A stretch of 62,468 nt of DNA from contig CACMBV010000013.1 in assembly GCA_902612125.1 (NCBI GenBank), positions 1-62,468 on the forward strand. Reading direction: 5' to 3'. The notes beneath the pieces are model-generated. The model saw only the letters and a list, made by a program, of their open reading frames with translations, had not been told where the DNA came from and searched no databases. Position numbers and translations under genes: made by a program. Source of the stretch: an uncultured Verrucomicrobiota bacterium (GTDB taxonomy: Bacteria; Verrucomicrobiota; Verrucomicrobiia; Opitutales; Seribacteraceae). This document shows positions 1 to 62,468 of the stretch, piece after piece (within the stretch, counting starts at the first letter, position 1; every line of letters begins with the position of its first letter).

Positions 1-1
1 G

Positions 2-2476
2 GCGGAAGTGGCCGACGCGGTGGCCAAGGGCTCCGTCACCCGTTCAATGCTCGGACGGGATGTGCTCGCCGACCTCAACCGCACGATAAGCTCCGATATG
101 CTCTCCCGCTCGCTTCAGCAAAAGATCGATGCACCGGTCTCCGCCTCACGATTTGATCCGGCTCTAATCGACTACCTCGCCCCCCTGCTTGAACCCAAAG
201 CGACGGATAAACTCTCCGACCGCACGGTGATGCAGGGGGATAGCCTTGTTCTTCTTGCCCCCCCCGCCAGTGGACGCAACCTCAGCTACCAATGGAAAAA
301 AGACGGGGTGTCCTTATTAGGTAAAAACTCGGCCCAGTTGGTAATTCCAGAATTGAATGCCTCCCGTGACTCCGGCACCTACACGGTCATCGTGTCCAAC
401 GACTTCGGCAGCTTTTCCCAGTCGTTTTACCTGCGGGTCTCTGAATTGGCCGCCACCTCGGTGGTTGCGTCTGTTCAACATGCCCTGCTGATCGACCGGA
501 AAGGCCGGCTTCATGGATTTGGCGAGAATAAATATGGACAGATCGGAACCAAGATTGCGGCCACTGCCACCCCCCTCCAAATCCTCGAAGATCCCGTCGA
601 CCGCGTGGCCACCGGATCTGAGAGTACCCTCTTTACCAAGAAAGCCGGTGGGGTTTGGGGACTGGGTAACCTTGCTTATCTTCACGGCCAAACCAGAGAA
701 CCGGTCTTGGTCCTGGACGAACCGGTCCAAGGTCTGGCAGTCGGCCACCTGAATCATTTTATCATCAAACAGGACGGATCCCTTTGGGCCTTTGGAGAGG
801 GAAACTTTGGTAGACTGGGAGACGGTAACACCACCAACCGAGCCTCCCTCGTTAAGGTGATGGATGGAAATATTACCCAGGTTGTAGCTTACTGGGGGCA
901 TGTTGCGGTGGTCAAGGAAGACGGTTCCCTCTGGACTTTTGGAGCAAACAGCCGGGGACAAATTGGCAATGGAACCACGGAAAATCAGTTAATTCCCTTT
1001 CGCGTGGAAACTAGTGATGTCCTTCAGGTTGCGGTTGGTGTTTCATTCACTGCTTATGTCAAACGGGACGGCTCCTTGTGGTTCTGCGGCTATGCGGAGA
1101 ATGGTATTTTTGATCAAACCGATCTCCTGACGCCTGAAAAGGTGGTGGATCGAGGGGTTCGACAGGTGGCAACCGGCAGAAATCATATTCTATACCTGGA
1201 TGAAAACGGATCGGTCTGGGGAGTGGGTCAGAACTACCATGGACAATTGGGAGCGCCGGTCGGTTTTTTCAAACAACCCTTCAAAATGATCGAGTCTGGG
1301 GTCGCACAAGTGGTCGCCGGTCATTATTTTTCCATGATTCGAATGTTGGACGGACAGGTTCTTTCCTACGGATCAAATTCTCATGGGCAGTTGGGAACGG
1401 CTGGTCCCGAACCCTTTGCCATCGGCGGGGTTGAGGTGCCCAAGTTGAAAGTATTGGATGCCGAGGCCAGTGAGAAATCCTCCTATTTTGTGGATCAGGC
1501 AGGGAATCTCTGGTCGGCCGGGGATGAAGACGGAGAGGAGGGCAGGCTGGGTAACGGTACTGATGGAGCCAGCAGTTCACTCGCACGGGTGGTTGAGGGG
1601 GGAGTGACATCTGTCCGTTCGACCTTTTCCCATGTTCTATTCACCAAAACGGACGGTTCCCTTTGGGGGTTTGGCGAAGGGCAATCCGGTACCCTCGGGC
1701 GTGGCACCGACAGTGACTCGGACCTGCCGGTCAAGATCCATGCCGGCCGGGTGCGATCTTTCTCCGCCGGAAACCAGCATTCCGCCTTTGTGCTGGAGGA
1801 TGGCTCTCTTTGGACCATGGGGGTTGACTGGCATGGTCAACGGGGGGACGGAAATGCAAGTTACTCGAGATTTCCCCAATTGGTGGTGGAAGGAAATGTC
1901 AGTACGGTCGCTTCCGCAGAGGCACATTCCCTGTTTATCAAGAAGGATGGATCCGTCTGGGCAATGGGTCGGAATAATAAAGGGCAATTGGGCACCGGGA
2001 ATTATACAAACCAGAAAAGCCCGATCAAAATAATGGAAGCCAATGCTTCGGCCGTGACCTGCGGGGCTGATTTTTCCTTTGTATTGATGCAGGATGGTTC
2101 CCTGTTTGCGTTCGGGAACAATGAGAATTTTCGTATCGGCTTGCCAGATAAGATAAATTACCGTATTCCCACAAAGGTCCTTTCAAGCGGCGTAATGGCA
2201 GTGGCTGGGGGGATTTCCCATAGCCTGATTCTCATGACCGACGGCTCCCTTTTGGGAACCGGTCGGAACGCGGACTACCGGATGGGCCTGTACAGGGAAG
2301 GCGACTTCAAACTAATACCTATTGCGGAATCCGGAGTGGTGGGTATTTCGGCGGGGGACAAGCACTCCATTTATTGGAAAGCCGACGGCACGGCATACCT
2401 GCTTGGTCGGGATGATCTTGGGCAGTTGGGCCTGGGGCGCATCCTTAAGTCCAGTTCACCCATCGAAGTGAAATGA
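2..2476 (+). CDS. RCC1-repeat double beta-propeller protein (5' partial)
   Basis: The reading frame is open from base 2, and its first residues (AEVADAV) align with residues about 138-144 of the downstream paralogue, so the true start and signal peptide lie left of the window. What remains starts with a short helical linker, then an Ig-like domain (GRNLSYQWKKDG ... SGTYTVIVSNDFG), then 14 RCC1-type repeats with the recurring core DGSLWxFG. Fourteen repeats would make two seven-bladed propellers. RCC1 propellers are protein-interaction scaffolds; in secreted bacterial proteins their ligand is generally unknown. The stop lies 4 bp before the paralogue, so the two are probably co-transcribed. 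This copy is visibly richer in GC than its neighbour, suggesting an old duplication or separate histories. The architecture is clear; the function is unknown. Confidence 0.85.
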   Translation, partial: AEVADAVAKGSVTRSMLGRDVLADLNRTISSDMLSRSLQQKIDAPVSASRFDPALIDYLAPLLEPKATDKLSDRTVMQGDSLVLLAPPASGRNLSYQWKKDGVSLLGKNSAQLVIPELNASRDSGTYTVIVSNDFGSFSQSFYLRVSELAATSVVASVQHALLIDRKGRLHGFGENKYGQIGTKIAATATPLQILEDPVDRVATGSESTLFTKKAGGVWGLGNLAYLHGQTREPVLVLDEPVQGLAVGHLNHFIIKQDGSLWAFGEGNFGRLGDGNTTNRASLVKVMDGNITQVVAYWGHVAVVKEDGSLWTFGANSRGQIGNGTTENQLIPFRVETSDVLQVAVGVSFTAYVKRDGSLWFCGYAENGIFDQTDLLTPEKVVDRGVRQVATGRNHILYLDENGSVWGVGQNYHGQLGAPVGFFKQPFKMIESGVAQVVAGHYFSMIRMLDGQVLSYGSNSHGQLGTAGPEPFAIGGVEVPKLKVLDAEASEKSSYFVDQAGNLWSAGDEDGEEGRLGNGTDGASSSLARVVEGGVTSVRSTFSHVLFTKTDGSLWGFGEGQSGTLGRGTDSDSDLPVKIHAGRVRSFSAGNQHSAFVLEDGSLWTMGVDWHGQRGDGNASYSRFPQLVVEGNVSTVASAEAHSLFIKKDGSVWAMGRNNKGQLGTGNYTNQKSPIKIMEANASAVTCGADFSFVLMQDGSLFAFGNNENFRIGLPDKINYRIPTKVLSSGVMAVAGGISHSLILMTDGSLLGTGRNADYRMGLYREGDFKLIPIAESGVVGISAGDKHSIYWKADGTAYLLGRDDLGQLGLGRILKSSSPIEVK

Positions 2477-2480
2477 TAGT

Positions 2481-5315
2481 ATGAAAGAACTTTTGATAGT
2501 TATTGGCATCTGTAAATTTCTTTTTTCAACTTGGCTGCTGGGCACGTCCATTCCCTTTGCCGGTAAAATTTCCAAGGACGGGATCAACCTGGACGGCCAA
2601 ATCAAGTTTTTCTTTCAAATTCATGACGGCCAGGGAAAAACCCTGTGGAAGAGTGGAAAACATGCGGAGGATTTGGTTACCGTGACGGTCAGGGGAGGCC
2701 GTTATATCGTTCAACTTGGCGGGCCCGGGATGGAAAAGATCGACGGGCAACTGTTTCTGGATCACGACCAGCTCTATCTTAATTTACGGGTGGATCTGGG
2801 GGACGGCCAGGGCCTGCAGACCCTGGGGCCGGATGAACGGATCACCTCGGTTCCGCACGCCCTGGCCGCCGACTGGGCTGCCAAGGCAAGGAGGGCGGAA
2901 GTGGCCGAGGCGGTGGCGGATGGAGCCATATCCAAATCAATGCTTAAGGATTCGCTGCAGCGTGAATTGGATGCTCCCATTTCCGCTTCCCGTCTAGATA
3001 CGGTAATGAAAGCTTACCTTGCTCCAATGCTTGCACCCGTGCCTACAAGTGAGGTGGCAGACTACCAGCTCCTGAAGAATACTGATTTCACCCTTTCGGG
3101 TCCGGAAGTCAGGGGTCGAAATCTTTTTTATCAATGGTATCGAAACGGGCAAAAAGTAGAGGGTGCAACAGGAAAAAACCTTGAATTTAAAAATCTTTCC
3201 ATTGATCGCGACCAGGGAACATATGAAGTTGTTGTAGCGAATGATTTTGGTGAGTTCAGGCAAACCCTTCAACTTAATATTTTTGAGATTGGAGCTTCTG
3301 CAATTGAAGCAGGACATAACCATAGCCTTTACATCGACCAGGAGGGTTATCTACATGGATTTGGAAGAAATTCATCCGGGCAGTTGGGAGGCCCTGCTTA
3401 TTACCATTCTTCCCCCAAACTAGTTTTTGACCAACCAGTCGTGACCGCTGCGGCTGGTTCCAATAGTAGCTTATTTGTGACCCGGACGGGAGAACTTTGG
3501 GGAGTTGGGAATATCGCCCATTTTCACGGAATTACCAGCAATCCGATAAAAATTCTTGATGACTCGGTCAGAGATATTGCCGTGGGAAACAATTGTCATT
3601 ACATTATCAGAGGAGACAAATCCCTCTGGGCATTTGGTGAGAATTCCAAAGGGCAACTTGGGGATGGTACCAATACCGATCGTTCGCAGTTGGTCAGGAT
3701 CTTTGATGGAGGGGTCAAACAGATCGCTGCTTATAATGAGCATGCGGCTGTCGTGAAGGAGGATGGTTCCCTCTGGACATTTGGAAATGGGTTGAATGGG
3801 CAACTTGGCAATGGGAAAAAGTCTGAGTTTGAATCCGTTCCTTTTCAGCTTGAACAATCCGGAGTTGTACAGGCTGCGGTGGGTGCCCGAACCACCTTGT
3901 ATGTTAAAGCGGATGGTTCGCTCTGGGCAACGGGAGCGAACTGGTTTACTTCATTCGGTCCTATCGGACATCCCTTGAGTCCAATCAAAATTGTTAATTC
4001 CGGGGTGCGCAAGGTGGTGGCTGGGTATGATTTCTTCCTCTATCTTGATGAGAATGGATCGGTATGGGGAAGAGGCGGGAATATTGAGCTTCAACTTGGA
4101 TTTGATTCCAGTAATTGGTCAGTCCATTCAAAATTCATCCTTTCCGGTGCTGAGGAGATTGAGACTGGCAGTAGTTTTTCTTTTGTCAGGTTGAAGGACG
4201 GAAGAATGCTGACTATAGGTAATAATAATTGGGGGCAGTTAGGAGATGGCAAGATTGTCCAAACCCAAGTACCTGTGAAAATTCCCGGGATTCAAGTAAA
4301 AGCAGCTGCGGCCAATACCAATGGCAGTTACCTAGTAGATAAGCAAGGTTCGCTATGGTCTTTTGGAATTGCTGATTGGGGAGATTTGGGGAACGGGTTG
4401 AAACGATCATCCTTACCTCAGAGGGTGGTTGAAAACAGGGTCATTTCGGTTTCATCTATAAATAAAACGGTTTTATTCCAAGAGGAGAATGGCTCCCTGC
4501 TTGGCTTCGGCAGTGGAAATTATGGTAAGTTGGGGAATAATTCAACCACCAGCCAGAACAGTCCAAATTTGGTTGGTAGCAACCAAGTGATTTCATCCGC
4601 TGCGGGTGGAGATCACGGAGCAATGGTGCTCGAAGATGGCTCACTTTGGACTTTTGGAAGAAATAATTACGGGCAATTGGGAGACGGAAATAAGACCGAC
4701 CGGTTGTCTCCAGTTAAAATTGTGGATCAAAATGTCAGCCAAGTTGCAACCGGCTGGAATCATACCCTTTTCCTCATGAATGACGGGTCAGTCTGGGGAA
4801 TGGGGAGAAATAATGATGGACAGTTGGGAGATGATAACCAAAGTGATCAGCTTGTACCCAAAAGAATCATTGCTTCCGGTGGGAAATGGATATCCGCTGG
4901 TCATCTATATTCTTTTGTTGGAATGACGGATGGTTCTCTTCTTGGATTTGGAAACGGACACGATTTTCGTCTGGGGTATCCAAGCATGTGGATTCAAAGA
5001 TCACCCGTTGTGATTTTTGAAAGCGGAGTTAAGCATGCGGTTGGAGCCAGTACTCACAGTCTTTTTCTGATGGAAGATGGATCACTTTGGGCGGCCGGAC
5101 AAAATACTTATGGCAAGGTGGGAGCGGGATCAATTGATCAGAAAATGAAGCTTACCAAGATCGTAAATTCCGGGGTAGCGGGGATGGCAGCGGGAAACAA
5201 TCATTCGATTTATTGGACAGATTCAGGAGATTGTTTTCTCTTTGGGAGCAACCAAGCTGGCCAATTAGGAACTGGTGGAATGATCCAGTCTTCGGAGCCC
5301 ATCCTCGTAAAGTAA
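2481..5315 (+). CDS. Secreted RCC1-repeat double beta-propeller protein
   Basis: This complete 944-residue paralogue of the preceding gene begins 4 bp after its stop. Residues 1 to about 24 look like a signal peptide (hydrophobic run IVIGICKFLFSTWLLG). Residues about 25-140 form an N-terminal domain beginning IPFAGKISKDGINLDGQ, of a kind seen at the start of secreted Verrucomicrobia proteins. Residues about 195-265 are Ig-like (QWYRNGQ ... DQGTYEVVVANDFG). Residues about 275-944 hold 14 RCC1 repeats, each with a DGSLWxxG-like strand, consistent with two seven-bladed propellers in tandem. There are no catalytic motifs. A role in adhesion or binding at the cell surface is inferred from the secretion signal and domain types. 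Confidence 0.88.
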   Translation: MKELLIVIGICKFLFSTWLLGTSIPFAGKISKDGINLDGQIKFFFQIHDGQGKTLWKSGKHAEDLVTVTVRGGRYIVQLGGPGMEKIDGQLFLDHDQLYLNLRVDLGDGQGLQTLGPDERITSVPHALAADWAAKARRAEVAEAVADGAISKSMLKDSLQRELDAPISASRLDTVMKAYLAPMLAPVPTSEVADYQLLKNTDFTLSGPEVRGRNLFYQWYRNGQKVEGATGKNLEFKNLSIDRDQGTYEVVVANDFGEFRQTLQLNIFEIGASAIEAGHNHSLYIDQEGYLHGFGRNSSGQLGGPAYYHSSPKLVFDQPVVTAAAGSNSSLFVTRTGELWGVGNIAHFHGITSNPIKILDDSVRDIAVGNNCHYIIRGDKSLWAFGENSKGQLGDGTNTDRSQLVRIFDGGVKQIAAYNEHAAVVKEDGSLWTFGNGLNGQLGNGKKSEFESVPFQLEQSGVVQAAVGARTTLYVKADGSLWATGANWFTSFGPIGHPLSPIKIVNSGVRKVVAGYDFFLYLDENGSVWGRGGNIELQLGFDSSNWSVHSKFILSGAEEIETGSSFSFVRLKDGRMLTIGNNNWGQLGDGKIVQTQVPVKIPGIQVKAAAANTNGSYLVDKQGSLWSFGIADWGDLGNGLKRSSLPQRVVENRVISVSSINKTVLFQEENGSLLGFGSGNYGKLGNNSTTSQNSPNLVGSNQVISSAAGGDHGAMVLEDGSLWTFGRNNYGQLGDGNKTDRLSPVKIVDQNVSQVATGWNHTLFLMNDGSVWGMGRNNDGQLGDDNQSDQLVPKRIIASGGKWISAGHLYSFVGMTDGSLLGFGNGHDFRLGYPSMWIQRSPVVIFESGVKHAVGASTHSLFLMEDGSLWAAGQNTYGKVGAGSIDQKMKLTKIVNSGVAGMAAGNNHSIYWTDSGDCFLFGSNQAGQLGTGGMIQSSEPILVK

Positions 5316-5659
5316 GCAACTATTCCTGTAAATTTTTTCGTTTCCTTCCAAGTCTCCGTTTGACGGGCATGATTTGAAGAAGTAAAATTAAAGAGTTCAA
5401 ATTCTAGGCAGTCATAACAAGAGAAAACCGCCATTACCGTACCGCCTCCCTTCTGCAAAGATTCAAAAGGTGACTTTACGATCTACCCCAAGACTTCATT
5501 TACCCTTTTAATAATGGAAGAACCGAGTTTATTTATAGCAAATAGGTCGGAGGTTTTACATTCTAAGAGGGAAATCTTTTCGAAAGTTCATTTTTTCAAA
5601 TAATCTCCTCTGCTGAAATACTTTTCTAACCATAAATAAGCTATAATGAAAAAATAACG
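5316..5659. other. Intergenic stretch without a recognisable gene
   Basis: This is AT-rich sequence between the plus-strand RCC1 gene and the end of the minus-strand glycosyltransferase gene. Short frames here have no family resemblance. There is a short direct repeat (ACCGCC, twice) near 5430-5445, but no convincing terminator hairpin. Confidence 0.5.
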
Positions 5660-6322
5660 TCAACCCATTTCTTTTAATTTAAGCTTTGCAACACCTTTGG
5701 TTCGGTTCTGCCAAGAAATCGGAATTACTTTCCAATTATAACCACGCACGATGGCTTTAAGGGGAATTTCAACAGTGAGGTTGAAATGAGGAGAAATTAA
5801 TGGTTTACAACCATCAATAACTTCACGACGGTACATTTTAAATGCGTTTGTTACATCATTGCATTTTATTTTAAATGCATAACTAATCATTATATTAACA
5901 ACCCGATTAGCGAGTAGTTTTAGCCTTGGATAATTAACCAGCTTACTACCTTTTATAAAACGGCTTCCAAATGCACACTCTGAACCATCTAACAACACTT
6001 GCCAATATTGTATAAGATCTTCGGGAGAATCGGATCTATCTGCCATCATGATGGCAACAGCATCCCCAGTAAAGTTGTCTAAGCCAAGACGAATTGCCCT
6101 GCCAAATCCGTTCTCATTTTCATTTTTCAAGTAATGAAGAGACGAAAAGGCTTCCTGTAATTTTTGGGTTACATCTTTTGTGTTGTCTGTACTACCGTCA
6201 TCTATGAGCAAAATTTCGTAAATTATTTTATGCTTATTGAGTGTATTAGAAATTTCAGAGATGCAATCATGCAAATTCTCTGCTTCGTTTCGAGCAGGGA
6301 TAACTACAGATAATTTATTCAG
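5660..6322 (-). CDS. Family 2 glycosyltransferase with no canonical start codon
   Basis: The product has the GT-A fold signature of dolichol-phosphate-mannose-synthase-like transferases: LSVVIPARNEAENL, then LLIDDGSTDNT, the metal-binding region MMADRSD, and a C-terminal WQNRTKG motif. It would transfer a sugar from a nucleotide donor to a lipid or glycan acceptor at the inner membrane face. It has no C-terminal membrane anchor. The frame upstream of the conserved N-terminus contains no ATG, GTG or TTG back to a stop about 100 bp away. I place the start at a CTG (6322) that falls where related proteins have Met before NKLSVVIP; the first safe TTG (6274) would cut off the first conserved strand. 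The frame overlaps the end of the upstream epimerase in the -1 frame (see findings). The family is certain; the start is not. Confidence 0.8.
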   Translation of the reverse strand: MNKLSVVIPARNEAENLHDCISEISNTLNKHKIIYEILLIDDGSTDNTKDVTQKLQEAFSSLHYLKNENENGFGRAIRLGLDNFTGDAVAIMMADRSDSPEDLIQYWQVLLDGSECAFGSRFIKGSKLVNYPRLKLLANRVVNIMISYAFKIKCNDVTNAFKMYRREVIDGCKPLISPHFNLTVEIPLKAIVRGYNWKVIPISWQNRTKGVAKLKLKEMG

Positions 6323-6342
6323 TTGATTAATAGGGCTAAAAT

Positions 6343-7401
6343 TTAGGATACTTGGCTTAGCCAGTTTGAGTTTTTTTCTGCAAAAATAGCGATTTCTTCC
6401 AATATTTCTTCAATCTTGGTTTGAACATGCCAATTCCATTCATCGTGAGCGGTATTAGTATCCATTACAATCCATGGGGCGTCCATGGGGCGGTCTTTTT
6501 GTGAAGATAAGACTTCATTTTTTCCGAATCTTTTTTCGCACCAATCATTAAGTTCAGATAGAGACAGTGAATTTTCAAGACCTCCTCCTAAATTTATAAT
6601 CTTGGACGCTATGGGGTTTGGTTTAGTGATTTGCAAATAAAGTAAGGATGATAAGTCCCTTGGGTGGAATGCGTCGCGAACTTGATATCCTTTACCTTCA
6701 AATCCAATGTATTTGAGAGGTTTCTTTTCTTTAAAAGAGTGAATCCAATATGAAAAAATTCCCTGATCTGCCTTTCCAAATTGTCCAGCACCAGCTAAAA
6801 CGCCGCACCGGTTTATCCAAACAGGAAATTCGTAATGATATGAATATTCCAAAATCAGTTGTTCGGATGCAAGTTTAGATGCTCCATACAAGGAGATTGG
6901 TGAAGTAGTAGCAAACCTCTCTGAAATTCCAATTTTTGACAAACCCTGAATATCGATTTTATCGACTTCATAACGGTTTCCTCTAATTTTAACCGAAATA
7001 CTGGCCAAGTCGTTTGCAGAGTAAACTCGGCTTGTACTTAAAAGGATTAACCCGGCTTTATATTTTCGGCAATATTCCAAAAGATTAATTGTTCCATGTA
7101 GGTTATGCTCCATCAAATGCCTACTCGAAGAATCTCCATCTAATCCAGCAAGCACTGATGGATTTGCAGCACAATCAATGACCCAGTCGGCTTTGGGGAG
7201 GGCATCGATGTCAGATTGGCAGCGTATATCTCCGCGAATGATGGCAATATTCTTTGTTGCTAGGCGAGAAATAGATGTTTCGGATCCTTTTCGGGAAAAA
7301 TTATCAAGCCCAATTATATCCAGATTCTCCATCTGATTTTTAAGATCAAGTGCTACATTGCTCCCCACAAACCCTGCAATTCCTGTTATTAAAATTTTCA
7401 A
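6343..7401 (-). CDS. NAD-dependent epimerase (CDP-paratose 2-epimerase-like)
   Basis: This is an extended short-chain dehydrogenase/reductase of 352 residues acting on a nucleotide sugar. The NAD-binding glycine motif is at the extreme N-terminus (TGIAGFVGSN, residues 6-15). Ser lies in LLSTSRVY and the catalytic Tyr/Lys pair in LYGASK (about residues 172-177). The segment around GVLAGAGQFGKADQG resembles CDP-paratose/tyvelose epimerases (RfbE), which invert C2 of a dideoxyhexose for surface polysaccharide. It is followed by a GT2 gene in the overlapping -1 frame and is divergent from a second epimerase, which suggests a small surface-glycan locus. The exact sugar substrate cannot be read from the sequence. 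Confidence 0.8.
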   Translation of the reverse strand: MKILITGIAGFVGSNVALDLKNQMENLDIIGLDNFSRKGSETSISRLATKNIAIIRGDIRCQSDIDALPKADWVIDCAANPSVLAGLDGDSSSRHLMEHNLHGTINLLEYCRKYKAGLILLSTSRVYSANDLASISVKIRGNRYEVDKIDIQGLSKIGISERFATTSPISLYGASKLASEQLILEYSYHYEFPVWINRCGVLAGAGQFGKADQGIFSYWIHSFKEKKPLKYIGFEGKGYQVRDAFHPRDLSSLLYLQITKPNPIASKIINLGGGLENSLSLSELNDWCEKRFGKNEVLSSQKDRPMDAPWIVMDTNTAHDEWNWHVQTKIEEILEEIAIFAEKNSNWLSQVS

Positions 7402-7668
7402 TTCCAGTGGGTAATGAATTTTACTTAGTAAGAAAGATTTTCACTGTAAATAGCATATCTCTCGTGCGTTAATTCTTACTGAAATTTAATCATTTATTTC
7501 GTAAGCTAGAAACATCACTTTTTCGAATTAGCATCTTTATGTAAAGAAAAAATGCTTCGATTAAATCTGTTTTCATTTTTTAAATATAAGTCAACTGACG
7601 AATTTAAAATCGCCTAGTTATCCTTATCTTTTAGTTATTGCAGAACAAGACAAAATCATCATGTTTAA
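7402..7668. promoter_or_regulatory. AT-rich divergent intergenic region
   Basis: This roughly 265-bp, very AT-rich stretch separates two divergent epimerase genes and must contain promoters for both, but no single -35/-10 pair stands out. No coding potential was seen. Confidence 0.35.
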
Positions 7669-8796
7669 ATGGGCATTAAGATTATTAACCTGTTGGGCAA
7701 GTCGCCGTCAAAAATCGACAAACTGCTTTTTAAACAACACCCATTTGTTTTAATTATTTTGAAGATTCTAGTCACAGGCTCGTCAGGACTCATTGGCTCT
7801 GAAGTGTGTTCATATTTTGCAAATTTTGGAAACAAGATACATGGCTTGGATAATAATCTAAGAAAAGTTTTTTTTGGTCCAGAAGGGGATACCACTCGGA
7901 GACTCAAGGAATTGCAAGATACCCTATCAGATTTCACTCATTATGAAATTGATATTCGTGATCGTTCGAAAGTACTTGATATTATCCGCAACATAAAACC
8001 TGATGCCATTATTCATACTGCAGCACAACCCTCCCATGATAAGGCTGCCTCAATTCCATTTGAAGATTTTGATGTTAATGCTGTAGGGACTCTTAACTTA
8101 TTGGAGGCTGCACGCCAATTTTGTAAGGATTCTCCATTTGTCCATATGTCCACCAACAAGGTGTATGGTGATGGTCCAAACCGAATAAAGTTAAAAGAAT
8201 TAGATAGCAGATGGGACTTTGAAGATCCTGCTTTTATTGATGGAATAGACGAGAGTTTTTCGGTTGATCAGTGTAAACACTCCCTTTTTGGTGCGTCCAA
8301 GTTGGCCTCTGATATTGTGGTGCAGGAATATGGAAGATATTTTGGCATGGCTACATGTTGTCTACGTGGTGGGTGCCTAACGGGACCTTCTCACACAGGT
8401 GTCGAACTACACGGATTTATAAGTTATCTTGTAAAATGTAATCTGATGGGGAAAAATTATAAAATATTTGGCTATAAAGGAAAACAGGTCAGGGATAATA
8501 TTCATTCGGAGGATGTTGCTCAGTTTATAAATCTTTTTGTGCAGTCGCCTAGATCTGGAGAGGTGTACAATTTGGGCGGTGGCAAATTAAATAGCTGTTC
8601 AATTTTAGAAGCTTTTGAAATTTGTGAAAGATTTTCAGGAAAAAGACAAATTTATGAATACTGTGATGAAAATAGAATTGGGGATCACATATGCTATTAC
8701 AGCAATCTATCTAAAATCAAAAATCACTATCCAGAATTTTGCATTAAGAATAACCTAACGGATACAATCAATCAGATTGTAAAAGCCTTAAGTTGA
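7669..8796 (+). CDS. NAD-dependent epimerase/dehydratase (CDP-paratose 2-epimerase-like)
   Basis: This is a second extended-SDR nucleotide-sugar epimerase. The glycine motif TGSSGLIGSE begins at about residue 37, the Ser lies in HMSTNKVYGDG, and the Tyr position of the YxxxK motif reads F in SLFGASK; a Phe here is unusual and would weaken proton transfer unless another residue substitutes. RGGCLTGPSHTGVELHGF and the late YNLGGG motif match the CDP-tyvelose/paratose epimerase group. About 30 residues precede the Rossmann fold; an in-frame TTG at 7759 directly before KILVTG is an alternative start. It is divergent from the 6343-7401 epimerase. The base composition is as low in GC as the rest of this island, suggesting lateral acquisition of the sugar locus. 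Confidence 0.78.
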   Translation: MGIKIINLLGKSPSKIDKLLFKQHPFVLIILKILVTGSSGLIGSEVCSYFANFGNKIHGLDNNLRKVFFGPEGDTTRRLKELQDTLSDFTHYEIDIRDRSKVLDIIRNIKPDAIIHTAAQPSHDKAASIPFEDFDVNAVGTLNLLEAARQFCKDSPFVHMSTNKVYGDGPNRIKLKELDSRWDFEDPAFIDGIDESFSVDQCKHSLFGASKLASDIVVQEYGRYFGMATCCLRGGCLTGPSHTGVELHGFISYLVKCNLMGKNYKIFGYKGKQVRDNIHSEDVAQFINLFVQSPRSGEVYNLGGGKLNSCSILEAFEICERFSGKRQIYEYCDENRIGDHICYYSNLSKIKNHYPEFCIKNNLTDTINQIVKALS

Positions 8797-8913
8797 AGTT
8801 ATAGATTATCAAAGTTAACTTTCGATTTTTGATTGAGTTGCGGGGATAAAACAGAATTTTTACGATTCATTGACCGGTTGACGGATTTTTTTAATTTGAT
8901 TGATTAAACTCAA

Positions 8914-11900
8914 ATGAAGTTTTCTCTGTTTTTTTGGTTTTTGACACCCGTTCTGGTATGGGCGGGTTCCTTTCCCGAGCTACCCAATACGGAATCGACC
9001 ACGGATGCAGATCCGCCAAGTGCGGAGGAGAGTGCAAAGTCTTTTTCCCTTCCTGAAGGAACCAAGGTAAAAGTCTGGGCGGGTGAGCCCATGGTGCAAA
9101 ACCCAATTGCGATGGCATGGGACAGTCAGGGCAGTATGTGGGTAGCGGAGAATTACACCTACGGTAGCCGGAAGGTGCGGTTTGACCTCAGCCTGCGGGA
9201 CCGGGTAATCGTGCTGTCGGATACGGATGGGGATGGGCAGGCGGATACCCGAAAGGTATTTACCGACAATGTGCAAATGCTCACCAGTGTGGAGGTTGGG
9301 CATGGCGGGGTCTGGTTGATGTGTCCACCCGAGTTGCTTTTCATTCCGGACCGGGATGGGGATCTGGTGCCCGACGGGAAGCCCGAAGTCATGCTCGATG
9401 GGTTCGATGTGGCCCGGGGGAATTACCATAATTTTGCCAACGGTTTGCGCTGGGGGCCGGATGGCTGGCTTTATGGACGTTGTGGACATTCCTGTCCCGG
9501 GAAAATCGGGGTGCCAGGCACACCCGATGAATTACGTTATCCAATAGACGGGGGAATCTGGCGCTATCATCCGAAGCGAAAAGTGGTCGAGGTCCTGACC
9601 CATGGCACGGTCAATCCATGGGGGCATGACTGGGATGAGCATGGGGAATTATTTTTTATCAACACGGTGATCGGGCATATGTGGCATATGATTCCCGGGG
9701 CTCATTACCGGGAGTCGGGCAGCGGGGCTTCCCAGAATCCATTGATCTATGAACGGATGTCCCAGCATGCGGATCATTTTCATTACGATACCAACCTCGC
9801 CTGGCACAAGTCGCGTTACGGGGCGGCGGATGATTTTGGAGGTGGGCATGCTCATGTGGGGATGGCGATCTACCAGGCGGATCATTTTCCGGGTGAATGG
9901 CGGAATCGACTGCTCACCTGGAATCAGCACGGTAAGCGGCTCAATCGGGAACGCCTGAAGAGAAAGGGGAGTGGTTATGTGGGGAAGCATGAAACGGATG
10001 TGTTTGAGAATTCCAATGAATGGTTCCGGGGGATGGAAGTAAGCGTGGGTCCGGATGGGGCAATATACGGACTCGATTGGAGTGATACCGGAGAATGCCA
10101 TGACCATACCGGAGTGCATCGGACGAGTGGAAGAATTTACAAATTTTATTACCAAAAGAATCCGGTGGTAGAATTGTCCCTGCTTGAAAAAGCAGAGGCA
10201 GATCCGGAAGCGGTCATTCGACATCCCAATGCCTGGTTTGCCCGTCAGTGGTTACAGGCTCTTTCAGAAAAGGGAGTGCGTATTAACGAGAAAACAATCC
10301 GGGTCTGCGAAGAAATCCTCGCTGATAAAAAGACAAAACCATCGATTCGTTTACGGGCAATGTGGGGTCTGCAGGCATTGAATAAATTAAATACGGAAAA
10401 ATATTTGGATGATCCGAATGAGCATATCCGTAGCTGGGCGATCCGATTGATGACTGATGACCAGGCGATTGATACCCTTTTCGGAACAAGTGAGAAAGCC
10501 TTGCCGGTGAAGAATCCAACTCCAGAAAAAAAGTTTATCTCCCTGGCAAAGACGGATGATTCCGGACTGGTCCGCCTGGCCCTCGCTTCGTCCCTGCAAC
10601 GATTGCCGGTTCCATCCCGTGGGGGATTGGGCAAGGCTTTGGCTTCACGGCAGGAGGATGCCGGTGATCACAACTTACCGATGTTGGTATGGGCGGGTAT
10701 CACTCCTTTGGTGGAAGATGACCTGAATGGATTGATCGGTATCGCCCGGGCCACGAACTGGCCCAAGTTACGAACCTGGATTGCCCGGGCCGTCACCGAG
10801 AGATCGGTAGAACAGCCTGAAGCGTTCGCCGATTTGTTGGACTTGGTTGGGGTGCAATCCCAATGGGCGGATTCATTACTGGCGGGAATCGAACGGGCAG
10901 TGACTGGTATGAAGGGATTTTCCAGACCGGAGAAATGGGATCAGGTGCAGGGCAAACTGGGGACAAATCCAACGGTCTTGAAACTAAGCGTACTTTTCGG
11001 AGACAAAGGGGCGATTAAAAAGATGGAAGGGCTGGTGAGGAATGCCCAGGCGGATCCCGTTATCCGTCGGGATACCCTGAACATCCTGATTGAATCGAAC
11101 GCATCAAACTTGAAATCCCTGTGTGTGCAGGCACTGGATGATCCGGAAATGCGGGGAATGGCTGCCCGTGGCCTGGCCAAATTTGCAGACATGGAAATCG
11201 GGAAAAAGCTGATCAGCCGGCTGGAAAAGTTTGCGGACTCGGAACGGGACAGGGTGGTGGAAATACTATGTGGTCGGGTTGCTTGGGCCAGATTATTGAT
11301 TGCCCGAATCGAAGCGGGCAAAATTTCTAAATCCCTGATTTCTCCCTATCATGTTTCTCAGATCAAAGCCTTGAAGGATAACCAACTCAACAAACGACTG
11401 GAGAAAACATGGGGAATTACACGGACTTCTTCCACAGCCCTCACCCAAAAGAAGCAGGATTTTAAGCAGGAATTTACCATCCTCGGGTCGGATAGGGCGG
11501 CCAATCTTTCTCATGGGCGCCACCTCTACGAGCAACGATGCGCAAGTTGTCATGTGCTCTACGGACAGGGTGGAAAACTGGGGCCCGATCTGACCGGTTC
11601 AGGACGATCAAACCTGGACTATCTCTTGGAAAACATTGTTGATCCCAATGCCGCGGTTTCGGCGGACTACCGCATGCATGTGATCGAAATGAAGGATGGA
11701 CGTATTCTTAGCGGAATGATCGTCGGGCAGGACCGGAATTCCCTGACCCTGCGGATGCCGGACTCCGAATTGGTGGTCAGTAAATCCACCATTAGCCAAA
11801 GGGAAGCATTGGCTGATTCAATCATGCCGGTGGGTCTGCTGGATAACCTGAGCGGGGAAGGCAGGCGAGATCTGCTTGCCTACCTGATGCACCCAAGCCA

Positions 11901-11925
11901 GATACCGGTGGCTGAAGGATTATGA
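8914..11925 (+). CDS. PVC-type membrane-bound dehydrogenase with C-terminal cytochrome c domain
   Basis: This is a 1,003-residue exported protein of a family expanded in Planctomycetes and Verrucomicrobia. Residues 1 to about 17 are a signal peptide ending VWA-G. Residues about 45-420 form the N-terminal propeller (WDSQGSMWVAENYTY, DTDGDGQADTR, GLRWGPDGWLYG, GLDWSDTGECHDH). Residues about 430-840 are HEAT-like helical repeats. The C-terminal domain holds one covalent haem site, CASCH, at about residues 876-880, followed by the GPDLTGS motif of PVC cytochromes. It is predicted to be a periplasmic quinoprotein-like sugar or alcohol dehydrogenase that passes electrons to its own haem; the substrate is unknown. 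It stands alone, with 118 bp before the next gene. The family assignment is firm; the activity is inferred. Confidence 0.92.
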   Translation: MKFSLFFWFLTPVLVWAGSFPELPNTESTTDADPPSAEESAKSFSLPEGTKVKVWAGEPMVQNPIAMAWDSQGSMWVAENYTYGSRKVRFDLSLRDRVIVLSDTDGDGQADTRKVFTDNVQMLTSVEVGHGGVWLMCPPELLFIPDRDGDLVPDGKPEVMLDGFDVARGNYHNFANGLRWGPDGWLYGRCGHSCPGKIGVPGTPDELRYPIDGGIWRYHPKRKVVEVLTHGTVNPWGHDWDEHGELFFINTVIGHMWHMIPGAHYRESGSGASQNPLIYERMSQHADHFHYDTNLAWHKSRYGAADDFGGGHAHVGMAIYQADHFPGEWRNRLLTWNQHGKRLNRERLKRKGSGYVGKHETDVFENSNEWFRGMEVSVGPDGAIYGLDWSDTGECHDHTGVHRTSGRIYKFYYQKNPVVELSLLEKAEADPEAVIRHPNAWFARQWLQALSEKGVRINEKTIRVCEEILADKKTKPSIRLRAMWGLQALNKLNTEKYLDDPNEHIRSWAIRLMTDDQAIDTLFGTSEKALPVKNPTPEKKFISLAKTDDSGLVRLALASSLQRLPVPSRGGLGKALASRQEDAGDHNLPMLVWAGITPLVEDDLNGLIGIARATNWPKLRTWIARAVTERSVEQPEAFADLLDLVGVQSQWADSLLAGIERAVTGMKGFSRPEKWDQVQGKLGTNPTVLKLSVLFGDKGAIKKMEGLVRNAQADPVIRRDTLNILIESNASNLKSLCVQALDDPEMRGMAARGLAKFADMEIGKKLISRLEKFADSERDRVVEILCGRVAWARLLIARIEAGKISKSLISPYHVSQIKALKDNQLNKRLEKTWGITRTSSTALTQKKQDFKQEFTILGSDRAANLSHGRHLYEQRCASCHVLYGQGGKLGPDLTGSGRSNLDYLLENIVDPNAAVSADYRMHVIEMKDGRILSGMIVGQDRNSLTLRMPDSELVVSKSTISQREALADSIMPVGLLDNLSGEGRRDLLAYLMHPSQIPVAEGL

Positions 11926-12043
11926 CACAAATAGTCGGGTCGGCATGGATTGATTTATGGATATTGAGTTGATAAGAAACGAATTTTTTCTAAGGTTATA
12001 GGATCTCTTTTATAACAACCCTCCAAACTAACCCTCTTATATC

Positions 12044-13345
12044 ATGAAGCTTGAGACCCAATGCCTGCATGCAGGATACCAGCCCGAATCGACCACCAAC
12101 TCCTGTGCCGTACCTCTCTACAAGACCAGCTCTTATGTTTTTAACGACACGGAACATGCTGCCAATCTTTTTGGGCTGCGAGAGTTGGGTAATATCTACA
12201 CCCGCCTGATGAACCCGACCACCGATGTTCTGGAGCAAAGAGTGGCGGCGATGGATGGGGGTGCGGCGGCCCTGGGACTGGCCTCAGGAACCAGCGGGGT
12301 CTTCTATTCGATCATCAATATGGCCCAGGAGGGGGATGAGATCATTTCGGCTAATAATCTGTACGGAGGAACTTACACCCAGTTTAATGATATTCTTCCC
12401 AAACTTGGCATTACCGTGAAATTTGTCGACCCCAAGGATCCACGCAACTATGCCAATGCCATCACCGATAAAACCAAGGCTCTGTTTTGCGAAACCGTAA
12501 GCAACCCGGGCCTTGATGTTGCCGATATTGCGGCGATCTCCGACATCGGACTTGAACATGGTATTCCCACCATTGCGGACAGTACCTTTTCCACCCCATA
12601 CCTGACCCGTCCAATCGAGCATGGAGCCGCCATCGTGATTCATTCGCTAACCAAATGGCTGGGCGGACATGGAACCGGCATTGGAGGCATCGTGGTTGAT
12701 TCCGGTACCTTTGACTGGAAGAACGGTAAATTCCCCCTCTACGACGAGCCGGACAATAGTTATCATGGGCTCCGCTGGGGACATGACCTGCCCGAACCGC
12801 TTGCCCCGCTCGCATTTATTTTAAGAATGCGCACCGTTCCCCTGCGTAATCTCGGAGCCTGTATTTCCCCGGACAATTCCTGGCAATTCCTTCAGGGAAT
12901 TGAGACCCTGCCATTACGGATGGAGCGTCATTGTGACAATTCCCTGGCGGTGGCTAAGTATTTGCAGGAGCATGACTCCGTTGAATGGGTACGCTTCCCC
13001 GGTTTGGAAGGTGACCCGATGAATGCCCTGAATCAGAAATATCTGGATGGCAAAGGTGGATCCATGGTAGTCTTCGGTATCAAAGGGGGTGCGGAAGCGG
13101 GACCCAAATTCATCGACAATTTGAAGCTATTTTCTCATCTCGCCAATGTGGGAGACGCCAAGAGCCTGGCAATCCATCCGGCGACCACCACCCACTCCCA
13201 GCTCAATGAGGAGCAACAACGGGCCGGGGGGATTACCCCTGAACTGGTGCGGCTTTCAGTTGGTATCGAGCATATTGACGATATCATCGGGGATATCGAA
13301 CAGGCCCTTGCCGCCGCCACCGTGCCGGAACTGGCACCAGCCTGA
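12044..13345 (+). CDS. metY: O-acetylhomoserine aminocarboxypropyltransferase (sulfhydrylase)
   Basis: This 433-residue PLP enzyme of the Cys/Met metabolism family converts O-acetyl-L-homoserine and sulfide to homocysteine in the cytoplasm, the direct sulfhydrylation route to methionine. The N-terminal LETQCLHAGYQPE, the YTRLMNPTTDVLEQR segment, the PLP-phosphate loop ASGTSG and the Schiff-base lysine in HSLTKWLGGHG (Lys204) are all present. The long insert after the lysine is typical of MetY rather than MetB or MetC. No SAM riboswitch or T-box is visible in the 118 bp upstream. Only 10 bp separate it from the following membrane-protein gene, which may be co-transcribed. Confidence 0.93.
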   Translation: MKLETQCLHAGYQPESTTNSCAVPLYKTSSYVFNDTEHAANLFGLRELGNIYTRLMNPTTDVLEQRVAAMDGGAAALGLASGTSGVFYSIINMAQEGDEIISANNLYGGTYTQFNDILPKLGITVKFVDPKDPRNYANAITDKTKALFCETVSNPGLDVADIAAISDIGLEHGIPTIADSTFSTPYLTRPIEHGAAIVIHSLTKWLGGHGTGIGGIVVDSGTFDWKNGKFPLYDEPDNSYHGLRWGHDLPEPLAPLAFILRMRTVPLRNLGACISPDNSWQFLQGIETLPLRMERHCDNSLAVAKYLQEHDSVEWVRFPGLEGDPMNALNQKYLDGKGGSMVVFGIKGGAEAGPKFIDNLKLFSHLANVGDAKSLAIHPATTTHSQLNEEQQRAGGITPELVRLSVGIEHIDDIIGDIEQALAAATVPELAPA

Positions 13346-13355
13346 GGAATATAAA

Positions 13356-13721
13356 ATGGGCAAGAGATTTGCCCTTGGGTACCTGATCGTCCTTACCGTT
13401 GTGATGGGGGCTGCCCTGGCCTACGGTTTTCTGGTGGGAGACTTTTGGGCAGATGGAGCGAAACTGATGGACAATCCATGGGGGGTTGTTTCCCTGTTCG
13501 ATGTCTATGTGGGATTCTTTTTCTTTATCGGCTGGGTCTGGTACCGTGAGTGTTGTCTCGGAGCCAAGGCTTTCATGACGGTGGCAATCCTGCTCGGAGG
13601 AAATCTAATCTGTGGGATTTATGCGGTGTTTACCTTGCTTACAAGCAAGGGTGACCCTCAGGTTTTCTTTTTGGGAAACGGGAAGAAAGAAGCTACGATT
13701 TCCGAAACAGATAGTGACTGA
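13356..13721 (+). CDS. DUF1475-like small membrane protein
   Basis: This 121-residue protein has three predicted membrane segments: residues about 5-26 (FALGYLIVLTVVMGAALAYG), 42-65 (VVSLFDVYVGFFFFIGWVWY) and 72-92. ATG 13356 was chosen because GAGGA lies 8 bp upstream and the hydrophobic N-terminus starts there; the frame is open further upstream only as a shadow inside metY. It resembles DUF1475 proteins of unknown function. Its last 29 bp overlap, tail to tail, the end of the convergent methyltransferase gene, leaving no room for an independent terminator. Given that neighbour, a link to membrane-lipid change is possible but not shown. Confidence 0.72.
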   Translation: MGKRFALGYLIVLTVVMGAALAYGFLVGDFWADGAKLMDNPWGVVSLFDVYVGFFFFIGWVWYRECCLGAKAFMTVAILLGGNLICGIYAVFTLLTSKGDPQVFFLGNGKKEATISETDSD

Positions 13722-14733
13722 CCCACCATTCCTGCCCTTTGGCAAATCCGAAAGTCTCGGCACAGGCGAGGAAAAAGATGCGCCAGCGGTGAAAAATCCT
13801 GATGGCTTCATTGGGGCTCATTTCCTTCTCGAAAATGGGTAAGACTTCGGATTTTGTACGATCGAGGTTTTCCAGCCAGCATTCCGAGGTCTTGGCATAA
13901 TGTTGCCCGGACCAACGCCAGCGGGATTCCAGTTCCAGTGACCCGGCGATGCGTAAAAATAATTCATCCGCAGGCATGGTGCCACCGCTAAAAAAATGTT
14001 TCGACATCCAGTCATCCTCGCCATCAACTTCGAAGGGGTAGGAGGTGGAACGATGGCAGAAAACATGGGTGAAGAGTTTGCCTTCTTCTTTGAGCCATGC
14101 ATGAATCCGTCTGAACAAACCCCGGTGGTTGCGGACATGTTCAAACATTTCCACGGAAACCACCCGGTCGAAAGTTTGGTCGGGTTCAAAGGTGTTCACA
14201 TCCGCAGTGACCACCTTAAGGTTAGTCAGTTTTCTTTCCTTCGCCTGTCCCATTATATATTCACGCTGGGAATTGGAATTCGATACTGAGATAATCCTGG
14301 CTTGGGGGAATTGTTTCGCCATCCACAGGGAGAGGGAACCCCATCCACACCCGAGTTCAAGAATCCGCTGCCCATCCTCAAGGTCCGCATGTTCAGAGGT
14401 CAGTTCGAGAGCCCGGTCCTCCGCAGTGGAAAGGTCGCTTACCAGTTCTTCGAAATAGCAGGAGCTGTATTTGAGATTTTTTCCCAAGACCCGGTGATAA
14501 AAAAGGGCAGGCACTTCGTAATGCTGTTCATTGGCTTTGTCAGTTAGCACTGCAAGGGGTGATTCATCCACAGACCGCATATATTCTTCCACCAGTTCCG
14601 CATTGGCTTCGCAATCATCAGTCCGGCATTGTTGAAGGCGTTTACGGCAAAGATTGCGGATTCCGGCCCGGATCAGAAAGTCGGGAACAAATCCGCGTTC
14701 AGCCAGTTCGATAAATGTGTCGGTCAGGCCCAT
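13693..14733 (-). CDS. CFA-family SAM-dependent lipid methyltransferase
   Basis: This is a 346-residue member of the cyclopropane-fatty-acyl-phospholipid synthase family, shorter than classical CFA synthase because the N-terminal lipid-binding domain is reduced. The SAM site is ILELGCGWGSLSLWMA, with later motifs DRVVSVEMFEHVRN and LFTHVFCHR. It is the last gene of an eight-gene operon that already contains a full-length CFA synthase, so it probably makes a different product, for example a methylated rather than cyclopropanated acyl chain. In Rhodobacter a CFA-like methylase in the singlet-oxygen regulon takes part in furan-fatty-acid synthesis, which is a reasonable model here. It starts 3 bp after the DUF1295 gene. 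The family is certain; the product is inferred. Confidence 0.85.
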   Translation of the reverse strand: MGLTDTFIELAERGFVPDFLIRAGIRNLCRKRLQQCRTDDCEANAELVEEYMRSVDESPLAVLTDKANEQHYEVPALFYHRVLGKNLKYSSCYFEELVSDLSTAEDRALELTSEHADLEDGQRILELGCGWGSLSLWMAKQFPQARIISVSNSNSQREYIMGQAKERKLTNLKVVTADVNTFEPDQTFDRVVSVEMFEHVRNHRGLFRRIHAWLKEEGKLFTHVFCHRSTSYPFEVDGEDDWMSKHFFSGGTMPADELFLRIAGSLELESRWRWSGQHYAKTSECWLENLDRTKSEVLPIFEKEMSPNEAIRIFHRWRIFFLACAETFGFAKGQEWWVSHYLFRKS

Positions 14734-14736
14734 GGT

Positions 14737-15537
14737 CTAGGAATCCGCTTTCCGGGGAGTTCGCGGAAAAAAGGAGGAAGTGGTCTTAACATAGTTTTTG
14801 TATTCCTCTCCGCTGGCTTCCAGTTTACGGGCCTCGACGAAGGGAATCCCGGTGACTTTTACGAGAAATAGATAGAGGACGGGGGGAATGAGGAAGAGCC
14901 AGGGGCCACCGTCGGCAAAAAAACCAAGCGGAATATAACCAAGCCATAGAATCCATTCAAAAAAGTAATTGGGATGCCTCGAATATTTCCATAGCCCGGT
15001 GTTGCATACTTCCTTCCGGCTGTCACGATGTTTAAGTTTAAAGGCCCGCAATTGTTTATCCGCCAGGGTTACTCCAACAAAACCAGTAATCCAGATGATC
15101 AGACCGAGGTGGTCCCATACGCCAAGATCGCCCGGGTTTTGCACCAGGATTAAAAAGGGGGAAGCGAAAAGAACTACCCAGAAGGCTTGCACCTGAAAGA
15201 AAAAGAAAAAGCCCAGGTTAGCCTTTTTTCCGAGGTGCTCCCTCAGGTAGGCGTAGCGGGCATCCTCTGGTTTACCCCAACAGCGTCTGAGAAGATAGGT
15301 GCCCAAACGCAGGGACCATACCGCAAGAATTCCTTCCAGCACCGCAAGCCGGGCCGGATGGCACTGGTCTGATTGAATGACCAAAAAGCATAAACCGAGA
15401 ACGCCGACCCCATAAGCCCAGAGGACATCGACATAGGAGGTATTTTTAATAACCAGGGCCACCCCCCACCCAACAGCCATGACCACAGAAGCCCCCAACT
15501 GTCCGAATAAAAGAAGATCAAGCGTGCTCATGTTCAA
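14737..15537 (-). CDS. DUF1295 / steroid 5-alpha-reductase-like membrane protein
   Basis: This 266-residue polytopic membrane protein has about six hydrophobic segments and the C-terminal signature of the DUF1295 and isoprenylcysteine methyltransferase/steroid reductase superfamily: NTGLWKYSRHPNYFFEWILWLGY followed by GIPFVEARK. Members bind NADPH or SAM and act on lipidic substrates; the exact reaction of DUF1295 proteins is not established. The gene overlaps the end of the DUF2878 gene by 20 bp and precedes the CFA-like methyltransferase by 3 bp. DUF1295, DUF2878, DUF1365, CFA synthase and the FAD oxidase occur together in light-stress clusters of many proteobacteria, so a shared lipid-modification pathway is likely. 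Confidence 0.85.
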   Translation of the reverse strand: MNMSTLDLLLFGQLGASVVMAVGWGVALVIKNTSYVDVLWAYGVGVLGLCFLVIQSDQCHPARLAVLEGILAVWSLRLGTYLLRRCWGKPEDARYAYLREHLGKKANLGFFFFFQVQAFWVVLFASPFLILVQNPGDLGVWDHLGLIIWITGFVGVTLADKQLRAFKLKHRDSRKEVCNTGLWKYSRHPNYFFEWILWLGYIPLGFFADGGPWLFLIPPVLYLFLVKVTGIPFVEARKLEASGEEYKNYVKTTSSFFPRTPRKADS

Positions 15538-16054
15538 TGGTTGCGGGGAATTTCAGGTGGAGAAAGTGAAAGGCCATTCCGGCAATCGCCCATTCCACGG
15601 CAATGCCCATGGCCGAGAACCAGGAATGGGTAAATTCGAGCACGCCCAATTGTTGTCCGGACCAATAGGCAATCACCCCGCCAAGGGCAAAACCGATGAT
15701 CGAACGCATACTTTGATCAATAAACCAGGTAAATACGGGCCGTAACATGATGCCAAAACATACCCATAAGCTGATCATCCACAATGGATTACCCCCGATG
15801 TTGGGGTAGGGGGGAAATTGCAAAAGATTAAGTTGAACCAGGGTGGCGTCCCCGAGCATCCCCAAAAAAAGACAAACCACTGCGAAAGGAAGGGAGTTGC
15901 GGAACCGTCCCTTCATCCAGGCCCTGCCACTGACCAACAAGATACCGATGTACGGAGATATTGCAGGTATGGGTGTTTTGATGGCAAGAACGCATAAGAC
16001 CCAGGCTGCCTTAAAGATTAGAATATCGAAGAGAAATGAAAACCTGGCATTCAT
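15518..16054 (-). CDS. DUF2878 membrane protein
   Basis: This is a 178-residue integral membrane protein with four to five predicted helices (for example ILIFKAAWVLCVLAIKT and SLPFAVVCLFLGMLGDATLV). I chose ATG 16054 because it forms an ATGA overlap with the CFA synthase stop, typical of translational coupling; an earlier start would extend into that gene. DUF2878 has no known biochemical function but is a regular member of the CFA/DUF1365/amine-oxidase operons. It may be an anchor or an accessory lipid enzyme. Its C-terminus (IEHEHA) overlaps the DUF1295 gene. Confidence 0.82.
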   Translation of the reverse strand: MNARFSFLFDILIFKAAWVLCVLAIKTPIPAISPYIGILLVSGRAWMKGRFRNSLPFAVVCLFLGMLGDATLVQLNLLQFPPYPNIGGNPLWMISLWVCFGIMLRPVFTWFIDQSMRSIIGFALGGVIAYWSGQQLGVLEFTHSWFSAMGIAVEWAIAGMAFHFLHLKFPATIEHEHA

Positions 16055-17319
16055 GAGGGAAATCCTTTGGCCAATGTACATGCGGGTTTGGTCAGGAGGA
16101 GGTGAATGTCACCGGTGTATCCTTCTTCAAAACCCGCCTCGCAGTAGCATAAATAATAAATCCATGCCCGGCGGAACTGGTCATCATATCCCAGTTTGGC
16201 GATCCTGTCCTCATTTTCCAGAAAACGCAGGCGCCATTCCCGAAGAGTCCGGGCATAATGATAGCCGAAATCAAAAATATTGGTCGGGCGCAGGTCCGAT
16301 TTCTGAACGACGGCTTCCACCATGGCGGAGATGGAGGGAACATGACTGCCCGGAAATACGCGGGTACGAATATAATCAACTTCCTTACAATACTGGGAAT
16401 ATCGATGATCCGGCATGGTGATTGCCTGTATCATGGCGGCTCCATCGGGTCTTAGAAGATCAGCGATCTTGGAAAAATAGGTTGGCAGGTATTCGTGGCC
16501 GACCGCTTCGATCATCTCGATGGAAACCACGCGGTCAAAATGTCCGCTGAGATTGCGGTAATCCTGTTTTACGATGGAGATTCGATCCGCCATGCCCAGG
16601 TTTTCAACCCGATTACGGGCATACTTGAATTGTTCGTCTGAAATGGTCGTGGCGGTAAGCTTGGCTCCGGTTCTTTGGGCAAGCCGGGCGGCAAAACCTC
16701 CCCAACCACACCCAATCTCAAGCACCCGGTGGCCTGAATCAATTTTCAACTGATCAATAATACGGTCATACTTGGCAAGGGAAGCCTCTTCCAGAGTGGT
16801 TTTTTCACTTGCAAAGATTCCGCAGGAATAAGTCATGGTTGGGTCGAGCATCAACTTGTAAAAATCATTACCCAAATCGTAATGGAGGGAGATATTTTTA
16901 CGGCTTCCCTGAATGGTGTTTTTTTGACTGAGAAGGTAGATCCACCGGGCACATTTATTTAAGAGGGTGGCCCAGCCACCTTCCATCCCGTCCATTACCT
17001 GCTGGTTTTGCAGAAAAAATCGGAAAAAACGGACGAGATCAGAGGAGTCCCAGTCACCAGCGGTATAGCTGTCGGCAACCCCGAGGGACCCTCCGAGGCA
17101 GGCCTTGCGAAAAAAGGCACTTCGATGAATCCGCAAATCAGCCTGTAAACCAACCCCATGGTCTTCGCCAAAGGTTTTTTGGCCGGATGAAAATTTGAGC
17201 TGAAGGCAGCCTTTTTCAGATAACTCAAGTTGCCTGTAAAGTGCCTTTTCAAAAAAGCCCATGTTCCCTTCAGTATCTTTGGGATAGTCCACAAATTGAT
17301 CTTCTGCCCGTTCAGTCAT
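16051..17319 (-). CDS. cfa: Cyclopropane-fatty-acyl-phospholipid synthase
   Basis: This is a 422-residue, full-length CFA synthase. It transfers a methylene group from S-adenosylmethionine to the cis double bond of membrane phospholipid acyl chains. Visible elements are the N-terminal lipid-binding domain, the motif NISLHYDLGNDFYKLMLD, the active-site region MTYSCGIF, the SAM site VLEIGCGWGGFAARLA and the conserved SIEMIEAVGHEY. The gene overlaps the DUF1365 gene by 8 bp and the DUF2878 gene by 4 bp. Within the operon its substrate double bonds could be supplied by the desaturase encoded upstream. Making cyclopropane lipids is a known defence against oxidative, acid and membrane stress. Confidence 0.93.
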   Translation of the reverse strand: MTERAEDQFVDYPKDTEGNMGFFEKALYRQLELSEKGCLQLKFSSGQKTFGEDHGVGLQADLRIHRSAFFRKACLGGSLGVADSYTAGDWDSSDLVRFFRFFLQNQQVMDGMEGGWATLLNKCARWIYLLSQKNTIQGSRKNISLHYDLGNDFYKLMLDPTMTYSCGIFASEKTTLEEASLAKYDRIIDQLKIDSGHRVLEIGCGWGGFAARLAQRTGAKLTATTISDEQFKYARNRVENLGMADRISIVKQDYRNLSGHFDRVVSIEMIEAVGHEYLPTYFSKIADLLRPDGAAMIQAITMPDHRYSQYCKEVDYIRTRVFPGSHVPSISAMVEAVVQKSDLRPTNIFDFGYHYARTLREWRLRFLENEDRIAKLGYDDQFRRAWIYYLCYCEAGFEEGYTGDIHLLLTKPACTLAKGFPS

Positions 17320-18076
17320 GCGTAGCTTCCAAATGCTTGGGATGGGAAAAAAAAGGGCAACCTTTAAGGCGGAGAAGCAGGGCGTTCCAGTAAATGGCTG
17401 CCGTCACTTTAACCGTCATGAAAGGGAACCGGAACAAGGCATAGGATAGGTTTTTGGAGGAGATGTCTTTTTGTTTCAAGTGTAAATGGGCAGAAAAGAA
17501 GTCTCGTTTGTTCTGCCGTAGATACATGTCCACCTTATTGGTTTCCCCGGGATTGAGGAATCTCCAGTCATATTCCACATCCATGCCAATGAAAGGGGAA
17601 ACATGAAATTCCTTCCGAAATTCATGCACACTTTTTCCCTTATTTTCTGAATCACCCCAATGAAAGCACCGAGCATATTTTTCACCCCAGGGCGTGTTGG
17701 TGATTTCCGCCATCACTGCACGGGGTTTTTTCAGATCATCCGCCCAGAGGTAGTAAAAAGTAACGGGGTTAAAACAATATCCAAAAGTACGGAGATGGGT
17801 CAGGATTGATACCCGTCCGGAGATTTTTTCACCCAGTTGCTTACTCATGGTTTCGTGCACCGCCTGTTCCAGGGATTCAACTTCGGGTCGGTGATAATCA
17901 GATCTTTGAAAACTTCCGAGATTGGAACGATTGACGGACCAGAACCAATGATTACGGAAGAGAATCTTGAGTTCGTCGAGAAACAGATGAGCCATAAACA
18001 ACTTGTAGCGGAGGTTGTGAACCTTGGGCGATTTTCGGTGATGGCTCACCTTTCCGAAATAAAGGCAACTATTCAT
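17312..18076 (-). CDS. DUF1365 family protein
   Basis: This 254-residue protein has the DUF1365 hallmark stretch LTHLRTFGYCFNPVTFYYLW and the following AEITNTPWGEKY. The family is almost always encoded beside an FAD-dependent amine-oxidase-like protein and a CFA synthase, as here. It is thought to belong to the same lipid pathway, but no reaction has been assigned. The start overlaps the FAD oxidoreductase stop by one base (TAATG), and its end overlaps cfa by 8 bp, so the three genes are translationally coupled. There is no signal peptide or clear transmembrane helix, apart from a weak hydrophobic stretch near residue 225. Confidence 0.88.
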   Translation of the reverse strand: MNSCLYFGKVSHHRKSPKVHNLRYKLFMAHLFLDELKILFRNHWFWSVNRSNLGSFQRSDYHRPEVESLEQAVHETMSKQLGEKISGRVSILTHLRTFGYCFNPVTFYYLWADDLKKPRAVMAEITNTPWGEKYARCFHWGDSENKGKSVHEFRKEFHVSPFIGMDVEYDWRFLNPGETNKVDMYLRQNKRDFFSAHLHLKQKDISSKNLSYALFRFPFMTVKVTAAIYWNALLLRLKGCPFFSHPKHLEATHD

Positions 18077-19311
18077 TAAAGCTCAGCCCCGAAAGCCTTG
18101 CAGACCCGCAGGCCGCTGGTAAGTCCGTCTTCATGAAAACCATAGCCCCAATAAGCGCCGCAAAGTGAAATTCCTTTTCTGCGAATAAAATTTGGATGGT
18201 TCGCCTGTGCTTCCCTGCGGCCAGGGTGGTAGGTGGGATGGGAATATTGAAACCTTGCGTGCTCCTTGCAGTTATCGATCTGATCATCTTGATTAAGGGA
18301 CACACAGAATGGTTCCCGGGTGGGCAGGCTTTGCAGAATATTCATATCATAACTAACCAAGGCGCTTTCATGACCCGATCCGGGGAGGTAGGCGTTCCAA
18401 CTGGCCCGGGCAGATTGTCTTTTGGGTAGAACGGAATCATCCGAATGCAGGGTTATGTTATTCTTTTCGTATGGAAATGCACGAAGCAGGCCCGTCTCTT
18501 CGGCATCAGGATGCTGCAGCAGCCGAAGGGACTGGTCCGCATGACAGGCCAGAATTACCTCATCAAATGATCGAGAGGAACCGTCGGGGAAATGCAGTTC
18601 CACTCCGGTTTTTGTCCGGTTGACTTGCCGGACGGGGGAATTGAGTTTAAGCCTCTCTCCCAACTCTTGAACGATCACATCGACATAAGTCCTGGACCCG
18701 CCCTGAATAACCCTCCAGACCGGTCGGTTGTTAGCTTGGAGCATCTGATGATTTGAAAGAAAATCGGTAACGAATTCCATGGGGAATTTTCCAAAACGAT
18801 CAATCGAACAAGACCAAAGTGCGGAGCCAAGGGGAAGCAGGAAGGAATCGCGAAATCTTTTCCCCAGACGGTTGCGCTGGATGAAATGATCCACCGTTTC
18901 CTGGGAATTTGAAAGGTTTTCAGCAAGTTTATGAAACTTGAGAATATCCATGACCATACCCCAGTGGCCCGGACTGGTCAGGTTGCGGAAGTGCCCCAAA
19001 AGCCCCACAATGGATTCGCCACTGTATTCGATACCGGTATTTTCGGAACGTACCGAAAACCCCATGCGTGTTTGCTGAGAGACAACCTTGAGTTTTTCAA
19101 GCAAGCGAACAAAATTGGGGTAATTTTCGCGATTGAAGACGATGAAGCCGGTGTCAACCTGAAAGATACCGGACCGTCCCTTCGTTTGGACGGTGTTAAC
19201 ATGACCGCCTGGGCGAGAATCGGACTCAAATAGAGTGATTTCGTTTTCTTCGCCGAGCAAGTGGGCACAGATCAGTCCCGAGATTCCAGATCCAACGATT
19301 GCAATCCTCAT
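18076..19311 (-). CDS. FAD-dependent amine-oxidase-like oxidoreductase
   Basis: This 411-residue flavoprotein has an N-terminal dinucleotide-binding motif (IAIVGSGISGLICAHLL) followed by the glutamate and GG motif (FESDSRPGGHVNT) typical of phytoene-desaturase/amine-oxidase-fold enzymes. The C-terminal FAD-contact segment is GAYWGYGFHEDGLTSG. The group resembles COG2907-type predicted NAD/FAD-binding proteins found with DUF1365 and CFA synthase. It probably oxidises or desaturates a modified acyl chain. In furan-fatty-acid pathways a comparable flavoprotein has been implicated, but equivalence is not proven here. It starts 15 bp after the desaturase stop. Confidence 0.88.
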   Translation of the reverse strand: MRIAIVGSGISGLICAHLLGEENEITLFESDSRPGGHVNTVQTKGRSGIFQVDTGFIVFNRENYPNFVRLLEKLKVVSQQTRMGFSVRSENTGIEYSGESIVGLLGHFRNLTSPGHWGMVMDILKFHKLAENLSNSQETVDHFIQRNRLGKRFRDSFLLPLGSALWSCSIDRFGKFPMEFVTDFLSNHQMLQANNRPVWRVIQGGSRTYVDVIVQELGERLKLNSPVRQVNRTKTGVELHFPDGSSRSFDEVILACHADQSLRLLQHPDAEETGLLRAFPYEKNNITLHSDDSVLPKRQSARASWNAYLPGSGHESALVSYDMNILQSLPTREPFCVSLNQDDQIDNCKEHARFQYSHPTYHPGRREAQANHPNFIRRKGISLCGAYWGYGFHEDGLTSGLRVCKAFGAEL

Positions 19312-19326
19312 CCGAGAATGAGGAAA

Positions 19327-20241
19327 TTACTGATCTTTTGCCTTTTCCTTGACCCAGGCGGGGACCGGACGAAGTTCGCTGACCAAACCGAAAAAAGACA
19401 TCATTCGCAATACAGTATATGTCAAATCGTATTCCCCCTTGAAAAAACCCTGACGGGCAGAACCTGGAAAAAAATGGTGATTGTTGTGCCAACCTTCACC
19501 AAAAGTAAAAAGCGCTACCAAGGAATTATTTCTGCTGTCGTCGCCGGTTTCGAACCTTTTCTTTCCCCACAAATGGGTGAGGGAATTGACCGCAAAAGTG
19601 GCATGGTATAAAAGGATGGTGGGAATCACAAATCCCCAGACAAAGGTCATCATACCATTCATCCCTGACACCGTGCTGAACCAAGTCCATTCCCCCAACA
19701 GGTAGCATCCTCCGCCCCAAATTACCACGGGAATCCAATCATAGCGGTTTATGAAACGAAGTTCGGGAAACTTGAGCCAGTCCGGAATTTCTTTCAGGAA
19801 TGTGGGCACAGCATAATCGGTCATAAACCATAAGGTGTGACTCCAAAATAAACTATTGGTTTTGGGTGAGTGCATGTCTTTCTCAGTGTCAGAGTGACGG
19901 TGATGCCGCCGGTGATGTGCGGCCCACCAAAGAGGCCCCCTCTGTGCGGAACAACATGCAGTGAATGCCCCAAGAAACTGAACAACCCTATTAGTTTTGA
20001 ATGCCCGGTGTGAAAAATAACGGTGGTAAAACGCGGTGATGGCAAACATTCGGACCGAATAGGAAATCACGCATACAAGCAAACATGGCCAAACAAAAGG
20101 TTGCCAGAAACAGAGTAAAAGTAATCCGTGTATGATCAAATAGGGAACACACCGAATCCACTCCACTCTTGCACCTGAAGCGGGAGGTTCTGAGAAGGTC
20201 TCAGGCGGTGGGAGAACCCACTTGGCTATAGTTTTTGACAT
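19327..20241 (-). CDS. Acyl-CoA/phospholipid delta-9-type fatty acid desaturase
   Basis: This 304-residue membrane di-iron desaturase carries the three histidine boxes of the stearoyl-CoA desaturase family: HRYFSH at residues 73-78, HRRHH at 110-114 and HNNHH near residue 256. It has hydrophobic pairs between the boxes and no fused cytochrome b5, as in bacterial DesC types. It inserts a cis double bond using O2 and an external electron donor. Its ATG immediately follows the sigma-factor stop codon with no spacer (TAA-ATG), so it is translationally coupled. It would provide the unsaturated chains used by the two CFA-family enzymes downstream. Confidence 0.92.
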   Translation of the reverse strand: MSKTIAKWVLPPPETFSEPPASGARVEWIRCVPYLIIHGLLLLCFWQPFVWPCLLVCVISYSVRMFAITAFYHRYFSHRAFKTNRVVQFLGAFTACCSAQRGPLWWAAHHRRHHRHSDTEKDMHSPKTNSLFWSHTLWFMTDYAVPTFLKEIPDWLKFPELRFINRYDWIPVVIWGGGCYLLGEWTWFSTVSGMNGMMTFVWGFVIPTILLYHATFAVNSLTHLWGKKRFETGDDSRNNSLVALFTFGEGWHNNHHFFPGSARQGFFKGEYDLTYTVLRMMSFFGLVSELRPVPAWVKEKAKDQ

Positions 20242-21186
20242 TTACGCGGCTGAATCCAAAATGAGTGAAAGTTCAAGAGGACTCATTTTGGTTTTACCAC
20301 GTAAATCTTTTCCTACAAGCTTATCTAGCTGACGAAAATCAAGTTTTCCGCTTTGCATCAAAACTGCCCGCAATTTTCTAAGACCGAGAGCTTCCAATTG
20401 CCGAACCCGTTCGCCCGATACATTCAAGACATCCGCAATTTCGTCCAGCTTCATGGAATCATCCTGTCCAATGCCAAATCTCATCGAAAGTACTTTTCTT
20501 TCGCGCTGGTCAAGAAAACTTAAAGCAACGGACATATCGTCAGAAAGAGAACCGTCTTCACGGTAAGATTGATTAACCTCTTCCTCGGCAGACATCATGT
20601 CAGAAAGTGTTTGGTTGGAATCTTCACCGAGGGGTTCATCTAGAGAAAGAGTACTGGCAGGTGCGAATTTGACCCGGTTAGAAAGGTTGCGGTCTTTGCC
20701 CAAGATTTCATTTACTTCCGCATCAGAAGGGTTTCTACCTAGATCGACCTGTAGTTGAGTCCGCACCAAATTCTCCTTGCGTTTTCCTTGGGAAACATCG
20801 TGCGGTACTGCTACGGCGCTTGACATTTTACCGATCAAACGCTGGATACGCTGACGAATCCACCACGCAGCGTAGGTACTTAGTTTAATACCTCTGGTGT
20901 GGTCAAACTTGTCAAGGGCCACTACCAATCCGTGGATACCTTCCGCCATGATGTCTTCCATGGGGACGCAGGTTTGGCGAAATTTGAGGGCGATGGAAGC
21001 AACAAGACGCACATGCCTTTCAATGAGTTCTTTACGAGCTTCATCACTGCCTTTAGACATTTTAATGAATAATTTATCACACTCCTCTTTCGTAGGGGGT
21101 GCCATACGTGAACGCTCGGAGATGAATCTACCAATCGGATCTAAGGTGCCGTCTTGATTAGTTGTGTGGGATTTAGTGTTTGCCAT
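20242..21186 (-). CDS. Sigma-70 family (group 2-like) RNA polymerase sigma factor
   Basis: This 314-residue sigma factor has region 1.2 (DPIGRFISERSRM), region 2 (IERHVRLVASIALKFR ... GIHGLVVALDKFD), the -10 recognition helix KLSTYAAWWIRQRIQR, region 3 and a complete region 4 ending GERVRQLEALGLRKLRAVL. It lacks the long region 1.1 of the housekeeping factor. ATG 21186 was chosen because residues before it (MILELQPF) are not family-like. A C-terminal tail of about 45 residues after region 4 is extra. It is the first gene of the lipid operon and lies just behind an ECF-like promoter, so it may be the second step of a sigma cascade, like RpoE to RpoHII in Rhodobacter. That cascade is inference. 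Confidence 0.9.
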   Translation of the reverse strand: MANTKSHTTNQDGTLDPIGRFISERSRMAPPTKEECDKLFIKMSKGSDEARKELIERHVRLVASIALKFRQTCVPMEDIMAEGIHGLVVALDKFDHTRGIKLSTYAAWWIRQRIQRLIGKMSSAVAVPHDVSQGKRKENLVRTQLQVDLGRNPSDAEVNEILGKDRNLSNRVKFAPASTLSLDEPLGEDSNQTLSDMMSAEEEVNQSYREDGSLSDDMSVALSFLDQRERKVLSMRFGIGQDDSMKLDEIADVLNVSGERVRQLEALGLRKLRAVLMQSGKLDFRQLDKLVGKDLRGKTKMSPLELSLILDSAA

Positions 21187-21192
21187 AACAGA

Positions 21193-21224
21193 TAATAGAA
21201 CGAAAGGTTGTAATTCTAAGATCA
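21193..21224 (-). promoter_or_regulatory. Predicted ECF-type promoter of the sigma/lipid operon
   Basis: On the minus strand a TGATCT (21224-21219) is followed, after 16 bases, by CGTTCTATTA (21202-21193). The same TGATCT-N16-CGnTCTATnA arrangement occurs before the photolyase operon at 27769-27800. Spacing and the CG-starting -10 fit ECF sigma promoters. The start codon lies only 6 bases after the -10 extension and has no Shine-Dalgarno sequence, so the transcript may be leaderless or nearly so. The motif is seen directly; promoter function is inferred. Confidence 0.5.
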
Positions 21225-21270
21225 CCTAATAGATGCTTATTAGAAAAATTTTTATGAGTCTTATTAGTTC
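21225..21270. promoter_or_regulatory. CTAATA/TATTAG repeats in divergent promoter region
   Basis: Between the sigma operon and the exonuclease operon, CTTATTAG occurs twice with starts 24 bp apart (about 21236 and 21260), and the first copy pairs with CTAATAG just before it to give a perfect CTAATA-N6-TATTAG inverted repeat (21226-21243). These could be an operator or overlapping -10 elements for the divergent genes. No known regulator site was recognised. Confidence 0.35.
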
Positions 21271-21272
21271 AT

Positions 21273-22328
21273 GTGACCCTGCACCCGCTAAAGGGCTTCC
21301 CAAGTACCCTTATCACCCAAACATTTTTTTTGAAAAACGAAGTTCTGGAATCAAGAATTCAAGGATTGTACTGTCCGGCGGGTGATTTTTTTATTGATCC
21401 CAGGGGAAATGTCCCTCGGGCCGTAGTCACGCATGCACACAGCGATCATGGCAGACCGGGACACGGCTCTTATCTTTGCTCTGATACCTGTAAGCCTCTG
21501 CTAAAAATAAGAATTGGGCAGGATTGTAGAATCGAAAGTCTTCCTTTTGGAAAGCAAATCAAGATTGGGGAAGCAATCGTTTCCTTTCATCCTGCCGGTC
21601 ATATTCTGGGATCCGCTCAAATCCGGATTGAAGTGAGGGGAAAAGTATGGGTGGTTAGCGGGGACTACAAGCCGCAAGCTGATCAGACTTGTGAAGCTTT
21701 CGAACTGGTAAAATGTCATGGATATGTGAGTGAGTGCACCTTTGGTCTTCCCGTTTACCGATGGCAGCCTGAACAAATGATTCATCAACAAATCAATCAT
21801 TGGTGGGCAGAAAATGCCAGGGATGGCAGGCCCTCCCTTCTTTTTGCATACTCCCTCGGCAAAGCTCAACGGGTTTTGGCAGGACTGGATAACAATCTTG
21901 GTCAGGTTTTTGTACACGGCGCGGTTTATCCTTTTCTCGAGCACTACGAGAGGGCCGGTGCCAGACTACCTGCGGTTATCAAAGTGGAAAGAGGACAGGA
22001 TCACGACTTTAATCAGTCAATGATTATTGCCCCCCCTGCAGTTGAGGATTCGACCTGGACCCGTAAATTTCGGTCTGCCCGCAAGGGGTTTGCATCGGGG
22101 TGGATGGCTGTCCGCGGAGCCAGGAGGAGGAGAAACCTTGACCGTGGGTTCATCCTTTCCGATCATGCGGACTGGGATGGCCTGCTTGAGGTAATTAAAG
22201 CTACGGAAGCAGAGGAGATCAAGGTGACCCATGGAAACGGGGATGCTCTGACCCGCTATTTGCAGGAACAGGGCTCCAATTGCACGGTACTGGACGGCGC
22301 CGGAATCCGGGGAGAGGAGGAGGAATGA
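21273..22328 (+). CDS. Ligase-associated DNA exonuclease (metallo-beta-lactamase/beta-CASP fold)
   Basis: This roughly 350-residue protein resembles the mRNA 3'-end-processing-factor-like nucleases encoded beside bacterial ATP-dependent DNA ligases. The metal-binding motif is VVTHAHSDHGRPGHG, with later ligands in FHPAGHILGSAQ, VVSGDYK and GFILSDHADWDGLL, and the family stretch TFGLPVYRW. It is predicted to trim DNA ends before ligation. GTG 21273 is the longest start, but the conserved protein begins around LYCPAGDFFIDP, so TTG 21330 is possible. The stop overlaps the ligase start by 4 bp. It is divergent from the sigma/lipid operon, next to a possible shared control region. Confidence 0.88.
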   Translation: MTLHPLKGFPSTLITQTFFLKNEVLESRIQGLYCPAGDFFIDPRGNVPRAVVTHAHSDHGRPGHGSYLCSDTCKPLLKIRIGQDCRIESLPFGKQIKIGEAIVSFHPAGHILGSAQIRIEVRGKVWVVSGDYKPQADQTCEAFELVKCHGYVSECTFGLPVYRWQPEQMIHQQINHWWAENARDGRPSLLFAYSLGKAQRVLAGLDNNLGQVFVHGAVYPFLEHYERAGARLPAVIKVERGQDHDFNQSMIIAPPAVEDSTWTRKFRSARKGFASGWMAVRGARRRRNLDRGFILSDHADWDGLLEVIKATEAEEIKVTHGNGDALTRYLQEQGSNCTVLDGAGIRGEEEE

Positions 22329-23986
22329 AAAAATTCGCCTCTCTTTTTCATGATCTTGATTCCATGACCAAAACGAATGACCGTCTGGACCGTTTAGTTG
22401 TCTACTTTGAAAATGCATGTCCCGGGGATTCCATTTGGGTCTGTTGGTTCTTGGCGGGGAACCGAATTAAAGGAGCCATCAAAACCGGCGAGCTTCGGTC
22501 TTTTTTGTCGGAAAGAGTAAATCTGCCCCTCTGGCTGGTTGAAGAATGTCATGACCGGGTGGGTGATCTGGCAGAAACCGTTTCCCTGCTGGCTGGTTCC
22601 AATACCGTAAACAAACCAATCAGTCTTGACGAAACCATCCGAAAATTTCTTATGCCTTTGCGGACCATGGATACCGAAGAGAGAAAAGAAACTCTTTACC
22701 GGGCATGGGATTATCTTGCCATGGATGAAATGTTGCCCTTTCACAAGCTCCTGACCGGCGGTTTTCGAATGGGTGTTTCCAAAGGCAATCTTTGCAAGGC
22801 TCTTGCCCGTGTGGGCAAGGTGGAGCCGGCAGTGATTGCCCAGAGGTTGTCCGGCAGCTGGAATTGTGATGATCTGTCGTTGGAAGACATTCTTGACCCG
22901 TCCGATGAAGCAAAGGATCAAATCAATCGTCCCTATCCCTTTTGTCTCGCCGCTCCGCTTCAGGAAAAAGCGGAATCCCTTGGAAACATTGAGGACTGGC
23001 AGGTTGAATGGAAATGGGACGGTATCCGGGCCCAACTTTTGACCACAGTCGGGGGATCCGGTATGCTATGGTCGAGGGGGGAAGAGTCGATGGATGAATC
23101 TTTCCCCGAAGTGCTTGAATGTATCCCTCACCTGCCCCCGGGTTTGTGCATGGACGGAGAAATTCTTGCCTGGGGCAGGGAGGGATTGCGTTCGTTTTCC
23201 CGTTTGCAGAAGAGACTTGGACGCAAAAATCCCGGGCCATCCATTCAAAAAAAAGAGCCCGTCCGGTTTCAGGCTTATGACTTACTGCGCGTTCATGGTG
23301 AGGATTTACGTTTGATGCCCATGGAAAAAAGAAGAGCAAGGCTGGAAGATTTACTGAAAAAAGTACCGGATCATTTGCCTCTTGGTATATCCTCCCTGAT
23401 CAAGGAAAAGAGCTGGGAGCAACTTGAACTTCGCAGGGAGGAATCAAGAGACCGGGGAGTGGAGGGCTTCATGCTGAAAAAAAAGGATTCAAAGTATGAG
23501 AGCGGACGGGTGAGAGGTTCCTGGTTTAAATGGAAGGTGGATCCTTTTTTGGCCGACATGGTGGTGGTGAGTGCCCAGCTGGGGCATGGAAAAAGAGCGA
23601 ATCTTTATTCCGATTATTCATTGGCGGTCTGGGATGAGTCCGGCAAACTGGTCACAGTGGCCAAGGCATATTCAGGATTGAGTAATGACGAGATCGAAGA
23701 AGTCGACAAATTCGTGAGGAAAAATATCACCGGTAAGTTTGGACCGGTTCGTGAGGTTACCCCCAGTCTGGTTTTTGAAATTGCCTTCGAGGGTGCCCAG
23801 TCATCAGGGAGGCATAAATCTGGGGTAGCTTTGCGATTTCCAAGAATTCAACGCTGGCGTAAGGATAAAAAAATCGAGGAAGCGGATACCCTTGAAGTGA
23901 TCCGGGGATATGCCGGAATGAATGATGAGGTATGCAATGAGGCGGGACCCAAGAGCGATGCGGATGGAAATTTGCTTCTTTTTTAG
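22325..23986 (+). CDS. ATP-dependent DNA ligase (exonuclease-associated type)
   Basis: This 553-residue DNA ligase has an N-terminal DNA-binding domain (starting MKKFASLFHDLDSMTKTN), an adenylation domain with the nucleotidyl lysine in EWKWDGIRAQLL, and a C-terminal OB domain with FKWKVDPFLADMV and FEIAFEGAQSS-type motifs. It seals nicks using ATP and is distinct from the essential NAD-dependent LigA. The start ATG 22325 overlaps the exonuclease stop (ATGA) and is preceded by a strong purine-rich ribosome site (GGAGAGGAGGAGG). It is paired with the exonuclease as in many proteobacteria. Its place among photolyases and translesion genes suggests repair after light or oxidative damage. Confidence 0.93.
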   Translation: MKKFASLFHDLDSMTKTNDRLDRLVVYFENACPGDSIWVCWFLAGNRIKGAIKTGELRSFLSERVNLPLWLVEECHDRVGDLAETVSLLAGSNTVNKPISLDETIRKFLMPLRTMDTEERKETLYRAWDYLAMDEMLPFHKLLTGGFRMGVSKGNLCKALARVGKVEPAVIAQRLSGSWNCDDLSLEDILDPSDEAKDQINRPYPFCLAAPLQEKAESLGNIEDWQVEWKWDGIRAQLLTTVGGSGMLWSRGEESMDESFPEVLECIPHLPPGLCMDGEILAWGREGLRSFSRLQKRLGRKNPGPSIQKKEPVRFQAYDLLRVHGEDLRLMPMEKRRARLEDLLKKVPDHLPLGISSLIKEKSWEQLELRREESRDRGVEGFMLKKKDSKYESGRVRGSWFKWKVDPFLADMVVVSAQLGHGKRANLYSDYSLAVWDESGKLVTVAKAYSGLSNDEIEEVDKFVRKNITGKFGPVREVTPSLVFEIAFEGAQSSGRHKSGVALRFPRIQRWRKDKKIEEADTLEVIRGYAGMNDEVCNEAGPKSDADGNLLLF

Positions 23987-23999
23987 AAAGGGGGAAAAC

Positions 24000-25562
24000 C
24001 TAGTTCAAACTGGCTTTGAATCGGGCTAAGTTTTCTTTGGCCGCCAATTTACGATCAACTATTGGTTTGGGGTAATCCTTGCCGATTACACAACCGGCAT
24101 GCTCCTGTACCTTCAGTGGTGCCAAATGAGGTTCGTAAATGTATTTTACCGGAAAGTTTTTTAATTCCGGTACCCAGTGCCGGATAAATCCCGCATCCAC
24201 CGCGTCCACATTGAGGCTCGATTTTCCGTCCGGGCAGGGGTTGTAGAGCCGGAAATAAGGCATGGAAAAGGGAGCCACCCCGGATAGCCATAACCAGTTT
24301 GCATTGTTGAGGGCCCAATCACTGTCCAAGAGCCTTTGTTCAAAGACATTGCGTCCCTCTTGCCAATGTTGCCAAAGTTGGCCGCGTGTCAGAAAACAGG
24401 ACACTGCATGGCGCCCGAGGTGATGCATCCATCCAGTCGAGTCTAATTGGCGCATTAACGCATCCAAAAGAGGGAATCCCGTTTGACCATCCTTCCAGGC
24501 TGACAATTTAGTCTCGTCCTTTTCTCCCCATTTTATTTTCTTACACATGGTATTGTCCTGATCGGAATCCCAATTGGGTACCGACAAAGAGAGGAGATAA
24601 AACATTTCCCGAAAAAGAAGCTGTCCATGGAGTGATTCAGGCGGGCCAGAATGTGGGCCTTCTCGGTTGGCCCTCTCGACTTCCATCCACAACCGTTTCA
24701 CTGATAAGGACCCCGTCGCAATGTATGGGGACAAACCCGTAGTACTCGGTTCCATAGGGTTTTCAGGCAAATTGGTGGAAGTTGTTTTGGGCTTTCTGAA
24801 TGAATTGACGAAATCCTGCCTGGAGGAAACCTTGCGCTCGAGACGGGCAAGAGCCTCAGTTTCTCCGCCCCTGAAATAAAAATTTTCAGCAGTGGTTTTG
24901 AGGAATCCGAGTTCGGAGAATTTGTTTTTCAAAGAATTTACTGAATGAACCTCGCCGGCAAAATTACTGGAGACTTTCTTCGGGGAGAAGCCTTCGGGGG
25001 AATTTTTTAGATTTGCTGGTTCAGCAAGTGGATGGGGAATTTTGAAGAAACCTTCAGCATCTCTGGGATACATGAGAGCAAAAATTTTCTCAATATCCTT
25101 CATCGATTTTGGGTTCTTAAATCCTGGTTGCAAAAGGGTTTTATCAAGATCCAATAGGGTATGGGTGGCTGGATGAAAATGGGATTGAATGCTGGAATCT
25201 TTTGAGAGAAGCTCCGAAATCTTGCGACCATGGGGTTCAGAGCAATAGTCCGAAGAAAGTAATTTGAGATGATCGCCAAGGATGGACTTCAAGGATTGGA
25301 TCGCATCTTGAGGAGAACCCCAGAATATGATCAGGGAATTGTCAGACTTGGATTGAATCCGGGAATTTAAATCATCGAGATTTTCGCAGAGAAAACGCAA
25401 ACGGTTGTTACCGAATTTTTCGAATTGAACACCGAATATCTCCGGATCCAAAATAAAAATCGGCAGCATGGATGTGATCTGATCATCGTTAATGATTTCG
25501 CACAGAGCGGGGTTGTCATGGAGTCGCAGACATTTGCGGAACCAAATTATGGCGGAGCTCAT
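24000..25562 (-). CDS. Photolyase/cryptochrome of eukaryotic (6-4)-like type
   Basis: This 520-residue flavoprotein has an N-terminal antenna-binding alpha/beta domain (AIIWFRKCLRLHDNPAL) and a C-terminal FAD domain. Its core, GWMHHLGRHAVSCFLTRG (residues 378-395), closely matches the GWIHHLARHAVACFLTRG block of eukaryotic (6-4) photolyases and animal cryptochromes, rather than the HNRxRM block of CPD photolyases. His381 and His385 correspond to the histidine pair needed for (6-4) repair. The late segments YIYEPHLAPLKVQ and VIGKDYPKPIVD also fit. It is not an FeS-type bacterial (6-4) photolyase. It is the third gene of the SDR-photolyase-photolyase operon, 42 bp after the CPD photolyase. Repair rather than signalling is likely, but was not shown. 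Confidence 0.85.
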   Translation of the reverse strand: MSSAIIWFRKCLRLHDNPALCEIINDDQITSMLPIFILDPEIFGVQFEKFGNNRLRFLCENLDDLNSRIQSKSDNSLIIFWGSPQDAIQSLKSILGDHLKLLSSDYCSEPHGRKISELLSKDSSIQSHFHPATHTLLDLDKTLLQPGFKNPKSMKDIEKIFALMYPRDAEGFFKIPHPLAEPANLKNSPEGFSPKKVSSNFAGEVHSVNSLKNKFSELGFLKTTAENFYFRGGETEALARLERKVSSRQDFVNSFRKPKTTSTNLPENPMEPSTTGLSPYIATGSLSVKRLWMEVERANREGPHSGPPESLHGQLLFREMFYLLSLSVPNWDSDQDNTMCKKIKWGEKDETKLSAWKDGQTGFPLLDALMRQLDSTGWMHHLGRHAVSCFLTRGQLWQHWQEGRNVFEQRLLDSDWALNNANWLWLSGVAPFSMPYFRLYNPCPDGKSSLNVDAVDAGFIRHWVPELKNFPVKYIYEPHLAPLKVQEHAGCVIGKDYPKPIVDRKLAAKENLARFKASLN

Positions 25563-25604
25563 AGTGGTTGAAGAAATTCGGAAAGGGGTAAGAAAGTTAG
25601 AGGA

Positions 25605-27056
25605 CTACGCAGTCTTAAGGGTGGCCAGGGCAGCCAGGGCACGGGCCCGCCCCTCAGAATGGTTGATGCAGGGTTCCGGGTAATTGCCTCCCAAATCAAC
25701 CCCGTTCTCTTCGAGCATGGAAGCGGGAGCTTCCCAAGGTTTAAAAACATACTTGGAGGGGAGATTTTCAAGTGGAGGAATCCATCTTTTGGCATACGCA
25801 CCACGGGCATCGAATTTTTCGCCCTGAGTAATGGGATTAAAAATACGAAAATAGGGAGCGGCATCAGCACCGCAGCCGGCTGCCCACTGCCAGCCCTGGG
25901 TATTGCTGGCGAGGTCGGCATCGACCAAGGTGTCCCAGAACCAGCGGGCACCTTCCGTCCATGAAATTAAGAGATGTTTTACCAAAAAGGATGCAACCAC
26001 CATCCGCACCCGGTTATGCATCCAACCGGTTTCGTAGAGTTGACGCATGCCGGCATCGACCATCGGGTATCCGGTGTTGCCAAGTTGCCACCGCTCAAGG
26101 TTGGTCTGGTCGTCAAGCCAGGGAAAGGCTGCATACTTGGGGCGTAAAGGCTGGTCAGGAATCGATGGATAATGATAAAGCAAATGATATGAAAATTCAC
26201 GCCATCCGATCTCGACCAGAAATTTATTTTCCCCACGGTGACTACCCTGGTTGTCTGCCTGAAGGACACTTTGACAGATTTGACGCGGGCTGATCAGACC
26301 CCAGGCGAGATATGGGGAGAGCCTGGAAGTGCCGTCGACAGAGGGATTATTTCGTCGGGTCGAGTACGAATGAGTAACTTCATTCACGGTTCTTTCCAGC
26401 TGAGCATGGGCAGCGGATTCGGAGACCGTCCAATGATCTTCCAGTTTTTGATGCCAACCGTGAGCCGGTAATAGATTGAGATCATCGAGGGATAGTTTTG
26501 GGGTAGGCGAAGAATGAAAACATAACCTGGTTGGATCGTAGTCGACCGGTTGCCTGTAGATGATGGGACGGGACTTTCTCCAGTAGGGAGTAAATACCTG
26601 AAAGGGGTTTCCAGATCCGTTCTTGGTCTCCCAGGGTTCCTGGAGCAGGGAGGCATTGAAAGATTCGGCGTCAATTCCCGCCCGATCCAGGGCATCTTCA
26701 ACTTTCTCCTGAGTGGATAATCCGGGCGGATCATAGGTCCTTCCGTAGAACACCCTTTCCGCACCATGATCCTTGGCGATTTGTGGAATCAGTTCGCCCG
26801 CTTTTCCCTTCGCGAGAATGAGCTCGCCGCCTAATTTGCGGATGTCCGAACCAAGGCTTTCCAAGGCGTGGTGTATCCACCATCGGGAGGCGGCTCCAGG
26901 ACTCCATTGACCCCCTTCTTCCGGATTCCAGATAAAAACAGGTAAAATCCTGTAGCCTCCTGAAACCGCGGCGTGTAGGGACGGGTTGTCCATCAGGCGA
27001 AGATCCTTGCGGAACCAAACGATAGCAGTAGACCCGGAGGAATTTTCTGCAATCAT
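25605..27056 (-). CDS. phrB: Deoxyribodipyrimidine (CPD) photolyase, class I
   Basis: This 483-residue class I photolyase repairs cyclobutane pyrimidine dimers using blue light and reduced FAD. The N-terminal antenna domain starts TAIVWFRKDLRLMDNPSL. The FAD/DNA-binding region includes SRLSPYLAWGLISPRQ, IGWREFSYHLLYHYP and TGWMHNRVRMVVASFLVKH. The DADLASNTQGWQW block carries the Asn and Trp typical of the flavin pocket and electron chain. Its ATG overlaps the stop of the upstream dehydrogenase gene by 4 bp. An adjacent second photolyase of another lesion type gives the operon coverage of both main UV photoproducts. Confidence 0.93.
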   Translation of the reverse strand: MIAENSSGSTAIVWFRKDLRLMDNPSLHAAVSGGYRILPVFIWNPEEGGQWSPGAASRWWIHHALESLGSDIRKLGGELILAKGKAGELIPQIAKDHGAERVFYGRTYDPPGLSTQEKVEDALDRAGIDAESFNASLLQEPWETKNGSGNPFQVFTPYWRKSRPIIYRQPVDYDPTRLCFHSSPTPKLSLDDLNLLPAHGWHQKLEDHWTVSESAAHAQLERTVNEVTHSYSTRRNNPSVDGTSRLSPYLAWGLISPRQICQSVLQADNQGSHRGENKFLVEIGWREFSYHLLYHYPSIPDQPLRPKYAAFPWLDDQTNLERWQLGNTGYPMVDAGMRQLYETGWMHNRVRMVVASFLVKHLLISWTEGARWFWDTLVDADLASNTQGWQWAAGCGADAAPYFRIFNPITQGEKFDARGAYAKRWIPPLENLPSKYVFKPWEAPASMLEENGVDLGGNYPEPCINHSEGRARALAALATLKTA

Positions 27057-27766
27057 GAATTCAACCGCAACATGGAGAGTCCGGCATCCACCTTGAGAAT
27101 CTGTCCGGTGATGGATGTGGCCGCATCGGAATGGAGGAAGGCAAGGGTGGATGCGATCTCTTCCACCTCAGGAATTTTCTTTAAGGGATGCCTGCCTTCG
27201 ATCATGGGTAGCATTTTTTCTCCGCCCACCATCGCGGTTCCCATTTCTGTGGGAGTCAGGGTAGGGGCCACCACATTCACCCTTACCTTGGGTGCAAGAT
27301 CAGCGGCCAACGCGATCGCAAACCCTTCCAATGCCGATTTGGCCGCGGAGATGGCACAGTGGTTGGGCAGTCCGGTGCGGGCAGCCACTGATGAGAGCAG
27401 GGCGATTGATCCATCCAAACGGGGTAACAAGGCTTGAATCGCGGTGAAGGCATCAAGCACACTGGTTTGATAAGCTTCCAGCATTTGTTCCGTTTTGAGG
27501 CGTTTGATCGGACCAAGAATGACTTTACCCGGGCAGAAGGTCAGGGCATGAAGAGTTTCAGGCAGGAAGTTGAGATAGCTTGCTGGGTCGGTGGCACTGG
27601 CGGTGATCCACTGACACGACTCGGGTTTATTTTCGGGAATGCTTCTTGAAAGAGCGTAGACCTGGTGACCTGCTTGAACTGATAAATCCACCAATGCCCG
27701 GCCAATCCCGCGGGAGGCCCCAATGATCAGGTGGTTGGTGGTATTTGATATACTGGTTGAATCCAC
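27053..27766 (-). CDS. Short-chain dehydrogenase-like protein lacking the catalytic tyrosine
   Basis: This 237-residue Rossmann protein has a good dinucleotide motif (IIGASRGIGRALV, residues 14-26) and the serine of the active site (LLSSVAARTG). The usual YxxxK reads ISAAK, so the catalytic Tyr is Ile, and the NNAG motif is replaced by FCPG. From memory, SDR-like proteins with a similar CPG motif and no Tyr occur beside photolyases in other bacteria, which would make this a conserved subfamily rather than decay. It may bind NAD(P)H without classical dehydrogenase chemistry. The GTG start directly follows an ECF-like promoter; the gene leads the photolyase operon, and the end overlaps phrB. 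Confidence 0.85.
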   Translation of the reverse strand: MDSTSISNTTNHLIIGASRGIGRALVDLSVQAGHQVYALSRSIPENKPESCQWITASATDPASYLNFLPETLHALTFCPGKVILGPIKRLKTEQMLEAYQTSVLDAFTAIQALLPRLDGSIALLSSVAARTGLPNHCAISAAKSALEGFAIALAADLAPKVRVNVVAPTLTPTEMGTAMVGGEKMLPMIEGRHPLKKIPEVEEIASTLAFLHSDAATSITGQILKVDAGLSMLRLNS

Positions 27767-27768
27767 AT

Positions 27769-27800
27769 TGATAGATCGTAGAATTCTTTAGATTAGATCA
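27769..27800 (-). promoter_or_regulatory. Predicted ECF-type promoter of the photolyase operon
   Basis: On the minus strand TGATCT (27800-27795) is followed after 16 bases by CGATCTATCA (27778-27769), the same arrangement as at 21193-21224. The GTG start codon of the dehydrogenase follows within 3 bases of the extended -10, with no ribosome site, implying a leaderless mRNA or a slightly later true start. Confidence 0.5.
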
Positions 27801-27836
27801 AGTTATTACTTTATCCTTCTCTTGCCTTTTTTGAAT

Positions 27837-27850
27837 AATGTAACAACATT
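27837..27850. promoter_or_regulatory. Palindrome upstream of umuD, possible SOS operator
   Basis: AATGT-AACA-ACATT is a perfect 5-bp inverted repeat with a 4-bp spacer, extended outward by TTGAAT/ATTCAA with a one-base offset. It lies 9-12 bp before the umuD start codons. A LexA-type operator would be expected here, but I cannot match it with confidence to a known verrucomicrobial LexA box. Confidence 0.35.
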
Positions 27851-27862
27851 CAAAAGGTCATG

Positions 27863-28378
27863 ATGAACCGCGGAGGAAAAAGAATGGGTGCCGGTCGCCC
27901 CAGGGGTACCAATCACTACGGAGAGCCCACCAAACCGGTGCGTATTCCCGTGAGTAAAATTGATCGCGTGCTTCGCTTTGTCCGCGAGCGTGAAGATAGG
28001 ATTCCCCTCTATGGAAATGAAGTGCCCGCCGGATTTCCCTCACCGGCTGATGATTATGCCGAAGGGGTTCTTGATTTGAATGCTCATCTCGTACGCGAAC
28101 CCACCGCCACTTTTTTTGTGCGAGCCCGGGGGGATTCGATGATTGGGGCGGGGATTCATGATGGTGATCTGCTGGTGGTTGACCGCAGCCTGGAAGCCAC
28201 CAATGGCAAGGTGGTGATTGTTTCGATTAACGGAGAGCTAACCGTAAAAAGGCTCCGCCAAGCCAAAGGCCGAACCTGGCTTATACCCGAAAACCCCGAC
28301 TACCCCCCCATAGATTTTCAGGAACAGGATGATACCCATTTATGGGGAGTGGTCACGAATGTGGTCCACTCCCTGTGA
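27863..28378 (+). CDS. umuD: UmuD/LexA-like S24 serine peptidase
   Basis: This 171-residue UmuD homologue is the accessory subunit of DNA polymerase V. The C-terminal peptidase domain has the catalytic Ser in RGDSMIGAG and the Lys in GELTVKRL. The self-cleavage site is Ala-Gly in [13 protein letters not shown], close to the CGFPSPAADY of E. coli UmuD. Unlike E. coli UmuD, it has a basic N-terminal extension of about 30 residues with an AT-hook-like RMGAGRPRG core, which could contact DNA. The second ATG (27863) is preferred because AAAAGG is then 5 bp away; ATG 27860 is the alternative. The end overlaps the umuC start by 4 bp (GTGA). Likely SOS-induced. Confidence 0.9.
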
Positions 28379-29616
28379 TTGCCCTGGCGGACTGCAATAA
28401 TTTTTATGTTTCCTGCGAACGGGTTTTCCGGCCCTCGCTGGAAAAACGCCCGGTGATTGTACTTTCGAATAACGACGGTTGTGCAGTTGCCCGTTCGAAT
28501 GAAGCCAAGGCCATTGGCATTCCCATGGGCGCCCCGTATCATCAGATTCGAAAACTTTGTGAAGGAAATGGCGTAGTCGTCCTGTCTTCGAATTACGAGC
28601 TGTACGGGGATATGTCGAGCCGGGTGGTCTCGGTGCTTGCCCGTTTTGCCCCGGAACTGGAAGTTTATTCGATTGATGAGTCTTTTCTTGATTTAACCGG
28701 CGTACCGAGTCCACTCCGGCTGAGTACACGGATGCGTGATCAGGTCAAACAGTGGACCGGCATCCCGATATCGGTGGGACTGGGGTCCACCAAGACCCTG
28801 GCCAAGGCGGCCAATCGTCTGGCCAAAAAGCAGGGAATCGGTTGTCAGCTTGTTGCAAAAGATGACCGCGAGGCATTGGAACGGATTGCGATTGAGGATG
28901 TCTGGGGAATCGGGCGAAGATTGAGTGTTCGTTTGCGGCGAATCGGCCTCCTCAATGCCTGGCAGTTTGCCCGGGCTCCTTCGCCCTCCATTCGGGCAAT
29001 TGGGGGGGTGACTTTGGAGCGTACACAGCGTGAACTGGGGGGAATATCCTGCCTGGAAATGGAGGAGATTTCGCCCCCCCGCAAGAATACCTGTTCCTCC
29101 CGCTCCTTTGGCAAACCAGTCATGGAACTGGAAGAACTCGAAGAAGCCGTGGCCAACTATGCTATCCGGGCCACCCGGAAGGTCCGTTCGGAAGGCTCAC
29201 TTGCTTCCGGTTTACAGGTGTTCATCATGACCAACCGTTTTCGGGAAGATCAGCCCCAATATTCCAATTCGCGGGTTCTTGGTCTTGATGAGCCAACCGA
29301 TGACCCCATCCGGATCGTTCAAAATGCCAAAAAGATGCTGCGGGATATGTACCGTTCCGGATATGCCTACAAAAAAGCGGGGGTGATTCTGCTGGATCTG
29401 GTTTCATCGGCTTCCCGTCAGGGTTTACTTTTCGAAGAGCATGGCAGTCCGCGTCGTCAGGATTTTGTCAATGCGGTGGAAGAAGCCGCGTCCCGCTATG
29501 GTGGGGGTGGAGCCTTTTGGGGAGGTCAGGGGATTGGCAAACAGTGGCGAATGCGCCGGGAAATGCGTACCCCCCGCTACACCACCCATTGGGATGATCT
29601 CCCATTGGTTAGATAA
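28375..29616 (+). CDS. umuC: Translesion DNA polymerase V subunit UmuC
   Basis: This 413-residue Y-family polymerase begins with the metal-binding block [16 protein letters not shown] and carries the catalytic [10 protein letters not shown] motif and the helix-hairpin-helix segment around [15 protein letters not shown]. The C-terminal little-finger/UmuC tail includes [14 protein letters not shown]. The GTG start at 28375 overlaps the umuD stop (GTGA), and the conserved N-terminus begins two residues later, so longer starts inside umuD are unlikely. It performs error-prone bypass of lesions with cleaved UmuD. It is followed convergently by the PQQ-type lipoprotein gene, only 14 bp away. Confidence 0.93.
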
Positions 29617-29630
29617 ATGGAAGTTTTTTC

Positions 29631-30965
29631 CTATTTACCGAAGTCAAAACAGGCAATTTGCTCGCCGTTACGGGCGAGCAGGTAGCCATTGACAAAGGCG
29701 GGTCCGTTCCAGCAACGGGCATTGCCAAGGAGTTGACGGGAGGAAACTTCGCGGAATTTTTCCGGGGATGCATCGATCACTGAAAGCACGCCGGAATGAC
29801 CAAGAATCAATAGTTTTTGATCAAGCAGTAGGATTCTTCCATAGCTGTACTTCTTTCCCCGCCACATCAATTTACCCGTTTTCGCTTCCAAACAAACCAG
29901 TAGATTTTCACTGAATCCGTAAATATACCCATTCTTGAACACGGGGTTGGAAAATTTTGCCTTTAAGTTTTTAGATGTCCAGGAGGATTCGACGCGATAC
30001 TTTACACTGCCTGGTTCGCGGGCGACAATAAAACATTCAGCCCCTTTCCCATAACCAGCAGCGAGCACGAAGGAATTGGATGAGACCGGAATAGGCTGTG
30101 CGATCTGTACATTGTTCATGAAAATCTTCCAAGGTTTTTCCCAGAGGGTTTTACCGTTTCTTGGATCCAGGGAAACGATCTTTCCCACAACGGAGACGAG
30201 CAAATGATCTTCACCTAGGAGGCGGAGGATTTCCGGGGATAGGTAGACACCCTTACCGACCAGTTGAGATTTCCAGAGTTGTTTTCCCGTTTCAATTGAA
30301 TAAGCCTTTGCCGCTGCCGATTCACCACCCAAACTTAGGATGATCATATCATTCCAAATCAGCGGAGAGATGGAAAGACCCCATTCAGGAAATTCATAAT
30401 CATCGGGGATGACAGGAATATTCCATTCCACTGTCCCCGTGTTTGCATCCACACGGCATAACCGACCATTGGTAAAAAGGGCATAGATTTTCCCCTTGTA
30501 CAATGTGGGGGTTGACCGCGGACCCGTACCGCTAAACATGTCATGCCATTTTGTGTTTTCTGCCACCCTCCAAACTTGCGTACCATCCTCTAAACTTCTG
30601 GCAATCAACAGTTCTTGTTCCTGCTCCTGCTCCATGGTGACCACGAGTTTCCCGGAAGTTACGATCGAGGAATGCCCAAGTCCGCAGGTGGTGGACCATC
30701 TTTCCTTTGCTGGTTTGGTCCAATCGATGGAAATGGTTTGTGCCGGAATGTGACCATTTCTTTTTGGTCCGCGGAATTGATTCCAGTTGGCGGATAAGTC
30801 CCGTAATGGTGGTTTGTAAAAATCGCGTTGTGGATCCTCACTCCTTGGAATGCTACTGGATAAGTCCAAGTGGGGTATCATTCCACCCCGCCATTCCATA
30901 CTTATGCATCCGCTAAGCAGAAGCAGGAAAAGTGATGGAAAAAGAGATTTACGAATTTTTTTTAT
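29631..30965 (-). CDS. PQQ-like beta-propeller lipoprotein with no canonical start codon
   Basis: This is an outer-surface or periplasmic propeller protein with repeated strands of the PQQ/quinoprotein type (VDANTGTVEW, YSIETGKQLW, LDPRNGKTLW, LEAKTGKLMW) and an N-terminal WNQFRGPKRNG motif common in planctomycete/verrucomicrobial quinoprotein-like proteins. The first ATG (30899) would drop an obvious lipoprotein signal encoded just upstream in frame (KKIRKSLFPSLFLLLLSGC), so translation must begin earlier. The only candidates are ATA 30965, which overlaps the upstream stop as ATAA, or ATT 30956. It is the third gene of the SOUL-peroxidase operon. There are no calcium/PQQ dehydrogenase residues that I could confirm, so it may be structural, BamB-like or non-enzymatic. 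Confidence 0.78.
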   Translation of the reverse strand: MKKIRKSLFPSLFLLLLSGCISMEWRGGMIPHLDLSSSIPRSEDPQRDFYKPPLRDLSANWNQFRGPKRNGHIPAQTISIDWTKPAKERWSTTCGLGHSSIVTSGKLVVTMEQEQEQELLIARSLEDGTQVWRVAENTKWHDMFSGTGPRSTPTLYKGKIYALFTNGRLCRVDANTGTVEWNIPVIPDDYEFPEWGLSISPLIWNDMIILSLGGESAAAKAYSIETGKQLWKSQLVGKGVYLSPEILRLLGEDHLLVSVVGKIVSLDPRNGKTLWEKPWKIFMNNVQIAQPIPVSSNSFVLAAGYGKGAECFIVAREPGSVKYRVESSWTSKNLKAKFSNPVFKNGYIYGFSENLLVCLEAKTGKLMWRGKKYSYGRILLLDQKLLILGHSGVLSVIDASPEKFREVSSRQLLGNARCWNGPAFVNGYLLARNGEQIACFDFGK

Positions 30966-31498
30966 CCCTGAAGAGCTTCTTCGATTGCCTTGATTAACTT
31001 TCTGGAAGTCGGAGAGGTCATGCTGCCAAAACGGTCGATGGGATTGCCGTCCTTACCCACAAGGATTTTTCCAAAATTCCATTTAACATTTCCCTTGAGG
31101 GGTCCGTTCTCACCAATGATGTCTTTGTAGATTGGATGGCGATTTGGTCCGTTCACATCGATCTTGGAATACATGGGGAAGCTGACACCGTATTTAGTGG
31201 AGCAAAATTCCTTGATTTCAGATTCGGAACCAGGTTCCTGTCCTCCAAACTGGTTGCAGGGAAAACCGCAAACGACCAAGCCTTTGTCCTTGTATTTATC
31301 GTATAGTTCCTCAAGTCCCTTGTACTGACGGGTAAAACCGCAACGGGAAGCGACATTTACCATTAGAATGACTTTACCCTTATGCTCGGCAAGAGTGGTG
31401 GACTCTCCGTCAATTGATTTCAGGTCGTGGTCGTAAATGGATTTTGCGGTGGCTGTCATAATGATTGCAAGATTAAGAAGAAAAATAAGTGTCTTCAT
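30962..31498 (-). CDS. Exported glutathione peroxidase family protein (Cys type)
   Basis: This 178-residue peroxidase has a signal peptide at residues 1 to about 18 (LIFLLNLAIIMTATA) and the catalytic set of the family: Cys in NVASRCGFTRQY, Gln in FPCNQFGGQEPG and Trp in VKWNFGKIL. A second cysteine (GFPCNQ) could serve as the resolving thiol, so thioredoxin-type reduction is more likely than glutathione. It removes hydrogen or lipid peroxides in the envelope. It is in an operon with a SOUL haem protein (4-bp ATGA overlap upstream) and the propeller lipoprotein. The setting in a photo-oxidative island fits lipid-peroxide defence. Confidence 0.92.
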   Translation of the reverse strand: MKTLIFLLNLAIIMTATAKSIYDHDLKSIDGESTTLAEHKGKVILMVNVASRCGFTRQYKGLEELYDKYKDKGLVVCGFPCNQFGGQEPGSESEIKEFCSTKYGVSFPMYSKIDVNGPNRHPIYKDIIGENGPLKGNVKWNFGKILVGKDGNPIDRFGSMTSPTSRKLIKAIEEALQG

Positions 31499-32091
31499 GG
31501 TTGTTTTGGTGATTTAGGTTGAGATGGAATGTTGGTTGGTTGAATTTTAATCCGTCGTATGGGTATGTGAATTTCTGATCTTTTGAAGGGACCGGGGATA
31601 AAAGGCCCGTTCCAGTAAACGCCGTAAGGTGCCCCGTCGGGTTCAAAAGTGGTATTTTGATCAAGCCACTGGGTAAGCCGACTTACATTATCCAGAAATT
31701 TTTTTTCAGAATAGCTTCCACGGATACCGATCGAGACAACCTTACGAGGAGGAATTTTGCGTATCTGAACCTGATCCGAAGATTCAATTTTTCTGGAAAG
31801 ATCTTTACTCCCAACAAAAAATCTCATTTTGCCCGGATTTATGTCCGCTTCCACAGGGGTAGTCATGGAAATATCATTTTGGTTGATGTACCGGAATAAT
31901 TTTCGAAACAGCCCGTTGTTTTCACTAAAGTAGGATTTGTCCGTAGACGCCTCCATCGCCATTCGCACGGGGAGTTCCAAAACCACAATTTTACCCACCG
32001 GTGTTTTATCATGCATGTTTTCGTACGCAAACAAACTCAAGGAAAGCATTGCTGAGGCGATGAAGAGTAAAAATTTCAATAACCTATTCAT
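31495..32091 (-). CDS. SOUL-family haem-binding-like protein
   Basis: This 198-residue exported protein has a hydrophobic signal sequence (residues 4-22) and the SOUL/HBP core: a region around SYFSENNGLFRKLFRYINQ, then ISMTTPVEAD and a late PDGAPYGVYWNGPFIPG segment. SOUL proteins bind haem or tetrapyrroles. In bacteria they often sit in light-stress gene clusters, and haem scavenging is a plausible role because free porphyrins generate singlet oxygen. It is the first gene of the operon with glutathione peroxidase and the propeller lipoprotein. A TGATCT-N16-CG motif lies immediately upstream (32092-32115), although its -10 would touch the start codon. Confidence 0.85.
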   Translation of the reverse strand: MNRLLKFLLFIASAMLSLSLFAYENMHDKTPVGKIVVLELPVRMAMEASTDKSYFSENNGLFRKLFRYINQNDISMTTPVEADINPGKMRFFVGSKDLSRKIESSDQVQIRKIPPRKVVSIGIRGSYSEKKFLDNVSRLTQWLDQNTTFEPDGAPYGVYWNGPFIPGPFKRSEIHIPIRRIKIQPTNIPSQPKSPKQP

Positions 32092-32115
32092 CGTTTCATA
32101 TGTAGGTTTAGATCA
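32086..32115 (-). promoter_or_regulatory. Weaker copy of the TGATCT-N16-CG motif
   Basis: On the minus strand, TGATCT (32115-32110) is followed after 16 bases by CGATGAAT (32093-32086). The -35-like half and the spacing match the two stronger sites exactly; the -10 half is weaker and covers the annotated ATG of the SOUL gene. If functional, translation would have to start further inside or the mRNA would begin within the present reading frame. Confidence 0.25.
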
Positions 32116-32186
32116 ACTAGAAACTTTTCTTTCCTGGAAGCGATGGCAGAAAACCGAAGGTCTGTCATTTTTTTGGAATTATAAAA

Positions 32187-32771
32187 TCAAGTTTTGATAA
32201 CGCGGAAGGTCAGATTAATACGGGGGCCAATCGGTTTTGCAGTGCGGGGAATCTCATGCAGCCAATGATGCTGGGTGGGACCGCTCATTAAAAGAAGACT
32301 GCCATTTTGTAATAATATTTCATGTTTCAGTTGGTTGGCTTTATATTTCTTATGCCTGAATTTGAATTTTCTCTCCGCTCCCAAACTCACGGAGGCGATC
32401 ACCGGGTTTTTACCCAGTTCTTTTTCGTCATCACTATGCCATGCGACCCGGTCTTTCCCATTCCGGTAGTAATTGATTAAAACTGAATTAAAGGAAATCC
32501 CAGCGATCGGTTCGATGGATTTTTTGATTTCCAGGAGTTCGTCCGTCCATGGTTTTGCTTTCATTTGAATACCCGAGTAGGAGTACGACATTCCCATGTC
32601 CCCATGCCAGGATTCGAGACGAGGAACCAGGCTTTCCTTCCCGTAAAACTTGATCCTGTTTTGCACCCATGGGATATTATCCTTTAGTCTGTGGAATAAT
32701 TCTTCAGCAATCTCAATCGGAAAGTGTTGAGAAAACATTTGTAGTTCGGCATCTGGAAGAGAAATTTGCAT
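32187..32771 (-). CDS. alkB: AlkB-like 2-oxoglutarate/Fe(II) dioxygenase
   Basis: This 194-residue protein resembles AlkB homologues of the ALKBH2/3 type, which remove methyl groups from alkylated DNA or RNA bases. The substrate-lid region is RLESWHGDMGMSYSYSG, the iron-binding pair AWHSDDE, the distal histidine in HHWLHEIPR, and the 2-oxoglutarate arginines in RINLTFR. A 12-residue longer form from TTG 32783 is possible; ATG 32771 fits the family better. It lies 24 bp downstream of the HDOD gene and is probably co-transcribed. It extends the repair functions of the region from photolesions to alkylation damage. Confidence 0.9.
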   Translation of the reverse strand: MQISLPDAELQMFSQHFPIEIAEELFHRLKDNIPWVQNRIKFYGKESLVPRLESWHGDMGMSYSYSGIQMKAKPWTDELLEIKKSIEPIAGISFNSVLINYYRNGKDRVAWHSDDEKELGKNPVIASVSLGAERKFKFRHKKYKANQLKHEILLQNGSLLLMSGPTQHHWLHEIPRTAKPIGPRINLTFRVIKT

Positions 32772-32795
32772 GGAATCCCTCAATCTATCCGAAAT

Positions 32796-33713
32796 CTACT
32801 CCTTTGAAAATATGGCCAAGTGCTCGGACTCCGCATTCAGGGCATCCTGCACCACTTCCTTACATTTCTCAAATTCCTGATCATCGATTTTTCTGCGTCT
32901 CAAAAATTCGGGGGCAAGGGAAAGCTTCACTTTGTAACCGCTGTTTCCAAAATCGATATCCTTAATAATATGATTCGCGAGACCAACCAAATCGATCAGT
33001 TTGTGAATGTTTGGATCCTCAACACCCATCCTCATGCTTTTTTTTACGGTGTGATGCCAGCGAGTCGATTGTTCGACAATGGGAGAGATGCCCCATTTTT
33101 GAACGACCAAAGCTCCAAGAACATCGTGTTGAAGGGAACGAAAATTCAATTCCGTTGAATGGAAGCTAAGATTATTTTCAAAAGCGTATTGAATTTCCCT
33201 AAAGAAATTTTCCGATGAAAATTTTAATTTAGCGACTTTTCCCAAGTCATGCAGTAATCCACATGAATAAGCATGGTCACTAAATTTCGATTCAAACCTC
33301 TCAGCAAGTGCTTCTGATGCAATGGCAACTCCACAACTATGCATCCATAAATCTTCAAGTTTAAAATCTGAACTGCCTTCCAATTCTTCAAAAAGTTTAA
33401 AAACTGAGGTGTTCAGTGCGATTTTTTTTACATTTTCAAGACCCAGTCTTTGAATTGCATCGGATATGGATGTGATTCTTTCAGCACTTCCCTGCCTGTA
33501 TTCAACATTGTTGGCAAATTTTAGAATTTTCGAGAATATAGCCTTATCATTTTTAATCACATCTCGAATGGCAAATAAGGCAGCATTGGAATCAGTAATG
33601 ATTTTAAGTAAATCATTCATGATCAGTGGAATACTGGGTAATTCCCCGGCCAGGCTTTCGACAAGATCATGGTATTCGATTGTAGTTTCGTTTGTCATAG
33701 GTACTTTTTTCAT
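32796..33713 (-). CDS. HDOD-domain signalling protein
   Basis: This roughly 305-residue protein has a single HDOD domain. Residues near the start (LPSIPLIMNDLLKIITDSNA) form the typical helical entry, and the degenerate HD motif is CGLLHDLGKVAKL, with a later RWHH. HDOD proteins are usually regulatory, acting in phosphorelay, c-di-GMP or stress-signalling contexts without proven hydrolase activity. It is a standalone protein with no receiver or PAS domain. ATG 33713 is preferred over TTG 33737. It leads a likely two-gene unit with the AlkB-like dioxygenase, an unexpected pairing that suggests regulation of the damage response. Confidence 0.85.
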   Translation of the reverse strand: MKKVPMTNETTIEYHDLVESLAGELPSIPLIMNDLLKIITDSNAALFAIRDVIKNDKAIFSKILKFANNVEYRQGSAERITSISDAIQRLGLENVKKIALNTSVFKLFEELEGSSDFKLEDLWMHSCGVAIASEALAERFESKFSDHAYSCGLLHDLGKVAKLKFSSENFFREIQYAFENNLSFHSTELNFRSLQHDVLGALVVQKWGISPIVEQSTRWHHTVKKSMRMGVEDPNIHKLIDLVGLANHIIKDIDFGNSGYKVKLSLAPEFLRRRKIDDQEFEKCKEVVQDALNAESEHLAIFSKE

Positions 33714-33785
33714 GACAGGATCAATCGGATAGATCAATAAAATAGCTAGCCCAACTTCCCCAAATTAAGAAATTTTTTGATATTT

Positions 33786-34496
33786 TTAATCGGTTAGAGA
33801 GAGGACCAAAAGTTTACTTGGGCAAAAAGCATCAAATCTTAATTCCTTATCCATATCTTCAATCCCCAGGCCATCCGCTTTATGAAGTTTCTGTTCATTG
33901 ACCGTGATTTCTCCCTCAATCAGCTGAATCCAAAGATTGGGTAGCCCGGGGTTGGGCTTCCAATTGAAATTTTCTCCAGTTTGCAGTCGAACTATGGACA
34001 CTTCTGCATCTTGACGAATTTCAATGGAATCACCCCGTCCGTCCCCCGAAAAAAGCAAGTTCATCTTGTTGGCAAAATTTTCGGTGGTTAATTTCTTTTG
34101 GGCATATTTAGGCTTTCCGCCTCCCTGATTTGGCCGCATCCAAATTTGGTATAGCTCAGTCTTTTCAGAATCGGATGGATTGAATTCGCTATGTTGCACG
34201 CCCTCTCCGGCACTCATGTATTGTAGGTCTCCCGCCTCCATCACTGACCCGTTACCCATACTGTCCCGGTGCTCCAGTCGGCCGGACAGTACATAGGTGA
34301 AAATTTCGGCATCCCGGTGCGGATGGGTTGGAAACCCTCCTCCTGGCTCAATGACATCATTATTCATGACCTGTAATGAATGAAATCCGCAGTGATCAGG
34401 ATCGTAATAGTTGGCAAAAGAGAAAGTGAATCGTGCATGGAGCCAGCCATGCTCCGCGGTTCCTCGTTGATGGGCAGGTCGGTATTTATATATCAT
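33786..34496 (-). CDS. Pirin-family cupin protein
   Basis: This 236-residue bicupin has the pirin signatures: GGGFPTHPHRDAEIFTYVLSG with the metal-binding histidines, QYMSAGEGVQHSEFN with a further His/Glu pair, and the C-terminal cupin of the YhhW quercetinase-like group. Pirins bind Fe(II) and act either as quercetin-type dioxygenases or as redox-sensing regulators. It is transcribed divergently from the renalase-like flavoprotein, with about 90 bp between the starts. A loose TTGGAA-N17-TAAAAA lies upstream. Its presence among oxidative-stress genes is consistent with a redox role. Confidence 0.9.
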   Translation of the reverse strand: MIYKYRPAHQRGTAEHGWLHARFTFSFANYYDPDHCGFHSLQVMNNDVIEPGGGFPTHPHRDAEIFTYVLSGRLEHRDSMGNGSVMEAGDLQYMSAGEGVQHSEFNPSDSEKTELYQIWMRPNQGGGKPKYAQKKLTTENFANKMNLLFSGDGRGDSIEIRQDAEVSIVRLQTGENFNWKPNPGLPNLWIQLIEGEITVNEQKLHKADGLGIEDMDKELRFDAFCPSKLLVLSLTD

Positions 34497-34587
34497 AAAT
34501 CTTTTTTATCGTGGTTCTTCTCTTCTTCCAAGAATTCATTGGACGGTAGTTCTTTCAATATTTTTCATTTGCGATAAAGTAACGGGA

Positions 34588-35562
34588 ATGAAAATTGTTG
34601 TGATCGGGGCAGGCATATCCGGATCGGTGTGTGCATGGAAACTTGCCAAAGACGGGCATGATGTGACCCTTGTGGAAAAGGGCAGGGGTGTGGGTGGTCG
34701 AATGGCAACCCGTAGGATGGAGGGGGCAAGAATTGACCATGGTGCCCAGTTCTTCACGGTCAGGGATCCAAGAATGGTAGAACTTTTATCTCTTTGGCAG
34801 TATGAAAAAGCGGTGATTCCATGGTACGATCATATTCCGGGAAGACCGGATGTCCCCAAAGGGCAAAGATACCGGGGTTCTGAGGGCATGACCTCTCCGG
34901 CCAAGATTCTGGCCAAAGAGTTCACGGTTGAGACTTCTTTTTTTCTTCAGAGGATTGAGCATAAGAAGAACATCTGGACTCTACACCCAAAAGAAGATGG
35001 GCAGCGGACACTGGAAGCGGATCATTTGGTCCTTACCATACCATCCATTCAATTACTGGAGCTTTTCCAAAGAAGTGATTACGAGTTGGATGAGGATACC
35101 ATGATTCGTCTTCGATCCATTCGGCACACTCGATGCCTCGCCGTATTGGGAATTATGGACCGACCCTCATCCTTGGAGTCTCCTGGCACACTCACTCACC
35201 CTGTTCCCGAGATTGATTGGATTTCGGATAATCAGATTAAAGGAATCTCCCAAAAACCGGCTTGTACCATTCATGCCTCGGATGAATACTCGCAAAAATT
35301 TTGGAATGCTTCGGATTCAGAGAGGGTTCCTTCCTTACTTTCGATTGCTGAGGAGAATCTGAATGTAAAAATCATGTCCTGGTCATCTCATCGGTGGGGA
35401 TTCGCCAAACCGGTGGTTACTTTTGGAGCAACTCACTGGCATTCCTCCCCAAGGGGCATCACCCTTGCCGGTGATGGCTTTGGCGGGGAAAGAATAGAAA
35501 AGGCGGCCATGTCCGGCTGGGACGCTGCCGCTGCCATTATTGGAGAAACGGGTAATCCTTAG
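34588..35562 (+). CDS. Renalase-like NAD(P)/FAD-dependent oxidoreductase
   Basis: This 324-residue flavoprotein has the N-terminal FAD motif IVVIGAGISGSVCAWKL, then LVEKGRGVGGRMATRR and the characteristic DHGAQFFTVRDP of renalase-like and slr/At NAD(P)-binding proteins, plus the C-terminal FAD segment GITLAGDGFGGERIEKA. Bacterial renalases oxidise unproductive dihydro-NAD(P) isomers, with O2 or another acceptor, so this may be metabolite repair. It starts divergently from pirin and ends 4 bp inside the convergent outer-membrane protein gene. Light-stress clusters in other phyla also contain such flavoproteins. Confidence 0.85.
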   Translation: MKIVVIGAGISGSVCAWKLAKDGHDVTLVEKGRGVGGRMATRRMEGARIDHGAQFFTVRDPRMVELLSLWQYEKAVIPWYDHIPGRPDVPKGQRYRGSEGMTSPAKILAKEFTVETSFFLQRIEHKKNIWTLHPKEDGQRTLEADHLVLTIPSIQLLELFQRSDYELDEDTMIRLRSIRHTRCLAVLGIMDRPSSLESPGTLTHPVPEIDWISDNQIKGISQKPACTIHASDEYSQKFWNASDSERVPSLLSIAEENLNVKIMSWSSHRWGFAKPVVTFGATHWHSSPRGITLAGDGFGGERIEKAAMSGWDAAAAIIGETGNP

Positions 35563-36425
35563 AATTGGTATTGATATCCGATTTCAAAAACACCCCCATT
35601 TTCCACATCACGATCCCGAATGGACCCGGGTGATTCAATTTCAAGTTCTCCGGCAAAATCATACCCTGCACCCGCAAAAACCGAGTGATCATCATCGAAA
35701 CTCCATTGCAGTTTTGCAGAAATTCGGTAGGAACGATACCTTAGGTTTCGTTCTTCCAGTATACCTCCGTAGGTAGCTTCCGTGTTCCATCGGTTGCCCA
35801 CAAATTGTGCTCCCAGCTTGAGTGCCAAGGAATCCGAGAGTTGGTAACTGTATTGGATGATCGGTCCGGCAATGACGAGGCTTGACCAGTCAGACGGTTC
35901 CCAAATCAATCCAAGTGCCGGTACAAATAAATCGTCACCGATACCCGTGGTGTAAACGGCTCCGAAAATCCATTGCAAATGGTCAGACTGCTTCCATTTC
36001 GCCCCGCCAATGGTCAGAAAATTAAAGGCATCCTTGTCCGTATTTTCATAATCACCAGCCAGGGTGGGATTGAAAAGAAATAGCCAGTCCAAGGTGTCAC
36101 TGCTTTTTTTACTGAGAAAAAAGGCGAGATCAAGGGAGTGCAGTCTATCCTCATCGAGTTCCATGAGATCGGTGAAATCAAGATCCGTTGACTGGTAACG
36201 AACCCCGGCGGCAAATTTCCAGTCTCCGGCTTCCTTGAAAAAGACCGGGGTACGAATTTCCCATTGATTATAACCAATTTCAGCATTGGTTCCTTTGATT
36301 TCCCGATCTGAACCGCTTTCATAAGCCAGGCGAATGGCAGCCAGATCAGACATACCTTCCTGAGCCTTCATCATAATGCATGACAATATGAGTAAGAAAA
36401 ACGCGAGACTAATACTACATTTCAT
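35559..36425 (-). CDS. DUF6268-like outer-membrane beta-barrel protein
   Basis: This 288-residue protein has a signal peptide (residues 1 to about 21, ending MMKA-QE) and alternating amphipathic strands rich in aromatic residues, ending in a terminal Phe (GYQYQF), as in outer-membrane barrels. The repeated pattern LQWIFGAVYTTGIGDD ... GLIWEPSDWSSLVIAGP matches DUF6268-type proteins common in Verrucomicrobia and Planctomycetes. Its function is unknown; it could be a porin or assembly-related. A good sigma-70 promoter lies immediately upstream with no room for a leader. The end overlaps the convergent renalase-like gene. Confidence 0.75.
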   Translation of the reverse strand: MKCSISLAFFLLILSCIMMKAQEGMSDLAAIRLAYESGSDREIKGTNAEIGYNQWEIRTPVFFKEAGDWKFAAGVRYQSTDLDFTDLMELDEDRLHSLDLAFFLSKKSSDTLDWLFLFNPTLAGDYENTDKDAFNFLTIGGAKWKQSDHLQWIFGAVYTTGIGDDLFVPALGLIWEPSDWSSLVIAGPIIQYSYQLSDSLALKLGAQFVGNRWNTEATYGGILEERNLRYRSYRISAKLQWSFDDDHSVFAGAGYDFAGELEIESPGSIRDRDVENGGVFEIGYQYQF

Positions 36426-36431
36426 CTATTC

Positions 36432-36460
36432 TTATTAGTCGGCGCCTACACCTTGGTCAA
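36432..36460 (-). promoter_or_regulatory. Sigma-70-type promoter of the outer-membrane protein gene
   Basis: TTGACC (36460-36455), a 17-bp spacer and TAATAA (36437-36432) on the minus strand form a good housekeeping promoter. The ATG at 36425 is 6 bases after the -10, so the predicted start of transcription coincides with the start codon. Nearby GACTAATAGG (36488-36497) on the plus strand is inverted relative to this -10 region and may belong to the divergent gene. Confidence 0.55.
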
Positions 36461-36502
36461 GGGGAGGTTGCTCTACAGAGAAAAGACTAATAGGAAAAAC
36501 CT

Positions 36503-36961
36503 GTGCACCATTTGAAACAAATACAAACCCTGCCAGTCGATCGGGAAATTCTCTGGGAATTTATTTCGGTTCCCCAAAACCTGAACAAGATTACTCCTCC
36601 GGAAATGGCCTTCGAAATTATAGGGGAACCACCGGAAAAAACCTTTGCGGGACTGCTTCTGGAGTATCGGGTGAAAGTCCCGCTGCTTGGCTGGTCGAGC
36701 TGGCTCACTGAAATAAAATATGTGGAGGAGGGATTTTCATTTATGGATGAGCAACGTGTGGGTCCTTATAAGTTGTGGTTGCATACTCATAAGTTGGAAG
36801 ATACCGATGAGGGTACCCGAATGACTGATGATATCCGTTACCTCGTTCCATTTGGTCCAATCGGCTCGCTAGCAAATGCCCTTTATGTGGGAAGGACCCT
36901 TCGCCAAGTTTTTCACTACCGAAGGGTGAAAATGGAGGAAATTTTTGGCAAAGCCCAATGA
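36503..36961 (+). CDS. SRPBCC (START-like) family protein
   Basis: This 152-residue protein has the helix-grip SRPBCC pattern: an N-terminal strand (LKQIQTLPVDREILWEFISVPQNLNKITPP), conserved central strands and a long C-terminal helix (FHYRRVKMEEIFG). Such folds bind hydrophobic ligands. Close relatives are regularly found in photolyase/CFA stress clusters. The start is a GTG with no strong ribosome site. The stop overlaps the DUF2071 start by 4 bp (ATGA), so the two are co-translated. A ligand cannot be named. Confidence 0.82.
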   Translation: MHHLKQIQTLPVDREILWEFISVPQNLNKITPPEMAFEIIGEPPEKTFAGLLLEYRVKVPLLGWSSWLTEIKYVEEGFSFMDEQRVGPYKLWLHTHKLEDTDEGTRMTDDIRYLVPFGPIGSLANALYVGRTLRQVFHYRRVKMEEIFGKAQ

Positions 36962-37704
36962 TCCAAACTTTTTTGGATAAATTCATGGTGCAGCACTGGA
37001 GTGATCTGCTTCTCCTTCACTGGCCCGTTTCGCCGGAAATTCTTCGCCCCACCATCCCTGATGATCTGGACTTGGATCTTTTTGAAGGACAGGCATGGGC
37101 CAGTGTGGTTGGTTTTCATCTGTCTGGATTACGGATACATCCCGTTCGTTGGATTCCATGGGGAGAGTTTGATGAGGTAAACCTGAGAACTTATGTAAAA
37201 AGGGCGGATGGGAAAAGAGGCGTCTGGTTTTATTCCTTGGATTCAACGGATATATTTGCGGTGTTCGGTGCGCGCATTCTCTACGGACTCGGCTATCGTT
37301 CAGCCCATATAAACAGATCTTCAACCGCTCGGGCCATCTTTTATGAATCAACCACTCATCGGATATTCAGAAAGGTACCTGCCAGATTTGGTGCTCAGTT
37401 GGATAAATCCGTTGGTTCAGCAAGGACTGCCCGGGGACCGCTCGATCAGTTTTTACTTGAACGGTACCGGTTTTGGACAAGAAGAACGGCAGGGAGCAGA
37501 TCAAGCTCTGCTCAGGTCAGGCATCGTCCTTATGATGCGGTGAGGTTACAAAGCACCGAGTATCGGGGAAGTTTGTTTGAAGCTTTTGGATTGCCCGAAC
37601 CACAGAATCCACCGGACATAGCTCATTACTGCCGGGGATTTTCAGTGGAGGCATCCGCCCCGAATTGGCTTTATAAAACCGCGGGCCAGGCAAACCAAAG
37701 GTAG
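36958..37704 (+). CDS. DUF2071 (YqjF-like) family protein
   Basis: This 248-residue protein has the DUF2071 pattern: an N-terminal LLLHWPVSPEILRPTIPDDLDLDLFEGQAWASVVGFHL, then VNLRTYVKRADGKRGVWFYSLD. The family (acetoacetate-decarboxylase-like fold) has no firm function. The middle part, from about residue 105 to 190, is unusually Arg/Ser-rich (SVGSARTARGPLDQ, TRRTAGSRSSSAQ) and does not read like the family, while the end (RGFSVEASAPNWL) is more normal, so a local pair of frameshifts is possible. The last 34 bp overlap the end of the convergent anti-sigma gene. Confidence 0.72.
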   Translation: MIQTFLDKFMVQHWSDLLLLHWPVSPEILRPTIPDDLDLDLFEGQAWASVVGFHLSGLRIHPVRWIPWGEFDEVNLRTYVKRADGKRGVWFYSLDSTDIFAVFGARILYGLGYRSAHINRSSTARAIFYESTTHRIFRKVPARFGAQLDKSVGSARTARGPLDQFLLERYRFWTRRTAGSRSSSAQVRHRPYDAVRLQSTEYRGSLFEAFGLPEPQNPPDIAHYCRGFSVEASAPNWLYKTAGQANQR

Positions 37705-38876
37705 GTAAAGTCTTTGATTCTGTTGATGCCGTAAATCTTTCTTTCCTGCAGGTCTTTGAGATCCGTGGACCGGTGACCCCGTAACATGGAATCTTCAATC
37801 AATTTCCACAAATAATAATCCTGCAATGCCATGCCTGATATCACCGAAGATCCTGTGATTATTTCTTGGAGTGAGCGGTGTTCATGATCTGACATTTTAG
37901 CAGTGGCCACGGCTAGAGTTGCACCGGGAATGGCATCTTTCAAGAGCTCCATGTGAAAGTCACCTGTGGAGGACCGTGGTGCAAGTAGATTAGCCAAACA
38001 ATACATATTCGCATCATACTCGGCAAATTCAATGCATCTTTCGGTCACGGGGCCGTCAAAGAAATGGCCGCATTTTACCTGACCCTTTGATGAGAAATAT
38101 GCATGTTCAGCCCCCCACCATTTGGTTTGCAGAAGTCCTGCTCCGTGTAATCGGAGTTTTTCATCTTCGATCAGACCTTCCGGGTCAAGGTCCTTAAAGG
38201 ATGCTCTCATAATTTTTAATTGATCACGGCAAAGGTAAAACATCCTGCGGGTATCCGCCAGGTTTGCCTTATTTTCCCGCAAACGGTCCGAAAAGAAAGA
38301 GAGCGATGGGAGAGTGGCAAGGGCGGTACGCAATACGGAACGAGAGACCGGATTTTCACTGTTGAAATCATGTCCCAGAATTTGATCAACTCCTTGACTT
38401 AGGGATGGCTTTGAGCGGAGAACGGATTGAAGATCATCAAATTCTCCGGCAGCCGCTTTGGAATTACCCGAAATCAGAGGGAGAAGATTCTGTAAATGAT
38501 CGTAACTGGCAAGAACTTCGTTTTTGATGGCTCCTTGTTGAATGTCGTTAATGTCGACCGAGGCATCCCCTCCTTGATAACGATTCATGGAAAAGGAGAA
38601 ATTATTGCGCAGACGGGAAATGTCGTCAGTGCTCAGAAAGGGATCAAAATCCATTTTGGGTTCGCAATATTCCATGACCCTCGAACGAACTTCGTTGCTT
38701 AGAGAGGCAGGCACTGCGGTCATCGAAAGACTTGCACAATCCTCCTGTGCTTCGACTAAAAACTTGCGGACATCATCATCCTCTTCCAACCGTGCTTCGA
38801 AAAGAAGGGAGTCTTCCTTGGGTAAGACACCAAGAGTGTAATCGAGAGCTGTTTGCTTAAGAGATTCCAATTTCAA
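37671..38876 (-). CDS. Putative cytosolic anti-sigma factor with unknown sensor domain
   Basis: This 401-residue protein lies 86 bp downstream of an ECF sigma gene. Residues about 5-65 (LKQTALDYTLGVLPKEDSLL ... EARLEEDDDVRKFLVEAQE) look like the helical N-terminus of RskA-type anti-sigma factors, without the zinc-binding HxxxCxxC. Residues about 80-401 match nothing I recognise. This part is largely helical, has no transmembrane segment, and contains several cysteines and histidines (VKCGHFF, TERCIEF, MYCLAN). It is therefore probably a cytoplasmic anti-sigma factor with its own sensor. It is not a ChrR cupin. The start is TTG 38876 (or TTG 38870). The anti-sigma role is inferred from position and the N-terminal pattern. 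Confidence 0.6.
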   Translation of the reverse strand: MKLESLKQTALDYTLGVLPKEDSLLFEARLEEDDDVRKFLVEAQEDCASLSMTAVPASLSNEVRSRVMEYCEPKMDFDPFLSTDDISRLRNNFSFSMNRYQGGDASVDINDIQQGAIKNEVLASYDHLQNLLPLISGNSKAAAGEFDDLQSVLRSKPSLSQGVDQILGHDFNSENPVSRSVLRTALATLPSLSFFSDRLRENKANLADTRRMFYLCRDQLKIMRASFKDLDPEGLIEDEKLRLHGAGLLQTKWWGAEHAYFSSKGQVKCGHFFDGPVTERCIEFAEYDANMYCLANLLAPRSSTGDFHMELLKDAIPGATLAVATAKMSDHEHRSLQEIITGSSVISGMALQDYYLWKLIEDSMLRGHRSTDLKDLQERKIYGINRIKDFTYLWFAWPAVL

Positions 38877-38962
38877 TACTTACTAATGGAATTACTCTGC
38901 AATACAAACCTGTGAGGCTGGTTGTGCCAGGCAATCAATGTTTTTAAGCTATTCATACATGG

Positions 38963-39520
38963 TCAGGTACGTAAGGTGGCCAGGGTGTGTCTAAGTTTTT
39001 CTATTCCCAGACGAATGCGTGATTTGACTGTCCCAAGAGAGAGTTCCAACCGTTCAGAAATTTCTTCATGATTTAAACCCTTGAAATAGGAAAGTTCCAA
39101 AACTTTCACCTGCTCGGGGGGAAGCTTTTCAAAAGCCCGCCTCAGATGACTACGCTCATCACTGACCGTTGCCTGTTCCGCTCCATCAGAGGCATTCTGA
39201 TCCTCTCTTCCTGAGAGAATCTCATCCGATTCACCACGATCGACTCTTCTTTTCCGGGAACGTACACGGTCAATGCTACGGTTGCGGGTCAAAACCAACA
39301 GCCAGCTACTAAATTTCCCCTTGTCCGGTGCATAGGATTCAGGCTTCCGCCAAAGAAAGGCAAAGATGTCCTGAATTACCTCTTCAGCTTCCCAACGATC
39401 GCCAAGAATTTCCAGGGATAAGGAAAACATTGCACCGGCAAACCCGTCATACAAATCCACTAAGGCGGAAGAATCTCCGTCTTTTATTTTGTACCATAAG
39501 TCATTTTCGATCGTTGGCAT
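38963..39520 (-). CDS. ECF-family RNA polymerase sigma factor
   Basis: This 185-residue sigma factor has only regions 2 and 4. Region 2 includes EAEEVIQDIFAFLWRKPESY and the -10 contact segment FSSWLLVLTRNRSIDRVRSRKRR. Region 4 has LPPEQVKVLELSYFKGLNHEEISERLELSLGTVKSRIRLG, similar to SigK/RpoE-like ECF groups. It would direct RNA polymerase to stress promoters and be held by the anti-sigma candidate downstream. Its own upstream region contains only a weak resemblance to the TGATCT-N16-CG motif, so autoregulation is unproven. It is the most likely reader of the promoters at 21193, 27769 and possibly 32086. Confidence 0.92.
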   Translation of the reverse strand: MPTIENDLWYKIKDGDSSALVDLYDGFAGAMFSLSLEILGDRWEAEEVIQDIFAFLWRKPESYAPDKGKFSSWLLVLTRNRSIDRVRSRKRRVDRGESDEILSGREDQNASDGAEQATVSDERSHLRRAFEKLPPEQVKVLELSYFKGLNHEEISERLELSLGTVKSRIRLGIEKLRHTLATLRT

Positions 39521-39753
39521 AAGTTATCTTTCATCCGATAGGATAGTCTGTTTCTGATGAAAGAAGGCGTTTACCGCAATTGATTTTTTGTAGTCTGTTG
39601 CTGATTTTCCCTAAAAATGAGAAATAAAAAGGCTCCTTACAAGGTGCATAACGGATGCTTTCTGGATTTGCGGGCCAATTGGCTAATTTTTCCTTTTCCA
39701 CATTCTTTGCAAATGTTGGCATCCTCACCCAATGAGGAATGTTTTTGATCCGC

Positions 39754-40143
39754 TTATCCTTCTTCCATTTGATAAGCCTGAAGATCTGTAAGCTTGACTA
39801 CCGCGAGGGCTGATTCCTCACAGGCGGCCAATTTTACCTTGGGAGCGATTCCCGCTTCCAGGGCTTCCTGCCAACGTCCGGCACACAAACACCAGCAATC
39901 CCCCTCCTTCAATCCCGGGAAGTTATATTCCGGCCTGGGAGTGGAAAGATCATTACCCATCGCCTGACTGAAGGCCAGAAATTCAGTGGTCATACGGGCA
40001 CAGATCACATGCATGCCTCCGTCATTTTTGTCGGTTTCACAAGTGCCATTTCGGTACCATCCAGTGCTCAATTTATTGCAGCAAGGTTGCAAGGGTTCCC
40101 CCATGACATTTTTCGGTCCTTCATTTTTAATTGGTGCTATCAT
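39754..40143 (-). CDS. DUF2237 family protein
   Basis: This 129-residue protein matches the DUF2237 family over its whole length: NVMGEPLQPCCNKLSTGWYRNGTC, GGMHVICARMTTEFLAFSQAMGNDLSTPRPEYNFPGLKEGD and the end WCLCAGRWQEALEAG. Conserved cysteines (PCC, GTC, VICA, CWCLC) suggest metal or redox binding. The function is unknown, although the family is frequently encoded near photolyase or light-stress genes. It stands alone, followed by about 230 bp without a clear gene before the ECF sigma gene. Confidence 0.88.
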   Translation of the reverse strand: MIAPIKNEGPKNVMGEPLQPCCNKLSTGWYRNGTCETDKNDGGMHVICARMTTEFLAFSQAMGNDLSTPRPEYNFPGLKEGDCWCLCAGRWQEALEAGIAPKVKLAACEESALAVVKLTDLQAYQMEEG

Positions 40144-40329
40144 ACTTCTTAATTCAAGCCGACTTCAGTGTCCTCACAAGCTCGAAATGTTGGATGAGGA
40201 ACGAAATTTCGAATGATCGATCCAGTAAATGGAAGAGTGAGATTGAAGGGCGAAGAGTGAAAAGAGCAGGGGAGCCAGCCTCTGCTTGTTTCTATCTCGC
40301 TATTTGGTTATCAGAAAGCCCATTCACCC

Positions 40330-40460
40330 TTGTCATCGCGAGGGCGTAAGCCCGCGGCGATCCAATGACCCTCAGCAAATGAAACACATATCGGCCCGCA
40401 TCCTCCGAGACGCGGTGGATTGCCGCGTCAGTCACTAAAGTTCCTTCCTCGCAATGACAA
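40330..40460. repeat. MITE-like inverted-repeat element (complete copy)
   Basis: The element begins TTGTCATCGCGAGGGCG and ends CTCGCAATGACAA, imperfect inverted repeats of each other; inside, CCGCGGCGATCCA pairs with GTGGATTGCCGCG. It is about 131 bp and non-coding. Similar GTCATTGCGAGG...CGCGGCAATCC dispersed repeats are known from many unrelated bacterial genomes. The interior also holds a GC-rich stretch that could fold. Confidence 0.7.
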
Positions 40461-40509
40461 CTTGAGAACCCCAATCTTCATCGTTCCCTTCATGGTTAAA
40501 AGATGGCGC

Positions 40510-40543
40510 TTGTCATCGCGAGGGCGAAGCCCGCGGTGATCCA
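40510..40543. repeat. Partial second copy of the MITE-like element
   Basis: TTGTCATCGCGAGGGCGAAG and the following CCCGCGG-TGATCCA repeat the left end of the element at 40330 with a few changes; the right end is missing. It lies 50 bp from the first copy, in direct orientation. Confidence 0.65.
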
Positions 40544-40620
40544 CTCTGAGTCAGTAATCCAAGGGTCAACCGCATTTCCTGCGTGACCCATCGGCAATTT
40601 CCTGCAACTTATTCGAATAA

Positions 40621-41982
40621 ATGGCAGAATTTCTATCTTCATTCTCGGGTTGGCTCTGGGGGAATTTGCTCTACCTTTTGTTGGGTGGAGGATTTTTCTT
40701 TGCGGTATTTTCACGCTTTTCTCCTTTTCGCTATTTGGGTCATGGACTGGCCTTGCTGCTGGGCAAAAATGTAGAGAAGGAGGCACCCGGGGAGGTAAGT
40801 CATTTTCGGGCTCTTTGCAGTGCCCTGTCCGGTACAGTCGGGATGGGCAATGTGGCGGGCGTGGCGGTTGCCATTACCCAGGGCGGGCCGGGAGCTTTAT
40901 TCTGGATGTGGGTCTGTGCCCTGCTCGGAATGGCCACCAAGTTCTACACCTGTTCGCTGGCAGTGATGTATCGGGGAAAGGATGAAAACGGGGTAGAGCA
41001 GGGGGGGCCAATGTATTTTATTCGGGAAGGACTTGGTGAGAAGTGGAAACCCCTGGCTATCTTGTTTGCCGGATGCGGGATGTTTGGCTGTCTGCCCCTC
41101 TTGCAGTCCAATCAATTGACCCAGATTATGAACACCATGTTTTTCGAACCGCAGGGCTGGTTTGTAGGTTCAGAGGATACAAGGCAGATGGGAAATGCCC
41201 TGTTCGGCTTATTTCTTGCCGTGGTGGTGGGTTTGGTGGTGATTGGTGGAATTAAGCGCATCGGATCCGTCGCTGCCCGTTTGGTTCCGGGAATGGTAGT
41301 TTTATACGGAGCTACCTCCCTGGTGATTATTTTACTCCATGTGGATCGAATATTTCCATCTCTCAGCCTTATCTTTTCTGATGCTTTTACCGGCCAGGCG
41401 GTCGCGGGAGGAGCACTGGGCATGGTGATCGTGACGGGAGTCCGCCGGGCCGCCTTTTCCAATGAGGCGGGAATGGGGACCGAAGCCATGGCACACGGAG
41501 CGGCCAGGACCAGGGAGCCGATTCGCGAAGGAGTGGTGGCGATGTGGGGACCGGTTATCGACACCTTGCTGATGTGTACTCTGACCGGACTGGTCCTGAT
41601 GGTCACGGATGTCTGGGATTCCGGAATTGGTGATGGCGTGCTCCTGACCACGCAGGCGTTTCAGCTCGCACTTCCCGGTGTCGGACCCTATCTACTACTT
41701 GCCGGCGTGCTTTGCCTGAGTTTTTCTTCGATGCTCGGGTTTTCTTATTATGTGGTGAAGTGTGGCTGTTTTCTTTTTGGACAAAAAGCACGATTGCCAG
41801 TACTTGGATTTTACTTACTCACGATCGTAGTTTCTGCAATGGTGAAAATGGAGGTAATTATCAATTTTCTGGATATTGCGTTCGGGCTGATGGCGATCCC
41901 CACGATCCTTTCGAGCATGCTATTGGCTCCCCGGGTGAATGAGGCGGCCCGGAGGTATTTTGCCGGCTTGAAGACGGCCTGA
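40621..41982 (+). CDS. Sodium:alanine/glycine symporter family (AGCS) transporter
   Basis: This 453-residue membrane protein has about eleven predicted helices and the family motifs SALSGTVGMGNVAGVAVAITQGGPGALFWMW, GGPMYFIREGLG and AAFSNEAGMGTEAMAHGA. AGCS carriers import alanine, glycine or related amino acids with sodium. The family assignment is firm; the substrate is not. The gene stands alone after the repeat region. The low-GC flank and a gap of about 165 bp separate it from the convergent aldehyde dehydrogenase gene. Confidence 0.92.
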   Translation: MAEFLSSFSGWLWGNLLYLLLGGGFFFAVFSRFSPFRYLGHGLALLLGKNVEKEAPGEVSHFRALCSALSGTVGMGNVAGVAVAITQGGPGALFWMWVCALLGMATKFYTCSLAVMYRGKDENGVEQGGPMYFIREGLGEKWKPLAILFAGCGMFGCLPLLQSNQLTQIMNTMFFEPQGWFVGSEDTRQMGNALFGLFLAVVVGLVVIGGIKRIGSVAARLVPGMVVLYGATSLVIILLHVDRIFPSLSLIFSDAFTGQAVAGGALGMVIVTGVRRAAFSNEAGMGTEAMAHGAARTREPIREGVVAMWGPVIDTLLMCTLTGLVLMVTDVWDSGIGDGVLLTTQAFQLALPGVGPYLLLAGVLCLSFSSMLGFSYYVVKCGCFLFGQKARLPVLGFYLLTIVVSAMVKMEVIINFLDIAFGLMAIPTILSSMLLAPRVNEAARRYFAGLKTA

Positions 41983-42148
41983 GTCAGCTAAGTAATTTCC
42001 CAGGCGGGAGGGCATACCAAACGGTGAGCACGCAGGGAGCAATAAAAATGGCAATCTTATGATCCAGGAATCAAATCCTTGAGGATGATTGAGAGTAGAT
42101 TGCCAGGTTATGGGTATTTTCGAAAAAATATAAAAATTCTTGGAAAAT

Positions 42149-44521
42149 TTATTCTCCGTAGGGTATCCAAATGTTTTTAACTTCAGTGGATTGAATGAGA
42201 AAATCTTTGCCCTCGCCCTGTTTATGATCCATCCAGTTTCTGTCTTTTCCATGGTTCAGCCAGGTGCGTTTCAGGTTGGTTGTAGAGAGTTTTTCAACCG
42301 TCGCTGAGAGTCCCGAGGATCCGAAATACCAGACCGCATCCAAGTCCATGTGCCCGGATAAAGATTCAATGACTTCGCCATGCCTGGCCGTTACCAGATT
42401 GACCACGCCGGACGGTAAGTCCGAAGTCTCAAAGACTTGGTAGAGGTCGGTGGCTGAAAGAGGAAAAGGCTCGGATGGAACAACAACACAGGTATTTCCC
42501 ATGGAAAGGGCCGGAGCGATCAGGGAGATAAGTCCAAGCAAGGGCAATGCGTCCGGACAAATTATACCAATCGTACCAACCGGTTCCTTCATGGCCAGGG
42601 CGACTCCCCGGATGGGTGCTCCATGGACGGCCCCGTCGTATTTGTCGGCCCAGCCCGCATAGGTGAAAAGACGTTCGATGGAAAGTTTTACTTCTTCTTT
42701 TGATTCCTTGCTATCTTGCCCGGTCATCTCTGATATTCGTCGAGCAAATTCATCTGCCCGGATGGAGAGATTTTCACCCAAGTAATAAAGGATCTGGGCA
42801 CGGAGATGGGCAGTTGATTTGGCCCACGAACGGGCGGAGTTGGCAGCTTCCACGGCGTTGCGGATGTCTTTGCGGTTTCCTTGGCCAACCAGTCCCATCT
42901 GTTTACCATCCCGGGAAAAAATGGGATACGAGTAGCCACTGTCCCCTCTGGTCTGTTTCCCACCAATGAAGAGTTTCGGAGTCCGGTCGATGCCCGGATC
43001 GGATGGCTCAGGGGTTCCTTCCCTTTGGTTAATTCGTTCAAGGGGTTTGTCGGACAGGTGAACGGACCGGGTATAGGCATAAAGTCCTTCCCATCCGCCC
43101 TCGCGTCCAAATCCGCTTTCCCTTCTCCCTCCAAACCCGGTGGAGGCATCGAATTGGTTGGTGGAGTTAATCCAGGCGACCCCGCAAATAATTTTGGGAG
43201 CTAGATCGAGGGCGAGATTGACATTTTCAGTCCAGATCGAGGCGGCCAGGCCGTAGCGGGTATTATTGGCAAGGGCCACTGCTTCCGCAGGTGTACGGAA
43301 TGTGGTTCCGACCAAAACGGGACCGAAAATTTCTTCCTGCATCAGTCGACAGGCGGGATCAACATCCGTGATCAGGGTGGGCGGATAGAAGCATCCTTCT
43401 TTTGGAAGGTCGCATGATCCAACATACTCGTTTCCTCCCTCTTTTAATCCTTCCTCCACCTTTTGTGAAATTGATTCCAGTTGTTTCGGATCGACAATCG
43501 CACCTAGGTCCACCGATTTGTCCATGGGATTCCCTACCCGTAACTTATCCATCCGGGCTCTCAGTTTTGTATGAAATTTCTCGGCTACACCTTCCTGTAC
43601 GAAAAGCCGGGATCCTGCACAACAGACCTGTCCCTGATTAAACCAGATGGCATCAACCAATCCCTCCACCGCACTGTCCAGGTCAGCATCATCGAATACG
43701 ATGTAGGGTGACTTCCCACCCAATTCAAGAGTGAGTTCCTTGCCCTGTCCCGCAGTGGCCTCCCTGATTTTACGTCCCACATCCGTGGAGCCGGTGAATG
43801 CGACTTTATCCGCTTCCTCATGGGTCACGATCATTTCGCCCACTTTTCCGTCTCCGGTAATGATGTTAAGGACTCCCGCGGGCAACCCCGCTTCCATGGA
43901 GATATCGGCCAGGAGCAAGGCGGATAATGAGGTGTATTCCGCCGGTTTGATCACCACGGTATTTCCCATGGCCAAGGCTGGGGCAATTTTCCATGCCAGC
44001 ATAAGCAAGGGGAAATTCCAGGGAATTACCTGGCCCGCGACTCCATGTGCCCGATGGTCGGGCATCTCCTTTTCCATCAGTTGTGCCGCACCGGCATGAA
44101 AGTAGAAATGTCTGGCTACGAGTGGTATATCAATATCGCGACTTTCGCGAATGGGCTTTCCATTGTCCAATGTTTCTACGACCGCCAGGAGGCGGGAATG
44201 TTTCTGCACCAGCCGTGCGATTGCGTAAAGAAATTTTGCCCTGGCGGGCCCTCCCATGCCTTCCCAATCTGCCTGGGCCGACCTGGCACAATGCATGGCA
44301 TGATCGACATCCTCAAGTTGGGCTTGGGAGATAGTGGCCAAGATCTCACCAGTGGCGGGATTTCGGCTTTCGAAAGATTCACTATCTTCCGGGCTCTTGA
44401 ATTGCCCATTGATAAAGTGTCCGAATTTTGCTCCGTTTTTTTTGATCCAGTCCAAGGCGGGTCTTGGATCCTCCGGGGCATTCCCGTAATCCATCGTTTC
44501 CAAAATTTCTTTTACTTTCAT
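42149..44521 (-). CDS. Tandem-domain aldehyde dehydrogenase (ALDH16-like)
   Basis: This 790-residue protein has two aldehyde dehydrogenase domains. The first (residues about 30-505) is complete: IPWNFPLLMLAWK, the NAD loop FTGSTDVG, the glutamate in LELGGKSP and the catalytic cysteine in NQGQVCCAG. The second (about 525-790) keeps the fold (PIFSRDGKQMG, ICPDALPLLGLISLIAPALSMGNT, YFGSSG) but has no Cys or Glu of the active site and is shortened. This matches ALDH16. The gene starts 3 bp after deoC, so the probable reaction is oxidation of acetaldehyde released from deoxyribose-5-phosphate, or of the related aldehydes. Confidence 0.9.
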   Translation of the reverse strand: MKVKEILETMDYGNAPEDPRPALDWIKKNGAKFGHFINGQFKSPEDSESFESRNPATGEILATISQAQLEDVDHAMHCARSAQADWEGMGGPARAKFLYAIARLVQKHSRLLAVVETLDNGKPIRESRDIDIPLVARHFYFHAGAAQLMEKEMPDHRAHGVAGQVIPWNFPLLMLAWKIAPALAMGNTVVIKPAEYTSLSALLLADISMEAGLPAGVLNIITGDGKVGEMIVTHEEADKVAFTGSTDVGRKIREATAGQGKELTLELGGKSPYIVFDDADLDSAVEGLVDAIWFNQGQVCCAGSRLFVQEGVAEKFHTKLRARMDKLRVGNPMDKSVDLGAIVDPKQLESISQKVEEGLKEGGNEYVGSCDLPKEGCFYPPTLITDVDPACRLMQEEIFGPVLVGTTFRTPAEAVALANNTRYGLAASIWTENVNLALDLAPKIICGVAWINSTNQFDASTGFGGRRESGFGREGGWEGLYAYTRSVHLSDKPLERINQREGTPEPSDPGIDRTPKLFIGGKQTRGDSGYSYPIFSRDGKQMGLVGQGNRKDIRNAVEAANSARSWAKSTAHLRAQILYYLGENLSIRADEFARRISEMTGQDSKESKEEVKLSIERLFTYAGWADKYDGAVHGAPIRGVALAMKEPVGTIGIICPDALPLLGLISLIAPALSMGNTCVVVPSEPFPLSATDLYQVFETSDLPSGVVNLVTARHGEVIESLSGHMDLDAVWYFGSSGLSATVEKLSTTNLKRTWLNHGKDRNWMDHKQGEGKDFLIQSTEVKNIWIPYGE

Positions 44522-44524
44522 AAG

Positions 44525-45493
44525 TTATCCCATGGCGTGCCGGTAGGCGGCCGAGTAGTGGCCAGACACAAAATGTTCAAGTTGTCGTTCGATATCTCCA
44601 AGAAGACTGGAGGCACCAAAACGAAAGAGATCAGGCTGCAACCAACGGTCACCCAGTTCCTCCTTGATCAAGGCAAGATAGGTAAGGGCATCCTTGGCTC
44701 TGGAAATCCCACCTGCGGGTTTATACCCCACATAATATCCGGTTTGGTCATAATAATCCCGAATCTGACGGATCATAGTAAGGCTGACTGGAAGCGTTGC
44801 ATTCACACTTTCCTTACCCGTTGAAGTTTTAATAAAATCAGCCCCCGCCATCATGCAGATCAAAGATGCCCGGGCCACGTTTCGCAGGGTACCCAGTTCC
44901 CCGGTCGCAAGAATTGCTTTAATGTGAGCCTCCCCACAAGCCTCGCGAAAGGCTTTCATTTCATCAAAAAGAGCCTGCCAATCTTGGGAAAGCACATGCC
45001 TTCTGGAAATAACGATATCAATTTCTTTGGCTCCGTCCTTTACGGATTCCCCTATCTCTGCCAGTCGGAGGGAAAAGGGGGACAGTCCGGCAGGAAAACC
45101 AGTGGACACAGCCGCCACTGGAATCTTCGTTCCTTCAAGGGCGGATACGGCCGCCTTCACCATGTCATGATATACACAGATCGCACCGGTGGTGATGGTG
45201 CCCGGTTCGATTTCAAGGGCTTCCAGAACATCCTTTTGTAACGGAAATTTCGCTTTCTGGCATAATCTTCTGACTCGATTTTCGGTATCGTCCCCCGAAA
45301 GAGTGGTCAGATCAATACAGGTGATTGCCTTGAGTAACCAGGCAGCCTGATGGGCTTTTTTGATGGAGCGCCGGCCGGGTAATGCCTGGCATCTTCTTTC
45401 AATGGCCGAGGTGTTTGCCTGTACGGAGAGGGCCCAGTCGAGATCCAACTCGGTGCCGGGATTGCGGGGTAGTCCTTGGGTTAAATCGATCAA
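44525..45493 (-). CDS. deoC: Deoxyribose-phosphate aldolase, eukaryote-like form
   Basis: This TIM-barrel class I aldolase of about 322 residues cleaves 2-deoxyribose-5-phosphate to acetaldehyde and glyceraldehyde-3-phosphate. The Schiff-base lysine lies in ADFIKTSTGKESVNATLPV, the proton-relay residues in KEIDIVISRR and the second lysine in VGYKPAGGIS. The segments AWLLKAITCIDLTTLSGDD and GEAHIKAILATGELGTL closely follow animal DERA and related bacteria, unlike the shorter E. coli enzyme. TTG 45493 gives a length like animal DERA (318); a GTG at 45571 would add 26 residues and leave only 16 bp to the divergent cytidine deaminase gene. It is followed 3 bp later by the ALDH gene. Confidence 0.9.
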   Translation of the reverse strand: MIDLTQGLPRNPGTELDLDWALSVQANTSAIERRCQALPGRRSIKKAHQAAWLLKAITCIDLTTLSGDDTENRVRRLCQKAKFPLQKDVLEALEIEPGTITTGAICVYHDMVKAAVSALEGTKIPVAAVSTGFPAGLSPFSLRLAEIGESVKDGAKEIDIVISRRHVLSQDWQALFDEMKAFREACGEAHIKAILATGELGTLRNVARASLICMMAGADFIKTSTGKESVNATLPVSLTMIRQIRDYYDQTGYYVGYKPAGGISRAKDALTYLALIKEELGDRWLQPDLFRFGASSLLGDIERQLEHFVSGHYSAAYRHAMG

Positions 45494-45587
45494 AATAATG
45501 GAAAATGAATAATCCAAGATTCTTGGGTGTTTTGGGAATACTGGCAAGGCTTGATCTTTTTCTCTAAGCACGGCAATCTTTGGTACG

Positions 45588-45983
45588 ATGAGTGATCTTT
45601 TTGAAAAAGCACGGGCAGTTCGGGAAAACGCCTATGCCCCGTATTCGAAATTCAAAGTGGGGGCGGCCGTCCGGACTGTAACCGGAAAAGAATTTGTGGG
45701 GTGCAATGTCGAAAACTCCGCCTATCCGCAGGGCACCTGTGCCGAAGCGGGTGCGATTGCCGCCATGATTGCCGCCGGGGAAAAAGAAATTGCTGAAATT
45801 TGTATCGTGGCGGACAGCCCGTCTCCGGTTTCCCCATGTGGTGGATGCCGGCAAAAACTGGCTGAATTTTCCAAACCTTCCACATCCGTACTCTTGGCAA
45901 ATCTCAATGGAGTTCTCGTAAGTCATATGCTTGGAGATTTACTTCCCCATTCTTTTTCATCTGATCATCTTCCGAACGGATGA
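45588..45983 (+). CDS. cdd: Cytidine deaminase
   Basis: This 131-residue homotetrameric-type cytidine deaminase converts cytidine and deoxycytidine to the uridine forms. Zinc ligands and the catalytic Glu are in QGTCAEAGAI and PCGGCRQKLAEF; the substrate-binding FKVGAA and GCNVENSAYP motifs are present. It is the first gene of a plus-strand operon and overlaps the phosphorylase start by 4 bp (ATGA). It is divergent from deoC, so one control region probably governs both halves of nucleoside breakdown. Confidence 0.93.
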   Translation: MSDLFEKARAVRENAYAPYSKFKVGAAVRTVTGKEFVGCNVENSAYPQGTCAEAGAIAAMIAAGEKEIAEICIVADSPSPVSPCGGCRQKLAEFSKPSTSVLLANLNGVLVSHMLGDLLPHSFSSDHLPNG

Positions 45984-47296
45984 ATATTCCACTTTTTTTA
46001 GCCAAGGTACGGGACCGGGTTCCATTGGAACAGGCCGAGATGGAAGAATTCGCGGGAGGGCTTGCCGATCATACGGTGAGTGATGCACAGGCAACCGCCT
46101 TTGCCATGGCGGTCTTTTTACAGGGACTAAGCGAACGGGAACGAGTCGAGCTGACCCTGGCGATGAGGGATACCGGTCATGTTCAACAGTGGGATCTTTC
46201 AGGTCCGATAGTTGATAAACATTCAACCGGTGGAATTGGGGATAATGTTTCCCTGGTTCTCGCTCCGATGCTGGCTGCTTGTGGTTGTTATGTTCCCATG
46301 GTGTCCGGTCGCGGACTTGGTCACACCGGTGGAACCCTTGATAAACTGGAATCGATACCGGGGTACCGCACCGAAGTATCCGGAGAGGAATTTGGGAAAG
46401 TGGTGACTGATGTGGGATGTGCGATCGTGGGAGCGGGAGTGGGGATTGCTCCGGCGGATAAAAGATTATACGCCATCCGCGACCTGACCGGCACCGTGGA
46501 AAGCGTGGATCTGATCACTTCCTCAATTCTTTGCAAAAAGTTGGCCATGGGATTGGAAGCCCTGGTGTTGGATGTGAAAGTTGGTAGCGGGGCCTTCATG
46601 AAGACTATGGAAAAGGCAACGGAACTTGCCCACTCATTGGTCGCCGTGGCCAATGGGGCAGGGTGTAAGACCACCGCCCTGCTTACGGATATGCATGAAT
46701 CCCTGGCAAGTACGGCAGGGAATGCTCTCGAGGTTCATTCCGGCCTGTCCCTTTTGAAGGCTGAACCCGCAGAGAAACGATTGCTTGAGTTATCGCTGGC
46801 ATTGGGTGCAAACCTGCTGGTTTCCAGTGGAATATTTGTAAGCGAAAAGATGGCCAGACGAAATTTACAGGATTCCTTAAGCTCCGGTAAAGCGGCTGAG
46901 ATTTTCGGGAAAATGGTGGGAGCCCTTGGGGGCCCCAACGATTTTATTGAGCGTGCCGATGGGTACTTGCCTGCTGCTAAGAAAATCGAGGATTTTCCGT
47001 CTTCATCAAGCGGTTATCTGCAATCCGTAAATGGAAGGATTTTGGGCCAGGCTGTTATCGAACTTGGGGGTGGAAGAAAGCGGAAGGGCGACAGGCTCGA
47101 CTTTTCCGTCGGTCTTGATCGGTTCATCCGCATCGGACAAAAGGTCAGCCGGGGTGACTCCCTTCTGCGTATTCATGCGTCATGTGAAGGTGACTTGGAG
47201 AGGGTCAAAAATTTACTTTCCGACGCTTTCGAATTTTCTGAAAATCCCCTAGAATCTAAACCACTTGTATTTGAAACCATATCTTCCGATTTATGA
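45980..47296 (+). CDS. deoA: Pyrimidine-nucleoside/thymidine phosphorylase
   Basis: This 438-residue enzyme releases the base and (deoxy)ribose-1-phosphate from pyrimidine nucleosides using phosphate. The family signature [19 protein letters not shown] is present, followed by [20 protein letters not shown] and the C-terminal domain starting around [21 protein letters not shown]. Substrate range (thymidine only, or uridine as well) cannot be decided from sequence; the pairing with cytidine deaminase and Upp favours a broad pyrimidine role. Both ends overlap neighbours by 4 bp, typical of translational coupling. Confidence 0.92.
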
Positions 47297-47925
47297 ATGA
47301 AAACCTGACCATTATCGAGCATCCGCTGGTTCGGCATAAGCTCACCCTGATGCGCAAAAAAGAGACCCCGAGCTCCTCTTTTCGTCAATTACTTTGGGAA
47401 ATCTCCATGCTTCTTGCCTATGAGATCACCCGGGATCTTCCCCTGCAGGAAGTTTCGGTTGAAACTCCCGTATGCCGAACCAAAGCTCCACTACTCAGTG
47501 GAAAAAAACTGGCCCTCGTATCGATCATGCGTGCCGGAAACGGATTACTCGATGGCATTCTCGAATTAATTCCTGCCGCACGGGTCGGGTTTGTTGGTTT
47601 ATATCGGGATGAGGAGACCCTGGAGCCAGTGGAATACTATTGCAAAGTGCCTGATCAACTGGAAAACCGCCTGGTCATCGCGGTCGATCCCATGCTTGCC
47701 ACTGGTAATTCCTCTGTCGCCGCCATCACCCGTTTGAAGGAGGCGGGTGCGAAGGATATTCGTCTGCTAAGTTTACTGGCCGCCCCCGAAGGCGTGGCTT
47801 GCATGAAGGAAGCCCATCCGGATGTCCATGTGTTCACCGCTTCCCTCGATGAGAAATTAAATGATCAGGGATATATCGTTCCCGGTTTGGGAGACGCAGG
47901 CGACCGCATGTTTGGCACCTGTTAG
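47293..47925 (+). CDS. upp: Uracil phosphoribosyltransferase
   Basis: This 210-residue enzyme makes UMP from uracil and PRPP. The ribose/PRPP site is [15 protein letters not shown], the N-terminal part is [17 protein letters not shown], the region [24 protein letters not shown] is typical, and the C-terminal uracil-binding stretch is [15 protein letters not shown]. It ends the operon that deaminates cytidine, splits the nucleoside and recaptures the uracil. The downstream 170 bp is AT-rich and holds no clear terminator. Confidence 0.94.
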
Positions 47926-48099
47926 AATTTACTATTTATCCTAAAATCTTCCGCAAAAATTATAACTTATCTGACTACTAAATATTTGGTTCTGAAAATG
48001 TAAAAAAGAAGTATGAGTTAAGTGTAATAATATCAAGATATTTATTTAGTAAATTATTTTAATTTACTTATAATCTAATTATTTTTATGGCCTAAAGTA

Positions 48100-51000
48100 T
48101 TGAAAATAATCTTTCTGATAATTTCTTTTTTTTACGCTCTAACCTCATTTGCAAGTGAGAGCAAGTTTGTGCGTAATCAGATTATTGTAGGCTTTGAAGA
48201 GAATTCGACTGAAGAAGGTATTGGAATAATTGAGAATAAAATCAGCCTTAAACTGATTAAGTCTATAGATCGACTTGATTTAGCCCTATTTAGTAATGAT
48301 GACAATCGAACGATAGAAGAAATTGTTTCTAGATGCCTTCTCCTGGAGTTTGTAGAATTTGCAGAAATTAACTCGATAGTCAGTTTTGAGGGTTACGGTG
48401 GTGGCGATCCACAATTTTCAAATCAATGGTATTTAAAAGGGAATTTTGGAATTAATTGGGAAAAAGTGATGGATGTTTGGGTTCCCAAACAAAATGTTCC
48501 AGTTGCAGTTGTGGATACTGGGGTAAATTGGATGCACCCTGATCTTAAAAATCAAATATATGAAAACCTGCCCGAAAAAGTTGGGTATCCTGGAGTGGAC
48601 GATGATGGCAATGGAAAGATCGACGATATTAGAGGTTGGGATTTCATCGGAGACGGAAATAGTCCAGAAGATAATAATCCAGAGGATTACAATGGACACG
48701 GCACATTTATTGCCGGACTTATTGCCGCAGAACACGATGGTGCCGGAATGGTTGGTGTTTCTAAAGCTGCGAAGATTTTACCTATCAGAATTGGGACAGC
48801 TATGGGGACAGTGTTCAGATATATTGAAGCCTCGGAGTATGCGGTTTCAAGAGGAGTAAAAATTCTGAATTGGAGTTTTGGTGGATATGGAGAGCCTAAT
48901 CCGGTTGAAATCCATGCAATTTCAAAATTTGAGCAGGATGGCGTTTTAGTAATAATTGCCGCAGGAAATGATGCTTATGATAATGATGGATTCAATAGTG
49001 CTTATCCTGCTAGTTACGAAAACGAAAATATTATATCAGTAGCTTCTAATGATGAAGATGGATCATTGAGTAGGTTTTCTAATTGGGGTAAATCTTCCGT
49101 GGACCTTGCTGCCCCAGGAAGCGAAATTTTAAGTGCAAAAGTTGAGACAAGGACTATTAAATCCTATACTTTTAATTCATCGATGGAAGGGTGGCTACAT
49201 GGCGATCCTGTACCTGCAACTTTAAATCGTTCGACATACGAATGGACTCGCTTATATAAAGGGGTATCTTGGGGTTTAAGCGATGGAAGTTGGAATTGGT
49301 TTAGTGGCGATCTTGATTATAAACCAAACACATTAACTTATTGTGTCAGCCCCTGGCTAAATCCACGAGGAAGTGATGGTTTTCGCTTAGCATTTGTAAG
49401 AGCAAATTTTCAACGGAAGATTGGTGATGAAATAGGAGCTAAATATACATATAACGAATCTGATTGGCCTGATTTTTCTCCTGAAGAGTTTTCGCCAAAA
49501 GGAATTGATTTTTCTAGGATTGAAAACAAAAAATTCAAGGTCGCGATTAAACTTGAAACAAATAGCGACTATTCAACTGATAAAGGAATTTTTATCGACG
49601 ATATATTGTTACAGGATGTTCCAGAGCCACTTTCTGGTAAGTATTTATTCAAAGAGGGACAAGGAACATCTTACGCTGCTCCGTTAGTTGCAGGAGTTGC
49701 GGCGATGATTTGGAGCCACGCACCAGAGCTCTCGTGGAAGCAAGTAAAAAAGGCAATTCTTGATGGAATTTCAAGAAATAGAAATCTGAGTGGAAAAGTT
49801 TTAACCGAAGGAAACTTAGATGCATTCAAATCTCTGCAGATTGCAGAAAAAATGAGATCTGAAATGATTAACCCTCCTTCAGACGATATACTTATCGGTG
49901 ATTGGAAAGAAAGTGAGTGGTTTGGAAGCTATTTTGATAAAACTTATCCTTGGGTTTATCATTTTTCACATGGATGGTTGTATCTGCCATCATTAATAAA
50001 AGATGAAGGATTTTGGTTTTTTGATGCAAAGTATAACTGGTTATATACAAGCAAAAATATCTATCCTTATTTGTACCGTTCGGAAAATCAGAATTGGTTG
50101 TACTATCAACAAGGCACTTCCAAACCACGTCAATTCTGGGATTTTTTAGCTGAGGCTTGGATTTATGATTCGGGATATAATGTAAGCGTCTCTATACAAC
50201 CTCCAGGCTCAGGTGTCGTTAAGGGTGAAGGATTTTACCTTGCAGACAAAAATATAAAATTGGATGCAAGTGCGAATGAAGGTTGGGAATTTTCTGGTTG
50301 GTCTGGCGATTCTTCGTCTACCAACTCAATCTTAAATCTTAGTGCAATCAAGGATTTCTCTCTAACAGCAAATTTTGAAAAGAAAAAATATCAGTTGATT
50401 GTCAAAACTGATAATCCAATGGCTGGAAATGCTCAGGGATCTGGCATTTTTGAGCACGGAGAGATTGTGGATATTTCGGCTTCGCCCAATATAGATTATG
50501 ATTTTCTAAGATGGGGTGGTGAAGGGGTTTTTGATCCTCTACTTTTAGAAACTACGATTTTAATGGATCAAGCCCGTGAGGTAATAGCTTTTTTTGAAAG
50601 TAATTCACCGGAAGGTTTTGAAACTGAACCCAATGATTCTAATACAACTCCTAACTCAATACCTTCCAATGGTGAAAAACGCTTTGGTAGGATTCAATCA
50701 TACGAGGATGAGGATTGGTACGAGTTTAGTGCTTCTGCCAATAGAAGGGTGATTGTTTCCTTTGAACTCAGTAATTCCATAGAATCTAATGAATTCGAAT
50801 TGAGAGGATGGGAAGTTGCAATTCTCAATCAGGATTTAGATGTTCTTGCAGAAGATGGCTTTTATGATCCGGGGGATATTTCTTTTATTTCTAACGATTC
50901 TAGGAATTACCTTTTGAGAATAAAAAAAGGTGTGGCGTTTGACCGATCTCTCTATTCCATAAAGATCAGGGAGGAAGATTTCTTCGGTAATTTTGAAATT

Positions 51001-54000
51001 GAGCCTAATAATCTTTTAACGAGTGCAAATCAACTTACTCTAAATCAATCGGCCCAAGGGACTGTTCATGGAATTGGAGATAAAGATAACTTCTTTATCG
51101 AGGCACCAACATCTGGGTTGTTGACGATCTATATACATGACCTCGATGGAAATCTTAGTACTGCCAGTCATCCAAATTTGAGAGTTTTAAATGATGCAAA
51201 TTCAACTTTAGCTGAATTAACTGGAAACTCGGTATTGGGTGAAAACCGAATTGCACTTAGAGCCGAAGGAAAGATTTATATAGAGCTTTCAAATTCTATT
51301 ACTTATGACGAATTTTCTTATCAATTAAGTTATTCTTTGGACCCAAGTTTTTCTGGTTTGGAGTTTGAGCCTAATAACGCCCAAGAAACGGCTCAAGTAC
51401 TCAACTTTCCAGCATTTGTTCGAGGTTTCTATAATTCTGAAGATGATATTGATTGGTACGAGTTGAGTCCCGCTAAAAGTGGACGCGTAGATCTTAGTTA
51501 CATTGGTGAAGAAACTAACAGTAGTGTCCGAAAAACCGTCTCTCTATTTGTTATCCATGAGGATAAAACAATTCTTAATCGTTCGTTTTCTGCTTTTGAT
51601 GAATCAAGACTTTCATTTGCCTGTATTGGAGGCAGCAAATACTGGGTGAAATTGGGAGCTGGTTCCGAGATGGAAGGCATTTCATATCAATTAGAAGCTG
51701 TTTATAACGAACAAAATAGTAACCTAGAAATTGAACCCAATGATTCATCACAAGATGTTACATTGTCATCTTTACCATTAAGAAAAGTTGGTTCTCTTGG
51801 AGAAATTGAGGACAGAGACATTTATCGTTTTGAAGTTCTTAATTCATCCGTTTTGGAACTTGAGCTAACTTCAATAAGTCAAGGTTTTGATAAAATTAAT
51901 TCTGATAATGAATCTGAAACTTGGAGTATTAAAATTAAAGATATCGCCGGTAATCTTATTGATGGCTTTATCCTAGTTGAGGGGACTCGTTCTATACCAC
52001 TTATCAATACCGGCGAATACTTCATTGAAATCAGTAGAGGTTTTTATTGGGAAGGTGGAGACTACGAACTTAATGTAGTTTTATCTGAATTGGAAGGCTC
52101 ATGGGAGTCTGAACCTAATAATGACCGACTCAACTCATCTTCTATTCAGGTTGATGGTAACCTTACTAGGGCAAAGCTTTCCTCTTCTATGGACGAAGAC
52201 TGGTTTGAATTTGAACTGAATGATCGTTCCGTTCTTGCTTTCTCGATTCTTACCCTGACTGAAGGCAATGAGCTTGCCGATGATTTAAACCAGGTATGGG
52301 AATTAGCTGTCTATTCTGAAGATGATGACAATCCTCTTCGTCAAGAAGTTGTAGGAAGTGCTCAACTAGTAAAAGTGATTTTAGAAGAAGGTCGCCACTA
52401 TTTACAAATCAAGCCGGTGGCTAATCGCATTAATTTAGATGAATACTATATAAGAGTCTCTGTAATAGCTTCAGATGAGGACTCAAATAAAGATTTTGAA
52501 CCTAATAATGATGCAGTAAATGCAAACCCAATCCGTCTTGATCTTCCTCTTCAAGGTAATCTTGAAGGCGATGATACTGAAGACTGGTATCGCTTTGAGT
52601 TCGATTCCCCTGGTGTGCTTCGCTTCACACCTTACCAGCTCGAAAATATCGGCAATGATGTTACATATGAGTTGCTGGAAGACTCAGGTACAGGAATTCA
52701 AAGTGGTGCTCTTTCTCTTGGTACTCGTGTGGAAATTCCAATTCTAGAAAATGGAAGCTATACTTTGATTATTAGCAGTAATTCATCTAAGTACGGATTG
52801 GATTTTGATTTCTTTTCAGGTAAGCAGCACACTGAAAGAGAACCTAATGACCAAGTTTCTCAGGCAAATGTGCTAAATCTAACTAACACTATGGTAGCGA
52901 ATCTATCAAGCGGTAGGGATGTTGATTGGTTCGCCACTAGTATTGAAGCTTCAGGCCTTCTAAAAATTGATTTCGAGAGTTCTTCTGAAGTTCCTTTAGC
53001 GTGGTATTCAGTCGAAGTCTATTCAGGAAGTCGGGAAGATTTATTGTACCTAGGAGGCGATTGGCTTTACGGTAAAGGACATCTTTTGGTTCTAAAAGGT
53101 GATACACCAGATCTGTATGTAAAAATATCAATGTATGATCAATTTTTTGAAAGTTCCATTCCATACTCCATCAATATCAGTTTCAATGAAGGTTCCTCAG
53201 GCGTAGAAACCGAGCCGAATGATAATACGGCAAACTCATTGCCCTTGGGGTCGAGCATACGGGGTAATCTGTTCAATGCGAGTGATGAGGATTGGTTCTG
53301 GTTCGACACGGAGGTATCGGGGGAATTAACGGTAAACTTCACCGCTCCGACGCAATCATATGATGAATGGGACTTGGCAGTGTATTTAAAGAAGAATGGT
53401 AGTATGAACTTGTTGCACACCAAGACACTGTCCGGAAATGGTTCTTTCAATGTGGCGTTGGGTGAAGCAGGTGAGCACTATGTTCAGATTTACTCGGCTC
53501 AGTCCTATGAACATACAGATGCCAGTTATGAGTTAGGTGTCTCAATCACCGAAGGTCTGGAGGGCGTAGAGGTTGAGCCGAATGATAATACGGCAAACTC
53601 ATTGCCCTTGGGGTCGAGCATACGGGGTAATCTGTTCAATGCGAGTGATGAGGATTGGTTCTGGTTCACCACGCAGGTTGCGGGCGAGTTGACGGTGAAC
53701 TTCACCGCCCCGACGCAATCCTACGACGAATGGGATCTTGCGGTGTACCTGAAAAAGGACGGTGACTTCAACTTGGTGCACACCAAGACCCTTTCTAGAA
53801 CAGGATCGTTCACCGTGGCCTTGGGAGAGGCGGGGTCGCACTTCATCAAGATTTACTCGGCCCAGTCGTATGAACATACGGACGCCACCTACGAACTGGG
53901 CGTGTCGTTGAGCGAGGGACTCGAAGGCGTTGAAGTCGAACCAAATTCCGACGGGCATCCTGCGAACCCGTTGCCATTGGGATCGAGCATACGAGGCAAC

Positions 54001-54294
54001 CTCTTCAATGCTAACGATGTTGATTGGTTCGTCTTTAGTACAGATGTTGCCGGGGAGTTGACAGTTAACTTCACGGTTCCGACGCAATCATATGACGATT
54101 GGGATTTAGGAGTATATCAGGATGATCGAAGTAATGGAGGAAACTTTAATTTGGTGCACACAAAGAGTTTATCTAAAACAGGATCATTCAGCGTGGCGTT
54201 AGGAGAACCTGGAACTTATTTTGTTAAAGTATATACCGGTTCATCCTACTCACATGCCGATGATACATATGAGTTGAGCATGTCTTTAAGGTAA
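48100..54294 (+). CDS. Giant secreted subtilisin-like protease with WLY, InlB-like and PPC-like repeats
   Basis: This 2,064-residue exported protein has a signal peptide at residues 1-18 (IIFLIISFFYALTSFA). The subtilase domain has Asp139 (VVDTGVN), His200 (NGHGTFIAG), Asn290 (IIAAGN) and Ser524 (GTSYAAPLVAG). About 170 residues between the Asn and Ser blocks form an inserted beta-rich domain. Residues about 600-690 carry a tryptophan-rich module (GWLYLPS, WLYTSKNIYPYLYR, NWLYYQQGTSKPRQFW); residues about 690-835 are InlB-like (GWSGDSSS, FLRWGGEG). From about 838 on, ten PPC-like repeats each start with EPN(D/N) and a DEDWYEF/DWFWF strand. The start is TTG 48100. It is probably an extracellular polymer- or protein-degrading enzyme. 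Repeats 8 and 9 share an identical 93-bp segment. Confidence 0.88.
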   Translation: MKIIFLIISFFYALTSFASESKFVRNQIIVGFEENSTEEGIGIIENKISLKLIKSIDRLDLALFSNDDNRTIEEIVSRCLLLEFVEFAEINSIVSFEGYGGGDPQFSNQWYLKGNFGINWEKVMDVWVPKQNVPVAVVDTGVNWMHPDLKNQIYENLPEKVGYPGVDDDGNGKIDDIRGWDFIGDGNSPEDNNPEDYNGHGTFIAGLIAAEHDGAGMVGVSKAAKILPIRIGTAMGTVFRYIEASEYAVSRGVKILNWSFGGYGEPNPVEIHAISKFEQDGVLVIIAAGNDAYDNDGFNSAYPASYENENIISVASNDEDGSLSRFSNWGKSSVDLAAPGSEILSAKVETRTIKSYTFNSSMEGWLHGDPVPATLNRSTYEWTRLYKGVSWGLSDGSWNWFSGDLDYKPNTLTYCVSPWLNPRGSDGFRLAFVRANFQRKIGDEIGAKYTYNESDWPDFSPEEFSPKGIDFSRIENKKFKVAIKLETNSDYSTDKGIFIDDILLQDVPEPLSGKYLFKEGQGTSYAAPLVAGVAAMIWSHAPELSWKQVKKAILDGISRNRNLSGKVLTEGNLDAFKSLQIAEKMRSEMINPPSDDILIGDWKESEWFGSYFDKTYPWVYHFSHGWLYLPSLIKDEGFWFFDAKYNWLYTSKNIYPYLYRSENQNWLYYQQGTSKPRQFWDFLAEAWIYDSGYNVSVSIQPPGSGVVKGEGFYLADKNIKLDASANEGWEFSGWSGDSSSTNSILNLSAIKDFSLTANFEKKKYQLIVKTDNPMAGNAQGSGIFEHGEIVDISASPNIDYDFLRWGGEGVFDPLLLETTILMDQAREVIAFFESNSPEGFETEPNDSNTTPNSIPSNGEKRFGRIQSYEDEDWYEFSASANRRVIVSFELSNSIESNEFELRGWEVAILNQDLDVLAEDGFYDPGDISFISNDSRNYLLRIKKGVAFDRSLYSIKIREEDFFGNFEIEPNNLLTSANQLTLNQSAQGTVHGIGDKDNFFIEAPTSGLLTIYIHDLDGNLSTASHPNLRVLNDANSTLAELTGNSVLGENRIALRAEGKIYIELSNSITYDEFSYQLSYSLDPSFSGLEFEPNNAQETAQVLNFPAFVRGFYNSEDDIDWYELSPAKSGRVDLSYIGEETNSSVRKTVSLFVIHEDKTILNRSFSAFDESRLSFACIGGSKYWVKLGAGSEMEGISYQLEAVYNEQNSNLEIEPNDSSQDVTLSSLPLRKVGSLGEIEDRDIYRFEVLNSSVLELELTSISQGFDKINSDNESETWSIKIKDIAGNLIDGFILVEGTRSIPLINTGEYFIEISRGFYWEGGDYELNVVLSELEGSWESEPNNDRLNSSSIQVDGNLTRAKLSSSMDEDWFEFELNDRSVLAFSILTLTEGNELADDLNQVWELAVYSEDDDNPLRQEVVGSAQLVKVILEEGRHYLQIKPVANRINLDEYYIRVSVIASDEDSNKDFEPNNDAVNANPIRLDLPLQGNLEGDDTEDWYRFEFDSPGVLRFTPYQLENIGNDVTYELLEDSGTGIQSGALSLGTRVEIPILENGSYTLIISSNSSKYGLDFDFFSGKQHTEREPNDQVSQANVLNLTNTMVANLSSGRDVDWFATSIEASGLLKIDFESSSEVPLAWYSVEVYSGSREDLLYLGGDWLYGKGHLLVLKGDTPDLYVKISMYDQFFESSIPYSINISFNEGSSGVETEPNDNTANSLPLGSSIRGNLFNASDEDWFWFDTEVSGELTVNFTAPTQSYDEWDLAVYLKKNGSMNLLHTKTLSGNGSFNVALGEAGEHYVQIYSAQSYEHTDASYELGVSITEGLEGVEVEPNDNTANSLPLGSSIRGNLFNASDEDWFWFTTQVAGELTVNFTAPTQSYDEWDLAVYLKKDGDFNLVHTKTLSRTGSFTVALGEAGSHFIKIYSAQSYEHTDATYELGVSLSEGLEGVEVEPNSDGHPANPLPLGSSIRGNLFNANDVDWFVFSTDVAGELTVNFTVPTQSYDDWDLGVYQDDRSNGGNFNLVHTKSLSKTGSFSVALGEPGTYFVKVYTGSSYSHADDTYELSMSLR
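53212..53304 (+). repeat. Exact 93-bp direct repeat, copy 1 (inside protease gene)
   Basis: This 93-bp stretch, encoding EPNDNTANSLPLGSSIRGNL and the following DEDWFWF strand, is identical to 53575-53667. The offset is 363 bp (121 codons), the length of one PPC-like repeat. Confidence 0.85.
53575..53667 (+). repeat. Exact 93-bp direct repeat, copy 2 (inside protease gene)
   Basis: This is identical to 53212-53304. The sequence just after this copy, to about 53990, is clearly richer in G and C than the rest of the gene, although the protein repeats are alike, which suggests recombination with another copy or allele. Confidence 0.85.
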
Positions 54295-54605
54295 ATTTAA
54301 TTCTTAATCAGTCATTGTAGTTTTTAATGGCTTTGAAAATGTATTATTGAATTAGTATTTGAATGTTACACTAACTGGTAACAGACTGACCATACCCCTT
54401 TTATAAATTGAATTAATTATTCAATGATCAGATAGGAGTGAGGGGTGGATGTTTTCAATATCTCAAAATAAAGCATCTTTCATTTTTTTATAACATATAG
54501 GAACGGTTTTTAATAATTTTGATCTTTTCTTCCTTTATTTAAGAGGTTTTAGCCAAACTACATTTTATATGTTAGTTACAATTGAGTAGCTTTCTAAACA
54601 ACATA
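54295..54605. other. AT-rich intergenic stretch
   Basis: This sequence after the giant protease gene shows no gene or clear terminator hairpin. Confidence 0.45.
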
Positions 54606-54887
54606 TTAGATTTGGTATTTAAGTAGGTCGGGCCACTTGAATGGAGCATCATTAATTAATTCATCTTCGGGCTTCCACCATGCCACTCTATGATATGGTT
54701 TATTTTTAACATCGGGCTGTTTGGTCGGAGTTGTGCCAATTGCTTTTCGGAAGACCTTTTCGAGTCTCTTTATAGTCGCTTTGGAAGACGGAATAATATT
54801 GAGAGCTTCTTCTAAGTGCTGACAATCCAGGTCATGACTGACATTTACAGGTCTCATATACACTCCTTGGATTGGGTTATCTGGCAT
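54606..54887 (-). CDS. Small hypothetical protein, possibly a remnant
   Basis: This 93-residue frame (ending AWWKPEDELINDAPFKWPDLLKYQI) has a plausible protein composition but no recognised family. The frame stays open upstream of the ATG for about 18 more codons (reading KLSFESGRFPQHG) to a stop, but no start codon is available there, so it could be the C-terminal part of a decayed gene. There is no ribosome site. I include it because it is the only sizeable frame here. Confidence 0.35.
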   Translation of the reverse strand: MPDNPIQGVYMRPVNVSHDLDCQHLEEALNIIPSSKATIKRLEKVFRKAIGTTPTKQPDVKNKPYHRVAWWKPEDELINDAPFKWPDLLKYQI

Positions 54888-54940
54888 TCCATGCTGCGGA
54901 AATCGCCCTGATTCAAAGGAAAGTTTTAATTTTCGGAATG

Positions 54941-54958
54941 CCGGTCAAAATTGACCGG
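54941..54958. promoter_or_regulatory. 18-bp palindrome CCGGTCAA-AA-TTGACCGG
   Basis: Two perfect 8-bp arms around two central bases, followed by TTTT on the plus strand. It lies 72 bp upstream of the alpha/beta hydrolase start and 53 bp upstream of the minus-strand hypothetical gene. It may be an operator for either, or a short terminator; there is no gene close enough upstream for the second reading to be natural. Confidence 0.45.
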
Positions 54959-55030
54959 TTTTCATTTGTTTACAGGGATCGAAGGATTGCGAACTTGCAA
55001 GGAAGTAAGCCATAAAATAAAGGTATTCAC

Positions 55031-55765
55031 ATGGAAGAGATGATCACGAATTCTCAGGGCGAGATCCTGGATTACACCTTTCACGACCCGGGCAACCCTT
55101 CGCGGGATATTTTGATTATTGGACATGGTGTAACCGGTAACAAAGACCGACCCCTTGTAGTAACGCTTGCGGAAGCGGTTTCGAATGAGGGGATGGCCGT
55201 TTTGCGTTTTTCCTTTTCCGGAAATGGATCTTCCGGGGGCGACTTTAGGGACTGCACCATTTCCAAGGAAGTCGGAGATTTAAAAGCGGTGGTGACAGCG
55301 GCAGTGAAAAAAGGTTACCGGGTGACTTATGCCGGGCATAGTATGGGCGGAGCTGTGGGGGTGCTGGCCGCATTCAGTGATGACCGAATCAAACACTTAA
55401 TTTCCCTGGCCGGCATGGTCCATACCATGGATTTTTATAAACGCGAATTTGGCGAAGAGAAACCCGATGAAGGATGCATGTGGGCGGAGCCAAGTTATCC
55501 CTTATCATCAACCTACAGGAATGATATGTATGAGATTGCTTCAGTGGCTTCCAAGGCATCGGAGATAAAGATACCATGGTTGTTGATTCATGGGGATGCG
55601 GATGATGTGATACCAATTGAGGATTCGCGCCAAATTTTTGCCCTCGCCAACGAGCCAAAAAAAATCATTGAAATTTCCGGGGCTAACCATGTTTTCGGGC
55701 AAGCTGGACTTGAACCGATGAGTGAAGCGGTGATTGACTGGATTGGCGAGATCCTCAGAGGGTAA
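55031..55765 (+). CDS. Alpha/beta hydrolase (serine esterase/peptidase-like)
   Basis: This 244-residue cytosolic alpha/beta-hydrolase has the nucleophile elbow GHSMGG, the acid in HGDADDVIP and the histidine in GANHVF. The oxyanion region is IIGHGVTGNKDRP and the RFSFSGNGSSGGDF segment is typical of cinnamoyl-esterase/2-hydroxymuconate-like hydrolases. The substrate is unknown. AAAGG lies 8 bp before the ATG. The gene is 45 bp from the malate:quinone oxidoreductase and may be co-transcribed with it. Confidence 0.88.
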   Translation: MEEMITNSQGEILDYTFHDPGNPSRDILIIGHGVTGNKDRPLVVTLAEAVSNEGMAVLRFSFSGNGSSGGDFRDCTISKEVGDLKAVVTAAVKKGYRVTYAGHSMGGAVGVLAAFSDDRIKHLISLAGMVHTMDFYKREFGEEKPDEGCMWAEPSYPLSSTYRNDMYEIASVASKASEIKIPWLLIHGDADDVIPIEDSRQIFALANEPKKIIEISGANHVFGQAGLEPMSEAVIDWIGEILRG

Positions 55766-55810
55766 ACTTACGGAGTATTGATTCAATCTAGGTAATCCCA
55801 ATACTTTGGC

Positions 55811-57298
55811 ATGGATGAAGTAGATGTAATCCTTATCGGGAGCGGAGTAATGTCCGCCAACTTGGGAGCCCTGCTTTCGCAACTTGACCCTAGTTTGAGT
55901 ATTGAACTTTATGAGGTGACCAAGCAGTTATCTCAGGAAAGTTCCAACGGCTGGAATAATGCGGGTACCGGACATGCTGGCATCTGTGAAGTATCCTACA
56001 CCCCGGACCGGGGAGAGGATGGGGAGATAAAAGTAGACAAGGCGATCGAGATCTTTGCGGAATTTGAGCAGACCAAACAGTTCTGGGCACATGCCGTACG
56101 GACGGGAATGATCGATAAACCTTCTGAGTTTATCAACCAGGTGCCTCATATTAGTTTTGTGTTCGGACAGGAACAGGTCGAATTTCTGAGGTCCCGATAC
56201 CAAGGGATGAGGAAGCATCCGTTTTTCTCCAAGATGGAATATTCGGAGGATGCCGAGCAGATTCGAAAATGGGCTCCTCTCTTGATCGAGGGCAGGGTAG
56301 GTCAACCGGTAGCGGCCACCTATATGGAGGCGGGTACGGATGTAAATTTTGGCGAGGTTTCCCGTAAACTAATTCATTGGCTGGGGCAACAGGATGGATG
56401 TTCAATTCATGTGGAAACCCGTGTAACCAATCTTAAACGCTCCGGGAAAGGATGGGAAGTCACGATCCAAAACCTCGCGGACGGAACGACTCATCAAAAG
56501 AAGGCAAAATTTATATTTATTGGAGCCGGTGGCGGATCGCTTCCTCTCCTGCAAAAGGCGGGGGTGGATGAAATTCGCGGTTATGGAGGATTCCCGATCG
56601 GTGGGCAATGGCTGATTTGTGAAAAGCCGGAGATTGTGGAAAGACACCACGCCAAAGTCTACGGACTCTCCCCGGGAGAGGCACCGACCATGGCGGTTCC
56701 ACACTTAGACAGCCGGGTGCTGGATGGAAAAGAAGCCCTGCTTTTCGGGCCCTATGCCGCCTGGACCACTAAGTTTCTTCATCGGGGGGGCAGTTTTTTT
56801 GATCTTCCCGGGTCGATCAAGTTCCATAACTGGCTTACTCTTCTAAAAGTGGGAATAAGTAATCTTCCATTGGTCGGGTATCTGATCCAGCAGGGATTGC
56901 AAGGTATGAATACCCGCTTAAAGGAACTGCGTAATTTTTATCCGGATGCGAAGGCGGAGGATTGGAAATTGATTGATGCGGGTATCCGGGTCCAGGCAAT
57001 CAAGAAGGAAGATGGAGATGCCGGCATTGTTCATTTCGGCACGGAAGTGGTGACGAGTAAGGACAGGACGGTTTCGGCTCTACTTGGTGCATCTCCTGGG
57101 GCTTCAGTCTGCGTCAATATCGTGCTGGAAGTCGCCCGGAAATGTTTTGTCGAACTATTCACCAGGGATGAGGTGCAGAAAAGACTTTTAGGTATGATCC
57201 CGACCCTTGGACTTCATTCGAGGATAGATCCTGAAAACATGGCCGAGTTCGAAAAACATAGTCTAAATGCGGAAAAAACACTCGGATTAAGGAAATAA
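55811..57298 (+). CDS. mqo: Malate:quinone oxidoreductase
   Basis: This 495-residue FAD-dependent peripheral membrane enzyme oxidises malate to oxaloacetate and reduces the quinone pool, working in the TCA cycle in place of or alongside malate dehydrogenase. The FAD motif is VILIGSGVMSANLGALL, followed by the family block NGWNNAGTGHAGICEVSYTP, then GTDVNFGEVSRKL and IFIGAGGGSLPLLQKAG. The C-terminal VTSKDRTVSALLGASPGASVCVNI is characteristic. The length is normal. A small hairpin follows the stop. Confidence 0.95.
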   Translation: MDEVDVILIGSGVMSANLGALLSQLDPSLSIELYEVTKQLSQESSNGWNNAGTGHAGICEVSYTPDRGEDGEIKVDKAIEIFAEFEQTKQFWAHAVRTGMIDKPSEFINQVPHISFVFGQEQVEFLRSRYQGMRKHPFFSKMEYSEDAEQIRKWAPLLIEGRVGQPVAATYMEAGTDVNFGEVSRKLIHWLGQQDGCSIHVETRVTNLKRSGKGWEVTIQNLADGTTHQKKAKFIFIGAGGGSLPLLQKAGVDEIRGYGGFPIGGQWLICEKPEIVERHHAKVYGLSPGEAPTMAVPHLDSRVLDGKEALLFGPYAAWTTKFLHRGGSFFDLPGSIKFHNWLTLLKVGISNLPLVGYLIQQGLQGMNTRLKELRNFYPDAKAEDWKLIDAGIRVQAIKKEDGDAGIVHFGTEVVTSKDRTVSALLGASPGASVCVNIVLEVARKCFVELFTRDEVQKRLLGMIPTLGLHSRIDPENMAEFEKHSLNAEKTLGLRK

Positions 57299-57317
57299 AA
57301 TTGAGGTATTGATCGAT

Positions 57318-57341
57318 CAAATCTTACCGGCCGGAGATTTG
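57318..57341 (+). terminator. Candidate terminator hairpin after mqo
   Basis: CAAATCT and AGATTTG are perfect 7-bp arms around TACCGGCCGG, 20 bp after the mqo stop. The following run (GCAAATTTTG) is only moderately T-rich, so termination may be weak. Confidence 0.4.
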
Positions 57342-57883
57342 GCAAATTTTGATTCAATTATTTTCCTTTTCTTGGAATCAGTCTCCATCAAAGAGATTTT
57401 TCCATGATTTGAATCATTCATGATAATTTTTCGGAACGGAGTGCTTGTTACTTGCTCAGTCTCAGCTTAAAACGCCCACGATTTATTAATTCTTGATAGA
57501 TCGAATATGATTTTTAGGAATATTCAAGTTGTAAGAATTTTTGAAGGCACAGCTTCTAGATTAGTAAAACACATAGGAAATATTGAAAAAGTAAGTTTAT
57601 TTTGTGCCTGTTCAGGATCTAAGATTCAATTAGTCCAATTTCTTTTTTTTGCGTCCATGTGAATAAATATTTAATTCCTCATTTTTGACTTAGAAATTAT
57701 TGCTCTTAGTTGCTATATTTTTGATTTCTACTTATCCAAAAGGCTTTGCTTTGGAAAAAATTTGAAAGCACTATCCACCGAGAATAATTAATTTCATTAT
57801 GGAGTGAATTTCCAGTGTTCTGAAATTAATGTCCTAGTTAGTCGGTTTGACTAGGTCCTTTGGCATCCTTAAAAATTGAATGT
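57342..57883. other. AT-rich intergenic stretch
   Basis: About 540 bp of low-GC sequence lie between mqo and a small lipoprotein gene. No reading frame with family resemblance, RNA gene or repeat was recognised. A promoter for the lipoprotein gene is presumably present. Confidence 0.4.
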
Positions 57884-58048
57884 ATGAAAATAATTCTGGT
57901 TAGTCTCATTCTTTTTTCGTCTGCTTGTTCAACCAAGTCTGAATCTAAAAAGTTAGATCACGCCGAGCTTATTCAACAACAAATGCTTGATAATCATCAG
58001 AGGAGGCAACTTGATTATTTATATCGTCTTCCTGTGAATATTCCTTAG
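57884..58048 (+). CDS. Small lipoprotein
   Basis: The 54-residue product starts MKIILVSLILFSSACSTKSESK, a good lipoprotein signal with the lipobox Cys in SSAC, followed by a charged, helical tail (LIQQQMLDNHQRRQLDYLY). ATG 57884 was chosen because the signal begins there; a longer frame from 57860 adds only non-signal residues. No known family was recognised. No neighbour hints at its role. Confidence 0.55.
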   Translation: MKIILVSLILFSSACSTKSESKKLDHAELIQQQMLDNHQRRQLDYLYRLPVNIP

Positions 58049-58376
58049 TCGACGGATTTATGGTACTAGTTGGTTAATTGAAAAGAATTTCCGAATTAAA
58101 AACATAAAGTTTGTTCTGGAACTCAAACTAAAATCTTCAAAACTTCTTTTGCCTATCTTCCTTCATTCACTGGTAATTGCGATGAGACATGAAAGTTATG
58201 CGGAACAATTAAAAATTACCCATTATCTCGACTCTATTAAAGGTGACGATTCTTTTTATGAACACCGGCGAGACTCAAACTTCAATTATTTCACTAAGTA
58301 TATTGCAACCACTGAATCTGCATCTAAAATTCTCCACTTCGAAGAATTTTCTTGAGGAAGTATTTATCGGATGTAT
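58049..58376. other. Intergenic stretch with an uncertain open frame
   Basis: Between the lipoprotein and the sulfatase there is an in-frame open stretch to 58355 of about 105 codons (from about 58038), but it has no ATG or GTG except a late ATG (reading MRHESYAEQLKITHYL). It could be a gene remnant. No confident gene call is possible. Confidence 0.35.
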
Positions 58377-59900
58377 TCACTCGTACGACCATTTCACAAC
58401 CCACGGGTCATGAAATTGCTTCTGGGCAGATTTTAATTTTTCTTTATATTCTTCCAGCTTGACGGCAAATTTTGGGTTGCCCGCCAGGTTATTGGCTTCG
58501 TCGGGATCCTGCACAATTTGAAAAAATTCAAATTCCGGACGATGGATATACTGGCGAACGGTCTTTTTCCCATAGGGTGCGGAGAGGGATTTTTGATACT
58601 GTGCCTGAAAGCTGCTCGCGGCCCAGAGATCGGATGCGAAGGGGTAGGGTAATGGATGAGCGATGTTCCAGATCAGTTTATATTCCTGATCACGATAGAC
58701 GCGCATGGGATAATACATTTGAATCTCGTGAAAAGTATGCGATGCGAAAATATTTTCCCAATGCTTGGCTCCTGCCTGGCCTAAAATACCCAGCCATGAT
58801 TTACCGTGGTAGGATGATAGCTTGTCAATGGTCCCACGGTTGTCTTTGGGCGTTTTTGATTTGGGAATGGGGAAGGATTCACCGGGGTCTTCCCAATGGA
58901 GCGGACGGTTTCGCCCGGAGTCAAGGGCATCGGCAAAATCGAGCAGGGTGGGGGCTATGTCGATATGACTGATCATTGCCTGGTGTCGAATACCCCGCTT
59001 TTTTTCGTAGGGGTTGCGGACGACAAAGGGGACAAGAAGTCCTCCCTCATAAACAGTGGTTTTGCCGCCGGCGAAGGCCATGCCGTGATCGGAAGTAAAT
59101 ACAAGCAGGGTCTTTTCATAGAGCCCGTTTTCCTTAAGAATTTCGACCAGACGGGCGACTCCCTGATCAATCCTGGATACACTTTGATAATATTGAGCGA
59201 GTTCCTCGCGGGTTTCAGAGGTGTCAGGCAGAAAGGCGGGGATTGGAACTTGGGAAGGTTCGTAAAATATTTCTTTCACCCCATCATGTGACTGGCGCTC
59301 AGCTTTATTACCAAAAAGGTCGGGCTTTAGTTTATTTTTTGACGACTTGTCCAGTCCCCCTCCTCGATGAGGATCGGAAGTGGCAAAATAAAGAAAGAAG
59401 GGTTGGTCGCTCTTAGCGGAGATGAATTCCCGGCATTCTTCCGCCATTTGGACGGCGTTACGGGCATTGCCTTTCAAATAAGTCTCGAACCGGAAAACTT
59501 CTTCGGGAGAGACATGATACTTCCCGATATGTCCGGTGCGGTAGCCTGCCTTTGCGAGGTTACGGGGCAGGGATAATGCAATCACATTGAAGTAGCTGGA
59601 AAATTTATGAAAGGCATGCTGATGCCCGTATTGCCCGTTGGCGTGGTTGTGCAGACCGCTCATGACCACGGATCGGCTGGCAGAGCAGCTGGCGGTGGTG
59701 GCAAATGCGTTGAGAAACAAGGTGCCGTCGCGGGCAAGGGAATCGATAGCCGGGGTCTTGGCAATGGGATCGCCGTAGCAGCCTAGCGTGGGAGATTGAT
59801 TATCCGTGATAAAGAAAATGATATTCTTTTCGGCCGCAGAAATAAATATATGCAGGCCGATAAAGAACAGAGGAAGAAAGAGGAGAAATGAAAATTTCAT
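58377..59900 (-). CDS. Secreted type I sulfatase, SGSH (heparan N-sulfatase)-like
   Basis: This 507-residue exported enzyme has a signal peptide (KFSFLLFLPLFFIGLHIF). ATG 59900 was chosen for this signal; longer frames run through the divergent oxidoreductase gene. The active-site cysteine lies in TTASCSASRSVVMSG, a CxAxR motif that must be converted to formylglycine. Metal ligands appear in FITDNQSPTLG and FTSDHG. The stretch GLHNHANGQYGHQHAFHKFSSY ... RTGHIGKYHVSPEEVF resembles N-sulfoglucosamine sulfohydrolases (S1_8-type). It would remove sulfate from a sulfated marine polysaccharide; N-sulfate specificity is inferred. It is divergent from the Gfo/Idh/MocA gene. No maturase is seen in the window. 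Confidence 0.9.
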   Translation of the reverse strand: MKFSFLLFLPLFFIGLHIFISAAEKNIIFFITDNQSPTLGCYGDPIAKTPAIDSLARDGTLFLNAFATTASCSASRSVVMSGLHNHANGQYGHQHAFHKFSSYFNVIALSLPRNLAKAGYRTGHIGKYHVSPEEVFRFETYLKGNARNAVQMAEECREFISAKSDQPFFLYFATSDPHRGGGLDKSSKNKLKPDLFGNKAERQSHDGVKEIFYEPSQVPIPAFLPDTSETREELAQYYQSVSRIDQGVARLVEILKENGLYEKTLLVFTSDHGMAFAGGKTTVYEGGLLVPFVVRNPYEKKRGIRHQAMISHIDIAPTLLDFADALDSGRNRPLHWEDPGESFPIPKSKTPKDNRGTIDKLSSYHGKSWLGILGQAGAKHWENIFASHTFHEIQMYYPMRVYRDQEYKLIWNIAHPLPYPFASDLWAASSFQAQYQKSLSAPYGKKTVRQYIHRPEFEFFQIVQDPDEANNLAGNPKFAVKLEEYKEKLKSAQKQFHDPWVVKWSYE

Positions 59901-60009
59901 GTATGGGGAAGCATTGAAAATTCCCGATTCTGAGTCAAGCGACTGCAGATTGGTAAAGTAAATTATTCTGACTCGACCCGAAGCCTTTTTACAGGCATTA
60001 CAAAATTTC

Positions 60010-61113
60010 ATGAGTAAGAAAATATGTCGTTGGGGAATTTTGGGATCAGCCGGGATTGCCCAAAAAAATTGGCAGTCCATCCGGAATGCGGAGAATGCGG
60101 AGTTGGTCGCAGTGGCTAGCCGGGATATGGCCAAGTCTCAGGATTTTATTGATCGGTGTAGTGCTCAGGTCCCACATGCAGTCACTCCCGAAGCGATGGG
60201 CAGTTATGATGATCTTTTGGCGAGGGACGATGTGGATGCGATTTATTTACCCTTGCCCACTGGATTACGTTTGGAATGGGCCGTAAAAGTGGCGGAGGCA
60301 GGTAAGCACCTTCTCTGTGAAAAGCCCTGCGGCACCAACCTTGACCAGGTGGAAGAGATTATTGCAGCCTGTGACCGGGCGGGTGTGCAGTTCATGGACG
60401 GGGTGATGTTTATGCACAGCAAACGTTTAAACCGGGTCAGGGAAGCAATCGAAGACGGGAGCACCATCGGCGATCTCCGTCGTATCAATACCCAGTTCAG
60501 TTTTTGTGCGCCGAGGGAATTTCTTACCGAAAATATTCGGATGCACAGTGATCTAGAACCCCATGGGTGTCTGGGTGATTTGGGATGGTATACCCTGCGT
60601 TTCATCCTCTGGGTAATGGATTATGCGACTCCCAAAGCCGTGACCGGTCGTCTTCTTAACTCTGCTGGGCGTTCAGATAGCCCCCAACCGGTTCCCACCG
60701 AATTTTCCGGCGAGGTTCTCTTTGAGGATGTCTCCGCATCTTTTTATTGTTCCTTCCTTACGGAACACCAGCAACTTGCCCACATCAGCGGAAATAAGGG
60801 CAACCTGCGGATTGATGATTTTGTGCTTCCTTATTATGGCAACCGCATCGGCTTCCAGTCATCCAATGCCGAGTTTGATTGCGATGTGTGTGATTTCCGA
60901 ATGGAACGGCACGAACAGGCTCACCATGTGGAGGAATACGCCAACAGTCATGTGAGTTCCCAGGAAACCAATCTTTTCCGTAATTTTTCCAGCCTTGTGC
61001 TTGGAGGAAAACCGGATCCTCATTGGCCGAATATAACCTTGTTGACCCAGAAAGTAATGATGACCTGTATGGAGTCTGCGGATACAGGAAGTAAGGAAAT
61101 TGTCCTTTCCTGA
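60010..61113 (+). CDS. Gfo/Idh/MocA family NAD(P)-dependent oxidoreductase
   Basis: This 367-residue dehydrogenase has an N-terminal Rossmann fold (WGILGSAGIAQKNW), the family EKP motif in HLLCEKPCGTN (about residues 104-106) and the later GCLGDLGWYTLRFILW segment containing the substrate-binding Asp. It acts on sugars or sugar derivatives. Such enzymes commonly sit beside sulfatases in Verrucomicrobia and Planctomycetes, so it may process the monosaccharide released from a sulfated glycan. It starts about 110 bp from the sulfatase in the opposite direction, so a shared control region is likely. The sugar is not identifiable. Confidence 0.9.
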   Translation: MSKKICRWGILGSAGIAQKNWQSIRNAENAELVAVASRDMAKSQDFIDRCSAQVPHAVTPEAMGSYDDLLARDDVDAIYLPLPTGLRLEWAVKVAEAGKHLLCEKPCGTNLDQVEEIIAACDRAGVQFMDGVMFMHSKRLNRVREAIEDGSTIGDLRRINTQFSFCAPREFLTENIRMHSDLEPHGCLGDLGWYTLRFILWVMDYATPKAVTGRLLNSAGRSDSPQPVPTEFSGEVLFEDVSASFYCSFLTEHQQLAHISGNKGNLRIDDFVLPYYGNRIGFQSSNAEFDCDVCDFRMERHEQAHHVEEYANSHVSSQETNLFRNFSSLVLGGKPDPHWPNITLLTQKVMMTCMESADTGSKEIVLS

Positions 61114-61194
61114 GTGATTTTACTTCAAATTTTTAGCTCCTTTGCTCGATAATTGCATGAGTAATTAAGGGGAAGGAAAACATCTGGGCGTTTA

Positions 61195-62468
61195 TTAAGT
61201 AGCTGGGGTACTGTAAAGATTTGGGCCCAACGGACAGGATAGGGCACTTGCGAGTCCACGCAGGATCAAAAATTCAACTTCTGAAATTTTCTGATCATGC
61301 TGGGCGGTGGCAATACAGGCAAAGAGAAAATCTTTTTTGGCGGAGGCAGTCAGTTTTTGCAAGCGGGGTAAGCATTTCTCCAGCACATCCATTCCGCAAT
61401 CATGGAAAGGGGGTAAGTCCGTGGAGGATTTTGTATCGAGCATGGATACTCCCCGGGCATAGGAATCCTTTGAATCATTCTTATTGCCACCGAAGTGGGC
61501 CAGTGCACCAAGGATGGGCAGGCAGGAATTAATATGAGTAGAGAGACCGGCTGATCCGTGAGGATCCAGACCAGCAGAGTACGTTTTCAGGTCAAGCTGA
61601 TAAAAAATAACTTTTTGCAGACTCCATTCAAAAAGATCGATCTTTTGATCCATGGTTATCAGTCCATCGATCACCTGCGAGAATTGACTCAACTGACTGG
61701 GTGAAAGTTCTCGTAGAGGGGAGGCACACTCTTCGATCAGGGCAAATTTTTCAAAACAGGACAGTGGTTGGCAAGTAGTGAAGACCTTCAGGGTAAGGGA
61801 ATCGGTTTTCGGTTCGAGGCGGGATCCAATCAGATTCATCTGCTCAACACGAATTTTTTCATCTTTCGAATCGAGTAATAGTCCAAAGATTACACTCCTT
61901 GCCCCAAAAGGCTCGCGGCAAAGATCAAGCAAAGGTGAAGGTATGCCGGCCAGAAGAGCGCGGGCATATTCAAGATTTTCCGGAGTGGGGCCCTGAAATA
62001 TCTGTTCATGGTTATTTGCCTTACCTGTGGAAGTTATTTTCTCCGATGAACTTCCAGCCAATGATGATGTTCCGCTCAAATCGGATGATTTGTCTGATTG
62101 AAAATCAATTTTCTCAGAAATTTTGTCGGTATCCGGATAGGATATATCCCAGGTTGGCTCGATCTTACGAATCCTTTTTTCCAGGGGTGGATGGGTGGCA
62201 AAAATACTGCTCAAGGCAGATCCGAAAAACATATGGGAAAAGTCGCTGGCGTTGGCCGCTTCCAGTTTTGACCCGGAAGAGAATCCCCCAATACGCTTGA
62301 GGGCCCCACTGATCCCGTCGGGGTTGCGGGTGAATTGCACCGCTGAGGCATCGGCGAGATATTCCCGCTGCCTGCTTACGGCGGCCCGGATCAATGAGCC
62401 AAAGAAACCGCCAACCAATCCAAGAATGAAGAGAACCACTCCTATGGCGAGGAGCACCGCGGTGCCGT
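61195..62468 (-). CDS. M48-family membrane metalloprotease (5' partial)
   Basis: The coding region runs off the right edge, so the zinc HExxH motif is outside the window. What is visible is the end of a membrane segment (LLAIGVVLFILGLVGGFFGSLI), then SRQREYLADASAVQFTRNPDGISGALKRIGG, in which the Glu of EYLAD is the third zinc ligand of HtpX/M48 peptidases, and HPPLEKRI. After this, a roughly 300-residue cytosolic tail with two low-complexity Ser/Lys stretches and helical repeats carries no known domain (ends LGPNLYSTPAT). It resembles verrucomicrobial M48 proteins with C-terminal extensions. Membrane-protein quality control is the likely role. Confidence 0.82.
   Translation of the reverse strand, partial: GTAVLLAIGVVLFILGLVGGFFGSLIRAAVSRQREYLADASAVQFTRNPDGISGALKRIGGFSSGSKLEAANASDFSHMFFGSALSSIFATHPPLEKRIRKIEPTWDISYPDTDKISEKIDFQSDKSSDLSGTSSLAGSSSEKITSTGKANNHEQIFQGPTPENLEYARALLAGIPSPLLDLCREPFGARSVIFGLLLDSKDEKIRVEQMNLIGSRLEPKTDSLTLKVFTTCQPLSCFEKFALIEECASPLRELSPSQLSQFSQVIDGLITMDQKIDLFEWSLQKVIFYQLDLKTYSAGLDPHGSAGLSTHINSCLPILGALAHFGGNKNDSKDSYARGVSMLDTKSSTDLPPFHDCGMDVLEKCLPRLQKLTASAKKDFLFACIATAQHDQKISEVEFLILRGLASALSCPLGPNLYSTPAT

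Follow-up and report, generated by a model that had tools for sequence, protein, structure and literature searches.

Among the closest described counterparts of the locus analysed here are the regulons of RpoE/ChrR-type pairs (ECF11), which in one or other of Rhodobacter, Shewanella and Vibrio are described as comprising UfaD, UfaO, UfaM, a photolyase, an SDR, GPX and a second sigma factor (PMC7074977, PMC4336711, PMC7380195, PMC5241685). For Shewanella, the RpoE2/ChrR promoter is given as TGATCC-N16-CGTAAT, and RpoE2-ChrR is described as autoregulated (PMC4336711). UfaM, UfaD and UfaO make up a furan fatty acid pathway, in which UfaO carries a DUF1365 domain (PMC7380195). Soluble anti-sigma systems also include a partner-switch class, whose anti-sigma factors are presented as lacking a sensory role (PMC8999054). 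A further point of comparison is provided by SigK/RskA-type pairs (ECF18/ECF19): on plasmids of Burkholderia (B. anthina) and Caballeronia, a pair of an ECF factor and a membrane RskA lies beside the same lipid genes. In M. tuberculosis, the sigK locus presumably likewise contains a FAD enzyme, a protein with DUF1365 and an enzyme of the CFA type.

The block described below probably forms the core of one photo-oxidative stress regulon run by an ECF/anti-sigma pair. As this involves one alternative sigma factor and a restraining partner with an undescribed part, a well-known stress response seems here to be under the control of a new switch.

Gene content and conservation of the block

The window, i.e., the whole stretch of DNA analysed (62,468 nucleotides), comes from an uncultured, probably marine bacterium, whose genome assembly (2.41 Mb) is 64% complete. 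The features discussed are:

13693-40143: 28-gene block of an uncultured Opitutales bacterium (Verrucomicrobiota), family Seribacteraceae (Pfam and NCBIfam scans)
13693..14733, minus strand: second CFA-family methyltransferase, CMAS2 (domain scan)
14737..15537, minus: DUF1295 protein (domain scan, plasmid comparison)
15518..16081, minus: DUF2878 protein (domain scan)
16051..17319, minus: CFA-family methyltransferase, UfaM homologue (domain scan, plasmid comparison)
17312..18076, minus: DUF1365 protein, UfaO homologue (domain scan)
18076..19311, minus: FAD oxidoreductase, UfaD homologue (identity to plasmid FAD genes)
19327..20241, minus: membrane fatty-acid desaturase (Pfam/NCBIfam)
20242..21186, minus: second sigma factor, RpoD/RpoS-like, head of the lipid operon (likely start ATG 21186)
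21273..23986, plus: exonuclease-ligase pair (ligase-associated exonuclease and ATP-dependent ligase)
24000..25562, minus: photolyase 2, eukaryote-type (6-4)/animal-cryptochrome-like
25605..27056, minus: photolyase 1 (best PDB match 4u63, named DNA photolyase and presumably of the class III CPD type)
27053..27766, minus: SDR, head of the photolyase operon
27860..29616, plus: umuDC
29631..30899, minus: PQQ-type beta-propeller protein (domain scan), possibly third gene of the SOUL-GPX operon
30962..31498, minus: glutathione peroxidase, GPX (domain scan)
31495..32091, minus: SOUL-family protein (likely start TTG 32079)
36503..37704, plus: 152-aa protein of unknown function and DUF2071 protein, frequent neighbours of the ECF/anti-sigma pair
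37671..38876, minus: anti-sigma factor, about 400 aa (start codon uncertain, TTG listed)
38963..39520, minus: ECF sigma factor, 185 aa, proposed master regulator (Pfam/NCBIfam)

The gene families that the sequence-only reading had named for this block were recovered by the Pfam and NCBIfam scans, including pirin, an AlkB-type oxygenase and a renalase-like FAD protein; PQQ-type beta-propeller, HDOD, outer-membrane protein, DUF2071 and DUF2237 families are also present. Conservation of the neighbourhood, named beforehand as a check, was found as well: gene order is kept in four genera of one Opitutales family. Including the genome of the window, orthologues of the second sigma factor occur in 31 of 42 family genomes and those of the anti-sigma factor in 28; in the 31 genomes with the second sigma factor, the anti-sigma gene lies on the same contig in 17 and on another in 8, and was not found in 6. 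Since the right flank is also syntenic within the window's own genus, conservation at the genus level proves little.

UfaD, UfaO and UfaM homologues occur together in the block, and the order of the FAD enzyme, DUF1365 and CFA genes resembles that described for the furan fatty acid pathway (PMC7380195); unlike this pathway, the island operon adds a desaturase, DUF1295, DUF2878 and CMAS2, and its product is putative. In a comparison made with plasmid sequences, the Ufa-type genes are 26-43% identical to their plasmid equivalents. The UfaD homologue shares 36-40% identity with the FAD genes that neighbour DUF1365 on four proteobacterial plasmids, on three of which ChrR is in view, and CMAS2 shares 43-47% with methyltransferases of three Burkholderiaceae plasmids carrying Ufa genes. 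DUF2878 is also found in a Pseudoalteromonas ChrR cluster. In 29 of 30 loci, the desaturase and the second sigma gene are neighbours; a contig end cuts the remaining locus. A second sigma factor had been claimed for the block, and one of the sigma-70 family is present; its NCBIfam scores for RpoD/RpoS are higher than that for RpoH. Also in favour of one regulon, the last photolyase position of the SDR-photolyase operon is occupied by a photolyase throughout most contexts compared: a eukaryote-type (6-4)-like one within the genus of the window, and a DPRP-family one in seven of nine contexts of genera g2 and g3.

A promoter shared by three operons

The promoter pattern TGATCY-N16-CGWT precedes three predicted operons only:

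21199..21224, minus: ECF-type promoter TGATCT-N16-CGTT, sigma/lipid operon (site in 18 of 20 contexts)
27775..27800, minus: ECF-type promoter TGATCT-N16-CGAT, SDR-photolyase operon (21 of 21 contexts)
32090..32115, minus: ECF-type promoter TGATCT-N16-CGAT, SOUL-GPX operon (11 of 24 contexts)

About 14 of the 28 genes thus look like one regulon. As a regulon, the earlier picture of one 26-kb island was drawn too wide. The listed GTG start of the second sigma gene (21225) falls inside its own promoter, and the listed ATG of the SOUL gene sits in the -10 box; hence the downstream starts given above.

In 770,713 bp of context, the exact N16 pattern has 62 matches compared to 8.6 expected; 49 of them lie at three of the 30 genes examined (sigma 18/20, SDR 20/21, SOUL 11/24), none lies at the other 27, and the leftover 13 are near chance. 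These counts are not independent, because the motif was derived from those same upstream regions. Independent of that derivation is a T-A-T extension downstream of the motif, which was not imposed and is found at 89%, 78% and 85%, respectively, of 47 distinct sites. Upstream of SDR, a spacer of 15-17 covers all 21 contexts and one of 16 covers 20. In its strict form, the motif gives further independent support, with only two matches in the window's own genome, both among the island promoters. Over 42 family genomes it has 91 matches, many outside the island, compared to 9 for a reversed-motif control, which contains CTAG and is biased low. A second family, f18, likewise adds independent support, with two strict matches over 52,100 bp, both upstream of GPX (2/2 genomes); the Ufa operon there has no sigma gene at its head and carries a strict site in 0/2 and a relaxed site in 1/2 genomes.

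In the contexts examined, the motif was never found upstream of the exonuclease-ligase, umuDC, alkB, pirin, renalase-like, HDOD and DUF2071 genes, several of which, the exonuclease-ligase pair included, are missing from some relatives. At SOUL, 13 of 24 contexts are without the site, including all five of genera g3 and g4. Compared to the RpoE2/ChrR promoters of Shewanella, the -35 box and the 16-bp spacer are the same, and the island -10 element reads CGWTNTAT; the same box and spacer also stand before ECF-ChrR genes on plasmids. In contrast to the autoregulated RpoE2-ChrR, the island ECF gene itself has no shared site upstream (0/24 contexts).

The ECF/anti-sigma pair

The island ECF is the best of five Sigma70_r4_2 matches in its own genome, and its PDB matches are led by SigK (82 bits) and include RpoE of Rhodobacter (80 bits). 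In a phylogenetic tree, a clade (100/98) unites four ChrR-linked ECFs with one unannotated sequence and leaves out the nine island ECFs; deep branches are unresolved, as is the placement between RskA-linked branches.

The candidate anti-sigma factor of the sequence-only reading is well supported by profile alignment: its first 76 residues align to eight RskA-type domains with an hhalign probability of 97.8 (E 1.1e-12), compared to below 3 for eight unrelated families, while NCBIfam support is weak (26 bits vs. a cut-off of 100). A ChrR-type N-domain was rejected (probability 2 against four ChrR N-domains). The RskA-type domain spans residues 10-72 and a conserved C-terminal module residues 108-401 (all approximate). 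The zinc motif H...C..C is absent from 25 of 25 sequences, and a search for the ChrR cupin domain (Cupin_7, E 0.001) gave no match in the incomplete genome of the window; pirin matches this model only below its cut-off (20 vs. 27 bits). No clear membrane helix was seen by hydropathy in 25 sequences: 19-residue maxima are 0.55-1.68, compared to 1.73-2.21 in RskA-type controls, one sequence (1.68) coming close to the lowest control.

The C-terminal module thus apparently comprises about 300 conserved residues of a soluble, cytoplasmic part that belongs to no known family, with no significant Pfam match and no PDB profile match. For its AF2 model (pLDDT 84.5), the best 50 of 391 Foldseek matches are histidine kinases, ChpT-like phosphotransferases, phytochromes and a hybrid regulator, the best E being 3.1e-4 and four lying under 0.001 among the matches listed; among these best 50, TM by target length is at most 0.46 and rmsd 7.7-24.5 Å. 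The full-length model has no Foldseek match under 0.001, and the full-length profile aligns to 26 kinases with an hhalign probability of 0.06. With TM below 0.5 and this kinase probability, the likeness to a histidine kinase- or ChpT-like fold is weak. H244, W253, H258, C281, W394 and W397 are invariant; C269 and C293 are invariant in the family and nearly so with f18 included. It would be speculative to see here the first of a new class, in which an RskA-type domain is fused to a dead histidine kinase-like (DHp-CA, ChpT-like) cytoplasmic sensor of photo-oxidation with conserved oxidisable residues as candidate trigger; by such a fusion, these Opitutales would have re-plugged a conserved photo-oxidative regulon from an envelope to a cytosolic switch.

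The plasmid pairs resemble the island in that an ECF and an RskA-type anti-sigma lie beside a UfaD-UfaO-UfaM-DUF1295-methyltransferase cluster, on the Burkholderia plasmid with photolyase, SDR, DUF2878 and a second sigma factor within about 21 kb. Promoter-like sites with an N16 spacer and CG in the -10 box are likewise shared, but the -35 box is GCATCC on the plasmids and TGATCY in the island. Over four plasmid stretches, GCATCC-N16-CGTA has nine matches compared to 0.84 expected, which is no blind test because four of the nine sites had been seen beforehand; six are no more than 200 bp away from a listed start of a gene, and on the Caballeronia plasmid none lies at the ECF gene itself. The plasmid anti-sigma factor (244 aa) has a membrane helix, whereas that of the island (about 400 aa) has no clear helix and an unrelated C-terminal module, and the second sigma factor on the plasmid is ECF-like (34% identical to the island ECF), while that of the island is RpoD/RpoS-like.

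The block had been proposed as a verrucomicrobial counterpart of RpoE/ChrR with a different sensor. Read from sequence alone, the likeness extends to gene content (UfaD/UfaO/UfaM homologues, photolyase, SDR, GPX, second sigma factor) and to the -35 box and spacing of the promoter, and the anti-sigma factor is soluble in both, in the island apparently. The proposal is supported by effectors, -35 box, 16-bp spacing and the lack of a Cupin_7 match in the 64% complete genome, but not for lineage: the ECF falls outside the ChrR-linked clade and its partner carries an RskA-type domain. The second sigma factor is RpoD/RpoS-like instead of RpoHII.

Proposed circuit and competing explanations

At rest, the anti-sigma factor would hold the ECF through its RskA-type domain, until the large C-terminal module receives a signal from the cytoplasm, most likely reactive oxygen species or a photo-oxidation product, and the ECF is freed. 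RNA polymerase with the ECF might then read TGATCY-N16-CGWTNTAT and transcribe the three operons; that this motif is read by the island ECF and not by one of the genome's few other ECF-like factors is inferred from linkage and analogy. The products of the sigma/lipid operon would make membrane lipids, of furan type or methylated in another way, by which oxidants are quenched or absorbed, the SDR-photolyase operon would repair UV lesions, and the SOUL-GPX operon would handle haem and peroxide. The RpoD/RpoS-like factor might extend the response to a second tier, a role played by RpoHII in Rhodobacter. By its type, the pair of regulators would be SigK/RskA, another module having presumably replaced the membrane helix and outer part of RskA.

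If true, a largely common light-damage regulon is governed by two kinds of pair, ChrR-type and RskA-type, whose restraining partners are unrelated but whose promoters are similarly built; in these Opitutales, the partner of RskA type would have lost its membrane anchor and gained an undescribed C-terminal part. This would extend the Ufa-type lipid genes to Verrucomicrobiota, provide the promoter as a handle for seeking the regulon in uncultured genomes, and open a testable route to what the cell measures in photo-oxidative stress.

The block might instead be mainly a synteny relic of a slowly rearranging lineage with several separate regulators and no single regulon. The syntenic right flank in the window's genus and one left-flank gene that stays near the block in other genera would fit, as would the half of the genes outside the shared-promoter operons and a palindrome of its own upstream of umuDC. 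However, contexts of other genera keep the block, while the tested genes of the right flank were not found there, the three operons share a promoter never carried by the other 27 genes examined, and the same gene families cluster in unrelated bacteria, which makes a relic improbable. It is more improbable still that the RpoD/RpoS-like factor reads the shared promoter by autoregulation, the ECF/anti-sigma pair serving another response: its gene bears the motif and the ECF gene does not, but f18 has the pair and the GPX site with no sigma gene at the Ufa operon, and the motif is of the ECF-type form seen at RpoE2/ChrR promoters, while RpoD-like factors read other boxes.

For the ECF/anti-sigma circuit itself, two points might be drawn differently. 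The C-terminal module might sense nothing and only dock a partner, e.g., a phosphorelay protein or protease, so that the sensor would lie elsewhere; its weak ChpT/histidine kinase-like fold and the precedent of the partner-switch anti-sigmas (PMC8999054) lend this some plausibility, but the Pfam scans of the island proteins showed no response-regulator domain, the fold match is weak and the profile alignment to kinases is negative, and we consider it rather unlikely. Similarly doubtful is a cue of general peroxide or envelope stress instead of light-borne damage. GPX, SOUL and the lipid enzymes would suit peroxide stress, and hydrogen peroxide is reported to induce rpoE2-chrR transcription in Shewanella (PMC4336711); against this stands photolyase 1, which follows SDR in all 21 contexts showing SDR.

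Conservation of the block in the family

The gene content that the sequence-only reading had assigned to positions 13693-40143, a putative block of photo-oxidative stress genes, was borne out by Pfam and NCBIfam scans (28 genes). Block order is conserved over four genera. The comparison covered 27 genomes with 28 sequence contexts, namely the window and stretches from 26 relatives, one of which (G005) is represented twice. Exonuclease-ligase, photolyase 2, umuDC, HDOD, pirin, alkB and DUF2071 are absent from some contexts. The smallest version occurs in two genomes of another genus, g4, which retains the lipid operon, the sigma gene, SDR-photolyase, PQQ, GPX, SOUL, the renalase-like gene, the gene of an unknown 152-aa protein, and the ECF/anti-sigma pair; DUF2878 was not found in one of the two. 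In the flanking-gene control, the right flank is syntenic inside the window's genus, the right-flank genes tested were not found in contexts beyond it, and one left-flank gene (Cys/Met metabolism) remains nearby in other genera. The regulators and one flanking frame are located as follows:

20242-21186 (-): second sigma factor ("sigma gene"), head of the lipid operon (desaturase, UfaD-UfaO-UfaM)
37671-38876 (-): anti-sigma factor, with an N-terminal domain and a C-module (about residues 108-401)
38963-39520 (-): ECF sigma factor
48100-54294 (+): open frame outside the block on its right side, 2064 aa long and starting in a low-GC stretch

Orthologues of the second sigma factor (at least 50% identity) occur in 31 of the 42 family genomes, own genome included, and the anti-sigma gene is present in 28 of 42; both share a contig in 17 of 31. 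The sigma gene is followed by the desaturase gene in 29 of 30 fetched loci and by the FAD enzyme gene in 27 of 30, the gaps arising because contigs end there. At E 1e-55, it was found in none of 383 other class genomes, a draw evidently without other family members carrying the gene, so that the result only bounds its spread outside. Among the 31 named records with the anti-sigma gene, 30 are assembled or single-cell genomes labelled as Verrucomicrobia, Opitutia, Opitutae or Opitutales; the hosts are probably marine, judging by names like TMED. The remaining record (L124) is a 4.4-kb contig labelled Longimicrobiales, whose start is similar to sequences of genus g3 and which is possibly misbinned. 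In one genome (G028; L114 10001-11195), the anti-sigma gene is broken across two frames.

A promoter common to three operons

The operons headed by the sigma gene, SDR and SOUL have a promoter in common: upstream regions of their orthologues contain TGATCY and, after 16 bases, CGWT. Allowing spacers of 15-17, there are 70 matches in 770,713 bp, where first-order random sequences would give 24.3. The matches are distributed over SDR (21/21), the sigma gene (18/20), SOUL (11/24) and other places (20). A spacer of exactly 16 gives 62 matches (8.6 expected), 49 of them at these three genes, with the SDR site in 20 of 21 contexts. Since the motif was derived from the same upstream regions, these counts describe it and do not test it. 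Independent support comes from the -10 extension TAT, which is present though not imposed in the search, and from the strict form, which has two matches in the own genome, both in the block (sigma gene and SDR). Across the 42 family genomes, the strict form matches 91 times and the reversed pattern, used as a control, 9 times; the latter contains CTAG, which biases its count downwards. Another family, f18, adds a further independent line: a strict site lies upstream of GPX in both genomes compared, and these are the only strict matches in 52,100 bp. Counter-evidence from the same two genomes is that a strict site before their Ufa operons was searched for and not found; one of the two operons has a relaxed site.

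The motif is not a general feature of the block, since the spacer-16 form occurs at none of the 27 other genes checked in the contexts (27 of 30 genes never have it). The published TGATC...CGTA form has four matches in the window, none at the three promoters, where the form is CGWT. The promoter would presumably be read by the ECF sigma factor; the lack of the motif at the ECF gene itself in 24 of 24 contexts counts against this reading. The second sigma factor might then provide a second tier of a cascade. The likely start codons at 21186, 27766 and 32079 (-) lie 12, 8 and 10 bases past the CGWT of the respective promoters, a spacing with which the sigma gene, SDR and SOUL transcripts may be leaderless.

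Conserved stretches were also seen upstream of 39520 (-), before the ECF gene, where many relatives have a box AAAAAATC..TTGCGG..CGCTTATT that differs from the regulon promoter, and at 36425-36503, where a GTCAAGGGGAGGTTGC-like stretch separates the divergent genes of an outer-membrane protein and the 152-aa unknown.

The regulators and their counterparts

A response like that of RpoE/ChrR with a different sensor had been proposed, and the effector set agrees with this proposal; the regulators themselves are of other descent, with an ECF outside the ChrR-linked clade and an RskA-type anti-sigma factor. According to published work, Shewanella RpoE2 promoters precede GPX, photolyase/cfa and photolyase/SDR operons (PMC4336711), the Rhodobacter RpoE regulon includes SDR, Ufa genes, phrA and rpoHII, and GPX adjoins rpoE-chrR in R. 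capsulatus (PMC7074977). A Pseudoalteromonas plasmid has, by homology and annotation, the row ECF-ChrR-DUF523/DUF1722-photolyase-NTF2-SDR-UfaD-UfaO-UfaM-DUF2878. A tree built from 31 ECF proteins leaves most deep branches without resolution; four ChrR-linked ECFs and one unannotated Photobacterium sequence form a supported clade (100/98), outside of which the nine island ECFs fall. The latter cluster with one long-branched row at 93/96, below the mark for firm support; the RskA label on the Opitutales rows was assigned by eye. In profile alignments, anti-sigma residues 1-76 match RskA-type domains with a probability of 97.8 (E 1.1e-12), as against 2 for ChrR and less than 3 for eight unrelated alignments. 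The zinc motif is missing in 25 of 25 anti-sigma sequences. The hydropathy peak of RskA-type controls is missing as well, although one sequence nearly reaches the lowest control (1.68 vs 1.73).

The C-module has a mean column identity of 60% (21 sequences). Pfam gave no significant match to it, and a profile search against the PDB gave none. When its predicted structure (pLDDT 84.5, pTM 0.86) was submitted to Foldseek, the best 50 of 391 rows were histidine kinases, ChpT-like proteins and kin; among the matches listed, four had E-values below 0.001, the lowest being 3.1e-4, and TM-scores did not exceed 0.46. The C-module model alone gave such matches, and the full-length anti-sigma model none below 0.001. 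Histidine-kinase homology by sequence was not supported, the sequence-profile comparison being negative, and the histidine-kinase/ChpT-like fold suggested by the model is a lead only. The cue that induces the ECF/anti-sigma switch would presumably be photo-oxidative stress.

The second sigma factor scores highest against cyanobacterial RpoD/SigA-type, RpoS and RpoD models (170-179 bits, below cut-offs) and lower against RpoH (116 bits, also below cut-off). For a LitR/CarH-type MerR light regulator, the own genome, a 2.41-Mb draft with the window as contig 13, offered a single candidate, a 68-aa frame whose MerR match is marginal (E 9e-4); as this genome is 64% complete, such a regulator may lie in the missing part.

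On plasmids of Burkholderia anthina and Caballeronia, an ECF paired with an RskA-type anti-sigma factor of the membrane adjoins DUF1295, UfaD-UfaO-UfaM and a homologue of CMAS2 (identities of 47% and 43%). The Burkholderia plasmid continues, within ~21 kb, with genes for SDR, MerR, DUF2878, photolyase, fasciclin and a second sigma factor. GCATCC-N16-CGTA has 9 matches on plasmids vs 0.84 expected (four stretches, two overlapping), including sites at most 200 bp from DUF1295 (2), UfaD (2), ECF (1) and fasciclin (1), four of which six were already known before counting. Neither the Caballeronia ECF gene nor a Cupriavidus stretch (lipid genes, no ECF in view) has such a site. Given this precedent, an RskA-type pair on the lipid gene set is not new per se; unlike these systems, that of Opitutales has the C-module and an RpoD/RpoS-like sigma gene heading the operon. 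No paper on the gene set in Verrucomicrobia/Opitutales was found by title in literature without most subscription journals, and prior print is possible.

Lipid genes, photolyases and the umuDC palindrome

In one published study, UfaM, UfaD and UfaO together produce a furan fatty acid, UfaO carries the DUF1365 domain, and R. palustris has ufaM, ufaD and ufaO equivalents under adjoining locus numbers (PMC7380195). The window's FAD enzyme and DUF1365 protein share 36-40% and 26-35% identity with the corresponding genes of four proteobacterial plasmids, and its CFA enzyme 40-43% with those of two. The operon would presumably make a furan or otherwise methylated lipid.

24000-25562 (-): photolyase 2, with 6fn0 as its best PDB match; its nearest kin are animal-like cryptochromes and (6-4) photolyases of eukaryote type
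L093 (a relative's sequence) 11666-13210 (-): DPRP-family photolyase copy in the place of photolyase 2
27830-27854: palindrome TTTGAA-N13-TTCAAA between SDR and umuD

The HHLGRH stretch of photolyase 2 is presumably akin to the repair motif of (6-4) photolyases and animal-like cryptochromes. After photolyase 1, a eukaryote-type (6-4)-like photolyase follows in all 10 window-genus contexts showing that position; in genera g2 and g3, the same position holds a DPRP-family photolyase (5/5 and 2/4 contexts showing the operon), assigned by PF04244 with one copy scanned (241 bits). We take the DPRP family to be bacterial (6-4) photolyases, and a swap of unrelated (6-4) enzymes within one operon is possible. 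Gloeobacter is described as belonging to the few bacteria in which a eukaryote-like 6-4 homologue occurs (PMC9498864).

Matches of the TTTGAA-N13-TTCAAA type show no excess above chance over the whole window. In loose form, the palindrome is present in 12 of 18 contexts with SDR and umuD adjacent, and it might perhaps be an SOS-type operator.
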